This document shows positions 1 through 64,000 of a stretch of 64,000 nucleotides of DNA, in pieces (position 1 is the stretch's first letter; each line of letters begins with the position of its first letter). Origin of the DNA: Glycomyces albidus (GTDB lineage Bacteria > Actinomycetota > Actinomycetes > Mycobacteriales > Micromonosporaceae); the NCBI RefSeq assembly GCF_009451885.1, contig NZ_WIAO01000017.1, positions 1 through 64,000 on the forward strand, given 5' to 3'. The position numbers and the translations under genes were made by a program. The notes beneath the pieces are model-generated. The model did not search any database. It was not told the origin of the DNA and saw nothing but the letters and a program-made list of their open reading frames with translations.

Positions 1-132
1 CGGTCCGAACACGAGCGACGAGCAGCTCTCCCGACATGGCTGCACTGGTATAACCATCACCGCGCCCACACCGCACTCGGAGGCAAACCACCCGCCACCC
101 GCGTCCACAACCTCACAGGGCAATACACCTAG
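1..132 (+). mobile_element. IS481-type transposase, C-terminal fragment
   Basis: The first 43 codons of the window are open in frame 1 and end at TAG (130-132). They encode WLHWYNHHRAHTALGG followed by KPPATR, the typical C-terminal end of DDE integrase-core transposases of the IS481/IS3 type, where the W..YN..R.H..LGG.PP motif follows the catalytic glutamate. The N-terminal part lies outside the window. The stop codon overlaps the stop codon of the convergent acyltransferase gene. No terminal inverted repeat can be recognised after the stop, so the element's right end is either lost or lies inside the neighbouring gene. Family assignment is fairly secure; whether the copy is active cannot be judged. 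Confidence 0.75.
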
Positions 133-812
133 TCCTCGGACTCTTTCCCGGGGCTGTTGCGCTTGGCGTACTTGTCGACGTACTCCTGGCCCGTCAGGCG
201 CCGGATCGCGTCCATGACCTCGTCGGTGACCGCGCGGATCACCACCCGGTCGTTCTCCATGCCCTTGTACCGGGAGAAGTCCAGCGGCTTGCCCACGCGC
301 ACGCCCACCGGCGCCACGCGCGGCCGCGACTCCCCGATCGGCAGGACCTTCTCCGTCCCGATCAGCCCGATCGGCACCACCGGCGCACCCGACGCCAGCG
401 CCAGCCGCGCCACGCCCGGCTTCCCGCGGTACAGCCGCCCGTCGGGCGAGCGCGTCCCCTCCGGGAAGATCGCGAAGACCCGGCCCTCCTCGAGGACCTC
501 GAGGGACGGCTCCAGGGCCGAGGCGCTCTTGCGCCCGCCCGAGCGGTCCACGGCCACCTGCCCGAGCGCCTTCACCGTCGAGGAGATGAGCTTCCCCTTG
601 ACGCCGGCGCCCGTGAAGTACTCGATCTTCGCCATCGTCGCGATGTGCCGCTTGGTGGTCAGGCCCAGGAAGTAGTGGTCGGCCACGGAGAGGTGGTTGG
701 AGGCCAGGATCACCGGCCCCGTCTCGGGGATGTTCTCCCTGCCGTCGATCCACGGTCGCCAGATCAGTTTGATGGTCGGCGCGGCCGTCCATTGCAGTGT
801 CTTGTACAGCAC
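129..812 (-). CDS. plsC: 1-acyl-sn-glycerol-3-phosphate acyltransferase (PlsC-like)
   Basis: Transfers an acyl chain to lysophosphatidic acid to form phosphatidic acid at the inner face of the membrane. About 227 residues, the usual length. Visible motifs are NHLSVAD (HX4D, H40 and D45), the glycerophosphate-binding block FPEGTRS (116-122) and a later VVPIGLIG block. I place the start at GTG 812 because GGAGAG lies nine bases upstream and the protein then begins VLYKTLQW, like many actinobacterial homologues. An ATG at 842 would add ten residues (MGETTGELNT) but has no ribosome site. The frame stays open further upstream to 959, but that stretch does not look like the family. The stop overlaps the stop of the transposase fragment, so the last codons may have been altered by the insertion. 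Confidence 0.88.
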   Translation of the reverse strand: MLYKTLQWTAAPTIKLIWRPWIDGRENIPETGPVILASNHLSVADHYFLGLTTKRHIATMAKIEYFTGAGVKGKLISSTVKALGQVAVDRSGGRKSASALEPSLEVLEEGRVFAIFPEGTRSPDGRLYRGKPGVARLALASGAPVVPIGLIGTEKVLPIGESRPRVAPVGVRVGKPLDFSRYKGMENDRVVIRAVTDEVMDAIRRLTGQEYVDKYAKRNSPGKESED

Positions 813-960
813 CGTGTTCAGCTCTCCAGTGGTCTCACCCATGGGACGGGTCGGCACAATTATGGCTCGCGAACCGCCGAGGCGGAACCCGCGAGCCGTC
901 GGATCCCCAGAAGACCACATCGGCCCCGCCAGGAAGGCAGGGCCGAGTGTATACGGCATT

Positions 961-1175
961 CCGCTTCGCTACAGACCGTGCCTCCGGTAGCCACCGGCTC
1001 CGCTACAGGCTGCGCCTCCGGTACCTTCCGCTTCGCTACAGGCTGCGCCTCCAGTACCTTCCGCTCCGCTACAGACAGTGCCTCCGGTACCTTCCGCTTC
1101 GCTACAGGCTGCGCCTCCGGTACCTTCCGCTTCGCTACAGGCTGCGCCTCCAGTACCTTCCGCTCCGCTACAGGT
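961..1175. repeat. 33-bp tandem repeat (minisatellite), six to seven units
   Basis: CGCTACAG recurs at 967, 1001, 1034, 1067, 1100, 1133 and 1166, giving one 34-base and five 33-base steps. Units differ only at a few positions (TTCGC/TCCGC, CCGG/CCAG). The last unit runs into the 3' end of bpa, so the bpa stop codon (1168-1170) is itself part of the array. Every unit carries the same CTGTAG read on the minus strand. The period is divisible by three, so all units repeat that stop in one frame. Confidence 0.9.
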
Positions 1176-1785
1176 ACTGCCCCGGAGGGTGGTCGCGGTC
1201 GTCGCCGCGCGCCGCGCGCTCGGCCATCACGGCCCGGAGCTGCGGCGGGAGGTCGCTGCCGGCCGGCAGTGCCTTGATCTCGGCCCCGCGCATCTGGTCG
1301 AGTTGGAGCCGGGCGGCCATCTGCTGCGCGACGAGCGCTGCCTGGATGCCGTGGAAGAGCCCCTCGAGCCAGCCCACGAGCTGAGCCTGCGCGATCCGCA
1401 GTTCGGCTTCGGTGGGGGTCTCGTCGGAGCTGAACGGGAGCGACAGCCGCTCGAGCTCGTCGCGGAGTTCGGGGGCGAGCCCGGTCTCGAGTTCGGCGAT
1501 GGAGCGCTGGTGGATGTCGCGGAGGCGCTGGCGGCCCTTGTCGTCGAGTTCGGCGGCGCGGACTTCTTCGAGGAGCTGCTTGATCATCGAGCCGACGCGC
1601 ATGACCTTGGCCGGCTCGTGGACCATCCGGGACGGGTCGCTCTCGTAGGTGCGGTCCCCGTCTTCGCCGTCGGCGGCCTTGGCGGTGGCGATCGGGTTGC
1701 CGTCGGCGTCGACGATGAGCAGCTCGTCCTCCTCCTGGCGCTCGTCGCGGTCGTCGCGCTCCGGCTCGGTGTTCGCTTCGCTCAT
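1168..1785 (-). CDS. bpa: Bacterial proteasome activator Bpa/PafE
   Basis: Bpa is an ATP-independent ring-shaped activator of the actinobacterial 20S proteasome. The 205-residue protein has a charged disordered N-terminus, a central helical bundle (about 60-180, including VMRVGSMIKQLLEEVRAAEL) and the diagnostic C-terminal GQYL (202-205), which in mycobacterial Bpa/PafE docks into the proteasome alpha ring and opens the gate. I chose ATG 1785 because MSEANTEPERDD begins the family-like acidic N-terminus; the reading frame continues upstream through the tRNA gene, which is not credible. A -10-like TAGGCT lies at 1841-1836 on the minus strand. The final codons sit at the edge of the minisatellite. 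The identification is strong because of GQYL. Confidence 0.9.
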   Translation of the reverse strand: MSEANTEPERDDRDERQEEDELLIVDADGNPIATAKAADGEDGDRTYESDPSRMVHEPAKVMRVGSMIKQLLEEVRAAELDDKGRQRLRDIHQRSIAELETGLAPELRDELERLSLPFSSDETPTEAELRIAQAQLVGWLEGLFHGIQAALVAQQMAARLQLDQMRGAEIKALPAGSDLPPQLRAVMAERAARGDDRDHPPGQYL

Positions 1786-1843
1786 GGTCGGTTGGACCCC
1801 GCAGTCATGTCGATGGGTTCTGCTTCCTTGCATCGAGCCTAAC

Positions 1844-1869
1844 GCGGGAACCCCCGGGGGTGTTCCCGC
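1844..1869. other. GC-rich hairpin between tRNA-Leu and bpa
   Basis: GCGGGAAC (1844-1851) pairs with GTTCCCGC (1862-1869) around a C4G5 loop that is itself self-complementary. It lies just upstream of the bpa promoter candidate and downstream of the tRNA on the same strand, so it could be a second terminator or an operator. It lacks a T-run. Confidence 0.5.
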
Positions 1870-1893
1870 TCCTGATCCCGGCTCTGGATAGCG

Positions 1894-1922
1894 AAAAAGC
1901 CCGGTGGTCGAAACCATCGGGC
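1894..1922 (-). terminator. Rho-independent terminator of tRNA-Leu
   Basis: Read on the minus strand, GCCCGATGGT, a TTCG loop and ACCACCGGGC form a ten-pair stem with one A-C mismatch, followed by five T (1898-1894). It begins nine bases after the tRNA 3' end, the expected position. Confidence 0.85.
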
Positions 1923-1930
1923 CTTCACTG

Positions 1931-2013
1931 TGCGCGAGGGGGGACTTGAACCCCCACGTCCTTGCGGACACTGGCACCTGAAGCCAGCGCGTCTGCCATT
2001 CCGCCACTCGCGC
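1931..2013 (-). tRNA. tRNA-Leu, anticodon CAG
   Basis: An 83-base class II tRNA on the minus strand. Acceptor arms GCGCGAG/CTCGCGC match over seven pairs with discriminator A. The anticodon stem CTGGC/GCCAG encloses loop TTCAGGT, giving anticodon CAG, which decodes CUG. A long variable arm (TGTCCGCAAGGACG) and a T arm containing GTTCAAGTC follow. The 3' CCA is not encoded. The long variable arm and anticodon agree with leucine. Confidence 0.95.
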
Positions 2014-2075
2014 CAGCGAGCGGCGGATCAGGAGTCCTGTCGCCACTCGCTCGTGTCGGCTGAGCCGACCGAACG

Positions 2076-2105
2076 ATAGTACCCTGCGCGGGACGGGCCG
2101 CCCAA
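2076..2105 (-). promoter_or_regulatory. Promoter candidate for tRNA-Leu
   Basis: On the minus strand TTGGGC (2105-2100) and TACTAT (2081-2076) are separated by 18 bases, placing the start of transcription about 55 bases before the mature tRNA. The hairpin AACGGGG/CCCCGTT (2104-2123), which may end the asparaginase transcript, abuts this promoter. Confidence 0.5.
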
Positions 2106-2136
2106 CGGGGTATTGCCCCCGTTGAGGCAGGCGCCA

Positions 2137-3117
2137 CTACAGGAGGGTGCGGATCCGTCCGACGGGTTCGCCGCCGCCGAGGACCTCGGGCCAGGTGAGG
2201 GCGTCGATCTCGGGCTTGGCGGCGAGCGGGATCTCCATGCCGGCGAGGGTGGTGAGCGCGCGGAGCGCGACGGGCATGGAGGCGCGGCCGCCGCCGTCGT
2301 CGATCTTGACGGCGACGGCGCCGACGCCGGGTGCGGCGACGACGTGGAATCCTTCGGCGCCGCCCTTGGCGAGCAGGCCGGGGACGGCGGCCATGGACCG
2401 CTGGTCGGGTCCGTTGGTGCCGTCGATGAGGTGGGGGTGGGCGCGCATCGCGTCGGCGACGCGCCGTTCCGGGCTGCCTTCGGGGGCTTCGACGAAGCGG
2501 GCGAAGGCGCGCGCGATGCCGTGGAGGGACACGGCGAGGACGGGCGCCCCGCAGCCGTCCACGCCGACGGCCCGGACGGGTTCGCCGGTGAGCTCTTCGA
2601 CGGTGGCGGCGATGAGCTCCTGGAGCGGGTGCTCGGGGTCGCGGTAGGTCGCGGTGTCCCAGCCGGCGGCGGCGCAGGCGGCGAGCATCCCGGCGTGCTT
2701 CCCGGAGCAGTTCATGTAGACGCGCTTGGGGTCGGGGCCCTCGAGCGCGACGACCGCGTTCCGGGCGTCCTGGTTGCCGGGCAGGTCGGGCGGGCACTGG
2801 AGGTGCTCTTCGCCGAGGCCGGCGCGGCCGAGGACCGAGCGGACGCGTTCGAGGTGGAACGGTTCGCCGCGGTGGCTGGCGGCGGCGATCGCGAGGTCGG
2901 CCTCCGAGCCGGGCTCCCATCCGGCGCGGAGCATCGCGAGGGCCTGCATGGGCTTGTTGGAGGAGCGGGGGAACACGGGGGACTCGGCGTCACCGATCGC
3001 TGCGGCGAGGTTGCCCGCAGGGTCGGTCACGGCGACGCTGCCCCGGTGGGAGCTCTCGGTGAATCCGGACCTGACGACTTGTGCGACGGGTTCGCCGCCG
3101 CGGTACGAAGCACTCAT
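2137..3117 (-). CDS. L-asparaginase, type III (Rhizobium etli AnsA-like)
   Basis: Predicted to hydrolyse L-asparagine to aspartate and ammonia. The 326-residue protein belongs to the AnsA/ReAV-like family with a beta-lactamase-type fold, distinct from E. coli AnsA/AnsB. Visible key residues are the SxxK pair S52/K55 (SSNK), S82-H83 (ASHRGE), C138/K141 in NCSGKH and C190 in GVDGCGAP; the last three match the zinc site described for the Rhizobium enzyme. ATG 3117 is preceded after six bases by TAGCCT (3129-3124), so the mRNA may be leaderless. It lies 21 bases downstream of ygfZ on the same strand, so both read-through and its own promoter are possible. Confidence 0.88.
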   Translation of the reverse strand: MSASYRGGEPVAQVVRSGFTESSHRGSVAVTDPAGNLAAAIGDAESPVFPRSSNKPMQALAMLRAGWEPGSEADLAIAAASHRGEPFHLERVRSVLGRAGLGEEHLQCPPDLPGNQDARNAVVALEGPDPKRVYMNCSGKHAGMLAACAAAGWDTATYRDPEHPLQELIAATVEELTGEPVRAVGVDGCGAPVLAVSLHGIARAFARFVEAPEGSPERRVADAMRAHPHLIDGTNGPDQRSMAAVPGLLAKGGAEGFHVVAAPGVGAVAVKIDDGGGRASMPVALRALTTLAGMEIPLAAKPEIDALTWPEVLGGGEPVGRIRTLL

Positions 3118-3138
3118 ACTGCGAGGCTAGCCGGGCGG

Positions 3139-4200
3139 CTAGAGACTCGCGGCCTGATCGCCCGTGATGAGGCGCACGTCCGGATCGGCGACGGCGGACC
3201 GCTTGACCATGGCGAGCGCGATCTGGCCCAGCTCGTAGTGCTGCACGGCGGTGCCGATGTACCCGACTTCCTTGCCATCCAAGGTGACCGGAGTGCCGTG
3301 GACGGGAGGGTGCTCGTCGGTGCCGTCGAGGTGGAGCATGACGAGGCGCCGCGGCGGCTGCCCGAGGTGGTGGACCTTCGCGACGGTCTCCTGCCCGCGG
3401 TAGCAGCCCTTGTCGAGGTGGACGGCGGCGGCGAGCCAGTGCGCGACCTCGTGCGGGACGGTCTTCTCGTCGGTGTCGACGCCGAAGCGCGGTAGCTTGG
3501 CGGCGACGCGGAGGGCGTCCCAGGCCCAGGTGCCGGCGAGCGACCCGGATCCGGCGCCTTCGGCGGCCTCGGCGAGCCGGTCGCGGCGGACGAGGACGTC
3601 GAAGGTGGGGACGCCGAGGGCGTCGGTGCGGCGGGTCCAGCCGTCGGCCTCCTGGAACGGGCCGCCCGGGTAGACGGAGGTCGGGACCGCGAGGAGGTCC
3701 TTCGAGGCGAATTTCGCGATCGGGACCGGCTGGACGGCCGGGGGCTCGTCGCCGGCGCGGGCGATGCCGGTGAAGCTGAACAGCGCCCAGTCGGCGGACT
3801 CGTCGCGGATGTCGACCTCGGTGCGGAACTTCATGAGCTCCAGGTATTTCAGGAGCGCCTCGCCGCGGCCGGGCTCGGTGTCGAGCCAGGTGGTGGCGCC
3901 GTCGTCGTAGACGTTCGCGTGGTGCTCGATGCGGCCGGTCGGGGAGAGGATGAGCGTCTCGGTGCCCTGGTGCGGCTTCAGGCTCGTCAGGTGCTGGGTG
4001 GAGAGCGAGTGCAGCCACGTCAGGCGGGCCTCGCCGGTGACCGAGACGACGTCGCGGTCGGAGCGGTCGAACAGCGCGCCCTTCTCCATCGCCTCCCGCT
4101 GCTCTTTGAGCGGCCCGCCGTAGTGCCAGGCGGTGCGGCCGTCCGCGGTGGCGACGGCGCCGGGGGCGTTCAGGAGCGGGGACGGTGCGATCGTGGTCAT
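3139..4200 (-). CDS. ygfZ: Folate-binding YgfZ/GcvT-like protein
   Basis: YgfZ proteins bind tetrahydrofolate and help assemble or repair iron-sulfur proteins in the cytoplasm; they resemble the aminomethyltransferase GcvT but are not glycine-cleavage enzymes. The 353-residue product contains the signature DKGCYRGQET with the conserved cysteine, about two thirds along the chain, and an N-terminal GcvT-type domain (SVTGEARLTWLHSLSTQ). ATG 4200 overlaps the stop of the upstream fur gene in ATGA, so the two are translationally coupled. The pairing with a Fur-family repressor points to metal or Fe-S homeostasis. Confidence 0.88.
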   Translation of the reverse strand: MTTIAPSPLLNAPGAVATADGRTAWHYGGPLKEQREAMEKGALFDRSDRDVVSVTGEARLTWLHSLSTQHLTSLKPHQGTETLILSPTGRIEHHANVYDDGATTWLDTEPGRGEALLKYLELMKFRTEVDIRDESADWALFSFTGIARAGDEPPAVQPVPIAKFASKDLLAVPTSVYPGGPFQEADGWTRRTDALGVPTFDVLVRRDRLAEAAEGAGSGSLAGTWAWDALRVAAKLPRFGVDTDEKTVPHEVAHWLAAAVHLDKGCYRGQETVAKVHHLGQPPRRLVMLHLDGTDEHPPVHGTPVTLDGKEVGYIGTAVQHYELGQIALAMVKRSAVADPDVRLITGDQAASL

Positions 4201-4637
4201 GCGTGCTTCTCCAGGCAGTCGGCGCAAGTGCCGAAGACGGCGACGTGGCCGACGTCCATGACGAACCCGGTGGCGTCGGCGACCTCCTTGCGCGCGTTGG
4301 CGAACATCGAGGGATCGACTTCGGTGATCCGGCCGCAGCGGTGGCACACCAGGTGGGCGTGGCCGCGGTCGCCGGACAGGTGGTACGTGGGGGCGCCGTG
4401 GGAGAGGTGGGTGTGCGACACGAGCTGGAGCTCTTCGAGGAGGTCCAGCGTGCGGTAGACGGTGGTGATGTTCACACCTTCGACCTGGTCGCGGATGCGC
4501 TCGTGGATCCGCTCGGGGGTGGCGTGCCCGAGCGCGCGGACGGCCTCCAGGACGAGCTGCCGCTGCGCGGTCATGCGCAGCCCCCTGGAGCGCAGCACCG
4601 CGGCCAGTTCGGTCTCGGCCTCGGCTTCAGTGGGCAT
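4197..4637 (-). CDS. Fur-family metal-dependent repressor
   Basis: A 146-residue DNA-binding repressor of the Fur/Zur/Nur/PerR superfamily. The N-terminal winged helix includes RMTAQRQLVLEAV and the recognition segment NITTVYRTLDLLEEL. The C-terminal dimerisation and metal domain contains HAHLVCHRCG and GTCADC, the two CxxC pairs of the structural zinc site. Which metal it senses cannot be decided from sequence. ATG 4637 lies six bases after TACGAT (4649-4644), suggesting leaderless initiation. It shares ATGA with ygfZ. The proteins near zinc or nickel uptake in other actinomycetes are relatives, but no transporter is present here. Confidence 0.9.
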   Translation of the reverse strand: MPTEAEAETELAAVLRSRGLRMTAQRQLVLEAVRALGHATPERIHERIRDQVEGVNITTVYRTLDLLEELQLVSHTHLSHGAPTYHLSGDRGHAHLVCHRCGRITEVDPSMFANARKEVADATGFVMDVGHVAVFGTCADCLEKHA

Positions 4638-4748
4638 GACTGCATCGTACTGCGCCCGCGCGGAACCGGACGCCAGCGCCGCTGCCGCCCCCGGCCGGCA
4701 CGTTCGTTCCCGCCGGCCGGCGCGTTCGTTCCCGCCGGTGAACTCGTT

Positions 4749-4877
4749 CGGGTGACACTGCGGCTGCGGGGGACGGTTCCTGTCGGACCCGGCCGGGAGG
4801 ATCGCACTATCTTCCCCGGGGTGGGTGGGGGCTGGGGATGGAACCACTACTAGCCCACCCGCCCGCCCTGCGGGCGG
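4749..4877 (+). repeat. Dispersed G-quadruplex/hairpin element, copy A (upstream of pabC)
   Basis: Shares long blocks with copies at 15877 and 24009: CTGTCGGACCC, AGGATCGCACTATC, then GGGG-T-GGG-T-GGGGG-CT-GGGG, which fits a G-quadruplex with one-base loops (4818-4836). GGTGGGTGGG (4820-4829) can instead pair with CCCACCCGCC (4854-4863), one G-U pair included. A second hairpin CCGCCC-TGC-GGGCGG (4863-4877) follows directly. It ends 150 bases before pabC and starts 112 bases before the divergent fur gene. Confidence 0.85.
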
Positions 4878-5026
4878 CCAACGTTCCCGCCCTTCCGCCG
4901 CGGGCGACTCCGGCCCGCGGCCCGGTTCCCGACCCGCCGTCCCCTTCCCCGGCCCTCCGCCCGGCGGAGCCGGCGCCGCGCGCACGCACCGCCGGTTCCG
5001 GTCGCGGCGGGGAGCACAATGAGCGC

Positions 5027-5881
5027 ATGGCACTAGTAACCGCAGTACTGCACCGCGGCGTCGTCGACTCCGACGCGCCGCTCCTGTGCGCCGACGACCT
5101 CGGGGTCCTCCGCGGCGACGGCGTCTTCGAGACGATCAACGTCCGCGGCGGCGCGGCGTTCCTGCTCTCGGAGCACCTCGACCGCATGGCGAACTCGGCC
5201 CGGCGCATGGAGTTCGAGCTGCCGCCGAAGGCCGAGCTCGCCGAACTCGCCGAGCAGGCCCTCGAGGCGTGGCGCGACCGCGCCGAAGGCGAGGGCGCGC
5301 TCCGCCTGGTCGCCACCCGCGGCCGCGAGCACGGCGGCCCGCCCACCGTCTACGCGACGGTCGACCCCGTCCCGCGCGAGCGCATCCTGCCGCGCCGGGA
5401 CGGCCTGCGGATCGCCACGGCGACCTTGGGGGTGAATGCCGATGCGCGGGGCGACGCCCCGTGGCTTCTAGGCGGGGTCAAGGCACTCTCGTACGCCTCG
5501 ATGATGGCGGTGACGCGCTGGGCGAAGTCCCAGGGAGCGGACGACGCCCTGTGGGTCTCGGCCGACGGTTTCGCCCTGGAGGGCCCGACCTCGTCGCTGC
5601 TGTGGCTCGAAGGCGACACGCTCTGCACGACGCCGACGTCGGCGGGGATCCTGCCGGGGACCACGAGCGCGTACCTGCTGGAGCAGGCCCCGAAGGCGGG
5701 CCTGAAGACCGCGGAGAAGCTGATCCCGGTGGGGGACTTGAAGAACGCGGAGGCGGCGTGGCTCAGCTCCTCCGTCCGAGGTGTGGCCTTCATCACTCAG
5801 ATCGACGGCGAGGCGGTCGCGCAGCGACCCGACATCACGGCTGAGCTGGACAAACTCGCCGGATTCGAAGTGCCTTCGTAA
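5027..5881 (+). CDS. pabC: Aminodeoxychorismate lyase / class IV aminotransferase (PabC-like)
   Basis: A PLP enzyme of the fold-type IV aminotransferases; the best guess is 4-amino-4-deoxychorismate lyase, which releases pyruvate to make p-aminobenzoate for folate. The 284 residues include DDLGVLRGDGVFETI near the N-terminus, the Schiff-base lysine K152 in GGVKALSYASMM, and the cofactor-binding EGPTSSLLW and GILPGTTS blocks. ATG 5027 is 13 bases after GGGGAG. D-amino-acid or branched-chain aminotransferase activity is a real alternative since these families overlap. pabA/pabB are not in the window. The dispersed G-rich element lies 150 bases upstream. Confidence 0.78.
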   Translation: MALVTAVLHRGVVDSDAPLLCADDLGVLRGDGVFETINVRGGAAFLLSEHLDRMANSARRMEFELPPKAELAELAEQALEAWRDRAEGEGALRLVATRGREHGGPPTVYATVDPVPRERILPRRDGLRIATATLGVNADARGDAPWLLGGVKALSYASMMAVTRWAKSQGADDALWVSADGFALEGPTSSLLWLEGDTLCTTPTSAGILPGTTSAYLLEQAPKAGLKTAEKLIPVGDLKNAEAAWLSSSVRGVAFITQIDGEAVAQRPDITAELDKLAGFEVPS

Positions 5882-6078
5882 CGGTTGAATATCGTTTCCC
5901 AGGTTCTTCCCAGGCTCGCCACAGGCTCCGCTCAGAGACGGTCCTCATAGTAATGAGTGTTCCGGTCACGCCGACAAGCCAAGCGGATGGACATGGGCAG
6001 TCTTCCGGGAGGCACGGAACAATCCGGGGGCACAAAGCCGGTAAGGGTAATCGGGCACAGCCCTACCGGTGCCAATGA

Positions 6079-6136
6079 AAAGTGGAGCTCCTCCACTTTA
6101 TCGGGGCCGCAGCGAATGGGCAAGCGCTGCGGCCCC
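6079..6136. terminator. Two-hairpin bidirectional terminator
   Basis: Between convergent pabC and the FAD oxidase. AAAGTGGAG (6079-6087) pairs with CTCCACTTT (6091-6099) around CTC. GGGGCCGCAGCG (6103-6114) pairs perfectly with CGCTGCGGCCCC (6125-6136). The first hairpin has flanking A and T bases on both strands. The remaining intergenic DNA (5882-6078, 6137-6217) shows no gene I can support. Confidence 0.75.
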
Positions 6137-6217
6137 ATTACTCTGTCACAGGATTGACACGAAACCGTATCGGCGCCAGTCACATCGCGGTACTGCCAGC
6201 GAAGACGCCGGCCCCTT

Positions 6218-7588
6218 TCAGCCGAGGACCTTCCCCGGATTGAGGATGCCGAGCGGGTCGAGCGCGGCTTTCAGCCGCCGCTGCACCGCCAGATTCACCG
6301 GGTCGAGCTCCCTTGCGAGCCAATCGCGCTTGAGCATTCCCACCCCGTGCTCGCCGGTGATGGTGCCGCCCATGGCGAGCGCCATGTCGAGGATCTCGTC
6401 GAACGCGGCCCGGCCCGCCGCCAGCGACGCCGGATCCTCGGGGTGGACGATGATGTTCGGGTGGAGGTTCCCGTCCCCGGCGTGCGCGATCACGCCGATG
6501 ACGACGCCGTGCCGATCCGCCGCGGCCTGCACGCCGTCGAGGGCCTCGGCGAGCCGCGCGCGCGGCACCGCGACGTCGTCCACCAGGACCGTCCCCAGCT
6601 TCTCCATGGCGTGGAACGCGTTCCGCCGCGATTCGAGCAGCGCGTCGGCCTCCTCGGCGTCGGTCGCCCGGTACACCTCGGTCGCCCCCGCCTCCGTGCA
6701 CAGCGCCTCGATCGCGACGAGCTCGCGCTCCGGATCGGTGTCGGCGGCGACCAGCAGCAGCGCGGCCGCTTCGGTCGGGAGCCCCATGGGGCGCAACGCC
6801 TCCAGGGCCCGCAGGTGCACGTTGTCGATGAGTTCGAGCAGGCTCGGCTCCCGGCCGGCGGCCATGATCGCGGTGACCGCGCGGCCGGCGTCGGCCGTCG
6901 TGGCGAAGACCGCGGCGAGCGTGAGCCGCTGCGCCGGAACCGGTGAGAGCCGCACCGTCGCCTCGGTGATGATCCCGAGGGTCCCTTCGGAACCGCAGAA
7001 CAGCCGCACCAGGTCGTACCCGGCGACGCCCTTCGCGGTCCGGCGGCCGCAGCGCATGACCTCGCCCGAGGCGAGCACCACCTCGAGGCCGAGCACATAC
7101 TCAGGGGTCGTGCCGTACTTGACGCAGCACATGCCGCCCGCGGCCGTGGCGATGTTCCCGCCGATCGTCGAGATCTGCCACGAGCCCGGGTCTGGGCTGT
7201 ACCGAAGCCCGAACTCCTTGGCGGCCGCGGAGATCGCGGCGTTGAGGACCCCGGGCTGGACCACCGCGAGCCGGTCGACCGGGTCGATCGCGATGATCCG
7301 GTCCATGCCCGACACGTCGAGCAGGAGCGCGCCGTCGACGGCGGTCGCCGCGCCGGCGAGCCCGGTCCGGGCCCCCTGCGGCACCACCGGGACCGCGAGC
7401 TCCGCGGCGACCCGCACCGCCGCGGACACCTCCTCGGTCGAGCGGGCCCGCACCAGTGCGGCCGCCCGGCCGGGCGGCACGAGCCCGGCGTGGTCGACCG
7501 AGTGGGCGGCCAGCACGTCCGGGTCGGTGACGGGGTCCAGGCCCGCCTCGGTCAGGGCGGCGGTGAGGGCGCCTGCGAGTTCGCTCAT
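6218..7588 (-). CDS. FAD-linked oxidase (GlcD/D-lactate dehydrogenase type)
   Basis: A 456-residue flavoprotein of the vanillyl-alcohol-oxidase fold, resembling glycolate oxidase subunit GlcD and FAD-dependent D-lactate/D-2-hydroxyacid dehydrogenases. The FAD-binding segment reads VVPQGARTGLAGAATAVDGA (about 89-108); the C-terminal FAD-oxidase domain has HAGDGNLHPN and ITGEHGVGMLKR. GlcE and GlcF partners are absent, which favours a stand-alone 2-hydroxyacid dehydrogenase. ATG 7588 lies six bases after GACAAT (7600-7595), so leaderless transcription is possible even though the upstream same-strand gene ends only 30 bases away. The exact substrate is not shown by sequence. Confidence 0.85.
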   Translation of the reverse strand: MSELAGALTAALTEAGLDPVTDPDVLAAHSVDHAGLVPPGRAAALVRARSTEEVSAAVRVAAELAVPVVPQGARTGLAGAATAVDGALLLDVSGMDRIIAIDPVDRLAVVQPGVLNAAISAAAKEFGLRYSPDPGSWQISTIGGNIATAAGGMCCVKYGTTPEYVLGLEVVLASGEVMRCGRRTAKGVAGYDLVRLFCGSEGTLGIITEATVRLSPVPAQRLTLAAVFATTADAGRAVTAIMAAGREPSLLELIDNVHLRALEALRPMGLPTEAAALLLVAADTDPERELVAIEALCTEAGATEVYRATDAEEADALLESRRNAFHAMEKLGTVLVDDVAVPRARLAEALDGVQAAADRHGVVIGVIAHAGDGNLHPNIIVHPEDPASLAAGRAAFDEILDMALAMGGTITGEHGVGMLKRDWLARELDPVNLAVQRRLKAALDPLGILNPGKVLG

Positions 7589-7618
7589 GGAGCGATTGTC
7601 ACCCGCGCCCCACGCGTC

Positions 7619-8590
7619 CTAGGCGTACGGGTCGGTGTCGACGATCCCGCGGATGATCTCGGCGAGCGCCTCGACCCGCTCGATGCCCTCCTCGTGGGAG
7701 GCCGAACCGCCGGTGAGGATCGCGATCTCGATCGGGTGGTCGGTGTCCCCGGCGATCACGCCGATGGAGTTGACGACCCACTCGCCGCCCATGGCGTCGC
7801 GGGTGTCCCAGCCGTTCTTCATCCACACGGTCTCGCCGTCGGCGGCCGCGGCCGAGACGCCCCACTGCTGGGAGTCGGAGAGGTCGCCCATGAGCGAGCG
7901 CGCGTACTCGGTCTGCTCGGCGTCGAGGAAGCCCGTCTCCTCGTACAGGGCGATCTCGAGCACCCGGAGCTGGTCGATCGCGGTGGTCTGGGTCTTGCCC
8001 CACTGCTCGGTCTCGTTCGGGTTGGTGTTCTCCAGCCCGAAGTCGATGTGCGCCTGCCTGATCGCGGCGTGGCCGTCGTCGAAGGTCCCGCCGTAGAGGA
8101 CGTCGTTCGTCGCGTCGTTGCTGGAGTCCTGGATCATCTCCGCGGCCCGGTCGAGCAGCCAGTCCGGGACCTGGTCGAGGGTGCCGTACTCCTCGAGCAT
8201 CATCGCGAGGATCTCGACCTTCACGATCGACGCCGTGTCGTACTGGGTCTCGCCCTCGTAGTCGAGGAGGAACTCGCCGTCGTCCACGGCGACCGACGCG
8301 TAGAAGTTCTCGTCGTCCTCTTCCTCGATGTACGCGGCGACGGCCTCGTCGAGCGCGGACTGGAGCTGCGCCTGGGCGGCCTCGCGCAGCTCCTCCTCGG
8401 ACGGCTGGAGCGAGGAGCTCGACAGGTCGTCGGCCTGGGAGCCGGGGAGGCTCTCGTCGGAGGACCCACCCGAGCCGCCGTCGTCCCGGCCCGTGCTGAC
8501 GACGAAGATCACCGCCGCGACGATGACGGCGAGTCCGGGGACGGCGAGGTAGGGCCAGAGTCGCCGCGAGGTGGAGGGTTGGGAGGTCAC
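7619..8590 (-). CDS. Membrane-anchored beta-lactamase-fold serine hydrolase
   Basis: 323 residues, GTG start. An N-terminal membrane segment (about 12-32, YLAVPGLAVIVAAVIFVV) is followed by an acidic serine-rich linker and then an extracytoplasmic domain of the class A beta-lactamase/penicillin-binding superfamily. Possible active-site motifs are SIVK (S121, K124, SxxK), SSN (156-158, SxN) and KNG in WMKNGW in the place of KTG. The second and third motifs are degenerate, so it may be a carboxypeptidase-like or inactive homologue rather than a resistance enzyme. It is followed by the FAD oxidase on the same strand after 30 bases. Confidence 0.65.
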   Translation of the reverse strand: MTSQPSTSRRLWPYLAVPGLAVIVAAVIFVVSTGRDDGGSGGSSDESLPGSQADDLSSSSLQPSEEELREAAQAQLQSALDEAVAAYIEEEDDENFYASVAVDDGEFLLDYEGETQYDTASIVKVEILAMMLEEYGTLDQVPDWLLDRAAEMIQDSSNDATNDVLYGGTFDDGHAAIRQAHIDFGLENTNPNETEQWGKTQTTAIDQLRVLEIALYEETGFLDAEQTEYARSLMGDLSDSQQWGVSAAAADGETVWMKNGWDTRDAMGGEWVVNSIGVIAGDTDHPIEIAILTGGSASHEEGIERVEALAEIIRGIVDTDPYA

Positions 8591-9391
8591 AGCTTGGAAC
8601 CTGACTCTTCAAAAGGCGGGGTTGTGAACGATTACGCGGCCCACGCTAAAGCAGCCGCCGAAGCGATCACAAGCAGGGTCATCCGGGAGTTCCGTAACGG
8701 TTGCGCATCGGTGCGTACGCGAACCGAACGGACCCTGAACCCCCAATGATCTCTCGCCGCACGGGACACGACCAGCGTCACCCGTCACTCCCGACCCTCC
8801 GGCGCGGCATAGAACCGGACACGGCACGACGAAGCGCCCGCCGCAACGACGGGCGCTTCACGAAGAACCGCTTCGGCTTCCGAGGCCTGGCGACGAGTCG
8901 AATCCGGCGCTCGGCCACGCTCATGCCATGCAATCGGGCAATGCCATCGGGCAATGGTGCTGAGCGGCGCCGCCGAGCCGTGCGGCTCAGCCGACCGTGC
9001 CGTTCAGTGGTGCCGTTCAGTGGTGCTGGTTCCGGTGGGGCCGTGAGGCACTGGTCCGGGCGTTCGGAGTGGGACCTGGGGAGGAATTGACCATCAACGA
9101 GTGCCCGAGCCGCAGTGCCTCACGGAGACTCCACCGTGCCGCGCCTCGACTGCCCTGCGGGCAGTGCGATCGAAGACTGCGCCTTCGAAGGCTCCGGCCG
9201 CCGGGTGCGGCGGACCGGTTCGGGGCCGGTGATACACCGGGCCGCCCGCTGCCGCTCGCGGCGGTTCCGCACCCGTCCGGCCGGCACCCACGGCGACGCT
9301 TGCGCGCCGTAGATCTGCCGGGCCGGAGACTTGTGCACGGAACCCGCCGCGGCGGCCCACTGCGGCGCCGGGGTCTTGAGAGCGACGGCCG
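8591..9391. other. Intergenic stretch of about 800 bases without a supported gene
   Basis: Lies upstream of the minus-strand serine hydrolase and downstream of the minus-strand anchored protein. The only clear structure is a perfect ten-pair hairpin, GAAGCGCCCG (8831-8840) with CGGGCGCTTC (8850-8859), a plausible terminator. A short direct repeat GTGCCGTTCAGTG occurs around 8998-9020. Short open frames on both strands (for example 8609-8827 and 9094-9360, minus) have arginine- and proline-rich products typical of antisense reading in GC-rich DNA, and I do not call them. Confidence 0.6.
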
Positions 9392-10303
9392 TCATGCCGT
9401 CGCTCGCTGCTTGAGGAGGGTGCGCGTCACTGCGGCGGCCACACCGATCAGGCAGATGATCGCGACCAGGGCGAGCAGCCCGTTCGCGCCGTCCCGGACG
9501 GCCTTCGGGTCGACCGCGACGACCTCTTCCTCCGCGACCGGGTCGAAGCCCGCGCCGTCGTCGACGCCCGGCTCGCCGAACGCGTTCACCTCGTCCTCGA
9601 CCGGCGCCTCCGCCTCGTCCTGGGCGGGCTGCTCCGGGTCCGGGCCCTGCTGGGCCGCGGCGTCGTCGCCGGCCGGTCCGTCGCCCTCGGACCCGGCGGC
9701 CGTGTCGCCGTCCCCTTCGCCGTCCTCGTCGGCGGCCGGCAGGTCCTGCACGTCGTCCTCGCCGCCCGATTCGTCCTCGTCGGTCTGCGACTCCACCACG
9801 TGCACCTGCGCCGACCCGTACTCGGCGAACAGGCCGCGGCAGGACGGGACCATGGCGACCTCGGCGGACCGGTTCATCTCGAACACCTGGGTCGAGCCGT
9901 CCGAGATGTCGTAGACCTCGTCGCCCACATGGAGCTGCGCGTTCGTGCCGAGGTCGTTCGTGTACCGCACCTGCGAGCCCGACTCGACGGTCAGCTCCGA
10001 GGCGTCCGGGTTCGAGGAGGCCGACACCAGGCCGAGCGTGCCGCAGTCGCCGCTGAAGACGATCTCGCTGCCGGTGCCCGCCTCCGGCTCCTCCGCCGTG
10101 GCGATGCTCATCCCGGCCGCGCCGCCCGCCGCGATCACCGCGGCGGCCGAGAGCGCCGCCAGCCGCGAACGCCGGCGCTGCGAGCGCCGGTCCATCGCCG
10201 CCTGCGACGCCGGGGGGATCCGGCCGTCGTTCACCGGGTACGGCAGCGGAGGACGCGTCTGGGCCCGGGACTGGCGACCGAGCTTCGTGGTGTGTCTTCC
10301 CAT
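9392..10303 (-). CDS. Secreted/anchored protein of unknown function with C-terminal membrane helix
   Basis: 303 residues from ATG 10303. The N-terminus is basic (DRRSQRRRSR), then a hydrophobic stretch LAALSAAAVIAAGGAAGMSIA acts as signal or anchor. A compact domain (about 75-145) with two cysteines (SGDCGTLG and VPSCRGL) and an ELTVESGSQVRYTNDLGTN segment looks cupredoxin-like but is not identified. A very acidic, low-complexity linker (about 150-260) leads to a C-terminal membrane helix GLLALVAIICLIGVAAAV and a short basic tail. This is the architecture of an actinobacterial surface protein with a disordered stalk. Function unknown. Confidence 0.7.
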   Translation of the reverse strand: MGRHTTKLGRQSRAQTRPPLPYPVNDGRIPPASQAAMDRRSQRRRSRLAALSAAAVIAAGGAAGMSIATAEEPEAGTGSEIVFSGDCGTLGLVSASSNPDASELTVESGSQVRYTNDLGTNAQLHVGDEVYDISDGSTQVFEMNRSAEVAMVPSCRGLFAEYGSAQVHVVESQTDEDESGGEDDVQDLPAADEDGEGDGDTAAGSEGDGPAGDDAAAQQGPDPEQPAQDEAEAPVEDEVNAFGEPGVDDGAGFDPVAEEEVVAVDPKAVRDGANGLLALVAIICLIGVAAAVTRTLLKQRATA

Positions 10304-10516
10304 GCCTGCGTCTCTCCAACCGCGATTTCCGTCGTCTGGGTACGGACCCGATCCACCGCGGGAATCAGGTCTCAACCCCGTTCAACGAACCGGCGGCCGA
10401 AAGGTGACGGCCCCTGCCGCACCCGATTCGTGGACGGTCCTCATGCGCCCGACCACCGGACGGCGACCCTCCGTAGGATGTGCCCTGACAGCACCGAGCG
10501 AGACCGCGGGAACCCC

Positions 10517-12433
10517 ATGGTGATCACCGAGCCCGACTCCACCGAGCCCGACCGTGGCGACGGGCGCGAGCCCGAGGCCGCCGCGACGGCCCCCGAAGGC
10601 GCCGAGCCCGGCGATCAGACCGAGGACGGCACCGACGACCACGAACGCTGGCAGCGCTTCGCGGCCGGCGCCACCCCCGCGCCCGCCGCAGAAGCCCCGC
10701 CGGGGCGGCTCCGCGCCGCAGGCCGCCTCGCCGCGCGCGCCGCCCGCAGCGAATGGACCCTCGCCGCGCTCTTCAGCGCCCTCCTCGCCGTCGGCATGAC
10801 CTGGCCGCTCGCCCGGAACCTGAACCGCGTCATCCCCCACGACCTCGGCGACCCGCTCCTCCAGGCGTACACGCTCGGCTGGCTCTCGGACGCGCTCCGC
10901 ACCGACCCCGCGAGCGTCTGGGGCACCAACAGCTTCTGGCCCGCCCCCGACTCGCTCCTGTTCACCGACACCCTGTTCGGCTACGCCCCCGCCGCGATGT
11001 TCGCCGTCGACGGCCCCAGCACCCTCGTCGTCTACAACGTCCTCTTCATCGCCACGTTCGCCCTCGCCTTCCTCGGCGGGTACGCCCTGCTGCGCCAGCT
11101 CGGCGCCCGGGTCGCCGGATCCGCCGTCGGCGCCGCCGCGTTCGCTTACGCGCCCTGGAAACTCGCGCACCTCGGCCACCTCAACGTGCTCTCCTCGGGT
11201 GCGATCGCGCTCGCGCTGGCGATGCTGGCGCGCGGCCACGGCTGGTCGATGCGCGACGGGTTCAAGCCGGAGCGGCAGCGGCCCGGCTGGATCATCGCGG
11301 GCTGGCTGGTCGCCTTGTGGCAGTTCGCGATCGGCGTCGCCCTCGGCCTCTCGTTCGTGTACGTGATGCTCGCGATCGCCGTCGTGGTCGGCCTGTTCTG
11401 GCTCGTCAAGCGGCCGGCCCTGAACTGGCGCACGGTCGCCGCCGACGGCGCCGGCGGCGTCGTGTTCAGCCTGGGCGTCCTGTGGATCGCCGACCGCCAC
11501 GCGTCGGTGGCGCAGGCGTACCCGGAGACGGTGCGCGACTACGACTACGTCGCCTGGTTCAGCCCCACCTGGCAGAGCTTCATCATCGCGCCGGAGGAGT
11601 CCCGGCTGTGGGGCGCGGCGCACGAGGCCGCCCGCACCGACCTCACCTGGCCGCCCGAGCAGACGCTGCTCGTCGGGTTCACAGTCCTCGCGCTCGCGAT
11701 CGCCGGCCTCATCTGGTCGTCGTGGAGCCGGTGGCAGCGGTGGTGCCTCGCGCTCGGCATCGCAGTCCTCACCGCGCTCGCCATGGGCCCCCACTTCCTC
11801 GACGACGGCCGGTGGGCGTACGGGCTGCTGTACGAGTACGCGCCGGGCTTCGACGCGGTCCGCACGCCGGGCCGGCTCGTCCTCTACATCACGATCCTGC
11901 TGGCGATCCTGGCCGCGGGCACGCTGACGCGCCTGGCCGACGACGCCGACGCGGTCGCCCACGAGTCCAGAGTGGACCGGCGACTCCAGGTGAAGGCGCC
12001 CCGCCGCGTGCACGCGCTGTTCTTCCTGCCCATCGTGTTCGTGCTCGGGGAGGGCCTGATGGTCCCCGAGTTCCACGAGCCCCCGGCCGCTCCCCTCGAT
12101 GTGTCCGAACTGGAGGGACCGGTGATGTTCCTGCCCTCCGACGGCCGCGACACGCAGGTCCAGTTCTGGACGGTGGACGGCTTCGTCGACATGGTCAACG
12201 GCAGCGCCGCGTTCACGCCGGCGGCGACCTCGGAGCTGCGGGAGATGTCGAAGTCCTTCCCCGACGAGTCGGCCATCGCCGACCTCCGCGAGGCGGGCGT
12301 CGAGACGGTCGTGGTGATTCCCGACTGGCTCCCCGGCAGCGATTGGGCCGGCCTCGACACCGAGCAGGAACCGCTGGGCGTCGACGTCGAACGCACCGAC
12401 GACGCGATCATCTACCACTTGAACGCCGAGTAA
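10517..12433 (+). CDS. Polytopic membrane protein, GT-C glycosyltransferase-like
   Basis: About 638 residues. An acidic 50-residue N-terminus precedes roughly ten membrane helices (from EWTLAALFSALLAVGMTWPL to the last near residue 525, VHALFFLPIVFVLGEGLMV), then a C-terminal soluble region of about 100 residues. The first periplasmic loop carries acidic residues (NRVIPHDLGDPL), as in GT-C enzymes that use polyprenyl-linked sugars, so a role in envelope glycosylation is plausible but unproven. The ATG at 10517 has no good ribosome site; a -10-like TAGGAT lies at 10474-10479. It is followed by a structured terminator. Confidence 0.65.
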   Translation: MVITEPDSTEPDRGDGREPEAAATAPEGAEPGDQTEDGTDDHERWQRFAAGATPAPAAEAPPGRLRAAGRLAARAARSEWTLAALFSALLAVGMTWPLARNLNRVIPHDLGDPLLQAYTLGWLSDALRTDPASVWGTNSFWPAPDSLLFTDTLFGYAPAAMFAVDGPSTLVVYNVLFIATFALAFLGGYALLRQLGARVAGSAVGAAAFAYAPWKLAHLGHLNVLSSGAIALALAMLARGHGWSMRDGFKPERQRPGWIIAGWLVALWQFAIGVALGLSFVYVMLAIAVVVGLFWLVKRPALNWRTVAADGAGGVVFSLGVLWIADRHASVAQAYPETVRDYDYVAWFSPTWQSFIIAPEESRLWGAAHEAARTDLTWPPEQTLLVGFTVLALAIAGLIWSSWSRWQRWCLALGIAVLTALAMGPHFLDDGRWAYGLLYEYAPGFDAVRTPGRLVLYITILLAILAAGTLTRLADDADAVAHESRVDRRLQVKAPRRVHALFFLPIVFVLGEGLMVPEFHEPPAAPLDVSELEGPVMFLPSDGRDTQVQFWTVDGFVDMVNGSAAFTPAATSELREMSKSFPDESAIADLREAGVETVVVIPDWLPGSDWAGLDTEQEPLGVDVERTDDAIIYHLNAE

Positions 12434-12454
12434 AACGCATATAAGCGTTATTCC

Positions 12455-12511
12455 GGATATGTCCCCTAAGGGACCCCTGGCGCAAAAATACCCGCCGGGT
12501 CCGACATATCC
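12455..12511. terminator. Bidirectional terminator between convergent genes
   Basis: GGATATGTC (12455-12463) pairs with GACATATCC (12503-12511), and inside it GGACCC (12471-12476) pairs with GGGTCC (12497-12502). The preceding AACGC-ATATAA-GCGTT is a further small hairpin directly after the stop of the membrane protein. Confidence 0.6.
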
Positions 12512-12560
12512 CCTTCCGCGAGCATCACTCGCGCCGCGGACCGGCGCGCCCGAGTGCCGC

Positions 12561-13013
12561 TCAGGCCGGCCCGATCGGGGTCAGGAACGCGAGCGACCCG
12601 ATCGCGTCCAGGCGCGGCGGGGAGTGCAGGGGCGATGCGGTGACGTCGAACGTCCGGTGCCCGCCGCGGTGCTCGATCCGCATGAGCGTGCGCTCCAGTG
12701 CGTCGGTCTGCAGCGCCTGGACGGGCGCGAGCCGCGCCAGCTCCGAGTCGACGAGCGGGTGCGCGCCGGCGGAGAAGTCCAGGAACCGAAGGCCCGCATC
12801 GAGAAAGCGGGGCATGGCGTAGTCGATGTCGGCTCGCAGGCCGAGCACTTGCCTTGTGGCGCGCGAGGTCGCGACGATCCGCGTGTCGGCGGCGAGCAGC
12901 ATGCAGGCGTCGGCGCTCGCCGCGACCGCGCTGCGCCAGGGGGCCAGTGCCGGGTCGAGCCTCCTGCCATCGGGCCCGGGCGCGGAGCCGCGGAGCGGGA
13001 TGACCAGTTCCAT
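12561..13013 (-). CDS. Small PAS-like protein of unknown function
   Basis: 150 residues from ATG 13013 (a TTG three codons earlier is also possible). The core WRSAVAASADACMLLAADTR, then VATSRATRQVLGL, followed by RTFDVTASPLH, resembles a single PAS domain, often a sensor module, but no output domain is attached. It is divergent from arginine deiminase with an intergenic region that holds a promoter-overlapping palindrome, so it could be a cytosolic partner of, or simply co-regulated with, arcA. Function unknown. Confidence 0.6.
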   Translation of the reverse strand: MELVIPLRGSAPGPDGRRLDPALAPWRSAVAASADACMLLAADTRIVATSRATRQVLGLRADIDYAMPRFLDAGLRFLDFSAGAHPLVDSELARLAPVQALQTDALERTLMRIEHRGGHRTFDVTASPLHSPPRLDAIGSLAFLTPIGPA

Positions 13014-13067
13014 TTGCGTCAATTGGGCGTCCCGGGGGTAGTGGTTACGCTCAGTCTGTCCACGTTA

Positions 13068-13107
13068 ACAGAGAAAAGTTGATCTCTGTCCCCGGCGCGT
13101 CTACCCT
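13068..13107 (+). promoter_or_regulatory. arcA promoter overlapped by a palindromic operator
   Basis: TTGATC (13079-13084) and TACCCT (13102-13107) are spaced by exactly 17 bases; transcription would start at or next to the arcA ATG (13114). ACAGAGA (13068-13074) and TCTCTGT (13083-13089) form a perfect inverted repeat that covers the -35 box, the typical place for a repressor. The binding protein is unknown. Confidence 0.65.
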
Positions 13108-13113
13108 CAGGTC

Positions 13114-14349
13114 ATGAGTGCTGATGTCGCGCCCGCATACGGAGTCGATTCGGAGGTGGGGCGCCTTCGCAGCGTCATGCTCCACCGCCCGGGAGGTGAG
13201 CTGCGCCGCCTGACACCGCGCAACAACGGCGCGCTCCTGTTCGACGGGATCCCGTGGGTCGAGCGCGCCCAGGAGGAGCACGACCGGTTCGCCGGGGTCC
13301 TCCTCGAACACGGCGTCGAAGTCCTGTACCTCGGTGCGCTGCTGCGCGAATGCCTCGAACTCGACGAGGCCCGCGAGGCCGTCACCGTCGGCGTCGCCGC
13401 CGACCCGCGCCTGGGCCAGGCCCTCGGCCGCGAGGTCGCCGCGTTCCTCTCGTCGCTCGAACCCGAGCGGCTCGCCGCGGTCCTCATCGAGGGGCTCACC
13501 AAGGAGGAGTTCGGGCCCTCGAGCAGCCTCCGGCACCGGATGATGCGCTCGACCGACTTCGTCATCGACCCGCTCCCGAACACCATGTTCACCCGCGACT
13601 CGTCGGTGTGGATCGGCGACGCCGTCGCCGTCACCAGCCTCGCGATGCCCGCCCGCCGCCGCGAGACCGCCCTGACCGGCATCATCTACCACCACCACCC
13701 GCGGTTCAGCGACGTGCCGAAGCTGTACGACCCGTCGCTGGAGCACCTCGAAGGCGGCGACGTCCTCGCCCTCGCCCCCGGCGTCCTCGCCGTCGGCGTC
13801 GGCGAACGCACCACCCCCGCGGGCGTGGAGCGCTTGGCGCGCAAGGTCTTCGAGCGCGGCACGATCGAGACGGTCCTCGCCGTGCCGATCGCGCAGCGCC
13901 GCGCCACGATGCACCTGGACACGGTCTGCACCATGGTCGACCGCGACCGCATGGTCATCTACGCTCCGGCCGCGCAGCGCCTGGAGTCGTACACGATCAC
14001 CCCCGACGGCGACCGGATCGCGATCGAGGGCCCGCGCCGGTTCCTCGACGCCGCCGCTGAAGCGATCGGCGTCGAGGAGATCGAGATCATCCACACCGGC
14101 GAACGCGACGTCGTCACCGCCGAACGCGAGCAGTGGGACGACGGCAACAACACCCTCGCCCTCGCCCCCGGCGTCTCGGTCGCCTACGAGCGCAACACGG
14201 TCACCAACGGCCGCCTCGAACGCGCGGGCATCAAGGTCCTGACGATCCCCGGCTCCGAACTCGGCTCCGGCCGAGGCGGCCCCCGCTGCATGTCCTGCCC
14301 GACGAGCCGAGCACCCCTCACGACCGAGACCTCGGAAAGGCGGCCGTGA
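13114..14349 (+). CDS. arcA: Arginine deiminase
   Basis: Hydrolyses L-arginine to citrulline and ammonia, the first step of the arginine deiminase route. The 411-residue length fits. Family motifs visible: [19 protein letters not shown] at the N-terminus, [30 protein letters not shown], and the catalytic cysteine C392 in GGPRCMSCP near the C-terminus. arcB and arcC (carbamoyltransferase and carbamate kinase) and the ArcD exchanger are not adjacent, so the enzyme may serve nitrogen supply or pH defence rather than a full ATP-yielding pathway. The start is set by the -10 box six bases upstream, which implies a leaderless mRNA. Confidence 0.93.
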
Positions 14350-14478
14350 GCGCCGGAGCAGGCGCCGACACGCCGGAACCGCCGTGCAACGCGTTCACGC
14401 TCCCCTGAGAGGCGCACCCACGACTCACGAGAACCGCTACCGCAACGGTGCGCGAGCGCATCGGACGCTAGACGCGGA

Positions 14479-14506
14479 GAGGCCGCACCCCGCGGGGTGC
14501 GGCCTC
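14479..14506. terminator. Palindromic bidirectional terminator
   Basis: A 28-base perfect palindrome centred on CCCCGCGGGG, between the convergent arcA and purD genes. The rest of the gap (14350-14478) shows nothing else. Confidence 0.8.
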
Positions 14507-14520
14507 CCAATGCGTTCGCT

Positions 14521-15741
14521 TCAGATGTTCGCGGCGATGTCGCGGCGGTAGTAGCCGCCTTCGAGCTTGATGCCCTCGGTGAGGGCGTACGCCTCCTGGC
14601 GGGCCTGGGCGACGGACTTGCCGGTGCCGACGCAGCCGAGGACCCGGCCGCCGGTGGCGATGAGCTGGCCGGAGGCGTCGAGGGCCGTGCCGGCGTGGAG
14701 GACGCCGTCGGCTTCGGCGCCGTACAGGGGACGGCCCGTGACGGGCGTGCCCGGATAGCCCTCGTTCGCGATCACGACGCACACCGCCGCGCCCTCGCGC
14801 CACCACAGCGACCCGAAGTCGGCGAGCTTTCCGGTGGCCGCCGCGTACAGGAGCTGCCCGAGCGGGGTCTCCAGCAGCGCGAGCACCGCCTGGATCTCCG
14901 GGTCGCCGAAGCGGGCGTTGAACTCGACGACCTTGAGGCCCTTCGACGTCAGCGCCAGACCGCAGTACAGGGTCCCGACGAACGGGATGCCGCGCCCGGC
15001 GAGCTCGGCCAGGGTCGGCTCGGCGACGCGCTCCATGACCTCGGCGACCAGGTCGTCCGGGGCCCACGGCAGCGGCGTGTACGCGCCCATGCCGCCGGTG
15101 TTCGGGCCGGTCCCGCCCTCGCCGATGCGCTTGAAATCCTGCGCGGGCAGCATCGGCTTCGCGCTCGTGCCGTCGCAGACGACGAACAGGGACACCTCGG
15201 GGCCGTCGAGGTACTCCTCGATGACGACGCGCTCGCAGTCGACGGCGTGGGCCAGCGCCTGCTCGCGGTCCTCGGTGACGACGACGCCCTTGCCGGCGGC
15301 GAGGCCGTCGTCCTTGACGACGTAGGGGGCGCCGAACTCGTCGAGGGCGGCCTCGGCCTCCTCGCGGGTGCGGCAGACGCGCGCGGCGGCGGTCGGCACG
15401 CCCGCGGCGGCCATGATCTCCTTCGCGAACGCCTTCGAGCCCTCGATCAATGCGGCCTGGCCGCTCGGCCCGTACACGGGGATGCCCTTGGCGCGGACCG
15501 CGTCCGCGACGCCGGCCACGAGCGGGGCCTCGGGGCCCACGATCACGAGGTCGGCTGCGGAGGTCACCGCCAGGGACGCCACCGAGGCGGGGTCGGTCTG
15601 GTTCACCGGCACGCAGTCGCCGAGTGCGGCCATGCCGGGGTTCCCCGGGGCGCAGATGAGCTTGGTGACGGATTCGTCCTCGGCCAGAGCCGCCGCGATG
15701 GCGTGCTCGCGGCCGCCGGAGCCGATCAGGAGTACTCGCAC
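14521..15741 (-). CDS. purD: Phosphoribosylamine-glycine ligase
   Basis: GAR synthetase, the second step of de novo purine synthesis: ligates glycine to phosphoribosylamine with ATP. The 406-residue protein has the ATP-grasp layout, beginning RVLLIGSGGREHAIA, with SKAFAKEIM and YVVKDDGLAAGKGV for ATP binding and the signature RFGDPEIQAVL. The start is GTG 15741, six bases after TAAACT (15753-15748). It is divergent from purB and shares the intergenic region holding copy B of the dispersed G-rich element. Confidence 0.96.
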   Translation of the reverse strand: MRVLLIGSGGREHAIAAALAEDESVTKLICAPGNPGMAALGDCVPVNQTDPASVASLAVTSAADLVIVGPEAPLVAGVADAVRAKGIPVYGPSGQAALIEGSKAFAKEIMAAAGVPTAAARVCRTREEAEAALDEFGAPYVVKDDGLAAGKGVVVTEDREQALAHAVDCERVVIEEYLDGPEVSLFVVCDGTSAKPMLPAQDFKRIGEGGTGPNTGGMGAYTPLPWAPDDLVAEVMERVAEPTLAELAGRGIPFVGTLYCGLALTSKGLKVVEFNARFGDPEIQAVLALLETPLGQLLYAAATGKLADFGSLWWREGAAVCVVIANEGYPGTPVTGRPLYGAEADGVLHAGTALDASGQLIATGGRVLGCVGTGKSVAQARQEAYALTEGIKLEGGYYRRDIAANI

Positions 15742-15747
15742 CCGGTC

Positions 15748-15776
15748 AGTTTACGGGGCGGATACGTGCTGGTTAA
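15748..15776 (-). promoter_or_regulatory. purD promoter, leaderless type
   Basis: On the minus strand TTAACC (15776-15771), a 17-base spacer and TAAACT (15753-15748), with the GTG start seven bases from the last base of the -10 box. Confidence 0.65.
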
Positions 15777-15876
15777 CCGGTACGCCGAGTGTCACCGATT
15801 ACTGGGCGCGGGACGCGCGCCTCGGAACCGCCCATTCCCTCTTTCGGGGGACAGGGGCGTCTCGGGGCTTCGTTTG

Positions 15877-15973
15877 TGTCGCACCCGCGCGCCAGGATCG
15901 GACTATCTTCCCCGGGGTGGGTGGGGGCTCGGGATGGCAATACCTCTATCCCACCCACCCGCCCTCCGGGCGG
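15877..15973 (+). repeat. Dispersed G-quadruplex/hairpin element, copy B (between purD and purB)
   Basis: Begins TGTCGCACCCG and keeps AGGATCG-ACTATCTTCCCC. Four G-runs with loops T, T and CTC (15914-15932) form a G-quadruplex motif. GGTGGGTGGG (15916-15925) pairs perfectly with CCCACCCACC (15950-15959); then CCGCCC-TCC-GGGCGG (15959-15973). The core GGGATGGCAATA is shared with copy C. It is 280 bases before purB and 136 bases before divergent purD. Confidence 0.85.
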
Positions 15974-16252
15974 CGCACGTGCTGACCGCCTCCTGCCCCG
16001 ACCGCCTCCCGGCACGCAGCGAGGGCGGCGGTCCCACAGCCCCGCGGTGGCCGTGGAGCGCGACTGCCGCGCTGCGCGCGGCGCGACTCCGCATGGAAGC
16101 GGACCCAAGCGGACCCCAGTGCACATGCCCCGCCCGTCCGTCGGTCCCCGTCATTCATGCATGACCGAGAACGCCGGGTCCGTGATGTGAACAGGGCCCG
16201 GACCAGCTGCACTCGTCGTGCATGCGTGAACGCTCGATGCCATCATTGGCGC

Positions 16253-17671
16253 GTGACTGCGAATGTGCTCGCCGAGCGTTACGCCTCCGCGCCGATGCGC
16301 GACATCTGGGACCCCGTCGGGAAGATCAAGGCCGAGCGGCGGCTGTGGCTGGCCGTGCTCCGCGCGCAGCACGACCTCGGCGTCACCGTGCCCGACGGTG
16401 TGATCGCTGACTACGAGCGGGTCCTGGACCAGGTCAACCTGGAGTCCATCGCCGTGCGCGAGCGCGTCACGAAGCACGACGTGAAGGCCCGCATCGAGGA
16501 GTTCTCCGACCTCGCCGGCCACCAGCACATCCACAAGGGCATGACCAGCCGCGACCTCACCGAGAACGTCGAGCAGATGCAGGTCCGCCAGGCTCTCGAG
16601 CTCGTCCGGGACCGGCTCGTGGCCGCGCTCGTGCGCCTCGCCGCCCGCGCCGAGCAGTACCGCGATCTCGTCATGGCCGGGCGCAGCCACAACGTGCCCG
16701 CCCAGGCCACGACCCTCGGGAAGCGCTTCGCGACATGGGCCGAGGAGCTCCTCGCCGCCTACGAGCGCATCGAGGACCTGCTGCGCCGCTACCCGCTGCG
16801 CGGCATCAAGGGCCCGGTCGGCACCGCCCAGGACATGCTCGACCTGTTCGGCGGCGACAACGCGAAGCTCGCCGAGCTCGAGCGCCGCATCGCCGGCCAC
16901 CTCGGGTTCGAGCGGGTCATGGACTCGGTCGGCCAGGTCTACCCGCGCTCGCTCGACTACGAGGTCGGCACCGCGCTCGTGCAGGCCGTGGCGGCGCCGT
17001 CGTCCGCCGCCGTCACGATCCGGCTCATGGCCGGCGCCGAGCTCGCCACCGAAGGGTTCATGCCGGGCCAGGTCGGCTCGTCCGCGATGCCGCACAAGAT
17101 GAACACCCGCTCCTCCGAGCGCGTCAACGGCCTCGCGGTCGTGGCCCGCGGCTACGCGGCGATGCTCGGCGAGCTCGCCGGGGACCAGTGGAACGAAGGG
17201 GACGTCTCGTGCTCGGTGGTCCGGCGCGTCGCCCTCCCGGACCTCTTCTACGCCGTCGACGGGCTCTATGAGACATTCCTCACCATCCTCGACAACTTCG
17301 GCGCGTACCCGGCCGTCATCGGTGCCGAACTCGACCGCTACCTCCCCTTCCTGACGTCCACAAAGGTCCTCATGGAGGCCATCAAGCAGGGCGCCGGCCG
17401 CGAAGACGCGCACGAGGCCATCAAGGAGCACGCCGTCGCCGTGGCCCGCGCCATGCGCGAGGACGGCCAGCGCGGCAACGACCTGTTCGACCGCCTCGCC
17501 GCCGACCCGCGCCTCCCCCTCGACCGGGCCGGCCTCGGCGCGCTCGTCGCGAATACGGGTGAATTCACCGGCGCCGCAGGAGATCAGGTGGACCGTGTCG
17601 CCGAAAGGGTGGCGGAAGCGGCGAAAGCGCACCCCGAAGCGGCCGCCTACCGGCCCGGCGGGATCCTCTGA
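16253..17671 (+). CDS. purB: Adenylosuccinate lyase
   Basis: Cleaves SAICAR to AICAR and adenylosuccinate to AMP, both releasing fumarate. 472 residues from GTG 16253. The superfamily signature GSSAMPHKMNTRSSER is present (about 279-294) with SHNVPAQATTLGKR before it, and TSRDLTEN near residue 100. An upstream ATG in frame at 16157 would add 32 residues of non-family sequence. CATCAT lies six bases before the GTG and may be the -10 box. The gene leads a block that continues with purSQL after about 100 bases. Confidence 0.95.
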   Translation: MTANVLAERYASAPMRDIWDPVGKIKAERRLWLAVLRAQHDLGVTVPDGVIADYERVLDQVNLESIAVRERVTKHDVKARIEEFSDLAGHQHIHKGMTSRDLTENVEQMQVRQALELVRDRLVAALVRLAARAEQYRDLVMAGRSHNVPAQATTLGKRFATWAEELLAAYERIEDLLRRYPLRGIKGPVGTAQDMLDLFGGDNAKLAELERRIAGHLGFERVMDSVGQVYPRSLDYEVGTALVQAVAAPSSAAVTIRLMAGAELATEGFMPGQVGSSAMPHKMNTRSSERVNGLAVVARGYAAMLGELAGDQWNEGDVSCSVVRRVALPDLFYAVDGLYETFLTILDNFGAYPAVIGAELDRYLPFLTSTKVLMEAIKQGAGREDAHEAIKEHAVAVARAMREDGQRGNDLFDRLAADPRLPLDRAGLGALVANTGEFTGAAGDQVDRVAERVAEAAKAHPEAAAYRPGGIL

Positions 17672-17775
17672 CGGGCTGTGACCTGGCACCGTCCCCGTAA
17701 CGCGGCGCTGGCCCAGGTCACTACCGGTGAATATGCTGGTCCTGTCCCGTCCATGTGACCGACAGGAGTGCGACC

Positions 17776-18036
17776 GTGGCCCGTGTAGTGGTCGACGTGA
17801 TGCTGAAGTCCGAAATCCTCGACCCCCAGGGCGAGGCCGTCCTCGGGGCGCTGCCCCGCCTCGGCGTCACCGATGTGGCGTCGGTGCGGATCGGCAAGCG
17901 CGTCGAGATCGAGTTCGACGAGAACGCCCAGAACGTCGAGGAGCAGTCGCGTGTCATCGCCGACCAGCTCCTGGCCAACCCCGTCATCGAGAGCTTCACC
18001 GTCTCGGTGCAGCCCGACGCCGTCGAGGCGGCATGA
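17776..18036 (+). CDS. purS: FGAM synthetase subunit PurS
   Basis: Small 86-residue subunit that joins PurQ and PurL in the three-part phosphoribosylformylglycinamidine synthetase. Typical motifs are [15 protein letters not shown] and [12 protein letters not shown] 17776 follows AGGAG (17764-17768) by seven bases. It overlaps purQ by four bases (ATGA). Confidence 0.95.
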
Positions 18037-18716
18037 GCGCGCGCATCGGGATCGTCACGTTCCCCGGCTCGCTCGACGACCGGGACGCCGCCCGCGCGGC
18101 GTACCTGGCCGGCGCCGAACCGGTCGCCCTGTGGCACGACGACGCCCACATCCACGGGGTCGACGCCGTCTACCTGCCCGGCGGGTTCTCCTACGGCGAT
18201 GCGCTGCGCTGCGGCGCGATCGCCCGCTTCAGCCAGGTGATGGAGACCGTGAAGGCCGCCGCCGCCCAGGGGATGCCCGTCCTCGGCGTCTGCAACGGCT
18301 TCCAGGTCCTGTGCGAGTCGCACCTGCTGCCCGGCGCGCTCGTGCGCAACGCGCACCTGCGCTACCGCAACCGCCCCGCGCGCCTGCGCGTCGAGACCAC
18401 CCGGACCGCGTGGACGAACGCGTACGCGCCGGACGCCGAGGTCGTCATGCCCGCCAAGCACGGCGAGGGCCGGTACGTCGCCGACGAGGCGACCCTCGAC
18501 GCGCTCGAGCAGAACGGCCGGGTCGTCTTCCGGTACCTCGACAACCCGAACGGGTCGATGCGCGACATCGCCGGGATCGCGAACGAGGCCGGGAACGTCG
18601 TCGGCCTCATGCCCCACCCCGAGCACGCCGTCGAGGCGCTCACCGGGCCGTCGACCGACGGCCTCGGCATGATCGCCTCCGTCCTGGCCCACCTCAGCGA
18701 GGGAGCGAGACGATGA
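18033..18716 (+). CDS. purQ: FGAM synthetase glutaminase subunit PurQ
   Basis: Class I glutamine amidotransferase (227 residues) that supplies ammonia to PurL. The catalytic cysteine lies in [14 protein letters not shown] and the His-Glu pair in MPHPEHAVE. The start is fixed by ATGA overlap with purS, and the end overlaps purL in the same way, so the three subunits are translationally coupled in an equimolar arrangement. Confidence 0.96.
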
Positions 18717-20989
18717 ACCAGCTCAACGTCGCCGTGGACACCGTCGGCGTCGCCGACGCGACCCCGGACGAGAAGCAGCCCTGGGCCGAACTGGGCCTCA
18801 AAGAGGACGAGTACCAGCGGATCCGCGAGATCCTCGGCCGCCGCCCCACCCAGTCCGAGCTCGCCATGTACTCGATCATGTGGTCGGAGCACTGCTCGTA
18901 CAAGTCGAGCAGGGTGCACCTGCGGCAATTCGGCGAGAAGAACCCGCGGACCCCGCGCCTCCTGGCCGGGATCGGCGAGAACGCCGGCGTCGTCGCCATC
19001 GATGACAACATCGCCGTCACGTTCAAGGTCGAGTCGCACAACCACCCGTCGTACGTCGAGCCCAAGCAGGGCGCGGCCACCGGCGTCGGCGGCATCATCC
19101 GCGACATCATCGCGATGGGCGCCCGCCCGATCGCCGTCATGGACTCGCTGCGGTTCGGCGCCATCGACCACCCCGACACCGCCCGGGTCCTCCCGGGCGT
19201 CGTCGACGGCATCGGCCACTACGGCAACTGCGTGGGCCTGCCGAACATCGGCGGCGAGACCTTCTTCGACCCGTGCTACCAGGGCAACCCGCTCGTCAAC
19301 GCGCTCAGCGTCGGCGTCATGCCCCGCTCGCGCCTCCAGTCGATGCAGGCCAGCGGCACCGGGAACATCGTGATCCTGCTGGGCGCCAAGACCGGCCGCG
19401 ACGGCATCGGCGGCGTGTCCGTTCTCGCCTCCGCGACGTTCTCGGAGTCCGGCGAGGACGACGCCCGCCCGTCCGTCCAGGTCGGCGACCCGTTCACCGA
19501 GAAGCTCCTCATCGAGGTGTGCCTCGAGCTGTTCGACGCCGGACTCGTCGTCGGCGTCCAGGACCTCGGCGGCGCCGGCCTCACCTGCGCGCTCTCGGAG
19601 ACCGCGGCCGCCGGCGACGGCGGCATGCACGTCGACCTCGAACTGGTCCCGCTGCGCGCCAAGGGCATGGAACCGCACGACATCCTCGCGTCCGAGTCGC
19701 AGGAGCGGATGCTCCTCATCGTCGACCCGGCCAAGGCCGACGAGGTCCTCGCCCGCGCCCGCCGCTGGGGCCTGCTCGCCACCGCGATCGGCACCGTCAC
19801 CGACACCGGCCGCCTCGTCGTGGACTTCCACGGCCAGACCGTCGTCGACGTCCCGCCGAAGTCGCTCGCCGACGAGGGCCCGGTCTACCACCGGCCCATC
19901 GCCGAACCGAACGACCTCGCGCTCATCGCGGTCGACCGCGCCGAGACCCTGCCGCGCCCGACCACCGACGAGGAGATCCGCCAGACCGTCCTCGACATGG
20001 CCGCCAGCCCGAACCTGTGCGACAAGTCGTGGATCACCGAGCAGTACGACTCGTCGGTGTTCGGCAACACGGTCCTCGGCGCCCCGCACGACGCCGGCGT
20101 GGTCCGCCTCGACGAGCGCACCGGCGTCGGCATCGCGATCTCCCTCGACGGCAACGGCCGCTTCGCGCGGCTCGACCCGTACCACGGGGCGCAGCTCGCG
20201 CTGGCCGAGGCGTACCGGAACGTCGCCGTCACCGGCGCCACCCCGATCGCCGTCTCCGACTGCCTGAACTTCGGCTCCCCCGAGGACCCGCACGTGATGT
20301 GGCAGTTCGAGCGGGCCGTGACGGGCATCGCGGACGGATGCCAGAAGCTCGGCATCCCGGTCACCGGCGGCAACGTCTCGTTCTACAACCAGACCGGCCG
20401 CGAAGCGATCCACCCGACGCCCGTCATCGGCGTGCTCGGCGTGCTCGAGGACGTCGCCCGCCGCATCCCGCTCGGGCTCGGCCGCACCGGCGACACCATC
20501 GCGCTCATCGGCACCACCGGCGAGGAGCTCTCGGGCTCGGAGTGGGCCGCGGTCAAGCACGGCCACCTCGGCGGCGTCCCGCCGAAGGTCGACCTCGACC
20601 ACGAGATGAAACTCGCCGACCTGCTCTCGCGGCTCGCCGAGACCGAGCAGCTCGCCGCGGCGCACGACCTCTCCGAGGGCGGGCTCGCGCAGGCGCTGGT
20701 CGAGGCGATCAGCCACTCGGGCATGGGTGCGCAGATCCTCCTCCCGGAGGGCGCGGACCCGTTCACGTACCTGTTCTCGGAGTCCTCGGGCCGGGTCCTC
20801 GTCGTCATCCCGCGCGGCCAGGAGCTCGCGGTGCGCAGCGCCTGCGAGTCCCGCGGCCTGCCGATCACGCCGCTGGGCGTGACCGACGCGAACACCGACG
20901 GCCTGCACCTGCGCGACCACTTCGACATCTCCCGCGCCGAGATCGACGCGGCCTGGAAGGGCCGCATCGGAGCCCGGCTCGGCGAGTAG
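18713..20989 (+). CDS. purL: FGAM synthetase large subunit PurL
   Basis: ATP-dependent synthetase subunit of the small (PurSQL) type, 758 residues. Converts formylglycinamide ribotide to the amidine with ammonia from PurQ. Seen: [12 protein letters not shown] near residue 55, [27 protein letters not shown], and a duplicated AIR-synthase-like fold with [14 protein letters not shown] and a second [11 protein letters not shown] half. The frame ends before a strong terminator. Confidence 0.97.
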
Positions 20990-21009
20990 CCGCGCACCGC
21001 ACGACCAGA

Positions 21010-21042
21010 CGATCGCCCCGGCGCACCGCGCCGGGGCGATCG
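21010..21042. terminator. Terminator of the purSQL operon
   Basis: CGATCGCCCCGGCG (21010-21023) pairs perfectly with CGCCGGGGCGATCG (21029-21042) around CACCG; fourteen pairs, no T-run, common in GC-rich actinomycetes. Confidence 0.8.
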
Positions 21043-21085
21043 CCGTCGCGGCGCACGCCGAACGTCCGGCACCGGCCGGGGATGG

Positions 21086-21304
21086 ACCCCCGGTTTCGAC
21101 GCCAGCGCGGAGCACCTGAAGGGGAGCTGAAGCAGCGCACGCCGACTGCACTGAGGCCGACTGGGTGAGGGCCCCCGGTCTCGAACGTACCTGGGGACAC
21201 CTGAAGGGGAGCTGAAGCAGCGCACGCCGACAGCGTCGAAGCCGGCCGGGAAAGGGCCCCCGGTCTCGAACGTACCCGGGGACACCTGAAGGGGAGCTGA
21301 AGCG
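21086..21304. repeat. 85-bp tandem repeat, about 2.6 copies
   Basis: CACCTGAAGGGGAGCTGAAGC starts at 21113, 21198 and 21283, and CCCCCGGT at 21087, 21172 and 21257, all with a period of exactly 85 bases. Copies 2 and 3 are nearly identical. The array ends four bases before the stop of the minus-strand SCP-like gene and sits between two convergent genes, with no open frame conserved across copies. Confidence 0.9.
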
Positions 21305-21308
21305 GCTC

Positions 21309-21683
21309 CTATGCCTCGGCTTCACCGGCGAGGGGTTCGCCGCGGGGGCCGGTGAGCGGGAGTACGTCGGTGAGGTCGGCGCGCTGGCCGGAGGCCGAGA
21401 CGCGGCCGGTGGCGACGGCGTCGGCGAAGGCGAGGCGGCCGGAGGCGAGCTCGACGAACACGACCGGTTGACACTCGATGACGTTCGGCGGCGTGCCGCG
21501 CCGGTGGCGAGGGCCTTCGACGCACTGCACCGCGCCGTACGGCGGCACCCGAACCTCTACGGAGTGACCTGGGGCTTTGGCGGCCAATGCGCGCAGCAGC
21601 TCCCGGACCGCGGCCTTGAGGGTCTCCCGGTCCGGGGCTTCGTCGTTGTCGATCGCCGCGATGGCATCGGCCACAGCATCCAC
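21309..21683 (-). CDS. SCP-2-like small protein (bacterial sterol-carrier family)
   Basis: 124 residues resembling the actinobacterial sterol-carrier-like family that commonly sits between purL and purF in this phylum. Visible: EVRVPPYGAVQCVEGPRHRRGTPPNVIE, with a C-terminal half like the SCP fold (FADAVATGRVSASGQRADL). Its ligand is unknown; sterol binding is not implied. Its position in the purine block is a conserved neighbourhood rather than proof of a purine role. Confidence 0.7.
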   Translation of the reverse strand: MDAVADAIAAIDNDEAPDRETLKAAVRELLRALAAKAPGHSVEVRVPPYGAVQCVEGPRHRRGTPPNVIECQPVVFVELASGRLAFADAVATGRVSASGQRADLTDVLPLTGPRGEPLAGEAEA

Positions 21684-21908
21684 GGAGAGACCTCCCGGTC
21701 ACGTTAGACTGCCCGTTACGGCACGTTGCCGAACGGCGATGACCGCCGCCGAACGATCGCCCGCGGCACCGCCCGCACCCCGGTCCCGTAACCGAAATGA
21801 GACCAGGCATAGTGGCGACGACGGCCCGCTTCCGTGGGTTCGTCGTGCCTGCCCGCTGCGGACCGCCGCGGACCGGGCCTGAAAGCACATGCCCAGGAGG
21901 GGATGTAG

Positions 21909-23930
21909 ATGACCGTAGCGGCCGAACCGAGCGGGACCCAGAGTAACGTCCCGCGGTCCCGGCGCAGGCGAGGGGGTGGCCTGCGCGCGCGCCTGGCCGG
22001 CCTCGCCGCGGCGGGCGGCGTCCTGCTGCTCGGAGTCCTCGCCTTCCCGCAGGCCGCGATGGCCCAGGGGCAGTTCACGGCGGCGATCAACAACCCGAAC
22101 CCGTACATCGACATCGGCGGCGCCCCCGCGGCCGTGTCGGTGACGCTGAGCGCGGCGCACCAGGACCCGATGGGCAAGGACGCCGACGTCTCCGCGGAGC
22201 TCGGCGGGATCGGCGACTACGCCTACATCACGATCCAGGACGGCGGCGGCTGCACCGTCACCGGCGACGCCTCCGTCAAATGCGAGGACGTCCCCATGGG
22301 ACAGTCCCGCACGATCACCTTCCTGATCAACCCCTACCCCGACTCCGACCTGCCCGAGGGCCAGCAGGAGATGGGCGAGTTCAAGGTCCGGTACAACGGC
22401 GGCGACACCTCCACGAACGTCACCGTCATGGGCCACGCCCAGAACGCGATCAGCCAGATCAGCGGCAAGGTCACCTCGAACGGCGAACCCGTCGCCGGCG
22501 CGAGCGTCGTCCTCGAGGACGGCGAGGGCAACGAGCACGAGACCGAGACCGGCGACGACGGCGGCTTCGCCATCACCGGCGACGGCAACCCGATCGCGCC
22601 CGGCGACATGACCATGACCATCTCGAAAGAGGGCTTCGAGGACAAGGTCGAGGAGTTCAGCGTCGAGTCCGGCGAGTTCACCCGGAACGTGACCCTCGCC
22701 CAGACCGAGACCGAGGAGTCCTCCGCGCCGGCGCCCACGACCGAGGCGGCGCCGAGCTCCGAGGAGCCCGCGAGCGCCGAGCCCGAAGAGGACGGCGGCA
22801 TCTCCGGCACCCTGCTCTTCCTCATCATCATCGGCGCGCTGCTCGTCGTCGGCGGCATCGTCGGCATCGTGTTCCTGCTGCGCGGCGGCAAGGACGACAA
22901 GGACGACGACGGCGAGAGCTTCGCCCCCGACGGCCCGCCCGAGCACCAGCCCACCGCCGCCCAGGTCGGCACGCCCGGCGTCTACCAGGCCGGGCCCGCG
23001 CCCGGTTCGGACGCGCCGACGATGATCCACCCCGGCGGCCTCGTCGACTCCGCCGCCCCGACCCAGTTCGGTCCGGCGTACGGCGGCGACAGCGCCTCCA
23101 CCCAGGTCATGCCGCAGGGCGGCTTCGGCGCCCCGCCCGCACCGGGCCCGGTCGGCCCGGACGGGACCACGATCCTCCCGGTCGTCAAGCAGCCCGGCGG
23201 CCCCGGCGCGTCCGACGCGACGCAGATCATGCCGCAGGCGAACCTGTCGAACCAGCCGCCCGCGGCCCCGCACGGCTCCTTCGGGGCCGACGCGACGCGC
23301 CCGCACCCGTCGCCGACCGGCGCCTTCGGGGCCGACCCGGCCGCGACCCGGCCCCACCCGGGGCCGACGCCCGGCGCGTTCTCCGACCCGAACGCGACCC
23401 GCCCGCACCCGGGGGCCACCCCCGCCGGCGCCTACTCGGACCCGGCCGGACGGCCTTCGCCGAGCCCGTACGGGGACCCCGGCGCCACCCGGCCGCACCC
23501 GGCGCCGACCCCGCCGCCCGCCGGCGGCATGTTCGAGCCGCAGAACCCGGGCATCGCCCCCGGCCCGCCGTCGGAGCCGCGCTACGGCTCCCCGAGCGCG
23601 CCGCCGGCGGGCGCACCGCAGTACGGCCCCGGATCCGCCGGCTTCGGCGGCCCGAGCCAGCCCGGCCAGGGCTACGGCTCGCACAGCGCCCCCGGCGCGC
23701 CCAGTGCGCCGCAGGAGCCGACGGGCTACCAGAGCCAGTCGATGCGCCGCGACCCGTACGCCCCGACCGAGCAGCCGGGCGGCACCCGCCCGATGCCCCA
23801 GTACGGCAGCCAGCCGCGGCCTCCGGCGCCCCACGGCGCCGAACCGGACGCCGACCCCGAGGACCCCGACTCGCGCCGCACCGAGCGCCGCGGCTGGGGC
23901 GAATGGGACGACCGCCCGCGCTCCTGGTAG
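21909..23930 (+). CDS. Secreted-then-anchored protein with carboxypeptidase-regulatory-like domain and proline-rich cytosolic tail
   Basis: 673 residues. ATG 21909 follows GGAGGGG by about seven bases. A basic N-terminus and hydrophobic stretch (about 28-50, ending AAMAQ) form a signal sequence. The extracytoplasmic part (about 52-290) contains a CarboxypepD_reg-like beta domain, ISGKVTSNGEPVAGASVVLED. A single membrane helix (about 297-322, GTLLFLIIIGALLVVGGIVGI) is followed by a 350-residue proline/glycine-rich tail with repeated ATRPHPxPT units and TQVMPQ/TQIMPQ phosphoacceptor-like threonines. Such tails resemble substrates of actinobacterial Ser/Thr kinases with FHA partners, but that is inference. 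Function unknown. Confidence 0.7.
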   Translation: MTVAAEPSGTQSNVPRSRRRRGGGLRARLAGLAAAGGVLLLGVLAFPQAAMAQGQFTAAINNPNPYIDIGGAPAAVSVTLSAAHQDPMGKDADVSAELGGIGDYAYITIQDGGGCTVTGDASVKCEDVPMGQSRTITFLINPYPDSDLPEGQQEMGEFKVRYNGGDTSTNVTVMGHAQNAISQISGKVTSNGEPVAGASVVLEDGEGNEHETETGDDGGFAITGDGNPIAPGDMTMTISKEGFEDKVEEFSVESGEFTRNVTLAQTETEESSAPAPTTEAAPSSEEPASAEPEEDGGISGTLLFLIIIGALLVVGGIVGIVFLLRGGKDDKDDDGESFAPDGPPEHQPTAAQVGTPGVYQAGPAPGSDAPTMIHPGGLVDSAAPTQFGPAYGGDSASTQVMPQGGFGAPPAPGPVGPDGTTILPVVKQPGGPGASDATQIMPQANLSNQPPAAPHGSFGADATRPHPSPTGAFGADPAATRPHPGPTPGAFSDPNATRPHPGATPAGAYSDPAGRPSPSPYGDPGATRPHPAPTPPPAGGMFEPQNPGIAPGPPSEPRYGSPSAPPAGAPQYGPGSAGFGGPSQPGQGYGSHSAPGAPSAPQEPTGYQSQSMRRDPYAPTEQPGGTRPMPQYGSQPRPPAPHGAEPDADPEDPDSRRTERRGWGEWDDRPRSW

Positions 23931-23957
23931 CGGCCGGGCGACGACACGAACGGCACC

Positions 23958-23991
23958 GAACGCCGCCGCGGGCCCGCCCGCGGCGGCGTTC
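23958..23991. terminator. Sixteen-pair terminator hairpin
   Basis: GAACGCCGCCGCGGGC (23958-23973) pairs perfectly with GCCCGCGGCGGCGTTC (23976-23991), directly after the anchored protein. Confidence 0.8.
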
Positions 23992-24008
23992 CGCTGCCTG
24001 TCACGCCT

Positions 24009-24140
24009 CCGGGTGATACGACCGCTGCGGGACCCGGATCCTGTCGGACCCGCGCGGGAGGATCGCACCTACTCTTCCCCGGGTGGGTGGGGGTTCGGGA
24101 TGGCAATAACTCCTGCCCCACCCACCCGCCCTGCGGGCGG
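24009..24140 (+). repeat. Dispersed G-quadruplex/hairpin element, copy C (upstream of purF)
   Basis: Aligns with copy A from CGGGTGA onward and shares CTGTCGGACCC, GGAGGATCGCAC and the GGGATGGCAATA core with copy B. G-runs GGG-T-GGG-T-GGGGG-TTC-GGG (24081-24099). GGTGGGTGGG (24082-24091) pairs with CCCACCCACC (24117-24126); the second hairpin is CCGCCC-TGC-GGGCGG (24126-24140). It ends 233 bases before purF and lies upstream of the purF -10 candidate. Confidence 0.85.
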
Positions 24141-24310
24141 CGCACGCTCCGCCCGCCGCCCCGGCCCCGGCCCCCTCGGCCGGCAACCGCCTCGCCCGCG
24201 CCGGTGAAACCGGCCTCCCTGGGCGGAAAAGCCTGAAGTCTCACCCGGTCGGGGAGGGGTACGGCACACACCCGCGCTCGTTGGACGGTGGCGGCTTCCC
24301 GCAGGTCCGA

Positions 24311-24316
24311 TAGACT
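24311..24316 (+). promoter_or_regulatory. -10 box candidate for purFM
   Basis: TAGACT in the context CCGATAGACTGG, about 58 bases before the GTG start. No -35 box at 17 bases; a TTGGAC (24281-24286) is 24 bases upstream, too far for a normal spacing. Confidence 0.45.
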
Positions 24317-24373
24317 GGCAGCAGCGGTCCGGACGAACCGGGCGGCGATTCTCCAGCCATCTGAGGAGTTGCA

Positions 24374-25906
24374 GTGGCCCGAGGTGACGGTCTTCTCACC
24401 ACGGAACTCGATCCCGACAATCCAGGACCTCGCGACGCCTGCGGCGTCGTCGGCATCTGGGCCCCCGGGGAAGAGGTCTCGAAACTCACCTACTTCGGGC
24501 TCTACGCGCTGCAGCACCGCGGCCAGGAGGCCGCCGGCATCGCCGTATCGGACGGCGCCCGCACCGTCGTCTACAAGGACCTCGGGCTCGTCGCCCAGGT
24601 CTTCGACGAGTCCACCCTCGCGCCCCTCCAGGGCCACCTGGCCATCGGCCACGCCCGCTACTCCACCACCGGCGCCCCCACCTGGGAGAACTCCCAGCCC
24701 ACCATCCGGTCCACCTCCACCGGCACCGCGATCGCCTTGGCGCACAACGGGAACCTGGTGAACACGGCCGACCTCCTGAAAGAGGTCGACCGGCTCGGCA
24801 TCGACATGGGCACCACCACCTCCGACACGCACCTGATCACCGCGCTCCTCGCGGCCCGCCCCGACGAGTCCGTCGCCGCGGCCGCCGAGCGCGTCCTGCC
24901 GCAGCTTCGCGGCGCGTTCTGCCTCGTCTTCATGGACGAGAACACCCTCTACGCCGCCCGCGACCCGCAGGGCGTCCACCCGCTCGTCCTCGGCCGCCTC
25001 GCCTCCGGCTGGGCCGTCGCCTCCGAGACCGCCGCCCTCGACACCATCGGCGCCCACTTCGTGCGCGAGGTCGAACCCGGCGAGCTGCTCACCATCGACG
25101 AGCACGGCCTGCGCTCCACCCGCTTCGCGAACCCCGAGCCCAAGGGCTGCCTGTTCGAGTACGTCTACCTCGCCCGCCCCGACACGAAGCTCGCCGGCCG
25201 GAACGTCTACGCCACCCGCGTCGAGATCGGCCGCACCCTCGCCAAGGAGCACCCGGTCGAGGCCGACCTCGTCATCGGCGTGCCCGAGTCCGGCATCCCG
25301 GCCGCGATCGGCTTCGCCGAGCAGTCCGGCATCCCCTACGGGCAGGGCTTCACCAAGAACCAGTACGTGGGCCGCACCTTCATCCAGCCGTCGCAGTCCC
25401 TGCGCCAGCTCGGCATCCGCTTGAAGCTCAACCCGCTCGTGGACCAGATCAAGGGCAAGCGCCTGGTGATCGTCGACGACACGATCGTCCGCGGCAACAC
25501 CCAGCGCGCCCTCGTCCGGATGCTCCGCGAGGCCGGGGCGGTCGAGGTCCACATCCGCATCTCCGCGCCGCCGGTCGAATGGCCCTGCTTCTACGGCATC
25601 GACTTCGCGACCCGCGCCGAGCTCATCGCCGGCTCCCTCGACGTGGACGGCATCCGCGCCCAGATCGGCGCCGACTCCCTCGGCTACGTGTCGATGGACG
25701 GCCTGGTCCGCGCCACCGAGCAGCCCGCGTCCCGGCTCTGCATGGCCTGCTTCGACGGGAACTACCCGATCGAGCTGCCCGCCGCCGATCTCATCGGCAA
25801 GCACCTCATGGAACCGCAGCCTTCGTCCGCCGCGTCTCATACACCCGTCCAGACACCTCGATCCACCGAAGCGAGCACGCAAGTGCGGGAAGGGACCACA
25901 GCGTGA
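24374..25906 (+). CDS. purF: Amidophosphoribosyltransferase
   Basis: First committed step of purine synthesis: PRPP and glutamine to phosphoribosylamine. 510 residues from GTG 24374, six bases after TGAGGAG. The N-terminal nucleophile is C23 (DACGVVGIW), so the first 22 residues form a propeptide as in the Bacillus-type enzymes. The PRPP loop reads RLVIVDDTIVRGNTQR. Cysteines in PKGCLFEY and in RLCMACFDG fit the [4Fe-4S] oxygen-sensitive class. It overlaps purM by GTGA. Confidence 0.96.
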   Translation: MARGDGLLTTELDPDNPGPRDACGVVGIWAPGEEVSKLTYFGLYALQHRGQEAAGIAVSDGARTVVYKDLGLVAQVFDESTLAPLQGHLAIGHARYSTTGAPTWENSQPTIRSTSTGTAIALAHNGNLVNTADLLKEVDRLGIDMGTTTSDTHLITALLAARPDESVAAAAERVLPQLRGAFCLVFMDENTLYAARDPQGVHPLVLGRLASGWAVASETAALDTIGAHFVREVEPGELLTIDEHGLRSTRFANPEPKGCLFEYVYLARPDTKLAGRNVYATRVEIGRTLAKEHPVEADLVIGVPESGIPAAIGFAEQSGIPYGQGFTKNQYVGRTFIQPSQSLRQLGIRLKLNPLVDQIKGKRLVIVDDTIVRGNTQRALVRMLREAGAVEVHIRISAPPVEWPCFYGIDFATRAELIAGSLDVDGIRAQIGADSLGYVSMDGLVRATEQPASRLCMACFDGNYPIELPAADLIGKHLMEPQPSSAASHTPVQTPRSTEASTQVREGTTA

Positions 25907-26994
25907 GCAGCGGCACCACCTCTCAGAGGACCATCTCCTACCAGTCCGCCGGCGTCGACATCGACGCCGGCGACCGGGCGGTCGAGGCGCTGAAGCCCTC
26001 GATCCGCAAGACCACCCGGCCCGAGGTCGTCGGCGGGATCGGCGGCTTCGCCGGCCTGTTCGCGCTCGACACCGAGAAGTACAAGAAGCCGCTGCTGGCC
26101 TCCTCCACCGACGGCGTGGGCACCAAGCTCGTCATCGCGCAGAAGCTCGACATCCACGACACGGTCGGCATCGACCTGGTCGCGATGGTCGTCGACGACC
26201 TCGTCGTGTGCGGCGCCGAGCCGCTGTTCCTCCTGGACTACATCGCCACCGGGCAGGTCGTGCCCGAGAAGATCGCCGACATCGGCGCCGGGATCGCCGA
26301 CGGCTGCCGCTACGCCGGCTGCTCCCTCATCGGCGGCGAGATCGCCGAGCACCCGGGCGTCATGAAGCCCGACGACTACGACATCTCCGCCACCGGCGTG
26401 GGCGTCGTCGAGGCCGACCAACTGCTCGGCCCCGACCGCGTCAAACCCGGCGACGTCGCGATCGCCATGCGCGCCTCCGGCCTCCACTCGAACGGCTTCT
26501 CACTGGTGCGCGAGGCCCTGTTCGGTGTCGGCAAGCTCGACCTCGGCACCGTGGTCCCCGAGTTCGCCACCGCCGAGCGCAGCCAGCGCACCCTCGGCGA
26601 GGAGCTGCTGACCCCCACCCACATCTACGCCAAGGACTGCCTCGAGCTCGCCAAGGAGTGCGATGTGCACGCCTTCGCGCACATCACCGGCGGCGGGCTC
26701 GCCGGCAACCTGGTCCGCTCGCTCCCCGAGGGCCTCCAGATCGAGGTCGACCGCGGCACCTGGACGCCGAACCCCGTGTTCGACGTCGTCCAGCAGACCG
26801 GCGGCATCTCGCTCGAGGAGATGGAGCGCACGTTCAACATGGGCGTCGGCATGGTCGCGGTCGTCGCGCCCGACCAGGTCGACCGGTCCCTCGCGGTGCT
26901 CACCGCCCGCCACGTCGAGGCGTGGACGATCGGCGAGGTCGCCGAGGGCGGCGCCGGCGTCAAGCTCTCCGGTGACTATCTGACTGCTGGTTAG
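25903..26994 (+). CDS. purM: Phosphoribosylformylglycinamidine cyclo-ligase
   Basis: AIR synthetase, 363 residues. The GTG start at 25903 overlaps the purF stop (GTGA). Seen: TISYQSAGVDIDAGDRAVE at the N-terminus, SSTDGVGTKL, DDLVVCGAEPLFLLDY, GGEIAEHPGV and HITGGGLAGNL. The last 35 bases overlap the 3' end of the convergent PAP2 gene, so each mRNA 3' end is antisense to the other. Confidence 0.96.
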   Translation: MSSGTTSQRTISYQSAGVDIDAGDRAVEALKPSIRKTTRPEVVGGIGGFAGLFALDTEKYKKPLLASSTDGVGTKLVIAQKLDIHDTVGIDLVAMVVDDLVVCGAEPLFLLDYIATGQVVPEKIADIGAGIADGCRYAGCSLIGGEIAEHPGVMKPDDYDISATGVGVVEADQLLGPDRVKPGDVAIAMRASGLHSNGFSLVREALFGVGKLDLGTVVPEFATAERSQRTLGEELLTPTHIYAKDCLELAKECDVHAFAHITGGGLAGNLVRSLPEGLQIEVDRGTWTPNPVFDVVQQTGGISLEEMERTFNMGVGMVAVVAPDQVDRSLAVLTARHVEAWTIGEVAEGGAGVKLSGDYLTAG

Positions 26995-28072
26995 GGATCT
27001 CCGGGTCCGTCTCCGCGAGTGCGGTCGGGCCCGGCTCCTGCGCCGCTTCGGCCGCCGCGGCGACCGCGTCGCGGTGCTGCTTCGCCTTGATGCTGAGCCA
27101 CAGCCAGATCAGGCCGAGGGACGGCAGCACCGCCGCGGAGATCAGCGCCGGCACCAGGTGCAGCGTTGGTGTGAGCATGACGCCGACGATGAGCAGCACC
27201 GATATGAGGATGGTGCGCCTGGTCGCCGGGTCGAACACCTCGAGCGGGCCGAGCGGGATCGTGTGCCAGGGGACGCGTTTCGCGCAGCGGATGATGATGA
27301 GGCCCAGCAGGAATCCGGCCGGTTCGTCCGAGAGCCAGTGGTGCCCCAGGAACACCTGGGAGCAGAACACGATGATCGGCGGGGCGATCAGCAGCGACAG
27401 GCGCGCCCATTTCGGGAGCACCCCGCCGATGAGCATCACGATGAGGCCGAACAGCAGGATCGAGTTCACCGCGTGCCCGGAGGGGAACGCGGTCGCGTCG
27501 GGGATGGCGCCGCCGCCTTCGGGGTGGTAGGTGAACAGCAGGGGTCCTTCGGGGGAGACCTCGCGCAGCGCGAAGGGGTGCTGCGAGAGCGGCCGGCCCA
27601 GGAGGTGCTTCATGCCGAGGATCGAGGCGAGGGTGATGAACGAGAGCACGTACATCAGCAGGGGGCGGATCGACCGGGACCTGAGCGCGCACCAGATCGC
27701 GATGAGCAGCGTGACCGTCGCCACGGTGCGGGCCTGTCCGAGTTCGGCGCCCGCTTTCGCGAGGTCCCGCAGCCATATGGTGTCGTTGGCGTCGACCGCC
27801 CACATGCGCACCTCCCAGTCGAGGCGCACGAGCCACGACGGGTAGGTGACGAAGAACGCGAGGCCGAGGAAGCTGAGGAACATCAGCAGGTCGGGCCACC
27901 AGCTCTTCGGGCGCTTTCCGTAGGGTTCCCAGTCGAACCAGCCCACGGGGATGTACCGGCGCAGCGGCGTGATCACCTGCCGCACGAATGCGTCGTCGCT
28001 GACGGTGACGCCGCGGTCGGTGATGCTGTCGCTCCTGCGCGCGGTCGTCGACCGGTTCGATTCAGAAGACAT
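26960..28072 (-). CDS. PAP2-superfamily membrane phosphatase
   Basis: About 370 residues with at least six membrane helices. The PAP2 motifs are in order: KHLLGRPLS (KxxxxxxRP-like), PSGHAVNS, and SQVFLGHHWLSDEPAG (SRxxxxxHxxxD-like). It would dephosphorylate a lipid phosphate or pyrophosphate, for instance phosphatidic acid or undecaprenyl diphosphate, on the outer face of the membrane. ATG 28072 (MSSESNRS) is chosen; a GTG at 28114 would add 14 residues. Neither has a strong ribosome site. The gene converges on purM with overlapping 3' ends. Confidence 0.82.
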   Translation of the reverse strand: MSSESNRSTTARRSDSITDRGVTVSDDAFVRQVITPLRRYIPVGWFDWEPYGKRPKSWWPDLLMFLSFLGLAFFVTYPSWLVRLDWEVRMWAVDANDTIWLRDLAKAGAELGQARTVATVTLLIAIWCALRSRSIRPLLMYVLSFITLASILGMKHLLGRPLSQHPFALREVSPEGPLLFTYHPEGGGAIPDATAFPSGHAVNSILLFGLIVMLIGGVLPKWARLSLLIAPPIIVFCSQVFLGHHWLSDEPAGFLLGLIIIRCAKRVPWHTIPLGPLEVFDPATRRTILISVLLIVGVMLTPTLHLVPALISAAVLPSLGLIWLWLSIKAKQHRDAVAAAAEAAQEPGPTALAETDPEIPNQQSDSHRRA

Positions 28073-28641
28073 ATACGGATGTTCGCCGGTGAAAGTTAAT
28101 TTTGATGCCGCCACACCCGAACTGGACCGAATTTGTTATCAGGTCGGTATATATGGTGTGGTTTGCGACGCAACGAGGGTGAGCTGCAACGGCGGGCAGC
28201 GATGCCGGTCACGTTGCAATCCTTTGCAAGCCGGGCTCATGACGCACTGTATCGGACGGCTCGAGGGGCGCCCTCGCGGCCGCGGCGACGCGAGTCCGGC
28301 TCCCCTGATTCCTGGCCCCGCCTCGCATCCCGAGGGGCGGTAGACGGCCGACGTGGCCGGTGTCACTCGCGGATGCGAAGAGCTGCAACTCGAACGGTGC
28401 CGCTTCCTTGCGGCGGGCGGCGCCCTCGGCGGGACGGCGTTCCCCACGGCCTGCTCAAGCGCCGGCAGAGGGTCCACAGGTGACTCCGGGTCGTTCGCGC
28501 ATGACCGCGGCGAGGCGGTCGAACTGGACGGTCCCCCTGAGACGATCGCCGTGTTCGACGGCCTGGCCGCGGTGCTCGTCGACATGCTCGACGACCACGG
28601 CGCCGGAGGCCCGCGTCGACGGGGTCGAGGCGGACCGCGGC
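28073..28641. other. Intergenic stretch of about 570 bases
   Basis: Upstream of the PAP2 gene and downstream of the SDR gene, both on the minus strand. AT-richer than the rest near 28090-28170 (TATATA-like boxes on the minus strand), which probably includes the PAP2 promoter. A plus-strand frame contains EAVELDGPPETIAVFDGLAA around 28510-28570, which reads like real protein, but the frame runs on into antisense of the SDR gene and has no credible start; it may be a gene remnant. Confidence 0.4.
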
Positions 28642-29559
28642 CTAGGAGGCCGCCGCGGGGAGCGGGAAGCGGACCCCGGTCAGTGTCTCGGAGACGTCCC
28701 ACAGGCGTCGCGCCAGGGCGGGGTCCGTGGACGCCGGTACCGGCTGGACGACGACCGGGGCGCCCTTGCGTTCGCGCTTGCCGTCGGGGCCGATGTACTG
28801 GCCGCCTTCGGCTTCGGGGGCGGTGGCGGCGTAGAGCTGCGGGAGGGCGCCGTCGGCCGCCGACTGGGTGACGAGCGGCATGACCATCGTGCCGACGGTC
28901 CGGATCAGCGTGTTCGAGGCGCGCAGCAGACCGGTGGCGGAGAAGCCCGGGTGGGCGACGAGGCTCTTCGCGGGGCTGCCGGCGGCGCGGAAGCGGCGCT
29001 CGAGCTCCAGCCCGAAGAGCATGTTCGCGAACTTCGACTGCCCGTAGTACTTGATGGGCGCGTACCCGCGCTCGCCGGTGAGGTCGTCGAAGTGGATCCG
29101 CCCGTGCCGGTGCGCGAGGGACGAGACGGTGACCACGCGCGGGTCCGGGCCCTGGAACCGGTCGAGCAGGAGGCCGGTGAGGGCGAAGTGCCCGAGGTGG
29201 TTGGTGGCGAACTGCGACTCGTGGCCCTGCGGGCTGAGCGAGCGCGGCGGCGTCATGATCCCGGCGTTGTTGACCAGGACGTCGAGGCCGGAGTCGAAGG
29301 ACTCGGCGAAGGCGCGCACCGAGTCGAGGTCGACGAGGTCGAGCTTGCGGACCTCCAGGTCGGCGCCCGGCACCTCGTCGGCGATCTGCGCCGCCGCGGC
29401 CTCGCCGGCCGCGGTGTTGCGCACCGCCATGACGACCCGCGCCCCGCGGCGCGCGACCGCCCTGGCGGTCTCGAGGCCGAGGCCCGAACCCGCACCCGTG
29501 ACGAGGAAGACCCGTCCGGACTGGTCGGGGATGTCGGCGCTGCTCCATTTACGGCTCAT
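28642..29559 (-). CDS. Short-chain dehydrogenase/reductase (retinol-dehydrogenase-like)
   Basis: 305 residues of the classical SDR fold in the larger size class that resembles retinol dehydrogenases and WW-domain oxidoreductases. Cofactor site VTGAGSGLGLETARA (about 20-34), NNAGIM, catalytic YYGQSKFANML (YxxxK). ATG 29559 is preceded by AAGGAG. The substrate is unknown. The gene is divergent from a TetR repressor with palindromes between them, the usual layout for a repressor and its target enzyme. Confidence 0.85.
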   Translation of the reverse strand: MSRKWSSADIPDQSGRVFLVTGAGSGLGLETARAVARRGARVVMAVRNTAAGEAAAAQIADEVPGADLEVRKLDLVDLDSVRAFAESFDSGLDVLVNNAGIMTPPRSLSPQGHESQFATNHLGHFALTGLLLDRFQGPDPRVVTVSSLAHRHGRIHFDDLTGERGYAPIKYYGQSKFANMLFGLELERRFRAAGSPAKSLVAHPGFSATGLLRASNTLIRTVGTMVMPLVTQSAADGALPQLYAATAPEAEGGQYIGPDGKRERKGAPVVVQPVPASTDPALARRLWDVSETLTGVRFPLPAAAS

Positions 29560-29582
29560 GTCCGCTCCTTCGGTCGACTAAG

Positions 29583-29623
29583 ATGAACCTGCCTTCACTA
29601 TATAATGAACCTAGATTCAGGTT
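29583..29623. promoter_or_regulatory. Divergent promoter and TetR operator candidate
   Basis: A perfect TATAAT box (29601-29606) for the TetR gene overlaps TATAGT on the other strand (29602-29597). AACCT-AGATTC-AGGTT (29608-29623) is an inverted repeat, and ATGAACCT occurs twice in the same orientation (29583-29590, 29605-29612), 22 bases apart. The box arrangement suits autoregulation and control of the SDR gene. Confidence 0.6.
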
Positions 29624-29675
29624 ATGGCAAATGTGAAGCACCGCATATGATGCTTCGCGGACGAGAGGAGACCGG

Positions 29676-30251
29676 ATGCCCGACGGACGGCCGCTGCGCG
29701 CCGACGCCGCCCGGAACCGCGCCAAGATCCTGGAGGCCGCGAACCGGCAGATCATCGCCCGCGGGCCCGAGGTGCCGATGGAGGCCATCGCCGAGGACGC
29801 CGGCGTCGCGGTCGGCACCCTCTACCGGCACTTCCCGACCAAGGACGACCTCGTCACCGCGGTGCTCCACGCCCACTTCGAGTCGATGGTCGCCGCCGCC
29901 GAGGCCGCCGCGGACCGCATCGAGGCGGGCGCCCCGGCCATCGACGAGTTCGCCGGGTTCTTCCGGTTCGTGCTGGAGCTGGCCGCTGGCAACATGGCGG
30001 TGAAGGCCGCCGCCCGCGCGCTCGGCGCCGACTGGGAGGAGGACCTCCTCCGCGGCCGCGGCCTCCAGGCCCTGGAACGCATCGTCGCGGCCGGGATCGA
30101 CCGCGGCGACCTGCGCCCGGACATGACCCTCGACGACTGCTTCCTGTTCTTCGCCACCGCGCCGATCGACCAGCCCGCCCCCGTGCGCGAGCGCTGGTTC
30201 ACCCTGATGCTGGACGGCTGCCGCGCGGACGCGGCCCGCCGCACCGGCTAG
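29676..30251 (+). CDS. TetR-family repressor
   Basis: 191 residues. N-terminal TetR domain: ADAARNRAKILEAANRQII, MEAIAEDAGVAVGTLYRHFPTKDDLVTAVL; the C-terminal ligand domain is of the common actinomycete type. ATG 29676 follows GAGAGGAG by six bases. Likely controls the divergent SDR gene. It ends one base before the stop of the convergent DinB-like gene. Confidence 0.9.
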   Translation: MPDGRPLRADAARNRAKILEAANRQIIARGPEVPMEAIAEDAGVAVGTLYRHFPTKDDLVTAVLHAHFESMVAAAEAAADRIEAGAPAIDEFAGFFRFVLELAAGNMAVKAAARALGADWEEDLLRGRGLQALERIVAAGIDRGDLRPDMTLDDCFLFFATAPIDQPAPVRERWFTLMLDGCRADAARRTG

Positions 30252-30252
30252 G

Positions 30253-30975
30253 TCAGTACGTCAAGGGCCCCTTGAGGACCGACAGCGCCGACGCGCGGTC
30301 GCCCTCCCACGCGAGCGACGGGTCGTCCTTGGACAGGCGGCCCCACAGCATGAGCAGGAGCGACCCGGCGGTGCCGTGGACGTCGGCCACCGGGTCGCCC
30401 GGGCCGTAGATCCACCAGTCGCCGGAGTCGGAGGCGTTGAACTTCACGCACGCGTCCGGCGGCCACGCCTTCCCGACCCCGACCATCTTGGGCGCCAGGA
30501 CGTCCACGACCTCCGAGACGCCCGCGCCGGCCAGCTCCGGGTCGAGCGGGGCCGGGTCGCCGACGGCCTGCTGCGCGTCCCAGCGGTGCAGCATCGTCTC
30601 GACCGCGATCGACCGCTGCCAGTATCCGGCGTTCGGCGGCGTGTAATGCCCCCACGCGGGCGTGGCCGGGTCGACGTCGAGCGACATCACCAGGAGCTCG
30701 GCGGTGCCCTCGAGCCAGCGCAGGAGCTCCGCCCGGTCCTGCGGCGCCAGTGGCGGCGCGCCGTCCGGGGGCGTGTCGCCGCCGGACCACTCGGCCACGC
30801 ACGCGGCCGTGAACAGGTTCGAGTGCCCCACCGCGCGCGCCAGCCCGGCGAGGTCGATCGGCTCCGAGAACTCCTCCCGGTACGCGATCGGCGCACCGAG
30901 GTCGCCCGAGGCGACGCACTCCCGGAACGCGTCCATCTCCCGCCGGAAACTCCGCAGATATGAGGCACCGTCCAT
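30253..30975 (-). CDS. Mycothiol-dependent maleylpyruvate-isomerase-like (DinB-fold) protein
   Basis: 240 residues of the actinobacterial TIGR03083-type family with an N-terminal DinB four-helix bundle and a C-terminal SCP-like domain. Metal-ligand candidates are H50 in VGHSNLFTA, and E and H in VETMLHRWDAQ. The family includes mycothiol-dependent isomerases and transferases; most members are uncharacterised. ATG 30975 lies six bases after TAGGCT (30987-30982), so a leaderless mRNA is possible. Confidence 0.78.
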   Translation of the reverse strand: MDGASYLRSFRREMDAFRECVASGDLGAPIAYREEFSEPIDLAGLARAVGHSNLFTAACVAEWSGGDTPPDGAPPLAPQDRAELLRWLEGTAELLVMSLDVDPATPAWGHYTPPNAGYWQRSIAVETMLHRWDAQQAVGDPAPLDPELAGAGVSEVVDVLAPKMVGVGKAWPPDACVKFNASDSGDWWIYGPGDPVADVHGTAGSLLLMLWGRLSKDDPSLAWEGDRASALSVLKGPLTY

Positions 30976-31247
30976 GTCCTCAGCCTATCGGCGCACCGTG
31001 AGCGCCCCGGAACGGGAGCGCCGGCCCGGCCGCCGACGAGGTGCCCGAGCGTGTTCCGCTCCGACGCCGGGGCGCCGGACGGAACCGCGGACGCGCCGGC
31101 GGCGTCCTACCCGTGTCCATTCCATTTCGGATCCCGGAGGTCCCCATGCGACACCCCGTGTCGGTTCTCGGAGCGGTGGCGCGGTCCGGTGGCGCGGTCC
31201 GGCGGCGTGCGCGGCCGGGCCGTTCGGGGGTGCGGCTCCGCTGCGAC

Positions 31248-31271
31248 GGGGCGCCGGTCGACCGGCGCCCC
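31248..31271. terminator. Terminator of the fucose-pathway operon
   Basis: A 24-base perfect palindrome, GGGGCGCCGGTC and its complement, begins seven bases after the stop of the last (SDR) gene of the minus-strand operon. The remainder of the gap (30976-31247) has only a tandem GGTGGCGCGGTCC duplication near 31178-31205. Confidence 0.75.
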
Positions 31272-31277
31272 GCCGGT

Positions 31278-32015
31278 TCAGCGCACCAGGCGCAGGCCCT
31301 GCATGCCGCCGTCGACGGCGAGGCTGGTGCCGGTGACGGCCTTGTTGGCCGGGTCGGCGAGGTAGACGATCGCGGCGGCGACCTCCTCGGCGGTGACGAG
31401 GCGGCCGGTCGGCTGCCGGGCCTCGAGGCGGGCGCGCTCGGCGGCCGGGTCGTCGGCCTGGTCGAGCAGGCGCGCCACCCACGGCGTGTCCGCCGTCCCG
31501 GGCGCGACGCAGTTGACGCGGATCCCTTCGGCCACATGGTCGGCGGCCATGGCGAGGGTGAGCGAGTGGACCGCGCCCTTCGACGCCGAGTAGAGGGCGC
31601 GCTTGACCAGGCCGGCCGAGGCGGCGATCGAGGAGGTGTTGACGATCGCGGCGTGCTCGGACTCGCGCAGGTGCGGCAGGCACGCGCGGGCGAGGCGGAC
31701 CATGCCGAGGAGGTTCACGTCGAGGACCCGGAACCACTGCTTGTCGGAGTTGTCCTCGACCGAGCCGACCGCGCCGATCCCGGCGTTGTTGACCAGCACG
31801 TCGATCCGGCCGAAGTGCGCCGCGACGGCGGCGACGGCCTGGCGCACCTGGTGGTCGTCCGCGACGTCGCAGGTGTGCGACCAGTGGTCGGGGCTCGGGT
31901 TCAGGTCGAGGACGGCGACGTTCGCGCCGCGCTCGGCGAACGCCGCGGCCGCGGCCGCGCCGATGCCGGAGGCGCCGCCGGAGACCACCGCCGTGAGGCC
32001 CTCGAAACCGCTCAT
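31278..32015 (-). CDS. SDR, probable 2-keto-3-deoxy-L-fuconate dehydrogenase
   Basis: 245 residues, classical [24 protein letters not shown] (cofactor), NNAGIG, catalytic YSASKGAV, and PGTADTPW after it. As the last gene of the operon it fits the oxidation of 2-keto-3-deoxy-L-fuconate to 2,4-diketo-3-deoxy-L-fuconate, matching the neighbour order in other bacteria. ATG 32015 overlaps the fuconate dehydratase stop (ATGA). Sequence alone cannot exclude L-fucose dehydrogenase activity, but the aldo/keto reductase upstream is the better candidate for that. Confidence 0.78.
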
Positions 32016-33307
32016 GCGTCTGCCCTCCATTCAGGACCGTTCGGGTAGGCGAAGCGCTGGAGGCTCTCCCGCTTCATCTCGGCCGAGAATCCGGGGGCGG
32101 TCGGCGCCCGGTAGCGGCCGTTCGCGATCACCGTCGGCGCGGCGAAGTGCTCGTGCAGGTGGTCGACGTACTCGATGACCCGGTCGTCGAGGGAGGCGCT
32201 CACCGAGGTGTAGTCGAACATGGACAGGTGGCAGACCAGTTCGCACAGGCCGACGCCGCCCGCGTGCGGGCAGACCGGGACGCCGAACTTCGCCGCCAGC
32301 AGCAGGATCGCGAGGTTCTCGTTGACCCCGGCGACGCGGGCGGCGTCCATCTGCAGGAAGTCGATCGCGCCGGCCTGCAGGAGCTGCTTGAACATGATCC
32401 GGTTGTGCACGTGCTCGCCGGTGGCGACCTTGACGTGCGGCGCGAGCCGCCTGCGGATCGCGGCGTGGCCGAGGACGTCGTCCGGGCTGGTCGGCTCCTC
32501 GACCCACCACGGGTCGAACTCGGCGAGGGCCTTGGTCCACTCGACGGCCTGGTCGACGTCCCAGCGCTGGTTCGCGTCGATCGCGATGCGGACGTCCGGC
32601 CCGACGGCGGCGCGGGCCGCGGCGAAGCGGCGCCGGTCGTCCTCCAGGTCGGCGCCGACCTTGAGCTTGATCTGCTGGTAGCCCTGGGCGACGGCTTCGC
32701 GGGCGAGGCGCACGACCTTCTCGTCCGAGTAGCCGAGCCAGCCCGGGGAGGTGGTGTACGCGGGGTAGCCGTCGCGCTCGACCTCGGCGACCCGCTCGGC
32801 CTTCCCGTCCTCGGCGGCGCGCAGGAGGTCCAGGGCCGCTTCAGGAGTGAGCGCGTCGGAGAGGTAGCGCCAGTCGATGCACGCGACGACCTCCTCGGGC
32901 GTGAGCGAGGACAGGTACTTCCACAGCGGGAGGCCGGCGCGGCGGGCGGCGAGGTCCCAGGCGGCGTTCACCAGGGCCGCGGCGGCCAGGTGCATGACGC
33001 CCTTCTCGGGGCCGAGCCAGCGGATCTGCGAGTCGTGGGTGAGCCGCTTGTACAGGTCGCCGAGGTCGGCGGGGCCGTGCACGTCGGTGCCGACGACGGC
33101 GTCGCCGAGGGTCGCGATGGCGGCGCAGCAGAGGTCGTTGCCGCGCCCGATGGTGAAGGTGAACCCGTGGCCCTCGTGGCCGTCGTCGGCGTGGAGGACC
33201 ACGTACGCGGCGGAGTAGTCGGGGTCGGGGTTCATCGCGTCCGAGCCGTCGAGGCTGCGCGAGGTGGGGAAGCGGACGTCGACGACGTCCACGGTCGTGA
33301 TGGTCAC
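32012..33307 (-). CDS. L-fuconate dehydratase
   Basis: Enolase-superfamily enzyme (431 residues) that removes water from L-fuconate to give 2-keto-3-deoxy-L-fuconate. Catalytic pattern: K214/K216 (IKLKVG), metal ligands D244 (IDANQRW), E270 (WWVEEP) and E298 (GEHVHNR), general base H348 in [11 protein letters not shown]; spacing closely follows the Xanthomonas enzyme. The N-terminal [20 protein letters not shown] is also characteristic of this subgroup. GTG 33307 has GGAG six bases upstream. Confidence 0.92.
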
Positions 33308-33362
33308 CGCGGGCTCCGGTGCGGGAGGGCCCGGACGGGTCGGGCCGCCGGCGCCGGGCGGG

Positions 33363-34193
33363 TCACGCCTGCACCGCCGGGTTCTTCGTGGAGCCGAGCC
33401 CGTCGGCGCCGACCTCGACGACGTCGCCGGCCTTCAGGTACGGGAAGCGGCCGGAGAGGGCGACGCCCTCGGGGGTGCCCGTCAGGAGCAGGTCCCCGGC
33501 GTCGAACGCCATGAACTGCGACATGTGGTGGATGATGCGCGCGACCGTGAAGATCATGTCCTTCGAGTTCGAGTCCTGGCGGATCTCGCCGTTGACCTTG
33601 GACCACAGGCGCAGGTTCTGGACGTCGGCGATCTCGTCGGGCGTGACCAGCCACGGGCCGAGCGGCGTGAACGTCGGGCACGCCTTGCCCTTGGAGAACT
33701 GGCCGCCGGAGCGCTCGATCTGGAAGTCGCGCTCGGAGAGGTCGTTGGCGACGACGAACCCGGCGATCACGTCGAGGGCCGCCTCCTCGGACTCCAGGTA
33801 GGACGCGGGCTTGCCGATGACGACGCCGAGCTCCACCTCCCAGTCGGTCCGGACCGAGGTGCGGGGAATCTGCACCTGGTCGTGCGGGCCGACGATCGTG
33901 TTGGGGTGCTTGTAGAACACCACCGGTTCGGCGGGCGGCTCGGCGCCGGACTCGGCGCAGTGCGCGGCGTAGTTCATGCCGATGCAGACGATCGCGCTCG
34001 GTTTCGCGATCGGCGGCGCGATGCGCTGCGCCGCGATGTCGATCTCGGGGAAGCCGGCCGTGGTCCGGATGCCGCCGCGGGCGAGGAACTCGCCGTCGAT
34101 GTCGCCGATGGGGCCGGAGAGGTCGTAGTACTTGCCCTCGTGGAGCGCCACGGGGGTCTCGTAGCCGGGCCGGCCGATGCGCAGGTACTTCAT
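33363..34193 (-). CDS. FAH-family hydrolase, probable 2,4-diketo-3-deoxy-L-fuconate hydrolase
   Basis: 276 residues of the fumarylacetoacetase fold. Seen: [14 protein letters not shown], metal-binding [22 protein letters not shown] and TGTPEGVA. In this context it should cleave 2,4-diketo-3-deoxy-L-fuconate to pyruvate and L-lactate, the last step of the pathway. ATG 34193 overlaps the upstream amidohydrolase stop (ATGA). Confidence 0.87.
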
Positions 34194-35041
34194 GACTCTC
34201 CTAGCTGGTAGACCTTGGCGGCGGTGCCGCCGAAGACGTCGGGGTCGGCCCGCCCGAGGACCTCGGTGAGGGCGTCCTTCACTTGCGTGTAGGTGGCCGC
34301 GAGCTCGCAGACGGGCCAGTCGGAGCCGAACATGAGGCGGTCGGGGCCGAACAGTTCGAGCGCGGTCTGCACGAACGGTCGCAGGTCGGCGGGCTTCCAG
34401 GTCTCCCAGTCGGCTTCGGTGACGAGCCCGGAGAGCTTCGCGACCGCGTTGGGCCGCTTGGCGAGCGGCGCGACCGCCGCGCGCCAGGCGCGCAGCCCGT
34501 CGTCGCCGTCGCGCACCTGCGGCTTGCCGAGGTGGTCGAGGACGAAGGTGAGCTCGGGGACCGCGGCGGCGGCCTCGGCGGCTGCCGCGAGCTGGTCGAC
34601 CCGGACCACCAGGTCGAACGTCGGCACGTGCCGGGCGACGGTCTTGAGCGCCGCGATCACGTCGGGCCGGGCGAGGAACCCGGACTCGGGGCGGCCCTGG
34701 ACCTGGTCGCGGACGCCCACGAGGAAGCGGGCGCGTGGGTGGCTCGCGTACCGGGCCAGAGTGGGCGCGAGGTCGGGGGCGAGCAGGTCGGCGAAGCCCA
34801 CCACGCCCGCGATCTCCTCGACCGCGCCCGCGAGGTGCAGGAACTCGACGGTCTCGGAGGGGTGGCCCCAGTCGGCCTCGACGAGGACCGTCCGGTCGAC
34901 CCCGGCGGCCTTCAGGTTGGCGCGCAGGTCTGCGACGCCGTAGTCGCGGCGGATCGGCGCGAACTCGGGCCGGCTCGCGAGCCACGGGTAGTCGGCGGTC
35001 CAGATGTGGTGGTGCGCGTCGATGACGAGCGGAGCCGTCAT
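34190..35041 (-). CDS. Amidohydrolase-2 family, probable L-fucono-lactonase
   Basis: 283 residues of the TIM-barrel amidohydrolase family. VIDAHHHIW at the N-terminus supplies the first metal-ligand pair; VLDHLGKP and FGSDWPVCE give further His and Asp ligands. It would open L-fucono-1,5-lactone to L-fuconate. The ATG overlaps the stop of the aldo/keto reductase gene (ATGA), and its own stop overlaps the FAH start. Confidence 0.86.
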   Translation of the reverse strand: MTAPLVIDAHHHIWTADYPWLASRPEFAPIRRDYGVADLRANLKAAGVDRTVLVEADWGHPSETVEFLHLAGAVEEIAGVVGFADLLAPDLAPTLARYASHPRARFLVGVRDQVQGRPESGFLARPDVIAALKTVARHVPTFDLVVRVDQLAAAAEAAAAVPELTFVLDHLGKPQVRDGDDGLRAWRAAVAPLAKRPNAVAKLSGLVTEADWETWKPADLRPFVQTALELFGPDRLMFGSDWPVCELAATYTQVKDALTEVLGRADPDVFGGTAAKVYQLGES

Positions 35042-36024
35042 GGTACGGGTGCCTCCTCGGCCAGGAGCCCGGCTCGCTTGAGGTCGTGCCACAGCGCGCC
35101 GGGTACGGGATGGGCGAACATGGCGAGGGCGTCGTCGACCTCTTCGGGGGTGCGCGCGCCGACGAGGATCGACGCGACGGCGGGGTGGGCGGCGGTGAAC
35201 TGGAGGGCGGCGGCGCGCAGGGGCGTGCCGTGCCGCTCGCAGACGGCGGCGATCGCCTGGGCCTTGGCCACCAGGCGCGGATCGGCCTGCGCGTAGTTGA
35301 AGGTCGCGCCGGGCTTCGGGTCGGCGAGGATCCCGGAGTTGAAGACGCCCGCGGCGATCACGGAGACGCCCCGGTCGAGGCACAGGGGGTAGAGCCGGTC
35401 GAGCGCGGACTGGTCGAGGAGCGTGTAGCGGCCGGCGATGAGGGCGGTGTCGAACGCGGCCCGCTCGATGAGATCGGCCGCGGCGCCGGTGGAGTTCATG
35501 CCGATCCCGATCGCGCCGATCCTCCCGCCCGCCTTGAGTTCGGCGAGGGCCCGGTAGGTGCCTTCGAGGGCGGCGTCGCGGTGGTCGTCGGCGTCGTGGA
35601 TGAGGCCGATGTCGGCGCACTCGACGCCGAGCCGTTCGAGGCTGCCGAGGTAGGAGTCGTAGGCGGCCCGGTAGGAGAAGTCGAACTCGGCGCGCTTGCC
35701 GTTCGGTTCGGCCCACAGGTCCCAGGCGCCCTCGTGGTCGACCAGGACCCGGCCGAGCTTCGTGGAGAGCGTGTACTCGCCGCGATCCCTCGGGGCGAGC
35801 GCGTTGCCGAGCCTGAGTTCGGAGAGCCCGGCGCCGTAGTGCGGCGCGGTGTCGAAGTGCCGGATCCCGCCGGCCCACGCGGCGTCGACGGTCGCGGTCG
35901 CGACGGCCGGATCAACCGGCGTGAAGAGCCCGCCCAGGGGCGCGCACCCGAGGCCGACGGCGGAGACGGTGACGTCGGTGGAACCCAGCCGCCGAACCGG
36001 CAGCGCGGACTGGTGAGCGCTCAC
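35038..36024 (-). CDS. Aldo/keto reductase, probable L-fucose (D-threo-aldose) dehydrogenase
   Basis: 328 residues from GTG 36024, which has GGAG five bases upstream. Aldo/keto reductase barrel with the tetrad in HFDTAPHYGAG (Asp, Tyr), LSTKLGR (Lys) and GLIHDADDH (His). The family includes the Pseudomonas L-fucose and D-threo-aldose dehydrogenases. As first gene of the operon it would oxidise L-fucose to the lactone. A longer ATG-started frame (36096) would cover the promoter region and is rejected. Confidence 0.84.
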   Translation of the reverse strand: MSAHQSALPVRRLGSTDVTVSAVGLGCAPLGGLFTPVDPAVATATVDAAWAGGIRHFDTAPHYGAGLSELRLGNALAPRDRGEYTLSTKLGRVLVDHEGAWDLWAEPNGKRAEFDFSYRAAYDSYLGSLERLGVECADIGLIHDADDHRDAALEGTYRALAELKAGGRIGAIGIGMNSTGAAADLIERAAFDTALIAGRYTLLDQSALDRLYPLCLDRGVSVIAAGVFNSGILADPKPGATFNYAQADPRLVAKAQAIAAVCERHGTPLRAAALQFTAAHPAVASILVGARTPEEVDDALAMFAHPVPGALWHDLKRAGLLAEEAPVP

Positions 36025-36096
36025 GGGGTCTCCTATGCGGGAGTTATGGGGGCGTTTCCGGAGGTTGGTCCGCATACGGACCGGCCCCCGCGACAC

Positions 36097-36110
36097 TATC
36101 CTATAGGATA
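36097..36110. promoter_or_regulatory. GntR operator covering both divergent -10 boxes
   Basis: TATCCTATAGGATA is a perfect 14-base palindrome. It contains TAGGAT on the plus strand (36104-36109, seven bases before the GntR ATG) and the same box on the minus strand for the fucose operon. A bound regulator would block both promoters and the start of the regulator gene. Confidence 0.75.
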
Positions 36111-36116
36111 TTCGGC

Positions 36117-36884
36117 ATGACAGCGAGAGCCGCCGACCCCGCGAACCGGACCGCCGCGGAAGCCGCCGGGAAACGCACGCTGGCCGACGACGCGTACGCC
36201 GAGCTCAAGGCCCGCATCATGCGGTCCGAGCTCGCGCCGGGCGCCAAGCTGAGCATCGACGGCATGGCCAAGGAGCTCGCGTTCTCGCAGACGCCGATCC
36301 GCGAAGCGCTGGCGCGCCTGGAGTCCGAGGGGCTGCTGGCCCGGCGCCCGCTCAGCGGCTACACGGTCGAGCCGCTGCTGTCCGCCGCCGAGTTCGCCGA
36401 CCTGTTCGACCTGCGCATGATGCTCGAACCCCTCGCGGCCCGCCGGGCCGCCGAGCGGCTCGCGGCCGAGGCCGAGCTCGGCGGGGCCGCGGCGGCCGAA
36501 CCGGTGCAGGGGCCCGCCGCGGGCCTCTTCGACGCCGCCCGCACCCCGCACCCGAGCGCCGGCAAGCTCGAGTTCACCGAGGCCGACCGGCGCTTCCACG
36601 ACGCGGTCGCCGAATGCAGCGGCAGCGTCCAGATCGCGAAGGCGATCCGCCGCCTCGACGCGCACCTGCACCTCCACCGGGCGTACATCGCGCCCGAGTC
36701 GATCGGGGAGACCGAGGCCGAGCACCTCGCGATCGCGGACGCTATCATTGCCATGAAACCGCTTGCCGCCGAGGAGGCGATGCGCCGCCACCTCGAACGC
36801 TCGAAGGTGCGGCACGCCGCCGCCTTCACCGCGGCGAACGCCGAGGCCGTCTCGAAACCGAAGCGCGCCAGAGCGAACCGTTGA
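36117..36884 (+). CDS. GntR-family (FadR/FCD) regulator of the fucose/lactate region
   Basis: 255 residues. N-terminal winged helix: AYAELKARIMRSELAPGAKL, ELAFSQTPIREALARLESEG; C-terminal FCD all-helical ligand domain with FDLRMMLEPLAARRAA, the metal-ligand type D..H pattern (DRRFHDAVAE) and EHLAIADAI. A low-complexity insert (about 120-150, GGAAAAEPVQGPAAGL) widens the FCD domain. The inducer is likely a pathway intermediate. Divergent from the fucose operon and upstream of lutABC in the same direction. Confidence 0.88.
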   Translation: MTARAADPANRTAAEAAGKRTLADDAYAELKARIMRSELAPGAKLSIDGMAKELAFSQTPIREALARLESEGLLARRPLSGYTVEPLLSAAEFADLFDLRMMLEPLAARRAAERLAAEAELGGAAAAEPVQGPAAGLFDAARTPHPSAGKLEFTEADRRFHDAVAECSGSVQIAKAIRRLDAHLHLHRAYIAPESIGETEAEHLAIADAIIAMKPLAAEEAMRRHLERSKVRHAAAFTAANAEAVSKPKRARANR

Positions 36885-36990
36885 CACCGACCGACGGCCG
36901 CGACCGGACCACCCGGCCCGACCGCACCGCACCATCCGGTCGGCCGTCTCCGGACCGACCGGCCGGGCCGACGAGCCCGGCCGCCGTCCG

Positions 36991-37031
36991 GGACCGGCCG
37001 GTCCGGGCGACCCGCTGGACCACCCGGTCCA
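36991..37031. promoter_or_regulatory. Two palindromes upstream of lutA
   Basis: GGACCGGCCGGTCC (36991-37004) is a perfect palindrome, and TGGACC-ACCC-GGTCCA (37016-37031) is an inverted repeat, within the 178-base gap between the GntR gene and lutA. The gap is rich in GGACC/GGTCC words. They could be operators for lutABC; the binding protein is unknown and they do not match the TATCCTATAGGATA site. Confidence 0.5.
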
Positions 37032-37062
37032 CACCGACCCGAAGAGAAGAGGTGACCGCGCG

Positions 37063-37758
37063 ATGAAGCGCGTAGCGCTGTTCATCACCTGCGTCAACGA
37101 CGCGCTCTTCCCCGAGACGCCCAAAGCGGTCGTGCGGATCCTGGAGCGGCTCGGCTACGACGTCGACTTCCCCACCGCCCAGACCTGCTGCGGCCAGATG
37201 CACGCCAACTCCGGCTACCGGCGGGACGCCGCGACGCTCGCGCGCGCCTTCGACGACGTCTTCGGCGGCTACGACGCGATCGTCACCCCCTCCGGCTCCT
37301 GCGCCGCCATGGCCCGCGACCAGTACCCCCACCTCACCGGGTCCGCCATCGGGCAGCGCGTCCACGAGCTCTCCGAGTTCCTCATCGACGTCGCCGGCGT
37401 CGAGGACGTCGGCGCGGTCTTCCCCCACACCGTCACCTACCACCCGACCTGCCACGGCACCCGCGCACTCGGCCTGGGCGACAAACCGCTCCGCCTCCTG
37501 CGCGCCGTCGGCGGGATCGACCTGATCGACCTGCCCGCCGCCGACCAGTGCTGCGGCTTCGGGGGGACCTTCGCCCTCAAGAACTCCGAGGTCTCCTCCG
37601 CGATGCTCGCCGACAAATGCGCCAACGCGGCCGGCACCGGCGCCGAATACCTCGCGGCCGCCGACAACTCGTGCCTGACCCACATCGGCGGCGGCACCTC
37701 CCGCAGCGGCGGACCCCGCCCGATCCACTACGCCGAGATCCTCGCGAGCACCGCATGA
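37063..37758 (+). CDS. lutA: L-lactate utilization protein LutA (Fe-S, CCG domains)
   Basis: 231 residues with two cysteine-rich CCG motifs, TCCGQMHANSGY and QCCGFGGTFALK, as in the heterodisulfide-reductase-like subunit of the LutABC L-lactate oxidation complex. ATG 37063 follows AGAGGTG. The stop overlaps lutB (ATGA). Confidence 0.93.
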   Translation: MKRVALFITCVNDALFPETPKAVVRILERLGYDVDFPTAQTCCGQMHANSGYRRDAATLARAFDDVFGGYDAIVTPSGSCAAMARDQYPHLTGSAIGQRVHELSEFLIDVAGVEDVGAVFPHTVTYHPTCHGTRALGLGDKPLRLLRAVGGIDLIDLPAADQCCGFGGTFALKNSEVSSAMLADKCANAAGTGAEYLAAADNSCLTHIGGGTSRSGGPRPIHYAEILASTA

Positions 37759-39197
37759 GCACCGACGCCCCCGCCCCCCGCGGCGACCTCGTCCCCGCCG
37801 CCTCGCTCATCCCCGCCGACGCGCCGTTCCCCAAGGCCGCCAAGGTCGCCCTCGGCATGCCGCAACTGCGCGCCAACCTCGCCCACGCCACCGGCACCAT
37901 CCGCGCCAAGCGCGCCAAGGTCGCCGGCGAACTCGACGACTGGGAGCGGCTGCGCGACACCGCGGCCGCCGTCAAAGCGGACGTGCAGCGCCGGCTCCCC
38001 GAACTCGCCGTCCAGTTCGAGGCCAACGCCACCGCCGCCGGCGCCGTCGTCCACTGGGCGCGCGACGCCGCCGAGGCCAACGCCATCGCCGCGCGCCTCG
38101 TACGCGAGGCCGGCGCCGACGAGGTCGTCAAGGTCAAATCGATGGCGACACAGGAGATCGAACTCAACGAGCACTTCGAGGCCGAGGGCCTCAAGGCGTT
38201 CGAGACCGACCTCGCCGAACTCATCGTGCAGCTCGCCGAGGACAAGCCGAGCCACATCCTCGTGCCCGCGATCCACTACAACCGCACCGAGATCCGCGAC
38301 ATCTTCGACCGGCGCATGGGCGACGCCCCGGCCGGCCTGACCGACGACCCGGCCGCGCTGGCCGAGGCCGCGCGGCTGCACCTGCGGCGCCGGTTCCTGT
38401 CGGCGAAGGCGGCCGTCTCCGGCGCGAACTTCGCGGTGGCGGAGACCGGGTCGCTGGTCGTCGTCGAGTCGGAGGGCAACGGCCGCATGTGCCTGACGAT
38501 GCCCGAGACGCTCATCAGCATCGTCGGCATCGAGAAGCTGCTGCCGTCCTTCGCCGACCTCGAAGTGTTCATGCAGCTCCTCCCGCGCTCGTCCACGGGC
38601 GAGCGGATGAACCCGTACACGTCGGTCTGGACCGGGGTGCGCGAGGGCGACGGCCCGCAGAACGTGCACGTGATCCTCCTCGACAACGGCCGCACCGGCG
38701 TGCTCGCCGACGAGGTGGGGCGCCAGGCGCTCTCGTGCATCCGCTGCTCGGCGTGCCTCAACGTGTGCCCGGTGTACGAGCGGACCGGCGGGCACGCGTA
38801 CGGGCACGTCTACCCGGGCCCGATCGGCGCGATCCTCGCGCCGCAGCTCGAGCCGGGCCGGCACGACGACCTGCCGTACGCGTCGAGCCTCTGCGGGGCC
38901 TGCTACGAGGTGTGCCCGGTCAAGATCAACATCCCGGAAGTGCTCGTCCACCTGCGCCAGCAGGGGCCGCACGCAGCGGGGGAGCGGGCCGCGATGGGAG
39001 CCGCCGAGGCCGTGATGGCCCGCCCGCGCCTGTGGCGCACCGCCCTGCGAGCGGCACGGTTCGGTGCGATGCCGTGGCGCCGAAAGGGGTACATGCGGCG
39101 CCTGCCCTGGCCGGGTTCGAAGTGGACGGTCAGCAGGAACCTGCCGGTGCCGCCGAAGGAGTCCTTCAGGGACTGGTGGAAGGAGCGCGACCGATGA
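37755..39197 (+). CDS. lutB: L-lactate utilization protein LutB (ferredoxin-type)
   Basis: 480 residues. The N-terminal LUD domain includes VSGANFAVAETGSLVVVESE and LITIVGIEKL-like text (LISIVGIEKLLPS), and the C-terminal part has two [4Fe-4S] motifs, CIRCSACLNVCPVYE and CGACYEVCPVKI. It passes electrons from L-lactate, probably to the quinone pool. ATGA overlaps on both sides show a coupled three-gene operon. Confidence 0.94.
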   Translation: MSTDAPAPRGDLVPAASLIPADAPFPKAAKVALGMPQLRANLAHATGTIRAKRAKVAGELDDWERLRDTAAAVKADVQRRLPELAVQFEANATAAGAVVHWARDAAEANAIAARLVREAGADEVVKVKSMATQEIELNEHFEAEGLKAFETDLAELIVQLAEDKPSHILVPAIHYNRTEIRDIFDRRMGDAPAGLTDDPAALAEAARLHLRRRFLSAKAAVSGANFAVAETGSLVVVESEGNGRMCLTMPETLISIVGIEKLLPSFADLEVFMQLLPRSSTGERMNPYTSVWTGVREGDGPQNVHVILLDNGRTGVLADEVGRQALSCIRCSACLNVCPVYERTGGHAYGHVYPGPIGAILAPQLEPGRHDDLPYASSLCGACYEVCPVKINIPEVLVHLRQQGPHAAGERAAMGAAEAVMARPRLWRTALRAARFGAMPWRRKGYMRRLPWPGSKWTVSRNLPVPPKESFRDWWKERDR

Positions 39198-39811
39198 GCG
39201 AGCGAGGCGGCGCGCCGGGCGGTGCCCGCGAGGAGATCCTGGCCCGGATGCGGCGCGCCCTGGAGGGCGCCTCGGAGGCGCCGCCGGTGCCGCGCGAGTA
39301 CCGGCGCGCCCTGGCGCCGGGGACCGACATCGTGGCGATGCTCGTCGACCGCCTGGTCGACTACAAGGCGAACGTGCACCACGGCGCCGCCGCGATCACC
39401 GACGCGCTGGCCGGCGCCCGGCGCGTGGCGGTCCCGGTCGACTTCCCGGCGCAGTGGCGGCTCGGCACGGCCGAGTTCGTGGAGGACACGGCCCTGACCA
39501 CCGAGGAGCTCGACGCGGTCGACGCGGTCATGACCGGATGCGCGGCGGCCGTTGCGGTCTCCGGAACGATCATGCTCGACGCGGGCGAGGCCCAGGGGCG
39601 CCGCGCGCTGACGCTGGTCCCGGACCACCATGTCGTGGTGGTCCGCCGGAACCAGATCGTCGGCCATCTCGCCGAGGCGCTGCCGCGCCTGGACCCCGGG
39701 GCCCCGCAAACCTGGATCTCGGGCCCGTCGGCGACCAGCGACATCGAGCTCCAGCGGGTCGAGGGCGTCCACGGCCCGCGCCGGCTCGACGTCGTAATCC
39801 TGGACGACTGA
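39194..39811 (+). CDS. lutC: L-lactate utilization protein LutC (LUD domain)
   Basis: 205 residues, LUD (YkgG-like) domain: VTGCAAAVAVSGTIMLDAG, LVPDHHVVVVRRNQIV, ISGPSATSDIELQRVEGVHGP. Third subunit of the LutABC system. It sits downstream of the fucose regulator, so the L-lactate predicted from fucose degradation could be oxidised to pyruvate by this operon. Confidence 0.93.
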   Translation: MSERGGAPGGAREEILARMRRALEGASEAPPVPREYRRALAPGTDIVAMLVDRLVDYKANVHHGAAAITDALAGARRVAVPVDFPAQWRLGTAEFVEDTALTTEELDAVDAVMTGCAAAVAVSGTIMLDAGEAQGRRALTLVPDHHVVVVRRNQIVGHLAEALPRLDPGAPQTWISGPSATSDIELQRVEGVHGPRRLDVVILDD

Positions 39812-39854
39812 GCCGGCGGACGACTGGGCCGGCGGGGCCTTCAAGGGCGGTCGG

Positions 39855-40151
39855 TCAGCCGTTGCAGGTTCGGAAGATCTCCTCCTTACTTCTCCACAGG
39901 CATATGGCGTGGTCGAGGACGGCTTGAGTGCGGGCCGGGTCGTCTTGGCGGAGCCAGTCGAGGTTGTCGGGGGCTGGGGTCAGGCGTGGGAGGCAGTCGA
40001 GGTGGGTGACGTGGCCGAGCAGGGGTGGTGTGTGTTCGGTGAAGGTGAGGCGGAAGGTCGGCTCGTGCCAGTGCCAGGCGAAGGCGATGGTGCGGTCGGC
40101 GACCTCGCGGTAGCCGAGGACGGGCAGGCCGTCGGCGAAGCGCAGGGTCAT
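39855..40151 (-). CDS. Small hypothetical protein (third gene of an unknown operon)
   Basis: 98 residues, MTLRFADGLPVLGYREVADRT onward, with no recognised family. Histidine- and tryptophan-rich (FAWHWHEPTFRLTF, HLDCLPRLTP). ATG 40151 overlaps the stop of the upstream gene (ATGA). The operon ends 43 bases from the convergent lutC. Confidence 0.6.
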   Translation of the reverse strand: MTLRFADGLPVLGYREVADRTIAFAWHWHEPTFRLTFTEHTPPLLGHVTHLDCLPRLTPAPDNLDWLRQDDPARTQAVLDHAICLWRSKEEIFRTCNG

Positions 40152-40426
40152 CCTTCGACCTCCGCTTCGTGGCGGGCGGCGTGGTGCCAGATCGCGGTGG
40201 CCCGTTCCCTGGCGGTGCGGCGGAGCGCAGGGGCCCATTCGGCGCGGTAGAGGTGGAGGCGGGCGAAGGGTGAGCCGATGCGGTTGATGTAGCCGAGGTC
40301 GACGGCGGGTTCGGGTGCGATGCGGCGCAGGCGGACGGCGGTGGTGGGGCCGCCGGCGAGCTGGTACACCTCGATGCGGCGGTGTTCGAGGGTGAAGCGG
40401 CCCAGGACGATGCGTTCGGGGTTCAT
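40148..40426 (-). CDS. Small hypothetical protein (second gene)
   Basis: 92 residues, starting MNPERIVLGRFTLEHRRIEV. Basic and tyrosine-containing, with the LRRIAPEPAVDLGYINRIGSP stretch its most protein-like part. No domain recognised. Overlaps both neighbours by ATGA. Confidence 0.6.
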   Translation of the reverse strand: MNPERIVLGRFTLEHRRIEVYQLAGGPTTAVRLRRIAPEPAVDLGYINRIGSPFARLHLYRAEWAPALRRTARERATAIWHHAARHEAEVEG

Positions 40427-40677
40427 GCGGCACCGCCGTCCCAGGAGAAGCCGATCAGGGCCGTGAGGACGTCGCGGAGGGAGTCCGAGCCGATGCAGGA
40501 GGCGAGGAGTTTGACGGCGGAGCGGCGTTGGGGGCAGCCGTGGGCGCCCCAGGTGTGGTGGCACCATTCGCAGCGCAGGCGGCCGAGGCCGAACCAGGTG
40601 CGGTAGGGCTTGTGGAGTTCGAGGTCGATTTTGACCGAGGCGGGGACCGGGTCATGGCGTACGCTGAACGAGACCAC
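40423..40677 (-). CDS. Small hypothetical protein with a cysteine-rich motif (first gene)
   Basis: 84 residues from GTG 40677. The central CEWCHHTWGAHGCP (CxxCH with a further HGC) looks like a zinc- or iron-binding knuckle; C-terminal SLRDVLTALIGFSWDG. Leader carries AGAGGA about nine bases from the start. I recognise no family. The three-gene operon is preceded by a strong hairpin. Confidence 0.6.
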   Translation of the reverse strand: MVSFSVRHDPVPASVKIDLELHKPYRTWFGLGRLRCEWCHHTWGAHGCPQRRSAVKLLASCIGSDSLRDVLTALIGFSWDGGAA

Positions 40678-40700
40678 GGGAGGTTTCCTCTCTGGTAAGG

Positions 40701-40746
40701 GGCGGGCCGCCGGCTTCGATTGGCGTTGGAGATGCGGCGGCCCGCC
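40701..40746. promoter_or_regulatory. Twelve-pair hairpin in the leader of the three-gene operon
   Basis: GGCGGGCCGCCG (40701-40712) pairs perfectly with CGGCGGCCCGCC (40735-40746) around 22 bases. It ends 23 bases upstream of the GTG start on the minus strand; it has no T-run there, so an attenuator, operator or terminator of incoming transcription are all possible. Confidence 0.5.
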
Positions 40747-40970
40747 GCGTTTCTATTCAGTTGGTTTTCTGGGACGCGTGATACACGCGTGCTGAAACCA
40801 TTGCATGGTCATTCGCGAACGGCAAGCAGCGACACGCGACAGGGCCTGAAACGTCTAGTCGACGGCGAGTCGCTTCCGAGACAAGGCCAACGAGCGAGCC
40901 GGCTCTGCGCTCTGCGTGGCAACTCGCCCTTGCTTGACTGAGGGTCGAGCCGAGCCAATAGGCTGCGGCA

Positions 40971-41547
40971 GTGCCCCAACGCTTGAGCGAGTCCCTGTCC
41001 TCAGTTCTTGCCGAGCAGTTCGGGTTGCTCATCACCCACGCCGACCCGGTCCGGGGACTTGGCGGTGAGTGCGAGATCTGGAAGTCGTCCGCAGCGGGCG
41101 GGCTCGCCATCCGGATCAGCCCCCGGAGCAGAACCGTGGACGACCCGGAGTGGGTCTATCAGGTCGCTGCTCAGCTTGCAGAAGTCGTACCCGAAGTCGT
41201 AATCCCGCTACGAGGAGCCAGCGGTCGAGTTCATTATCGGGTTGATCGACTGGGATGAACTTCGGATCGACTTCCCCGAGCGAGAACTTGCCTGGGCGAC
41301 ACGGGAGATGTCCAAGAACCCGGCCGGTGACACACTTCTGCACGACCGAGCACACGACTTCCTTGATGTCTACGTCCAAGGAACTGGACGAACGGTCGAT
41401 CGCAGCACCGTCATACCCCTGATCCGCGACGGGCTTCGCACGGAGATCTGTCGGGCCTGTACTGATCAGGGCGAGAAGGCCAACGATAACGGCTACACCG
41501 AAACGCAAATCAAAGCATTTTGGGCAATGCGCGATGCTGCGCTGTAA
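40971..41547 (+). pseudogene. Aminoglycoside-phosphotransferase-like gene with internal deletion and frameshift
   Basis: The first frame (from 40971) reads like the N-lobe of APH-fold kinases up to about codon 80 (VYQVAAQLAEVVPEVVIPLRG). From about 41210 a different frame carries EFIIGLIDWDELRIDFPERE and on to a plausible C-terminus at 41547. The DWDE segment resembles the DxG/DWE region that follows the catalytic loop, but the HxDxxxxN loop itself and about 100 residues before it are missing. The frame change is +1. The gene cannot make an active kinase. The junction lies near 41205-41225. Whether an ancestor gave resistance is unknown; the family also includes maltokinase and homoserine-kinase-like enzymes. 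Confidence 0.7.
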
Positions 41548-41680
41548 CCGCCTTTGACTGAATCTCGCCGGAGCGGAATTGCCTCAACCGCGTGCCCGAG
41601 CACGTCCAGGGCGGTGGGATTCCAAGAGCGGAGGACCGACGGGTGTTCGCGGCGATCGTGTCTGACCGACCGTCTCGTTG

Positions 41681-41875
41681 CCGGTTCGCGCCGGTTGCGG
41701 TCAGAGCGGCAGCGACGAAGGGCGGAGGTCGGTGCGTGGCTCGATTGCGTGCTACCGGTTCGCGCGGGCTGGGGTCAGAGCGGCGGCGACGAAAGCCGGT
41801 GAATGGCGCAGGCTCGGGGGCGTGCTGCGGGTGCATCCGGGTCGGGGTCGGGGTCGGAGCGGCAGCGACGAGGGA
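41681..41875. repeat. Three copies of a 74-79-bp direct repeat
   Basis: CCGGTTCGCG begins at 41681 and 41755; AGCGGCRGCGACGA begins at 41705, 41779 and 41858. Third copy lacks the first part. Confidence 0.7.
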
Positions 41876-42628
41876 GTGTCGGCTGGGCGGGTGTTCGAGG
41901 CTCGGGCCGGGGCGGGTTGCGCTCGCCCCGGGCTCGGGTTCGGGCCATATCGCTTGGGCCGCTTGGCGACTGGTGCTCGAATGTGAGTGTTCTGTGCGCG
42001 TGTGGGTGATGACGGTATCGCACAAGGGTGCGAGAATGGGGGTACGCACAGGGACAGGGAGTTCGGTGCAGGTGCAGGGCGGTGCAAGCAGACTGAGACA
42101 AGCCTCTGGCCGGCCGGCAGACCACACTGACTTCGAGGCAGGGCCCCCGACGCAAGCGGTCGGAACCGGGTCGATCTCATCCCTCACTGCGATCGGGACC
42201 CGCAGCAGTCAACCGGCCCCACCCCATGGAGGGGGTGGGGAGGTGATCGGGCGGGGGATCGACCGGTCGGGATCACCCCGCCGGCGGCAGTGCTCCAACG
42301 AGGCACAAGACCGGACCACCACGGGAGACGACACTGCTATCAAGCACGACAAGGATGACTCGGTGCTGCGGCCTGCGCGATAGCGCCCGGCCGGGGCATG
42401 AGCGAGTGCCAGCCGATGTCGCTGCTGCCTTCACAACTCAACAGGGGATACGCCAAGAAGCGGCGACACAGGAGTGCGCTCGATGCGCGCTGGATGGAGT
42501 CGAGCAGGGCCACGCGGAGTCTGGCACGAGTGGCCAGGGCAAGCAGTGAGCGTCGCGCGAGCGTGCGCTCAGGCCGCAGCCGGGAACGCCACATGTGCCG
42601 GAGCGATTGGGATCGGGCACGATCGGAT

Positions 42629-42735
42629 CCAGGGCCGACCGAGGTGAGCGGTGATCGGAGATCGTGGTTCACCGGGGCCGGTCCAGGGCCGCCTGAGGTG
42701 AGCGCGATCGGAGCGACCGTGGCTCACCAGGACCG
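42629..42735. repeat. Two copies of a 54-bp direct repeat
   Basis: CCAGGGCCG followed by GAGGTGAGCG, GATCGGAG and CACCRGG occurs at 42629 and 42683 with a few substitutions. Confidence 0.65.
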
Positions 42736-42749
42736 GTTTTGTCAGGCTC

Positions 42750-42930
42750 GCCGCACGCGAGCGGGAAGACCCAGACGACGCGAGCACAGCGGCGGAGTGC
42801 GGGAATGATGGTGAGTGCGCGAGCCTGCCGTGAGGCGCTGATCGCTGCACGAGAGCGGGTAGGCCGGCGGTGCGAGCACAGCGGCGGAGTCGGGAGGGCT
42901 GGCGAGGGCGCGAGCCTACCGTGAGCGCTG
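42750..42930. repeat. Two copies of a 92-94-bp direct repeat
   Basis: GCGAGCACAGCGGCGGAGT occurs at 42780 and 42872, and GCGAGCCTRCCGTGA about 37 bases further in each copy. Confidence 0.7.
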
Positions 42931-42986
42931 GAAGCGCCTCCGGCATGGCGTGAAGCGGTGCCGAGCAGAGCAGCGCCGGACAGCTG

Positions 42987-43017
42987 AGGCAGCCAAGGCA
43001 GCCAAGGCAGCCAAGGC
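42987..43017. repeat. 9-bp tandem repeat
   Basis: AGGCAGCCA repeated three times without interruption from 42987, with a partial fourth copy (AGGCC). Confidence 0.8.
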
Positions 43018-43118
43018 CGAGCATGCATTGCCGAGCCCGGCCACTCCAGGCCATGTCGGGGCCGTGGCGCACCGCGGGGACCGTTCCAGCGACGGACCGA
43101 ACTCGATTCGCAGGCGAC

Positions 43119-43920
43119 GACATCCTGGCCGGCCGAAGCGGACCCGGCCACGGCAACACGCCTTCGACACGCACGGCTCGACCCGTCATCGGTGCCTTAC
43201 GGACCTTGCCCGCATCGCGACCCGAGACCCGGCGCGCACCTCGGGCACGCACTCACCTGGTGGTCGCTGCCCGATCGAACACCGGCCCGACGCGACCGGG
43301 GCGCGACCCGGCTCGGTTTTCGCAGGTCATTGATGGCGTTAGACACCGGGCGGAGCGAACCCGGCCGCGGCGGCATGCCTCCGACACATGCGGCTCAACC
43401 CGTCATCGGTGCCTTGCGGACCTTGCCCGCATCGCGACCCGGCCCCCGGCGCGCACCTCGGGCACGCACTCAGCTGTCGTCGCCGCCTGATCGAACACCG
43501 GACACGACCAGACACCGCCACGGAGGCACGACCCGTACCGCTACTCAACCTCTCGTCGCTGCCGGGTTGAACACGGATCCCGGCGATTCCGGGGGCGGGA
43601 CCGGCTCCGGTTCGCACGCACGTGATGGGGTTCGACGCCGGACGGAGCGAACCCGGCCGCGGCAACCCGCCTTCGACACCCGCGACGCAACCCGCCATCG
43701 GTGCTCTTCCGGACCTGGCGCGGATCGCGACCCGGCCTCCGGAGCGCACCCGCAGCCACGCCCTCACCGGTTCGTCGCCGCCTGATCGAACACCGGTCCG
43801 ACGCGACCAGGGCTTGACCGCGCTCCGGTTCGCAGGCCATTCATGGGTTCGACGCTGGCCGAAGCAGACCCGGCCACGGCTCAACCCGCCATCGGTGCTC
43901 ATCCGGACCCGGCACGGATC
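43119..43920. repeat. Four diverged copies of a 190-290-bp unit
   Basis: CATCGGTGC(C/T) after AACCCGYC-like sequence occurs at 43187, 43404, 43696 and 43890. Each is preceded by ACCCGGCC(A/G)CGGC and GTT(A/C)GACRC-type blocks and followed by GGACC-rich text; GATCGAACACCGG recurs between units (about 43272, 43491 and 43786). Spacing varies (217, 292, 194), so units have gained or lost segments. No frame is conserved over all copies. Confidence 0.7.
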
Positions 43921-44030
43921 GCGACCCGATCGTTCGAGCGCACGACCGCCCGCCGCGAACAGCACCGCGCCGCCGTCCACGTCGCCGTCATCAGCAACTG
44001 GCTCGACGACATCTCGCACACGGCCTAGCC

Positions 44031-44062
44031 TCCTCGCCCGCCCACCCGCCGTGCGGGCGGCG
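44031..44062 (+). repeat. Fragment of the dispersed G-rich element (3' end only)
   Basis: CGCCCGCCCACCCGCC followed by GTGCGGGCGGCGCGCG matches the C-rich arm and second hairpin of the elements at 4749, 15877 and 24009. The G-quadruplex half is missing. Confidence 0.5.
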
Positions 44063-44078
44063 CGCGTCGCCGGCTCCG

Positions 44079-45302
44079 TCAGCCCGAGTACATGAGGACG
44101 ATCGCGGCGCACGCGCCCGCGGCCGCGCTGATCAACGGGGCCCGTACCGAGCGCCTCCGGTCCGCGCGCGCAGTCGCGGCCACGATGAGCCACGGGCACA
44201 GCGCGATCCAGCCGTACTCGGGGTGCTCGGGGTTCGAGCCGCTGAGCGGCGCGATCATGAGCGCCAGCACCGGGCCGATCATGAGCGGCCACGCCGAGCT
44301 CGACCCGAAGCGGCGCAGGCTCTCCACGACCGCCGGGCCGCACGCCACGGCCACGAGCGCCGGCATGAGCGCCACCCACCACAGCTGCTCGGGGTGCGCG
44401 GCGACCTCGCCGATCGCCGCGTTGTAGGTGTCCACGAGCCCGTACGGCCACGACGACCCGAACGAGGCCGACACGGCGAGCACCGCCAGCGCCGCCGCCG
44501 CCGACACCAGGATCTGCGCCGGGCGCCGCCGCGCGAAGTAGAGGCACAGCAGCGACACGGCGAACCACGCCGCCCCGTACGACAAGAGCGCCGCGATCCC
44601 GAGGAGCCCGCCCGCGGCGGCCGCGCCCCAGAACGCGTCCGCGCCCTTCACGTGCTTCTCGGAGACCACCGCGCCGCACGCCAGGACCGCGGCGCACGCG
44701 GCCGCGGCGATCCCGTCGATGCCGAGCGTCGCCCAGGCCGCCCACGGCCCCAGGATGAGCGCCGGCGCGAGCGCCCGCGCCGCCACCGGCCCCGACACCG
44801 ACTTGACCGCCACGAGCACCAGCGGCACCGACAGGCACGACAGCGCGATGACCGTGATCGCCAGGCCCGCCTCCGAACCGGTGTAGGACACCAGGAGCGC
44901 CGCCGCGCGGCGCGCGCCGTCGGTCGCCGTCGACATCGTGGTGGGGTCCACATTGGTGTGCAACGCGGCCGACCACGTGATCGACGCCAGGTACGACAGC
45001 ACCAGCAGCGTGTGCCACGACATGCGCGCCGCCGCGGGCCGGGAGGCCGCCGCCAGCACGGCCGCGGCCGCCAGCGGCGCCACCACCATGCCGGGCGTGA
45101 CCCGCAGCGACAGGTTCTGCGCGGGCCACCACGGCAGCGTCGTCGGACCGACCACTTCGGAAGTCGACACCGCCACCGACGCCATCGTCAGGACCGCGAC
45201 CGTCAGGCACAGCCAGATCCCGAGGTCGCGCAGGCTCGCGTGGCGCCGCGCCGGGGCGAGGGCGTCGACCCGGTCGGTGAAAGAGGTCTGCGGTGCGGTC
45301 AC
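44079..45302 (-). CDS. Polytopic membrane protein of unknown function (GT-C-like)
   Basis: 407 residues with about ten hydrophobic helices, beginning DLGIWLCLTVAVLTMASVAV and ending with SAAAGACAAIVLMYSG. A short periplasmic loop after the first helix (PWWPAQNLSLRVTP) and the overall size resemble GT-C mannosyltransferase-like proteins of actinomycetes, but the catalytic acidic motif is not evident. Function unknown. Confidence 0.65.
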   Translation of the reverse strand: MTAPQTSFTDRVDALAPARRHASLRDLGIWLCLTVAVLTMASVAVSTSEVVGPTTLPWWPAQNLSLRVTPGMVVAPLAAAAVLAAASRPAAARMSWHTLLVLSYLASITWSAALHTNVDPTTMSTATDGARRAAALLVSYTGSEAGLAITVIALSCLSVPLVLVAVKSVSGPVAARALAPALILGPWAAWATLGIDGIAAAACAAVLACGAVVSEKHVKGADAFWGAAAAGGLLGIAALLSYGAAWFAVSLLCLYFARRRPAQILVSAAAALAVLAVSASFGSSWPYGLVDTYNAAIGEVAAHPEQLWWVALMPALVAVACGPAVVESLRRFGSSSAWPLMIGPVLALMIAPLSGSNPEHPEYGWIALCPWLIVAATARADRRRSVRAPLISAAAGACAAIVLMYSG

Positions 45303-45406
45303 ACCACGAAACTATCGGGTATCCGACAGAAGCGTCCGCCGGGCGACAGAACTCCGGCAAACTTCACAACACACCGAGATCACCCTCCGTATGCGGGAAA
45401 GGACTC

Positions 45407-45667
45407 ATGACCCCCGAATCCAATCCGAGCACCGGCGGCGCCGCCGACGAAGCGGGCGCCGCGAAGACCGATCCGAACCGGCAGGTGCGCGGCGACGAGC
45501 GCCGCGAACTCACCGAACGCGTGACCGCCGCCTACGGCCAGGGCCGCAGCATCCGCGACATCGCGTCCGCGATAGGCCGATCGTACGGTTTCGTCCACCG
45601 CCTACTGGCCGAGGCCGGCGTCGACTTCCGCACCCGGGGAGGCGCCCGCAAGGGCGGCCGGAAATAA
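45407..45667 (+). CDS. Small helix-turn-helix protein
   Basis: 86 residues from ATG 45407 (AAAGG just upstream). The C-terminal half, ELTERVTAAYGQGRSIRDIA followed by SAIGRSYGFVHRLLAEAG, is a resolvase/sigma-type helix-turn-helix with a conserved RSYGFVHRLL recognition helix and a basic RGGARKGGRK tail. This small family is common in actinomycetes, often beside ABC-type genes as here. Targets unknown. Confidence 0.8.
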   Translation: MTPESNPSTGGAADEAGAAKTDPNRQVRGDERRELTERVTAAYGQGRSIRDIASAIGRSYGFVHRLLAEAGVDFRTRGGARKGGRK

Positions 45668-45782
45668 CCGGGGCCCGGCGCGGCGTTGCACCGTCGGAGA
45701 GAAGCGACGGAACGGCCCAAGCCCTACCGGATGACGACCTGCCGGACGACGAACGCACTTGGGCATCTACACGGGAGGCCCA

Positions 45783-47747
45783 GTGTCATCGATGGGAGCC
45801 GCCGGTTGGGACGCCATGCGCTCGATGCGGCGCGCGGACGAGCTCAAAGGCGTCAAACTCAGCCGCGGCGTCAAACGCCGCATCCTGCGGTTCGCGCGCC
45901 CCTACCGCCGCGACATCGCGGTGTTCATCGCGCTCGTGACGTTCATCGCGGCCATCGGGGTCGCGACGCCCGTCCTCGCCGGCGACATCGTCAACGAGCT
46001 CACCGGCCCGGGCGGCACCCAGCGCGGCGTGGTCGCCATCGCGGCGGTCATCGCCGGGCTCGCCCTCCTCGAGGGCCTGCTCAACCTCGCGATGCGCTGG
46101 TACGGCGCGAAACTCGGCGAAGGCATCATCTTCGACCTGCGGCGGGCCGTGTTCGACCACGTCCAGTCCATGCCGGTCGCCTTCTTCACCCGCTCGCAGA
46201 CCGGCGCGCTGGTCTCGCGGCTGAACAACGACGTCATGGGCGCCCAGCGCGCCTTCACCAGCACCCTCTCCGGGCTCGTCTCGAACGGCATCGCCGTCGC
46301 GCTCATCATCGGCGTCATGTTCTTCCAGTCCTGGCAGATCACCCTGCTCTCGCTGGTCCTGGTACCGGTGTTCCTGGTGCCGGCCAAGTGGGTCGGGCGC
46401 AAGCTCGCCGAGCTCACCAAGGAGTCCTTCGACCTGAACGCGGCCATGAACACCCAGATGGCCGAGCGGTTCAACGTCGGCGGCGCGATGCTCGTGAAGC
46501 TCTTCGGCCGCCCCGACACCGAGTCCGCCGAGTTCGCCGACCGCGCCGACCGGGTGCGCGGCATCGGCATCACCACCGCGATGTACGCGCGCACCTTCAT
46601 CGTCGCGCTCACGGTCGTCGCGGGCCTGTCCCAGGCCCTCGCGTACGGCCTCGGCGGCGCGTTCGTCTTCGCCGGCCAGCTCAGCGCCGGCACCGTCGTC
46701 ACCCTCGCGCTCCTCCTCACCCGCCTGTACGGGCCGCTGACGGCCCTGTCGAACGTCCGCGTCGACGTCATGAGCGCCCTCGTGAGCTTCCAGCGGGTCT
46801 TCGAGGTCCTCGATCTCAAGCCGCTCATCCATGACAAGCCCGACGCCCGCGAGCTGCCCGCCGGCGCGGCCTCGATCCGCTTCCGCGACGTCGGGTTCCG
46901 CTACCCCGGCGCCGACCAGGTCTCCCTGGCCAGCCTGGAGGACCTGGCCCGGCCCGACCGCTCCGACAGCGGCCGCGACATCCTCCGCGGCGTCTCCGTC
47001 GAGGTCGCCCCCGGCGAGCTCGTGGCGCTCGTGGGCCACTCGGGCGCCGGCAAGACCACCATGGCGAGCCTCGTCCCGCGCCTGTACGACGTGACCGCCG
47101 GCGCGGTCGAGGTCGGCGGCGTCGACGTCCGCGACCTCAAGTCCGACTCCCTCGCGTCGCACATCGGCATGGTCACCCAGGACGCGCACCTGTTCCACGA
47201 CACCGTCCGCGAGAACCTCCGCTACGCCCGGCCCGAGGCGTCCGACGACGAGATCTGGGAGGCCCTCGACCGGGCCCAGATCGGCGACACCGTGCGCCGC
47301 CTCGAATCCGGGCTCGACACGGTCGTGGGCGAACGCGGCTACCGGTTCTCCGGAGGCGAGAAGCAGCGCCTCGCGATCGCGCGGGTCCTGCTCAAGGCCC
47401 CGCCGATCGTCATCCTCGACGAGGCGACCGCCCACCTCGACTCCGAATCGGAGGCCGCCGTCCAGCGCGCCCTCGACACGGCCCTGGAAGGCCGCACCTC
47501 GCTCGTCATCGCCCACCGGCTCTCGACCGTGCGCCGGGCCGACAAGATCGTCGTCCTCGAGGACGGCGAGGTCGTCGAGTCGGGCACCCACGACGACCTC
47601 GTGGCCCGCGGCGGCCTGTACGCCGAGCTCTACCGGACCCAGTTCGAGGAGCGCGGCGAGGACCGGAGCGGGTCCGGAGAGCGCGGCGAGGACCGCGGCG
47701 CCGGCCGGGACGTGGAGCCGGAGGCGTCCGTCTCCACCGCCGCGTGA
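45783..47747 (+). CDS. ABC exporter with fused membrane and ATPase domains
   Basis: About 654 residues. Membrane domain with six helices (about 45-340; AVFIALVTFIAAIGVATPVL first) then an ATPase with GHSGAGKTT (Walker A), FSGGEKQRLAIARVLL (signature), VILDEATAHLD (Walker B) and IAHRLSTV (H-loop). Homodimeric half-exporter of the MsbA/lipid-multidrug type; the substrate is not evident. An acidic-basic low-complexity tail (GEDRSGSGERGEDRG) follows. I chose GTG 45783, four bases after GGGAGG; ATG 45792 and TTG 45759 are alternatives. Confidence 0.9.
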   Translation: MSSMGAAGWDAMRSMRRADELKGVKLSRGVKRRILRFARPYRRDIAVFIALVTFIAAIGVATPVLAGDIVNELTGPGGTQRGVVAIAAVIAGLALLEGLLNLAMRWYGAKLGEGIIFDLRRAVFDHVQSMPVAFFTRSQTGALVSRLNNDVMGAQRAFTSTLSGLVSNGIAVALIIGVMFFQSWQITLLSLVLVPVFLVPAKWVGRKLAELTKESFDLNAAMNTQMAERFNVGGAMLVKLFGRPDTESAEFADRADRVRGIGITTAMYARTFIVALTVVAGLSQALAYGLGGAFVFAGQLSAGTVVTLALLLTRLYGPLTALSNVRVDVMSALVSFQRVFEVLDLKPLIHDKPDARELPAGAASIRFRDVGFRYPGADQVSLASLEDLARPDRSDSGRDILRGVSVEVAPGELVALVGHSGAGKTTMASLVPRLYDVTAGAVEVGGVDVRDLKSDSLASHIGMVTQDAHLFHDTVRENLRYARPEASDDEIWEALDRAQIGDTVRRLESGLDTVVGERGYRFSGGEKQRLAIARVLLKAPPIVILDEATAHLDSESEAAVQRALDTALEGRTSLVIAHRLSTVRRADKIVVLEDGEVVESGTHDDLVARGGLYAELYRTQFEERGEDRSGSGERGEDRGAGRDVEPEASVSTAA

Positions 47748-47866
47748 GTGACTTGGGTCATAGAAGCCGCGAGCGAACGGTCGTCTTCGCAGGTCACCGC
47801 CCCGGACCGGGGGTGCTTCTCGCGCTGCGGGATGGCGGTGAAGCACGCGTACTGTAGGGTCCAAAG

Positions 47867-47897
47867 GCCGCTTCGGTTCACTATGCACCGAAGCGGT
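47867..47897 (+). promoter_or_regulatory. Hairpin at the 5' end of the cold-shock mRNA leader
   Basis: CCGCTTCGGT (47868-47877) pairs perfectly with ACCGAAGCGG (47887-47896) around a nine-base loop, followed by about 118 bases to the csp start. A TACTGT box about 15 bases upstream could be the -10 element. Long structured leaders are typical of cold-shock genes. Confidence 0.6.
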
Positions 47898-48014
47898 GAA
47901 GCGCCAGCAATGGCGGCACACCTCAGACCGTCGCGCCGTCCCCCACCGAGGAGTCAACCCCCTGGACCGGGTGGACTGCGGGTCTGAACATCAACATCGC
48001 AAGGAAATGCAGTA

Positions 48015-48218
48015 ATGGCGCAAGGCACCGTTAAATGGTTCAACGCGGACAAGGGCTTCGGCTTCATCGCTCCTGACGGCGACGGTCCGGACATCTTCGT
48101 CCACTTCACCGCGATCACGGGGAACGGCTACCGCACCCTGGAAGAGAACCAGCGCGTGGAGTTCGAGATCGAAGCCGGCAAGAAGGGCCCGCAGGCCGCG
48201 AACCTGCGCGCCCTGTAG
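48015..48218 (+). CDS. Cold-shock protein (CspA family)
   Basis: 67-residue OB-fold RNA chaperone with RNP1-like KGFGFIAP and RNP2-like DIFVHF motifs. AAGGAA lies nine bases before ATG 48015. It has a long leader and is followed by its own terminator, so it is monocistronic. Constitutive and cold-induced members cannot be separated by sequence. Confidence 0.96.
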
Positions 48219-48232
48219 GCAACGAGCACGGA

Positions 48233-48265
48233 GCCGCTGCCCTTCATCCCGAAGGACAGCGGCTT
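48233..48265 (+). terminator. Terminator of the cold-shock gene
   Basis: AGCCGCTG (48233-48240) pairs with CAGCGGCT (48258-48265), with CCTTC/GAAGG inside, followed by TCTTC. Confidence 0.75.
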
Positions 48266-48415
48266 CTTCGGCGCCCGGGCCCGCCAGAGGCAGTACGCGA
48301 CCGGCTCCCGGACGCCCCCTCCCGCGGGCAGGTCCCGCCGGTCGACGCCCCGCCGGAGCCGTCGCCGACCGGAAACCCCGTTGAAGCCGCCGGACCCGCA
48401 CTGCACACTGAGGCG

Positions 48416-49435
48416 GTGAAAATCATCGAGTTCAACGCGGCCGACGCCGATCTGATCGACCAGGCGCTCGCCATCCTCAAAGCGGCGCACGACGTCGACA
48501 CCCCCGAGAACCCCACCTACACCGAGCGGTTCTTCCGCACCCTCTTCACCCACCTCATGCCCGGCCGCGAGCGCCACTGGTTCGCCGCCGTCGGCGACGA
48601 CGGCCGCGCCGCCGCCTTCGCGCGCGCCAACTTCTTCACCGAAGAGAACCGCGAACTCGCCATGTACGAGCTCAAGGTCCACCCCGACCACCGCGCCGGC
48701 GACGCCGACGCGCTCCTGCGCGACCACGTCGAGCGCTTCTGCGCCGAGCACGGCCGCACCTCGATCGTCACGGCCGTCCCCGTCTACTGGGAGGGCGGCC
48801 CCGCCCGCGACGGCAGCACCGCCCGCGCCCTCGAAGCCCGCGGCTACACGCTGGCGCTCACCACCGTCAACCGCCGCAGCCCGGTCGACCCGCTCGGCGC
48901 CGACGAGGAGGAGCGCCGCTACACCGAGGCCCTCGCGAAGGCCGGCGACGCCTACGAGGTCCGCCAGTGGATCGGCCCCGTCCCCGACGACCTCGTCGAC
49001 ACCATGTGCCGCATGGACACCATGATCATGGCCGAGATCCCGCTCGGCGAGATCGAGGCCCAGCCCGAGCAGGTCACCCCCGAGAAGCTCCGCGCCCGCG
49101 AGGCCGTCAACGCCGTCGAAGGCCGCACCTGGGTCCACTCCGTCGCGGTCGAGCGCGCCACCGGCGAAGTCCGCGCCTGGACCGAGATCGCCCTCGACGA
49201 GGGCGACACCGTCAACGGCATGCAGGGCATCACCATCGTCGATCCGGCCCACCGCGGCCACCGCCTCGGCCTGCTCCTCAAGCTCGCCAACCTCCGGCAG
49301 CTCCGCGCGCACTCCCCGTCCACCCAGTGGATCTGGACCGACAACGCCGACGTCAACGCCCCCATGATCGCCATCAACGAGCTCATGGGCTACGAGACCG
49401 TCGACGCCAACGCCGAGTACCAGCTCAAGCGGTAG
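48416..49435 (+). CDS. GNAT acetyltransferase paralogue 1 (two-domain)
   Basis: 339 residues with two GNAT-like halves. The second half has the acetyl-CoA-binding HRGHRLGLLLK (R/QxxGxG/A-type) after GITIVDPA, and ends with the aromatic YETVDANAEYQ strand. The first half has the degenerate pattern DHRAGDADALL. Similar layout to mycothiol synthase (MshD) and its relatives, but a specific substrate is not evident. GTG 48416 lies six bases after CACACT, so the mRNA may be leaderless. First of three tandem paralogues. Confidence 0.8.
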   Translation: MKIIEFNAADADLIDQALAILKAAHDVDTPENPTYTERFFRTLFTHLMPGRERHWFAAVGDDGRAAAFARANFFTEENRELAMYELKVHPDHRAGDADALLRDHVERFCAEHGRTSIVTAVPVYWEGGPARDGSTARALEARGYTLALTTVNRRSPVDPLGADEEERRYTEALAKAGDAYEVRQWIGPVPDDLVDTMCRMDTMIMAEIPLGEIEAQPEQVTPEKLRAREAVNAVEGRTWVHSVAVERATGEVRAWTEIALDEGDTVNGMQGITIVDPAHRGHRLGLLLKLANLRQLRAHSPSTQWIWTDNADVNAPMIAINELMGYETVDANAEYQLKR

Positions 49436-49522
49436 CGCCCGACCCTCGAGGCGCCCTCGGGCCCGCCCCGGGGCGCCGCGAGAGGGACCCCGACTGTGGA
49501 CGATCCCGGCCATACTCGGGTC

Positions 49523-50545
49523 ATGGAGATCAGACCCCTGAACCCCGAAGACGACCGCGCCGTAGGCGAAGTCCTCGCAGTCGTGCGCGCCGTCCGCGAC
49601 GCCGACGCGCCGGAAGGCCCCCGACCGGTCGAGCGGACCTTCCGGGCCGAACTCCGCCACGAACGGCCGGGCCTGGAGGTCACCCACCACACCGCCGTGG
49701 AGGACGGCGAGGTCGTCGGCTACCTCGGCATCGGCCTCCTCGTCGGCGACAACCCGCACCTGGCCATGGCCGAGCTCCTCGTCCACCCCGTGCACCGCGG
49801 CCGCGGCCACGGCACCGCCCTGCTCGAGCACTACGTCGAGTACGCCTCCTCCCGCGGCCGCACCGACCTCACCGCCGGCACCCTCACCACCTGGGGCGAC
49901 GGACCCCGCCGCCCCGGCGCCGGCGTGCGGTTCCTCGAACGCAACGGCTTCACCCTCGCCCTAGTCAACATCCGCCGCCGGTGCCGCACCGACGCCCTCA
50001 CCCCCGAAGCGGAGCAGCGCCTCTGGGAGAAGGCCGCCGCCGCCGAAGCCGGATACGAACTGCGCACCTGGACCGGCCCGGCCCCCGACGACCTCATCGA
50101 GTCCCTCTGCCGCCTCGACGCCCTGACCCGCACCGAGGTCCCCACCGGCGACATCCGGCTCGACGCCGAACGCGTCGACGTCGAACGCGCCCGCGCCAAG
50201 GAGGCCGCCCTCGCGGCGATCCACCAGACCGGCGTCAAGGCCGCCGCCGTCCACCGCGCCACCGGCGAGGTCGCCGCCCTCACCGACATCCGCGCCTTCG
50301 ACGACCCCACCGCGGCGCACGCCGTCCAGGGCATCACCATCGTCGACCCGGCCCACCGCGGCCACCGCCTCGGCCTGCTTCTCAAGCTCGCCAACCTCCG
50401 CCAGCTCCGCGAGCACCACCCGCGGGTCGCGGAGATCTGGACCGAGAACGCCGACGTCAACGACCACATGATCGCGATCAACAGTGAACTCGGATACGAG
50501 GCCGTCGACGCCCTCAGCGTCTATCAGCGCAAACTCCGGCCCTGA
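49523..50545 (+). CDS. GNAT acetyltransferase paralogue 2 (two-domain)
   Basis: 340 residues with the same two-domain design. The first half keeps a canonical HRGRGHGTALLEHYV acetyl-CoA site, and the second repeats GITIVDPAHRGHRLGLLLKL almost unchanged from paralogue 1. ATG 49523 lies six bases after CATACT. It begins about 90 bases after paralogue 1, each with its own promoter. Confidence 0.82.
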   Translation: MEIRPLNPEDDRAVGEVLAVVRAVRDADAPEGPRPVERTFRAELRHERPGLEVTHHTAVEDGEVVGYLGIGLLVGDNPHLAMAELLVHPVHRGRGHGTALLEHYVEYASSRGRTDLTAGTLTTWGDGPRRPGAGVRFLERNGFTLALVNIRRRCRTDALTPEAEQRLWEKAAAAEAGYELRTWTGPAPDDLIESLCRLDALTRTEVPTGDIRLDAERVDVERARAKEAALAAIHQTGVKAAAVHRATGEVAALTDIRAFDDPTAAHAVQGITIVDPAHRGHRLGLLLKLANLRQLREHHPRVAEIWTENADVNDHMIAINSELGYEAVDALSVYQRKLRP

Positions 50546-50615
50546 GCGGCGGCCCGCGGCCCGCCGGCGCCGAAATTCGGTTGCCGCGGGCCCGCCGTCT
50601 GTCCAGACTGAGCGG

Positions 50616-51653
50616 ATGAGCAACCTGCAAATCACCGAGCTCGACCCCGCTGACGGCGACCTCGTCTCCGGCGCGTTCGAGGTGCTGCGCGCCGCCCACG
50701 CCGCCGACGCGCCCGAGGCCCCCGCCCCCCATAAGGGCAAGTTCGCGCTGGGCCTGATCCACCCCAAGCCCGACGAGGACGAGGTCCCGTTCATCGCCGT
50801 CCGCGACGGCGAGGTCGTGGGCATCGCCGAGGCCGGGTTCCCCAACCGCGAGAACCTCCACTTCGGCTGGGCGAGCATCCACGTGCACCCCGACCACCGC
50901 CGCCAGGGCATCGGCACCGCCCTCCTCGAGCACTTCGTCGACTACGCCCGCAAAGAGCGCGGTCGCACGACGCTCACCTTGGACACCCGGCTCACCTGGG
51001 AAGACGGCATCGAGCGGTCCGACGCCGGCCGCCGCTTCGCCGAGAAGCACGGCTTCGAACCGGCACTGACCTGGATCAACCGCCGCTGCGCCGTCGACGC
51101 CCTCGAACCGGCCGTCGAACAGGAACTGCTGGAGAAGGCCCAGGCCGCCGCCGGCGACGCCTACGAGATCGTCTCCTGGGTCGGGCGCACGCCCGACCAC
51201 ATGATCGAGACCATGGCCCGCATCGACTCCACGATCCTCGCCGAGGTCCCCCTCGGCGACCTGGAGCTCGAACCCGAGACCATCGACGCGGACCTCAAGC
51301 GCGCCCAGGCCGACCGCAACGCCGCCATGGGCGTCATCCCGATCCAGACCGTCGCCGTCGACAAGGCCACCGGCGAGGCCGTCGCCAACACCGCGGTCTT
51401 CGTCTTCGACGACACCGAGTACCCGGACGCCTTCCAGGGCATCACGATCGTGAACCCGGACCACCGCGGCCACCGCCTCGGCACCCTCCTCAAGATCGTC
51501 AACCTCCGCCTCGTGCGCGAGCACTACCCGAACGTCCGTACCATCTGGACCGACAACGCCGACGTCAACGCCCCGATGATCGGCATCAACGTCGTCCTCG
51601 GCTACGAGATCCTCGACGCCGGGGCCGAGTTCCAGAAGAAGTTCGACGCCTGA
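50616..51653 (+). CDS. GNAT acetyltransferase paralogue 3 (two-domain)
   Basis: 345 residues. The first half has [18 protein letters not shown], a full GNAT motif A; the second has [20 protein letters not shown]. More distant from the other two in the C-terminal half. ATG 50616 lies six bases after CAGACT. Ends before a terminator hairpin. Confidence 0.82.
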
Positions 51654-51687
51654 CCCGGACCCCGAAAGGGTGTCTCCAGGCACAAGC

Positions 51688-51723
51688 CGGCCGTGAGAGT
51701 GGCGATCGCTCTTCACGGTCGGC
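51688..51723 (+). terminator. Terminator after the GNAT cluster
   Basis: GCCGGCCGTGAGAG pairs imperfectly with CTCTTCACGGTCGGC (one bulge, one G-U) and is followed by TATTGTTCAT. Confidence 0.6.
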
Positions 51724-51865
51724 TATTGTTCATAGCTGGCCCAGTTCTTCATTGCAGAGGCCCGATCAGGCGCGTCCCGCCCCATCATCACCGTCGGCTC
51801 ATGGTGAAACCGATATTCCCGCGGAACGTGCGTCACTACGAAGTCGTTCTCGCGGAAGGCGAACC

Positions 51866-53917
51866 ATGACTCTTGACCAAACTGTGTCCGACGCTGCCAT
51901 CAATGCAATCGACACTGCCCCCGAACCTCTCGAAACCCCCGAAACCTCCCCCGCCGAAGCCGTCGTGAGCGAGTCCGCTCCCGCCGCCGAGGCCGCCGCT
52001 GCGACCGAGCGGCCCGTCGAGGAGTTCACCGTCGAGACCGACGAAGTGGACCAGTACGACGGTCCGGCCTTCGAAGACCTCGGCCTGCCCGAGAAGATCA
52101 CCGCCGCGCTGGCCGAGCAGGGCATCGTCAAGCCCTTCCCGATCCAGGCCGCGACGATCCCCGACGCGGTCGCCGGACGCGACATCCTCGGCCGCGGCCA
52201 GACCGGCTCGGGCAAGACCCTGGCCTTCGGCCTCCCGACCCTGGCCCGCCTAGCGGCGGGCGGCCGGACCAAGTCCAAGCGCCCCCGCGCGATCATCCTG
52301 ACCCCGACCCGCGAACTGGCCATCCAGGTCGCCGAGTCGCTCCAGACCTACGGCGACGCCGTGGGCATCGAGATGAAGGTCGTCTGCGGCGGCACCGCGT
52401 TCTCCCGCCAGATCGACGCGCTCCGCGCCGGGGTCGACATGCTCGTCGCCACCCCGGGCCGCCTGCGCGACCTGATCCGGCGCGGCGACTGCTCGCTCGA
52501 GGACGTCGAGCTCGCGATCCTCGACGAGGCCGACCAGATGGCCGACATGGGCTTCCTGCCCGAGGTCGAGGAGCTGTTCGACATGCTCCCGGTCGGCGGC
52601 CAGCGCATGCTCTTCTCCGCGACCCTGGAGAAGGAGATCGACGTCCTGGTCCGCAAGTACCTGTCGGACCCGGTCACCCACTCGGTCGACCCGTCGGCCG
52701 GCTCGGTCACGACCATGACCCACCACCTGCTGCTCATCGGGCCGCGCGACAAGGCCACCATGACGGCCGCCGTCGCCGCCCGTCCGGGCCTGACGATGGT
52801 GTTCGTGCGGACCCAGCTCGCGGTGGACCGCATCGCCGCCGAACTGCGCGAGCAGGGCGTCAACGCCGAGGGCCTCCACGGCGGCATGACCCAGGCCGAC
52901 CGGTCGAAGGTCCTGGAGCGCTTCAAGGAGGGGCGCCTCGACGCGCTCGTCTGCACCGACGTCGCCGCGCGCGGCATCCACGTCGACGGCGTCGACATGG
53001 TCCTGCACGTCGACCCGCCGAAGACCCACAAGGACTACCTGCACCGCGCCGGCCGCACCGCGCGCGCCGGGCAGTCCGGCCACGTGGCCACCCTGGTGCT
53101 CCCGCACCAGAACCGCACCATGTTCAGCCTGATCGAGCGGGCCGGTGTGGAGGCCAAGCGCCACTACGTGAACGACAACTTCGACGCCGAGCTCGCCGAG
53201 CTCATGGGCGCCCGGAACTTCACCGACCTGCGCGCGGTGTCCTCCGAGCACCAGGCCTCCCGCAACGACGACGAGGTCAAGCGCCTCGAGCGCCAGATCG
53301 AGCGCCTGAAGGAGGACGCCGAGGGCCTGCGCGCCGAGGCGGCCCGCCTGCGCGAGCAGGCCGAGCGCGAGATCCTCGAAGGCCCGTCCAAGCGCCGCGA
53401 CGACCGCGGCCCGCGCCGCGAAGGCGGCGGCGACCGCGGCGGCTACCGCGGGAACCGTGAGGGCGGCCGCACCGGCGGCTACCGCGGGAACCGCGAAGGC
53501 GGCGGCTACCGGGGCAACCGCGAGGGCGGCGACCGCGGTGGCTACCGCGGCAACCGCGAAGGCGGCGACCGCGGCGGCTACCAGGGCAACCGTGACGGCG
53601 GCGGCTACGGCGACCGGGGCCGGGGCGGCTACGGCGACCGCGACAACCGCGGCGGCGGCTACCGGGGCAACCGCGAAGGCGGCGGTTACCAGGGCAACCG
53701 CGAAGGCGGCGGTTACCAGGGCAACCGTGACGGCGGCGGCTACGGCGACCGGGGCCGGGGTGGCTACGGCGACCGCGACAACCGCGGCGGCGGCTACCGC
53801 GGCAACCGCGAGGGCGGCTTCCGCGGCGGCGACGACCGGGGCCGTGGCGGCTACGGCGACCGTGACCGCGGCGAGCGCCGCGGCTACGGCGACCGCGAGC
53901 GCCGCGACCGCTGGTAA
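51866..53917 (+). CDS. DEAD-box RNA helicase with RGG-rich tail (DeaD/CsdA-like)
   Basis: 683 residues. Motifs in order: Q-motif [19 protein letters not shown] (I), PTRELA (Ia), TPGR, DEAD (II), SAT (III), [10 protein letters not shown] (VI). The N-terminal 55 residues are acidic and disordered. The C-terminal 160 residues are RGG/GYRGN repeats that would bind RNA; at DNA level a block of 135 bases (45 codons) is repeated (CGTGACGGCGGCGG at 53591 and 53726). It probably unwinds structured RNA in cold or ribosome assembly. A leader of about 200 bases precedes the ATG. Confidence 0.93.
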
Positions 53918-53930
53918 GCACTGACCGAAC

Positions 53931-53964
53931 GAAGGCCGGCGGGGGATCACCCCCGCCGGCCTTC
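53931..53964. terminator. Fifteen-pair terminator
   Basis: GAAGGCCGGCGGGGG (53931-53945), loop ATCA, CCCCCGCCGGCCTTC (53950-53964), directly after the helicase. Confidence 0.85.
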
Positions 53965-54120
53965 GGCGTATGCCCGGCCGGGCAGCCGGGCGGACATCGC
54001 ACGGCTCGCCGGAGCAATCGCGGGCGCGATCCTGACCGCGCTTCCGCCTCGGGGGAGCCGGGATCGGCGGCGGCGCAGTACCCTGGCGGGGTCGCCTCCC
54101 CTTCCCCCGAAAGGTCCTGA

Positions 54121-55986
54121 ATGGACTCTGCTCGCACGGGCGCCGCGCTCGGCGTCGACTTCGGCACCCACAACACGGTCGCCACGGTCCTGCGCGGCGA
54201 CGGACGGCGGCACCAGCTCCTCTTCGACGGCCATCCCCTGCTGCCTTCAGGGATATACCTCGACCACGATGGTTCGATCCTGGTCGGCGCCGACGCCGCG
54301 AGGGAGGCCCGCCGCCATCCTCACCGCTACGAGCGCACCCCGAAGCTCCGCCTCGACTCGCCCTCGATCCTCCTGGGCGACAGGGAGGTCCCGATCGGCC
54401 ACGCGGTCGGGGCCGTCCTGCGGCGGGTCCTCGCCGAATGCACCGCAGTGGCCGGCCCTCCCCGGTCGGTGACGATCACCGTCCCCGCCGCCTGGGGCCC
54501 GGCGCGCCGCCACATCGTGAGCGACGCCGCGATCGCGGCAGGCGCGCCCGCGCCCGTCCTGCTGCCCGAGCCGGTCGCGGCCGCCCGGTACTTCGCCGAG
54601 GTCCTCGGCCACCGCGTCGGCCCAGGACAGGCGGTCGTCGTCTACGACCTCGGCGCCGGTACGTTCGACGCCAGTGCGGTCACCGCCGCTCCGCACGGCT
54701 TCGAGGTCCTCGCGGTCGACGGCTCGGACCGCGTGGGCGGCCACTACCTCGACCAGGCGCTGGTCGACTACCTCGGCGGCCGCTTCGCCGGCACCGAGGA
54801 GCGCGCGGCGGCCTGGCGGGCCCTGATCGACGGCGGGGACGACGCCACCGAGTCCCGCCGGGCCCGCTTCATGCTCTACGACGAGGTCCGCGGCGCGAAG
54901 GAGCGGCTGTCGCGCCGTTCGACCACCGAGGTCCTCGTCCCCGGTTTCGCGGCCGAGGAGCTGCTGACCCGCGCCGAGCTCGAACTCCTGGCCCGCCCGC
55001 TCCTGGCGCAGACCGTCGCGATCACCAAGGCCGTGATCCGCGAGGCGAGGCTCGCCCCGGAGCAGATCGCGGGCATCTTCATGGTCGGCGGCGCGAGCCG
55101 CATGCCGTTGGCCGCCACCATGATCCACCAGGAGATCGGCGTCGCCCCGACCATGATCGAGCAGCCCGAGCTCGTGGTCGGCGAAGGCGCGGTGGCGCTC
55201 GCGGACCAACCGCTCACGCCTGCCGCGGCCCCGCTTGTCCTGCCGCCGACCCTGACCGGCGCGCCGTCGGCGGGTCCGGCGGCCCCGGCGCCCGCGACCC
55301 CGGTGGTCCAGCCGCCCGTTTCGGGTCCGGCGACGGCGGTCCAGCCGTCCGTTCCGACGGCGGTCCAGCCGGTTCCCGGCCCGGTGACGACGGTGCAGCC
55401 CCTCGTCCGGGACCGGCCGCGCCGGCGCCTGCCGGTCGCGATGCTCATGCTGGCGACGGTGCTCGCGTTCGCCGTGATCGGGGGCGGCGCATGGTGGTTG
55501 AGCGGCCGCACCGGCCAGGCCGCGGAGGAGGACCCGACCGAGTCCATCGGGACGGCGGAGTCGGTGTCGCCGGCCGCCGAGTCCGAATCCCCGGCGCCTT
55601 CGGACAGTCCCGAGCCGGACCCGGCTTCGCAAGCGCCGCAGACGATCACCGGGGAGGTCTACTGGGACTGCCCGATGACTCGCACCTACTGCCGCGACCA
55701 GGGCGGCGAACCGGGCATCCGCGCCGCCGCCGACGATGTGACGGCCATCGGCTATGCCGCGGTCGGCACGGTGTTCGAGCTGGTCTGCTACGACAGGGCC
55801 GAGCTGATCACCCCGCGCGGCAACGAGGGCGAGGAAGGCCACTGGGACTACCACCCCGGCAAGGACGCCTCTGACGTCATGGTCAAGGTCGCCCTGGGCG
55901 GCGGGGAGTACGGCTTCATCCCGTTCGTGTGGCTGGTGATCGACCCGGCCGACCCGAACTCGCTCGGGGGACTGGCCGAGTGCTGA
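54121..55986 (+). CDS. Membrane-anchored Hsp70-like protein
   Basis: 621 residues. The N-terminal actin/Hsp70 ATPase (about 1-365) has GVDFGTHNTVATVLR, LLPEPVAAARYF, VVYDLGAGTFDAS and FMVGGASRMPLAA. The substrate-binding domain of DnaK is absent; instead a proline-rich linker (about 370-430) leads to a membrane helix (about 439-461, VAMLMLATVLAFAVIGGGAWWL) and a 160-residue external domain with paired cysteines (DCPMTRTYC, ELVCYDRAE, C-terminal AEC). It may be a regulator that couples cytosolic ATP binding to an envelope signal; that is inference. ATG 54121 follows AAAGG. Confidence 0.78.
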   Translation: MDSARTGAALGVDFGTHNTVATVLRGDGRRHQLLFDGHPLLPSGIYLDHDGSILVGADAAREARRHPHRYERTPKLRLDSPSILLGDREVPIGHAVGAVLRRVLAECTAVAGPPRSVTITVPAAWGPARRHIVSDAAIAAGAPAPVLLPEPVAAARYFAEVLGHRVGPGQAVVVYDLGAGTFDASAVTAAPHGFEVLAVDGSDRVGGHYLDQALVDYLGGRFAGTEERAAAWRALIDGGDDATESRRARFMLYDEVRGAKERLSRRSTTEVLVPGFAAEELLTRAELELLARPLLAQTVAITKAVIREARLAPEQIAGIFMVGGASRMPLAATMIHQEIGVAPTMIEQPELVVGEGAVALADQPLTPAAAPLVLPPTLTGAPSAGPAAPAPATPVVQPPVSGPATAVQPSVPTAVQPVPGPVTTVQPLVRDRPRRRLPVAMLMLATVLAFAVIGGGAWWLSGRTGQAAEEDPTESIGTAESVSPAAESESPAPSDSPEPDPASQAPQTITGEVYWDCPMTRTYCRDQGGEPGIRAAADDVTAIGYAAVGTVFELVCYDRAELITPRGNEGEEGHWDYHPGKDASDVMVKVALGGGEYGFIPFVWLVIDPADPNSLGGLAEC

Positions 55987-56030
55987 GCAGGCCGGGCGGG
56001 CGGCTCGGCGCCGCCCGCCCGGACACCCGG

Positions 56031-56474
56031 TCAGGCCGTCGCAGCGGCCGGTTCGACGGACTTCTCGTCCATCTTCTTGTTGAGCCACAGGTTGTCGAGC
56101 GCGAACAGCCCGCCGCCGGAGAACCCGATGGCGATCGAGACCGCGGCGAGGGTCAGCACGTACTCGTAGCCGCCGTCCCTGGAGAAGAACCCGCCGTCGA
56201 GGTGGACGTAGAACATCGCGCCGAGCATCACCCCGGCCAGGGCGAGCCCCACCAACGGTAGGAGCGCTCCCAAAATAAGGAACGCGCCACCGATGAGCTC
56301 GGCGAAGACCGTGAAGTAAGCCGAGAGCGTGGGTGCCGGGATGCCCAAGCCCTCGAAGCCCTGCGCGGTCTCGTCGAGGCCGCCGCTCAACTTCTGCCAG
56401 CCGTGGGCGATGAAGACGATGCCGAGCACCACCCGTCCGATCAGCAGGCCGATCGGTTGGAGTTTTGCGATCAT
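56031..56474 (-). CDS. DoxX-family membrane protein
   Basis: 147 residues, four membrane helices, starting PIGLLIGRVVLGIVFIAHGWQKLSGG and including AELIGGAFLILGALLPLVG. DoxX proteins are linked to quinone and thiol stress in several bacteria. ATG 56474 is preferred because GGAGG lies four bases upstream, inside an earlier in-frame ATG (56486). A palindromic operator candidate lies about 105 bases upstream. Confidence 0.85.
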   Translation of the reverse strand: MIAKLQPIGLLIGRVVLGIVFIAHGWQKLSGGLDETAQGFEGLGIPAPTLSAYFTVFAELIGGAFLILGALLPLVGLALAGVMLGAMFYVHLDGGFFSRDGGYEYVLTLAAVSIAIGFSGGGLFALDNLWLNKKMDEKSVEPAAATA

Positions 56475-56578
56475 GTTGCCTCCCATAGGCTAAGCCGCAA
56501 CCGCCGGCCCATAGTGGACCAGTGGCGGCGGCGATCGGCGCCGTCCGCCGTCTCCGGGAGGAGAGTCCGAGGCAGGCG

Positions 56579-56596
56579 TAGTTGACTTTTCAACTA
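56579..56596. promoter_or_regulatory. Perfect operator palindrome upstream of doxX
   Basis: TAGTTGA-CTTT-TCAACTA, seven-base arms, contains TTGAAA on the minus strand that may be the -35 box. The site resembles those of MarR-type repressors; no MarR gene is in the window. Confidence 0.65.
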
Positions 56597-56709
56597 ACCC
56601 CGGAGCCTACCAGTGGCAATCGATGTATGTAAATATGTCCGGCTTCATGGATTGGGAGCGATTCCGCCGCGAGCGCGCCGCGGCCGGTCCGGGACCCGGT
56701 CGCCCGGCG

Positions 56710-57282
56710 CTAGCGGCGGCGGACCGCCTCCTCGACCAGTTGCAGGATCCGCGTGATGTCCAGATCGTCCCGCCCGGTGGCGAGGTAGCGGACCAGGCCG
56801 TCGTACATGAGCTGGAGGAACCCGGCGAGCACGTCGATGTCGAGGTCGGTGCGGAGCACGCCGATCTCGCGCTGGTGCTCGAGCCGCTCGCGGCTGGCCT
56901 CGGCGATGGCCTCCCGGCGCCGGCCCCACGCGTCGGCGAACTCGGGGTCGGTGCGCAGGCGCCGGGCCACTTCGAGCTGCGTGCCGAGCCAGCCGGAGAT
57001 CTCGGGCTTGTCCGCGCCGGCCGTCAGGTCCTGCATGACGCCGACGAGCCCGCGCTCGGCCACGGTCGCGGCCATCTCCGCGGCGTCGACCGAGGCGACC
57101 GCCAGGAACAGGGCGTCCTTGTCCCTGAAGTGGTGGAAGATCGCGCCGCGGGAGAGCCCGGTTGCCTCCTCGAGCCGCCGGACCGTCGCGCCCTCGTAGC
57201 CGAATCTCGCAAAGCACGAGCGGGCGCCGTCCAGGATCTGCTGGCGGCGCGAGTCGAGGTGTTCTTGGCTGACGCGAGGCAC
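56710..57282 (-). CDS. TetR-family regulator, AcnR-like
   Basis: 190 residues from GTG 57282. The N-terminus MPRVSQEHLDSRRQQILDGA, then GYEGATVRRLEEATGLSRGAIFHHFRDKDALF, strongly resembles AcnR, the repressor of the aconitase gene in Corynebacterium and other actinomycetes. Aconitase is not in the window. Transcribed away from DUF3046-recA. Confidence 0.75.
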   Translation of the reverse strand: MPRVSQEHLDSRRQQILDGARSCFARFGYEGATVRRLEEATGLSRGAIFHHFRDKDALFLAVASVDAAEMAATVAERGLVGVMQDLTAGADKPEISGWLGTQLEVARRLRTDPEFADAWGRRREAIAEASRERLEHQREIGVLRTDLDIDVLAGFLQLMYDGLVRYLATGRDDLDITRILQLVEEAVRRR

Positions 57283-57373
57283 TCGGCAATCTTGCCACCT
57301 GGGATTGGCCGCGGCCCCGGCAGTCGCCTACCGTTGTCCCCATGGACAGGCGGGGACGGCGGAGGAGCGGCGC

Positions 57374-57577
57374 ATGAAGCTCAGCGATTTCTGGGACCGG
57401 ATGAACGAGACCTTCGGGCAGGCGTACGCCAGGTCCGTCGCCGCCGACCACTCCCTGGGGCAGCTCGGCGGGCGCACCATCGACCAGGCGCTCGCCGACG
57501 GCGAGAACGCCAAGGCCGTCTGGATGGCGGTGTGCCGGGCCTGGCCCGAGCGGGTCCCCTCCCGGCTGGTGCGCTGA
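57374..57577 (+). CDS. DUF3046 protein
   Basis: 67 residues, starting [15 protein letters not shown], of a small actinobacterial family usually found just before recA. ATG 57374 follows GGAGGAG by six bases. The role is unknown; it is likely in a DNA-repair context by position only. Confidence 0.9.
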
Positions 57578-57635
57578 TCGGCGGTTCCCTCACCTTGCGG
57601 TTTTCGGCCCTGTTCGAACAAGCCGTGGTCCTAGG

Positions 57636-57658
57636 TTGTCGGATGGGGCGACTACCGT
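57636..57658 (+). promoter_or_regulatory. RecA-NDp-type (PafBC) promoter of recA
   Basis: TTGTCGGAT (57636-57644), eight bases, TACCGT (57653-57658) matches the mycobacterial PafBC-dependent pattern TTGTCRGTG-N8-TANNNT at seven of nine and all fixed positions. The recA ATG is seven bases further, so the transcript may be leaderless. TGTTCGAACA (57611-57620) upstream is a palindrome with the core of actinobacterial SOS boxes. Confidence 0.65.
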
Positions 57659-57665
57659 AATCGGC

Positions 57666-58731
<1,066 letters not shown>

Positions 58732-58757
<26 letters not shown>

Positions 58758-59268
58758 GCCGAACGACCCGGAAGCGGCCCGGCAGTACTGTCTCCAACTG
58801 CTGTCGGGCCGGCCCCGCACGCGCACCGAACTCGGCGATTCGATGCGCCGCAAGGGCTTCGAGGAGCACATCGTCGCCGAGATCCTCGAACGCTACTCCG
58901 AGGTCGGGCTCATCGACGACGCGCTCTTCGCCCGCGCCTGGGTCGAATCGCGCCACCGCTCCCGCGGCCTGTCCAAGCGCGCCCTCGTGGGGGAGCTGCG
59001 CCGCAAGGGCGTCGACCCCGACTTCGTCGACGCCGCCGTCGAGCAGGTCAGCGACGACGACGAACGCGAGGCCGCCCTCGACCTGGCCCGCCGCCGCTAC
59101 CGCTCCCTCGCCGGGCAGAGCGACGACGCCGTGCTGCGCAAGCTCGTCGGCATGCTCGCCCGCAAGGGCTACGGGTCCGGAGTCGCCATCCCGGTCGTCA
59201 AGCAGGTCCTCGCGGAAGCGGAGAGCGACGCCGCCGAACTCCTGGACGAGGACGCCCACTACGAGTGA
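58732..59268 (+). CDS. recX: RecA regulator RecX
   Basis: 178 residues, three-helix repeats typical of Rec[60 protein letters not shown] 58732 lies 26 bases inside recA, so the two are translated from overlapping frames of one mRNA. Confidence 0.92.
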
Positions 59269-59485
59269 GGTCACCTGTGACGGCGCACACCTCGCGAATC
59301 GCCCCGCGGCCCGCGGGCCACGCCCGCCAGGGCTGTGACCTGTGGGGCGCGACGTGCGAGGGGAGTTCCAGGATTCGGAATCTGCGAGGTCGGTAAGGAG
59401 TCGTTAACGCGATGGACATACCATTGCCGCGACGACGCAGCGCCGCGCCCGGTCCTCCGTCTCTCCTTACCTTTGCGAGGTATCC

Positions 59486-61084
59486 ATGACCGAACCGAAA
59501 CCCGTCGTGGTCATTGCCGACCCGCTCGCGCCCGCCGCGGTCGAGGTCCTCTCCGGGGACTTCGACGTCCGGGAGATCGACGGTACGAACGTGGACTCCC
59601 TCCACGCCGCACTGGTCGAGGCCGACGCCGTCATCGTCCGCTCCGCGACCACCATCGACGCCGCCGCGCTCGAACACGCGCCGAAGCTCAAGGTCGTCGC
59701 CCGCGCGGGCGTGGGCCTCGACAACGTCGACCTGCCCGCCGCCACCGAGCGCGGCGTCATGGTCGTCAACGCGCCCACCTCGAACATCGTCTCCGCCGCC
59801 GAGCAGGCCATCACGCTGCTGCTCGCCAGCGCCCGCCACATCGCGCGCGCCGACGCGTCGCTGCGCGCCGGCCGGTGGGACCGCAAGAAGTTCACCGGCG
59901 TCGAGATCCAGGGCAAGACCCTCGGCGTGATCGGCTTCGGCAAGATCGGCCAGCTCGTCACCACCCGCATGCAGTCGTTCGACATGGACGTGGTCGCGTA
60001 CGACCCGTACGCCCAGCCCGCGCTCGCCGCGAAGCTCGGCGTCCGCCTCGTCGACCTCGACACGCTCCTGTCGGTCGCCGACTTCATCACCATCCACCTG
60101 CCGAAGACCCCCGAGACCGTCGGGATCATCGGCGAGGACGCCCTGAACAAGGTCAAGCCCGGGGTGCGGATCGTCAACGCCGCCCGCGGCGGCCTGATCG
60201 ACGAGGACGCGCTCGCCGCGGCGCTCCAGGACGGCCGCGTCGCCGCCGCCGGCCTCGACGTGTTCGCGAAGGAGCCGTGCACCGACTCGCCGCTGTTCGC
60301 GCTCGACAACGTCGTCGCCGCCCCGCACCTGGGCGCCTCCACCCGCGAGGCCCAGGACAACGCCGGGCTCGCGGTCGCCAAGAGCGTCAAGCTCGCCCTG
60401 TCGGGCGAGTTCGTGCCGGACGCGGCGAACGTGCAGGCCGGCGGGGTCGTCCACGAAGAGGTCCGTCCGCTGCTGCCGCTCGCCGAGCGCCTGGGCCGCA
60501 CCTTCAACGCGCTGGCCGGCTCGGCCGTCCAGTCGGTGACGGTGGAGGTCCGCGGCGACGTGGTCGCGCACGACGTGACGGTGCTCCAGCTCGCCGCCTC
60601 GAAGGGCCTGTTCGTCGACGTGGCCGACTCGGTCACGTACGTGAACGCGCCGCTCGTCGCCGAGCAGCGCGGGGTCGAGGTCGGGCTGTTCACCTCGCAG
60701 GAGTCGCCGGAGTACCAGACGCTCCTGACGCTGCGCGGCGCGATGGTCGACGGCCGGGGCCTGACGGTCTCGGGCACGATCAGCCCCGGTCCGCACGGCG
60801 GCCCGCGGCTGACCGACATCGACGGCTTCGAGCTCGACATCGACCTGGACGGGTCGCTGCTGTTCCTGCGCTACACCGACCGGCCCGGCGTGGTCGGCCT
60901 CATCGGCGGCGCGATCGGCGACCTGAACATCAACATCGCCGCGATGCAGGTGGCCCGCAAGGCCGCCGGCGGCGAGGCCGTCATGGCGATGGCCCTCGAT
61001 GCGCCGGTGCCCGCCGAGGTGCTGGGCCGCGTCAAGGACTCGGTCGGCGCGACCGGCGCCAAGGCCGTGACCCTGAAGGACTGA
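59486..61084 (+). CDS. serA: D-3-phosphoglycerate dehydrogenase
   Basis: 532 residues, the long actinobacterial form. First step of serine synthesis. NAD-binding [10 protein letters not shown], catalytic Arg in [11 protein letters not shown] and His in APHLGAS, then an allosteric intervening domain and a C-terminal ACT domain ([20 protein letters not shown]) that should bind serine. A 217-base gap separates it from recX. Confidence 0.96.
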
Positions 61085-61135
61085 GCCGCCTCGCAGCGGA
61101 TTCGGGCCGGTTCCATCTGCTGAGAGTCGTTCGTC

Positions 61136-61182
61136 GGAATGCGGGACGGGTGCGTTATGGTGAACGCACCCGCCCGCATTCC
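61136..61182. terminator. Twenty-pair stem-loop between serA and leuB
   Basis: The arms 61136-61156 and 61163-61182 are complementary over 20 pairs with one bulged A; loop ATGGTG. It lies 52 bases after serA and 93 bases before leuB. Likely a terminator; a leader attenuator for leuB is possible. Confidence 0.65.
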
Positions 61183-61275
61183 CCGTTTCCGGCGGCGCCC
61201 CGGAGGCATCCGAGCGCCACTGCCGGACGGGTCCGAGTGCGCGGGGCAGCGAGGAAACGAAACCAGAGAGGCACC

Positions 61276-62313
61276 ATGAGCAGGATCGCGGTCATCGCAG
61301 GCGACGGCATCGGGCAAGAGGTCATCGCCGAGGCGCAGAAGGCGCTCTCCGTGGCCCTCCCCGGCTACGAGTCCACCGAGTACGACCTCGGTGCGCGCCT
61401 GTACAACCGCACCGGCGAGGTCCTCCCCGAGTCCGTGCTGTCCGAGCTGGACGGCCACGACGCGATCCTCCTGGGCGCCATCGGCGACCCGTCGGTCCCG
61501 CCGGGCGTCCTGGAGCGCGGCCTGCTGCTGAGGCTCCGCTTCGAGTTCGACCAGTACGTGAACCTGCGGCCGAGCCGCCTGTACCCGGGCGCGACCTCGC
61601 CGCTGGCCGACGTCAAGCCCGGCGACATCGACTTCGTGGTGGTCCGCGAGGGCACCGAGGGCCTGTACACCGGCGCCGGCGGGAACCTCCACACCGGATC
61701 CCCGGCCGAGATCGCCACCGAGGAGTCCCTGAACACGCGCTACGGCACCGAGCGGGTCATCCGCGACGCGTTCGAGCGCGCCCGCCGCCGCCGCGGCCAC
61801 CTCACGCTCGTCCACAAGACGAACGTGCTCGTGCACGCCGGCGGCCTGTGGAAGCGGACCTTCGACGACGTCGCCGCCGAGTACCAGGACGTGACCACGG
61901 AGTACCAGCACGTGGACGCCGCCGCCATGTTCCTGGTGAACCGGCCCCACACGTTCGACGTGATCGTCACCGACAACCTGTTCGGCGACATCCTCACCGA
62001 CATCGCCGCGGCCGTGACCGGCGGCATCGGCCTGGCCGCGACGGGTTCGATCAACCCCGACCACACGCACCCGTCGACGTTCGAGCCCGTGCACGGCTCG
62101 GCCCCGGACATCGCCGGGCAGGGGATCGCCGACCCGGTCGCCGCGATCTCCTCCACCGCGCTCCTGCTCGAGCACCTCGGCCGCGCCGACGCGGCCGCCG
62201 CGGTGAACGCCGCCGTGGAGCGCGAGCTCGCCTCCCGCGACAGCGGGACCACGATCCGCACCGGCGAGGTAGGCGACCGAGTAGCCGCCGACGTCGCCGG
62301 ACAGCTCAGCTAG
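61276..62313 (+). CDS. leuB: 3-isopropylmalate dehydrogenase
   Basis: 345 residues. Third leucine-specific step. [11 protein letters not shown] at the N-terminus, [31 protein letters not shown], and the signature [19 protein letters not shown] followed by [18 protein letters not shown] 61276 has AGAGAGG upstream. A homologous tartrate or homoisocitrate dehydrogenase is less likely given ilvE next door. Confidence 0.95.
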
Positions 62314-62328
62314 ACCAGCACCAGTCTC

Positions 62329-62376
62329 AGCGCCCGGCGGGCCCGCGCTCAACAGAGCGTCTCGCCGGGCGCTTTT
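62329..62376 (+). terminator. Rho-independent terminator of leuB
   Basis: AGCGCCCGGCG (62329-62339) pairs with CGCCGGGCGCT (62363-62373), followed by TTTT. Confidence 0.85.
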
Positions 62377-62490
62377 CACATGCCGTCCACGTGATGCAAG
62401 CCTGCTGCCCGACCACCTGAACGAGCGGTAAGTTAAGCATCAGGACCAGACGCCCAAGCACACGATCTTGTGAACCCGAAGGACAGATCC

Positions 62491-63588
62491 ATGACCACCG
62501 ACGGTCTTCCCGACCTCCGGCGCGAGCCGCACCCGAGCCCGACCCCGCCCGAGACGCGCGAACGCATCCTCGCCGACCCCGTCTTCGGCACCGTGTTCAC
62601 CGACCACATGTTCCAGATGACCTGGACCGAGGGCCGCGGCTGGCACGACGCCGTGGTCAAGCCCTACGGCCCGCTGACCCTCTCCCCGGCGGCGGCGGTC
62701 CTGCACTACGCCCAGGAGATCTTCGAGGGCCTCAAGGCGTACCGGCACCAGGACGGCGGCATCGGCCTGTTCCGCGCCGAGGCCAACGCGCACCGCCTCA
62801 ACCTGTCGGCGGACCGCATGGCCATGCCGCACCTCCCCGAGGAGTGGTTCCTCGAGTCGATCCGCGAACTCCTCGCCGCGGACGGCGACTGGGTCCCGAG
62901 CCAGGACGAGGCCACCCTGTACCTGCGGCCCTACATGATCGCCTCCGAGGCGTTCCTGGGCGTGCGCCCCGCCAAGGAGTACACGTACCTGCTCATCGCC
63001 TCCCCGGCCGCCGCCTACTTCAAGGGCGGTCCCAAGCCCCTGACCCTGTGGGTCTCGGAGGAGTACAACCGGGCCGGACCGGGCGGCACCGGCGCCGCCA
63101 AGGCCGGCGGCAACTACGCCGCGAGCCTCCTGCCCCAGTCCGAGGCCATCGAGCACGGCTGCGACCAGGTGATCTTCCTCGACGCCGTGGAGTACAAGTA
63201 CGTCGACGAACTCGGCGGCATGAACCTGTTCTTCGTCTACGAGAACGAGCAGGTCCTCTACACCCCCGAGCTGGGCACCATCCTGGCCGGGATCACCCGC
63301 GACGCCATCATGACGCTCGCCGCCGAGGCCGGCTGGGAGGTCCGCGAGACCAAGTACTCGATCGACCGGTGGCGCGACGACGCCGAGGCCGGCGTCCTCA
63401 CCGAGGCGTTCGCGTGCGGCACCGCCGCCGTCATCACCCCGGTCGGCACCGTGAAGCGCCGCGACGGCGCGTTCACCATCGGCGGCGGTGAAGCCGGCAA
63501 GTTCACCATGCAGCTGCGCCAGACCCTCCTCGACCTCCAGTACGGCCGCACCGAGGACACCCACGGCTGGGTCACCAAGCTCGCCTGA
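62491..63588 (+). CDS. ilvE: Branched-chain amino-acid aminotransferase
   Basis: 365 residues, PLP fold type IV, class of mycobacterial IlvE. Schiff-base lysine near residue 203 in GAAKAGGNYAASLL, with EIFEGLKAYR and YKYVDELGGMNLFF. Catalyses the last step of Leu, Ile and Val synthesis. ATG 62491 has GAAGGA six bases upstream; GTG 62470 would add seven residues. Confidence 0.95.
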   Translation: MTTDGLPDLRREPHPSPTPPETRERILADPVFGTVFTDHMFQMTWTEGRGWHDAVVKPYGPLTLSPAAAVLHYAQEIFEGLKAYRHQDGGIGLFRAEANAHRLNLSADRMAMPHLPEEWFLESIRELLAADGDWVPSQDEATLYLRPYMIASEAFLGVRPAKEYTYLLIASPAAAYFKGGPKPLTLWVSEEYNRAGPGGTGAAKAGGNYAASLLPQSEAIEHGCDQVIFLDAVEYKYVDELGGMNLFFVYENEQVLYTPELGTILAGITRDAIMTLAAEAGWEVRETKYSIDRWRDDAEAGVLTEAFACGTAAVITPVGTVKRRDGAFTIGGGEAGKFTMQLRQTLLDLQYGRTEDTHGWVTKLA

Positions 63589-63712
63589 CCGGCCCGAACG
63601 CGGCCGTCGCCCACCCGACGGCAGCCGCGCCTCGGCAGAAAAACCGGACAAACGATGGTCCCCTTCCCGTACCTTTGAACCACGTGTGTGGCGGGCTCGG
63701 GAAGGGGACGCG

Positions 63713-64000
63713 TTGAGCGAGGTCACCATTCGGTTGAACCGGCTGGGGCTGGAACAGGGCCGCATGTGGCAGGCCGTCGTCGCAGCCCTCGCCATCGCAC
63801 TCCCGGTCGGGCTGTGGCTCGGCCTCGAACGCGCCCTCGGCGACTCGGTCCTCAGCATCGGCGACGGCGACACCCTCTACCTGCAGTCCTACCCCGTCCC
63901 CGGCGCCCGCCTCGAGTACGAGCTGCCGGGCAGCGGCTGGACCAGCCCCGGCGTCCACTTCGCCGACCAGCGCCAGAACTTCGTGCTCGACCACCTGCGC
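63713..64000 (+). CDS. Membrane-anchored protein, 5' part only
   Basis: The frame from TTG 63713 (after GAAGGGG) encodes 96 residues up to the window edge. A membrane helix (about 23-42, AVVAALAIALPVGLWLGLE) precedes an extracytoplasmic part with no recognised motif (GDTLYLQSYPVPGARLEYEL). Function cannot be stated from this fragment. Confidence 0.6.
   Translation, partial: MSEVTIRLNRLGLEQGRMWQAVVAALAIALPVGLWLGLERALGDSVLSIGDGDTLYLQSYPVPGARLEYELPGSGWTSPGVHFADQRQNFVLDHLR

Follow-up and report, generated by a model that had tools for sequence, protein, structure and literature searches.

The question raised by this locus is what a G-rich element is doing in three same-orientation copies ahead of folate and purine genes of Glycomyces albidus, and whether it acts as an RNA leader of these genes or belongs to something more widespread. 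The window, a 64,000-nucleotide stretch of contig NZ_WIAO01000017.1, had earlier been described from its letters alone (the sequence-only reading). That description proposed a G-quadruplex and a mutually exclusive hairpin controlling pabC, purB and purF, and named a dispersed repeat family as its own alternative.

Three copies in the window

With copy C as the query, copy A was recovered at 85% identity (E 5.5e-28) and copy B at 88% (E 4.4e-27). The three copies (A, 4749–4877; B, 15845–15973; C, 24010–24140) are mutually alignable, confirming that they are real, beyond chance, and lie where the sequence-only reading placed them. Their parts are as follows, with the evidence for each in brackets.

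4749..4757, + strand: copy A, upstream motif CGGGTGACA (sequence, alignment)
4781..4804, + strand: copy A, promoter-like core TGTCGGACCC-N7-A-NNN-T-N-G (genome census; predicted start ~4809)
4819..4837, + strand: copy A, G-quadruplex motif (sequence, pattern search)
4854..4877, + strand: copy A, C-rich arm CCCACCCGCCC and CCGCCC-TGC-GGGCGG hairpin (sequence, predicted fold)
15845..15853, + strand: copy B, upstream motif, CGGGGGACA variant (sequence, alignment)
15877..15900, + strand: copy B, promoter-like core (genome census; predicted start ~15905)
15915..15933, + strand: copy B, G-quadruplex motif (sequence, pattern search)
15950..15973, + strand: copy B, C-rich arm and hairpin (sequence, predicted fold)
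24010..24018, + strand: copy C, upstream motif, CGGGTGATA variant (sequence, alignment)
24042..24065, + strand: copy C, promoter-like core (genome census; predicted start ~24070)
24081..24099, + strand: copy C, G-quadruplex motif (sequence, pattern search)
24116..24140, + strand: copy C, C-rich arm and hairpin (sequence, predicted fold)
44030..44063, + strand: stray arm and hairpin fragment, without core or G-quadruplex (34 nt, 88% identity)

Each copy contains the G-rich block GGGTGGGTGGGGG-N-T-N-GGGA, a CCC[A/G]CCC arm beginning about 25 bases past the end of GGGTGGGTGGG, and a CCGCCC/GGGCGG hairpin, much as the sequence-only reading had it; the arm change in copy A indeed yields a G-U pair, and the fragment it noted at 44031 exists as arm plus hairpin alone. 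The upstream CGGGTGACA motif and the promoter-like core TGTCG[G/C]ACCC...GGATCG, likewise common to copies A, B and C, had been missed. Pfam matches of the genes 3' of copies A, B and C (an aminotransferase class IV or pabC-like protein, adenylosuccinate lyase and a PurF-like amidophosphoribosyltransferase) agreed with the folate/purine assignment, at distances of about 150, 280 and 230 bases, respectively. An Rfam search of the window returned one tRNA alone at or above the gathering threshold; the three matches at copy C were all below it (E 0.68–2.7).

The repeat family and its sites

The window copies are members of a genus-restricted, dispersed intergenic repeat family, and in this the alternative offered by the sequence-only reading was correct. 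A model of the element gave 26 matches in this genome, the window copies among them, and 465 across 20 of 22 Glycomyces genomes; among 77 genomes of other genera a single weak match was obtained. The constant part of the family reads TGTCGNACCC-N7-A-NNN-T-N-G, followed by CTA..CCCC and then GGGNGGGTGGGGGYTNGGGA. Exact GGGNGGGTGGGGGNTNGGGA occurs 14 times in the genome, in every case on a family member, and the reversed pattern not at all. The upstream motif (within 60 nt upstream, at most one mismatch) accompanies 80 of 115 copies, none of the 22 core sites at start codons described below and 1 of 49 other core sites. Among the matches listed from the open-licence PMC literature, none described this family or other repeats between Glycomyces genes, and a literature search on an origin from DUF222/13E12 gene remnants gave nothing either. 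With a phage origin in mind, a single pattern holding the G-tracts exactly was run against viral_contigs and had 0 hits.

The G-quadruplex motif, kept in all three window copies as first described, is also the best-conserved block of the family. Four runs of at least three G with loops of 1–7 were found in 21 of the 26 model matches of this genome. Among 57 orthologous pairs the G-tract columns differed in 0–2%, as against 37–74% for four loop columns and 11% for one loop T, although the patterns used to fetch or filter most copies themselves contained the core and the G-tracts, which inflates the apparent conservation of both.

Twenty-five sites are common to different species and in none of them is the orientation flipped. 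Identity of the flanks was 0.56–0.57 at shared sites, 0.53 for other pairs and 0.51 after shuffling; the copies thus keep site and orientation while their flanks approach background identity. The purD-purB gap lacks the element in 10 of the 22 species, four of them close to carriers, indicating that no single copy is essential. The flanks in this gap are too diverged to look for empty sites with target duplications. Copies are also clustered, 10 of 26 having another within 10 kb (simulated mean 2.2, p 0.002), and two copies in one genome (G020) are identical over 103 nt between unrelated flanks. Copying or gene conversion, besides selection, may therefore keep copies alike.

The promoter-like core and the G-tracts

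A census of the core in this genome (at most one mismatch, family copies included) found 166 sites, compared with 9 when the pattern was reversed. The core in its TAnnnT form lay 5–8 nt before RTG in 22 cases and never when reversed; 21 of these sites open a frame of at least 40 aa, and 20 of the proteins were scanned. RadA, RecN and UvrB were above the curated cut-off, while UvrA and PolA fell below it because the queries were truncated at 501 aa. Also among them were an AlkZ-like glycosylase and a NUDIX protein; none of the remaining 13 was plainly a repair gene. At two core sites (L216 and L243) the T at -12 is lacking; these, too, lie 29 nt before start codons.

The RecA-NDp/PafBC-dependent promoter serves the DNA-damage response of mycobacteria and other actinobacteria; its published consensus comprises tTGTCR, gtg, and a TannnT -10 eight nucleotides later (PMC5656591). 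The host fits two expectations of a PafBC-type system, in that such sites stand before repair genes (uvrA, uvrB, recN, radA and polA, all with the TAnnnT form) and that PafA, a WYL/WCX protein and an HTH_PafC protein, the latter two resembling PafB and PafC, are encoded within 6 kb (at C21). The repeats share with this promoter the TTGTCG block (TGTCG in at least 106 of 113 copies, under a filter that allowed one mismatch at most), the 8-nt gap and the A and T of the -10 (113 of 115 copies, though spacing and both bases were demanded by the filter). They differ in that NAC stands in place of gtg, that the first -10 T is missing from each of 113 copies, that many face away from the next gene or run into its end, and that they carry on into a G-quadruplex motif. 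Since the first T is never present, we call the core promoter-like and do not count it as a RecA-NDp/PafBC member; for the same reason, promoter activity at the repeat sites may be weak or absent. An RNA hairpin of CGGGTGACA with TGTCGGACCC, which form an inverted repeat, was considered and rejected, the T-to-G and T-to-C changes seen by eye in the alignment being uncompensated.

Start-codon spacing at the TAnnnT core sites leads us to predict a transcription start about 12 nt before the G-tracts. In 70 of 113 family copies CTA follows the -10 T by 5–7 nt, and in 80 of 112 the first G-tract follows it by 17–21 nt. Exact core sites number 72, of which 49 lie in the 40 fetched loci, 2 of them being family members; in 34 of the 49 a G-run of at least four begins 7–9 nt after the -10 T, the same offset as that of the start codon at start-codon core sites.

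Competing explanations and a possible function

A cis-acting leader, in which a quadruplex and a hairpin exclude each other and so control pabC, purB and purF, is what the window suggests at first sight: all three copies point at these genes, and, of the 22 species, 12 have a copy at the purB site and 6 at the purF site, each directed toward the gene. Over the family, however, the downstream gene is in sense for just 39 of the 105 copies with both neighbours called, and the neighbours are of varied kind (dapF-, bcp-, araA- and ABC-transporter-like, by eye, with names from protein starts). Variable orientation and unrelated downstream genes leave a purine/folate leader unsupported, and the family has no general association with purine genes. 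Nor is the exclusive pairing conserved: many copies have no C-rich arm, including 5 of 12 at purB (by eye); of 29 copies that have the arm, 18 leave the loop-1 base unpaired and 1 the loop-2 base; and RNAalifold on 16 sequences found compensatory pairs at 0 of 24. By eye, the sequence close to the purB start is retained where a species lacks the element at purD-purB. We regard this leader as very improbable; the sequence-only reading is borne out in part. That the GC-rich hairpins act as a bidirectional terminator or insulator, halting transcription from both sides, is also quite unlikely. Convergent placement of 43 of the 105 copies and the strong hairpins predicted by folding would suit it, but 62 copies are not convergent, 16 of these being divergent, the hairpin arm is missing from many, none of the three window hairpins is followed by the T-run of an intrinsic terminator, and both the promoter-like core and the four G-tracts would go unexplained.

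REP and MITE repeats are short, intergenic and multicopy, have no apparent coding capacity and form hairpins in some cases, all of which holds for the Glycomyces repeats. A selfish or relic repeat of this sort, with a promoter-like end by chance and no host function, is possible though doubtful. The copies are dispersed between genes in every orientation, with modular tails, local clustering and the signs of copying between sites seen in G020; 30 of 71 occupy convergent gaps, as against 47 of 246 gaps of at least 120 bases in the same loci, an excess that counts here because insertions should be best tolerated there. Unlike REP and MITE repeats, they keep their sites and orientation across species and carry a promoter-like core, and a visual comparison of 20 fetched copies, set side by side, showed neither terminal inverted repeats nor target duplications. 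Retention at shared sites amid diverged flanks speaks against a selfish repeat, although conversion could mimic such constraint.

We somewhat favour a view of the element as a dispersed intergenic module, confined to the genus, that joins a damage-type promoter-like core to a four-tract G-quadruplex motif in the initially transcribed region. The sequences themselves show the anatomy, the copy number, the closely related TAnnnT core at a fixed distance before repair-gene start codons, the retention of sites and orientation between species and the lack of a general link to purine genes; transcription, induction and quadruplex folding are our extrapolation from sequence. RNA polymerase, probably with a PafBC-like activator, would start shortly before the first G-tract, and the non-template G-strand, as well as the RNA 5' end, could fold into a quadruplex. 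We propose that this would favour an R-loop or an early stop, so that the product would be a short noncoding RNA, or else a local structure in the DNA, and transcription would not continue into the downstream gene. The hairpin (GGGCGG) and the C-arm before it would be a lineage-specific tail, possibly the end of the short RNA.

A bolder and rather unlikely extension makes these repeats a noncoding arm of the Glycomyces DNA-damage response, in which tens to more than 100 dispersed promoters per genome, with G-runs or G-quadruplexes as their first transcribed bases, would on induction form R-loops or quadruplexes at fixed places and start repair or gene conversion. It would be a dispersed analogue of the Neisseria gonorrhoeae pilE G-quadruplex, for which a cis-acting noncoding sRNA promoter and a proposed RNA-DNA hybrid on the C-rich strand are described (PMC3547852). 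Common to both is a promoter starting in or beside a G-quadruplex motif, the start being predicted in Glycomyces. The pilE site is one locus with a start within the G-tracts, whereas here up to tens of copies are dispersed per genome and the predicted start lies upstream. For gene conversion of the pilE kind, the 103-nt identity of the two G020 copies is at most an indirect hint.

On the favoured reading of the module, one type of DNA-damage promoter would be linked with G-quadruplex motifs that are conserved at hundreds of noncoding positions within a single genus. Its many natural copies and variants (with or without the arm; quadruplex or plain G-run) would allow one to ask whether a quadruplex that is transcribed gives rise to programmed damage-response structures. 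Counts of PafBC-regulon motifs in such genomes would take in many repeats that drive no gene.

Range and anatomy of the repeat family

The three window copies proposed by the sequence-only reading were all present and could be aligned with one another:
4749-4877, copy A, before pabC
15845-15973, copy B, before purB
24010-24140, copy C, before purF

A search of this genome (5.76 Mb in 88 contigs) with copy C as the query recovered A, B and further copies (best E 1.7e-32). Exact GGGNGGGTGGGGGNTNGGGA matched 14 times in the genome, every match coinciding with a family member, and the reversed pattern gave 0 matches. A sequence-only model built from 47 copies (match threshold E <= 0.001) returned at least 465 matches in 20 of 22 Glycomyces genomes, with up to 150 candidates scored per genome; the number per genome ranged from 0 to 48, with 26 in this one. 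Under stricter filters, 77 genomes of other genera gave a single weak match (E 1.5e-4). The exact pattern occurred in 12 of 16 Glycomyces genomes but in none of the 134 genomes that the tool places elsewhere in the same family, and had 0 matches in viral contigs. A pattern scan of named genomes found 109 stretches; among the matches listed (80 of 109), all were from Glycomyces. The dispersed module has so far been found in Glycomyces only, one weak match aside.

From 5' to 3' the element displays CGGGTGACA (matched by 80 of 115 copies to within one mismatch), then a variable spacer followed by TGTCGNACCC-N7-A-NNN-T-N-G, CTA..CCCC, GGGNGGGTGGGGGYTNGGGAYGG and a variable tail, which is a CCCACCC arm plus GGGCGG hairpin (as in the window copies), GTGACCCACCCTTACTAGGGCGGG, GGCCTTAAGC or none of these. 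The C-rich arm noticed earlier is real in the window copies and is one among several family tails. Two hybrids in this genome (G000:C78:95870-95936 and G000:C12:187157-187217) join the 5' half of the family to a plain G-run module, suggesting exchange of modules. The promoter-like core is also paired with other downstream modules, CCGGGGGCGCC and CCAGGGGTCCC (window 12483-12506, minus strand; L213-L252), and these sites look like further dispersed families. Tandem core sites spaced about 80-185 nt apart were seen at loci L232, L233, L229 and L251; locus L072 (around 3535-3670) carries two tandem cores, which a short hairpin of a G-run and a C-run follows, all antisense to the called neighbours.

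Folding of the window copies was somewhat better than that of shuffled sequences (z-scores of -2.3, -1.8 and -2.1 for A, B and C, respectively). RNAalifold on 16 arm copies found 0 of 24 pairs to be compensatory, with a covariation term of 0.17, and the proposed G-strand/arm pairing was not conserved: across 29 arm copies, loop 1 was unpaired in 18 and loop 2 in one. The lack of compensatory pairs and the frequent breaks in this pairing argue that the G-tracts themselves, rather than a helix, are kept.

Placement beside purB, purF and other genes

The element lies between purD and purB in 12 of 22 species and in the purF region in 6 of 22, oriented toward purB or purF every time. This conserved placement speaks for the proposed tie to purine genes, but placement is likewise conserved beside unrelated genes. 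The leader reading was rejected on the orientation of the copies, the kinds of neighbouring gene and the lack of covariation; the element is not a purine leader. In the 10 species that are element-free at purB, the purD-purB gap measures 90-170 bases in nine and 289 in the tenth (G018), and visual comparison shows similar sequence next to the start of purB. Four of them (G004, G006, G009 and G013) share 90-95% purB identity with element-bearing species, and this suggests losses or several gains at the site. A FUR-family regulator gene (window 4197-4637, minus strand) lies divergent to pabC on the far side of copy A.

With genes called by a custom codon-usage script, 1 of 115 copies fell inside a called gene. 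For the 105 with both neighbours called, the arrangement was convergent in 43, sense tandem in 23, antisense tandem in 23 and divergent in 16; the downstream gene was in sense for 11 of the 26 copies of this genome. Ten of these 26 had another copy within 10 kb (simulated mean 2.2, p 0.002), and the window copies belong to this local clustering.

The promoter-like core and the predicted transcript start

At up to one mismatch, and with family copies counted in, the core was found at 166 sites vs 9 for the reversed pattern. Its TAnnnT form stood 5-8 nt upstream of RTG at 22 sites vs 0 for the reversed form. One frame behind these sites has 3 codons and another, of 81 aa, lay outside the family scan. 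Among the 20 scanned frames, RadA, RecN and UvrB passed the curated cut-off; UvrA and PolA (partial-length queries), a NUDIX protein and an AlkZ-like glycosylase turned up as well. The remaining 13 were three glyoxalase-like proteins, an alpha/beta hydrolase, a methyltransferase, an ABC transporter, three DUF proteins and four whose family matches were absent or below threshold. At loci L305-L326 the damage-type promoter form is followed by 21 leaderless-looking frames, among which three encode glyoxalase-like proteins.

The core site resembles the mycobacterial damage promoter, quoted as tTGTCRgtg-8 nt-TannnT in PMC5656591; according to PMC11804915, PafBC engages a -26 motif. The PafA gene and PafB/PafC-like genes are present. 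Unlike the mycobacterial promoter as quoted in PMC5656591, the repeats carry NAC in place of gtg, and T occupies the first -10 base in 0 of 113 copies, a set filtered for core spacing, A and T; the core is labelled 'promoter-like' on account of these two differences.

By analogy with the start codons of the genes behind the TAnnnT form, the predicted start was placed about 7 nt past the -10 T. If the start matches the start-codon position, family transcripts would begin near CTAC. The first G-tract lies 17-21 nt from the -10 T in 80 of 112 family copies. A G-run of at least 4 began 7-9 nt past this T at 34 of the 49 exact core sites examined (the part of 72 such sites that falls in 40 fetched loci; two proved to be family members), and 5.7% of random 16-nt stretches from the same loci held such a run. 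It is mainly this association of core and G-runs that leads us to treat the G-rich part as an initially transcribed region. Read from sequence, the element is a module that joins a promoter-like core of the damage type to a G-quadruplex motif located where the transcript is predicted to start, and our best guess is that it functions at the level of the transcript or of DNA structure.

Conservation and homogenisation of the copies

The main rival is a neutral repeat. Shared sites, defined by homology of both flanking genes across genomes, formed 25 groups among 115 copies with context, with the same orientation in all and 0 flipped. Flank identity was 0.57 and 0.56 at shared sites, 0.53 in other pairs and 0.51 in shuffled sequence. 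Identity at shared sites (57 orthologous pairs) was 0.77 in the core and 0.91 in the G-block, and in non-orthologous pairs (400 sampled per class) 0.73-0.76 and 0.89. Within the G-block of the orthologous pairs, G columns differed in 0-2%, four loop columns in 37-74% and one loop T in 11%. All these figures overstate conservation of the core and G-tracts, because the collecting patterns contained both. In a less biased set, the model matches of this genome, 21 of 26 kept four G-tracts; of the other five, three lack one G of the fourth tract and two are the hybrids ending in a plain G-run. Homogenisation takes place too: two oppositely oriented G020 copies (L343 and L344) at a distance of 6 kb share 103 identical nt between unrelated flanks, which points to recent copying or gene conversion.
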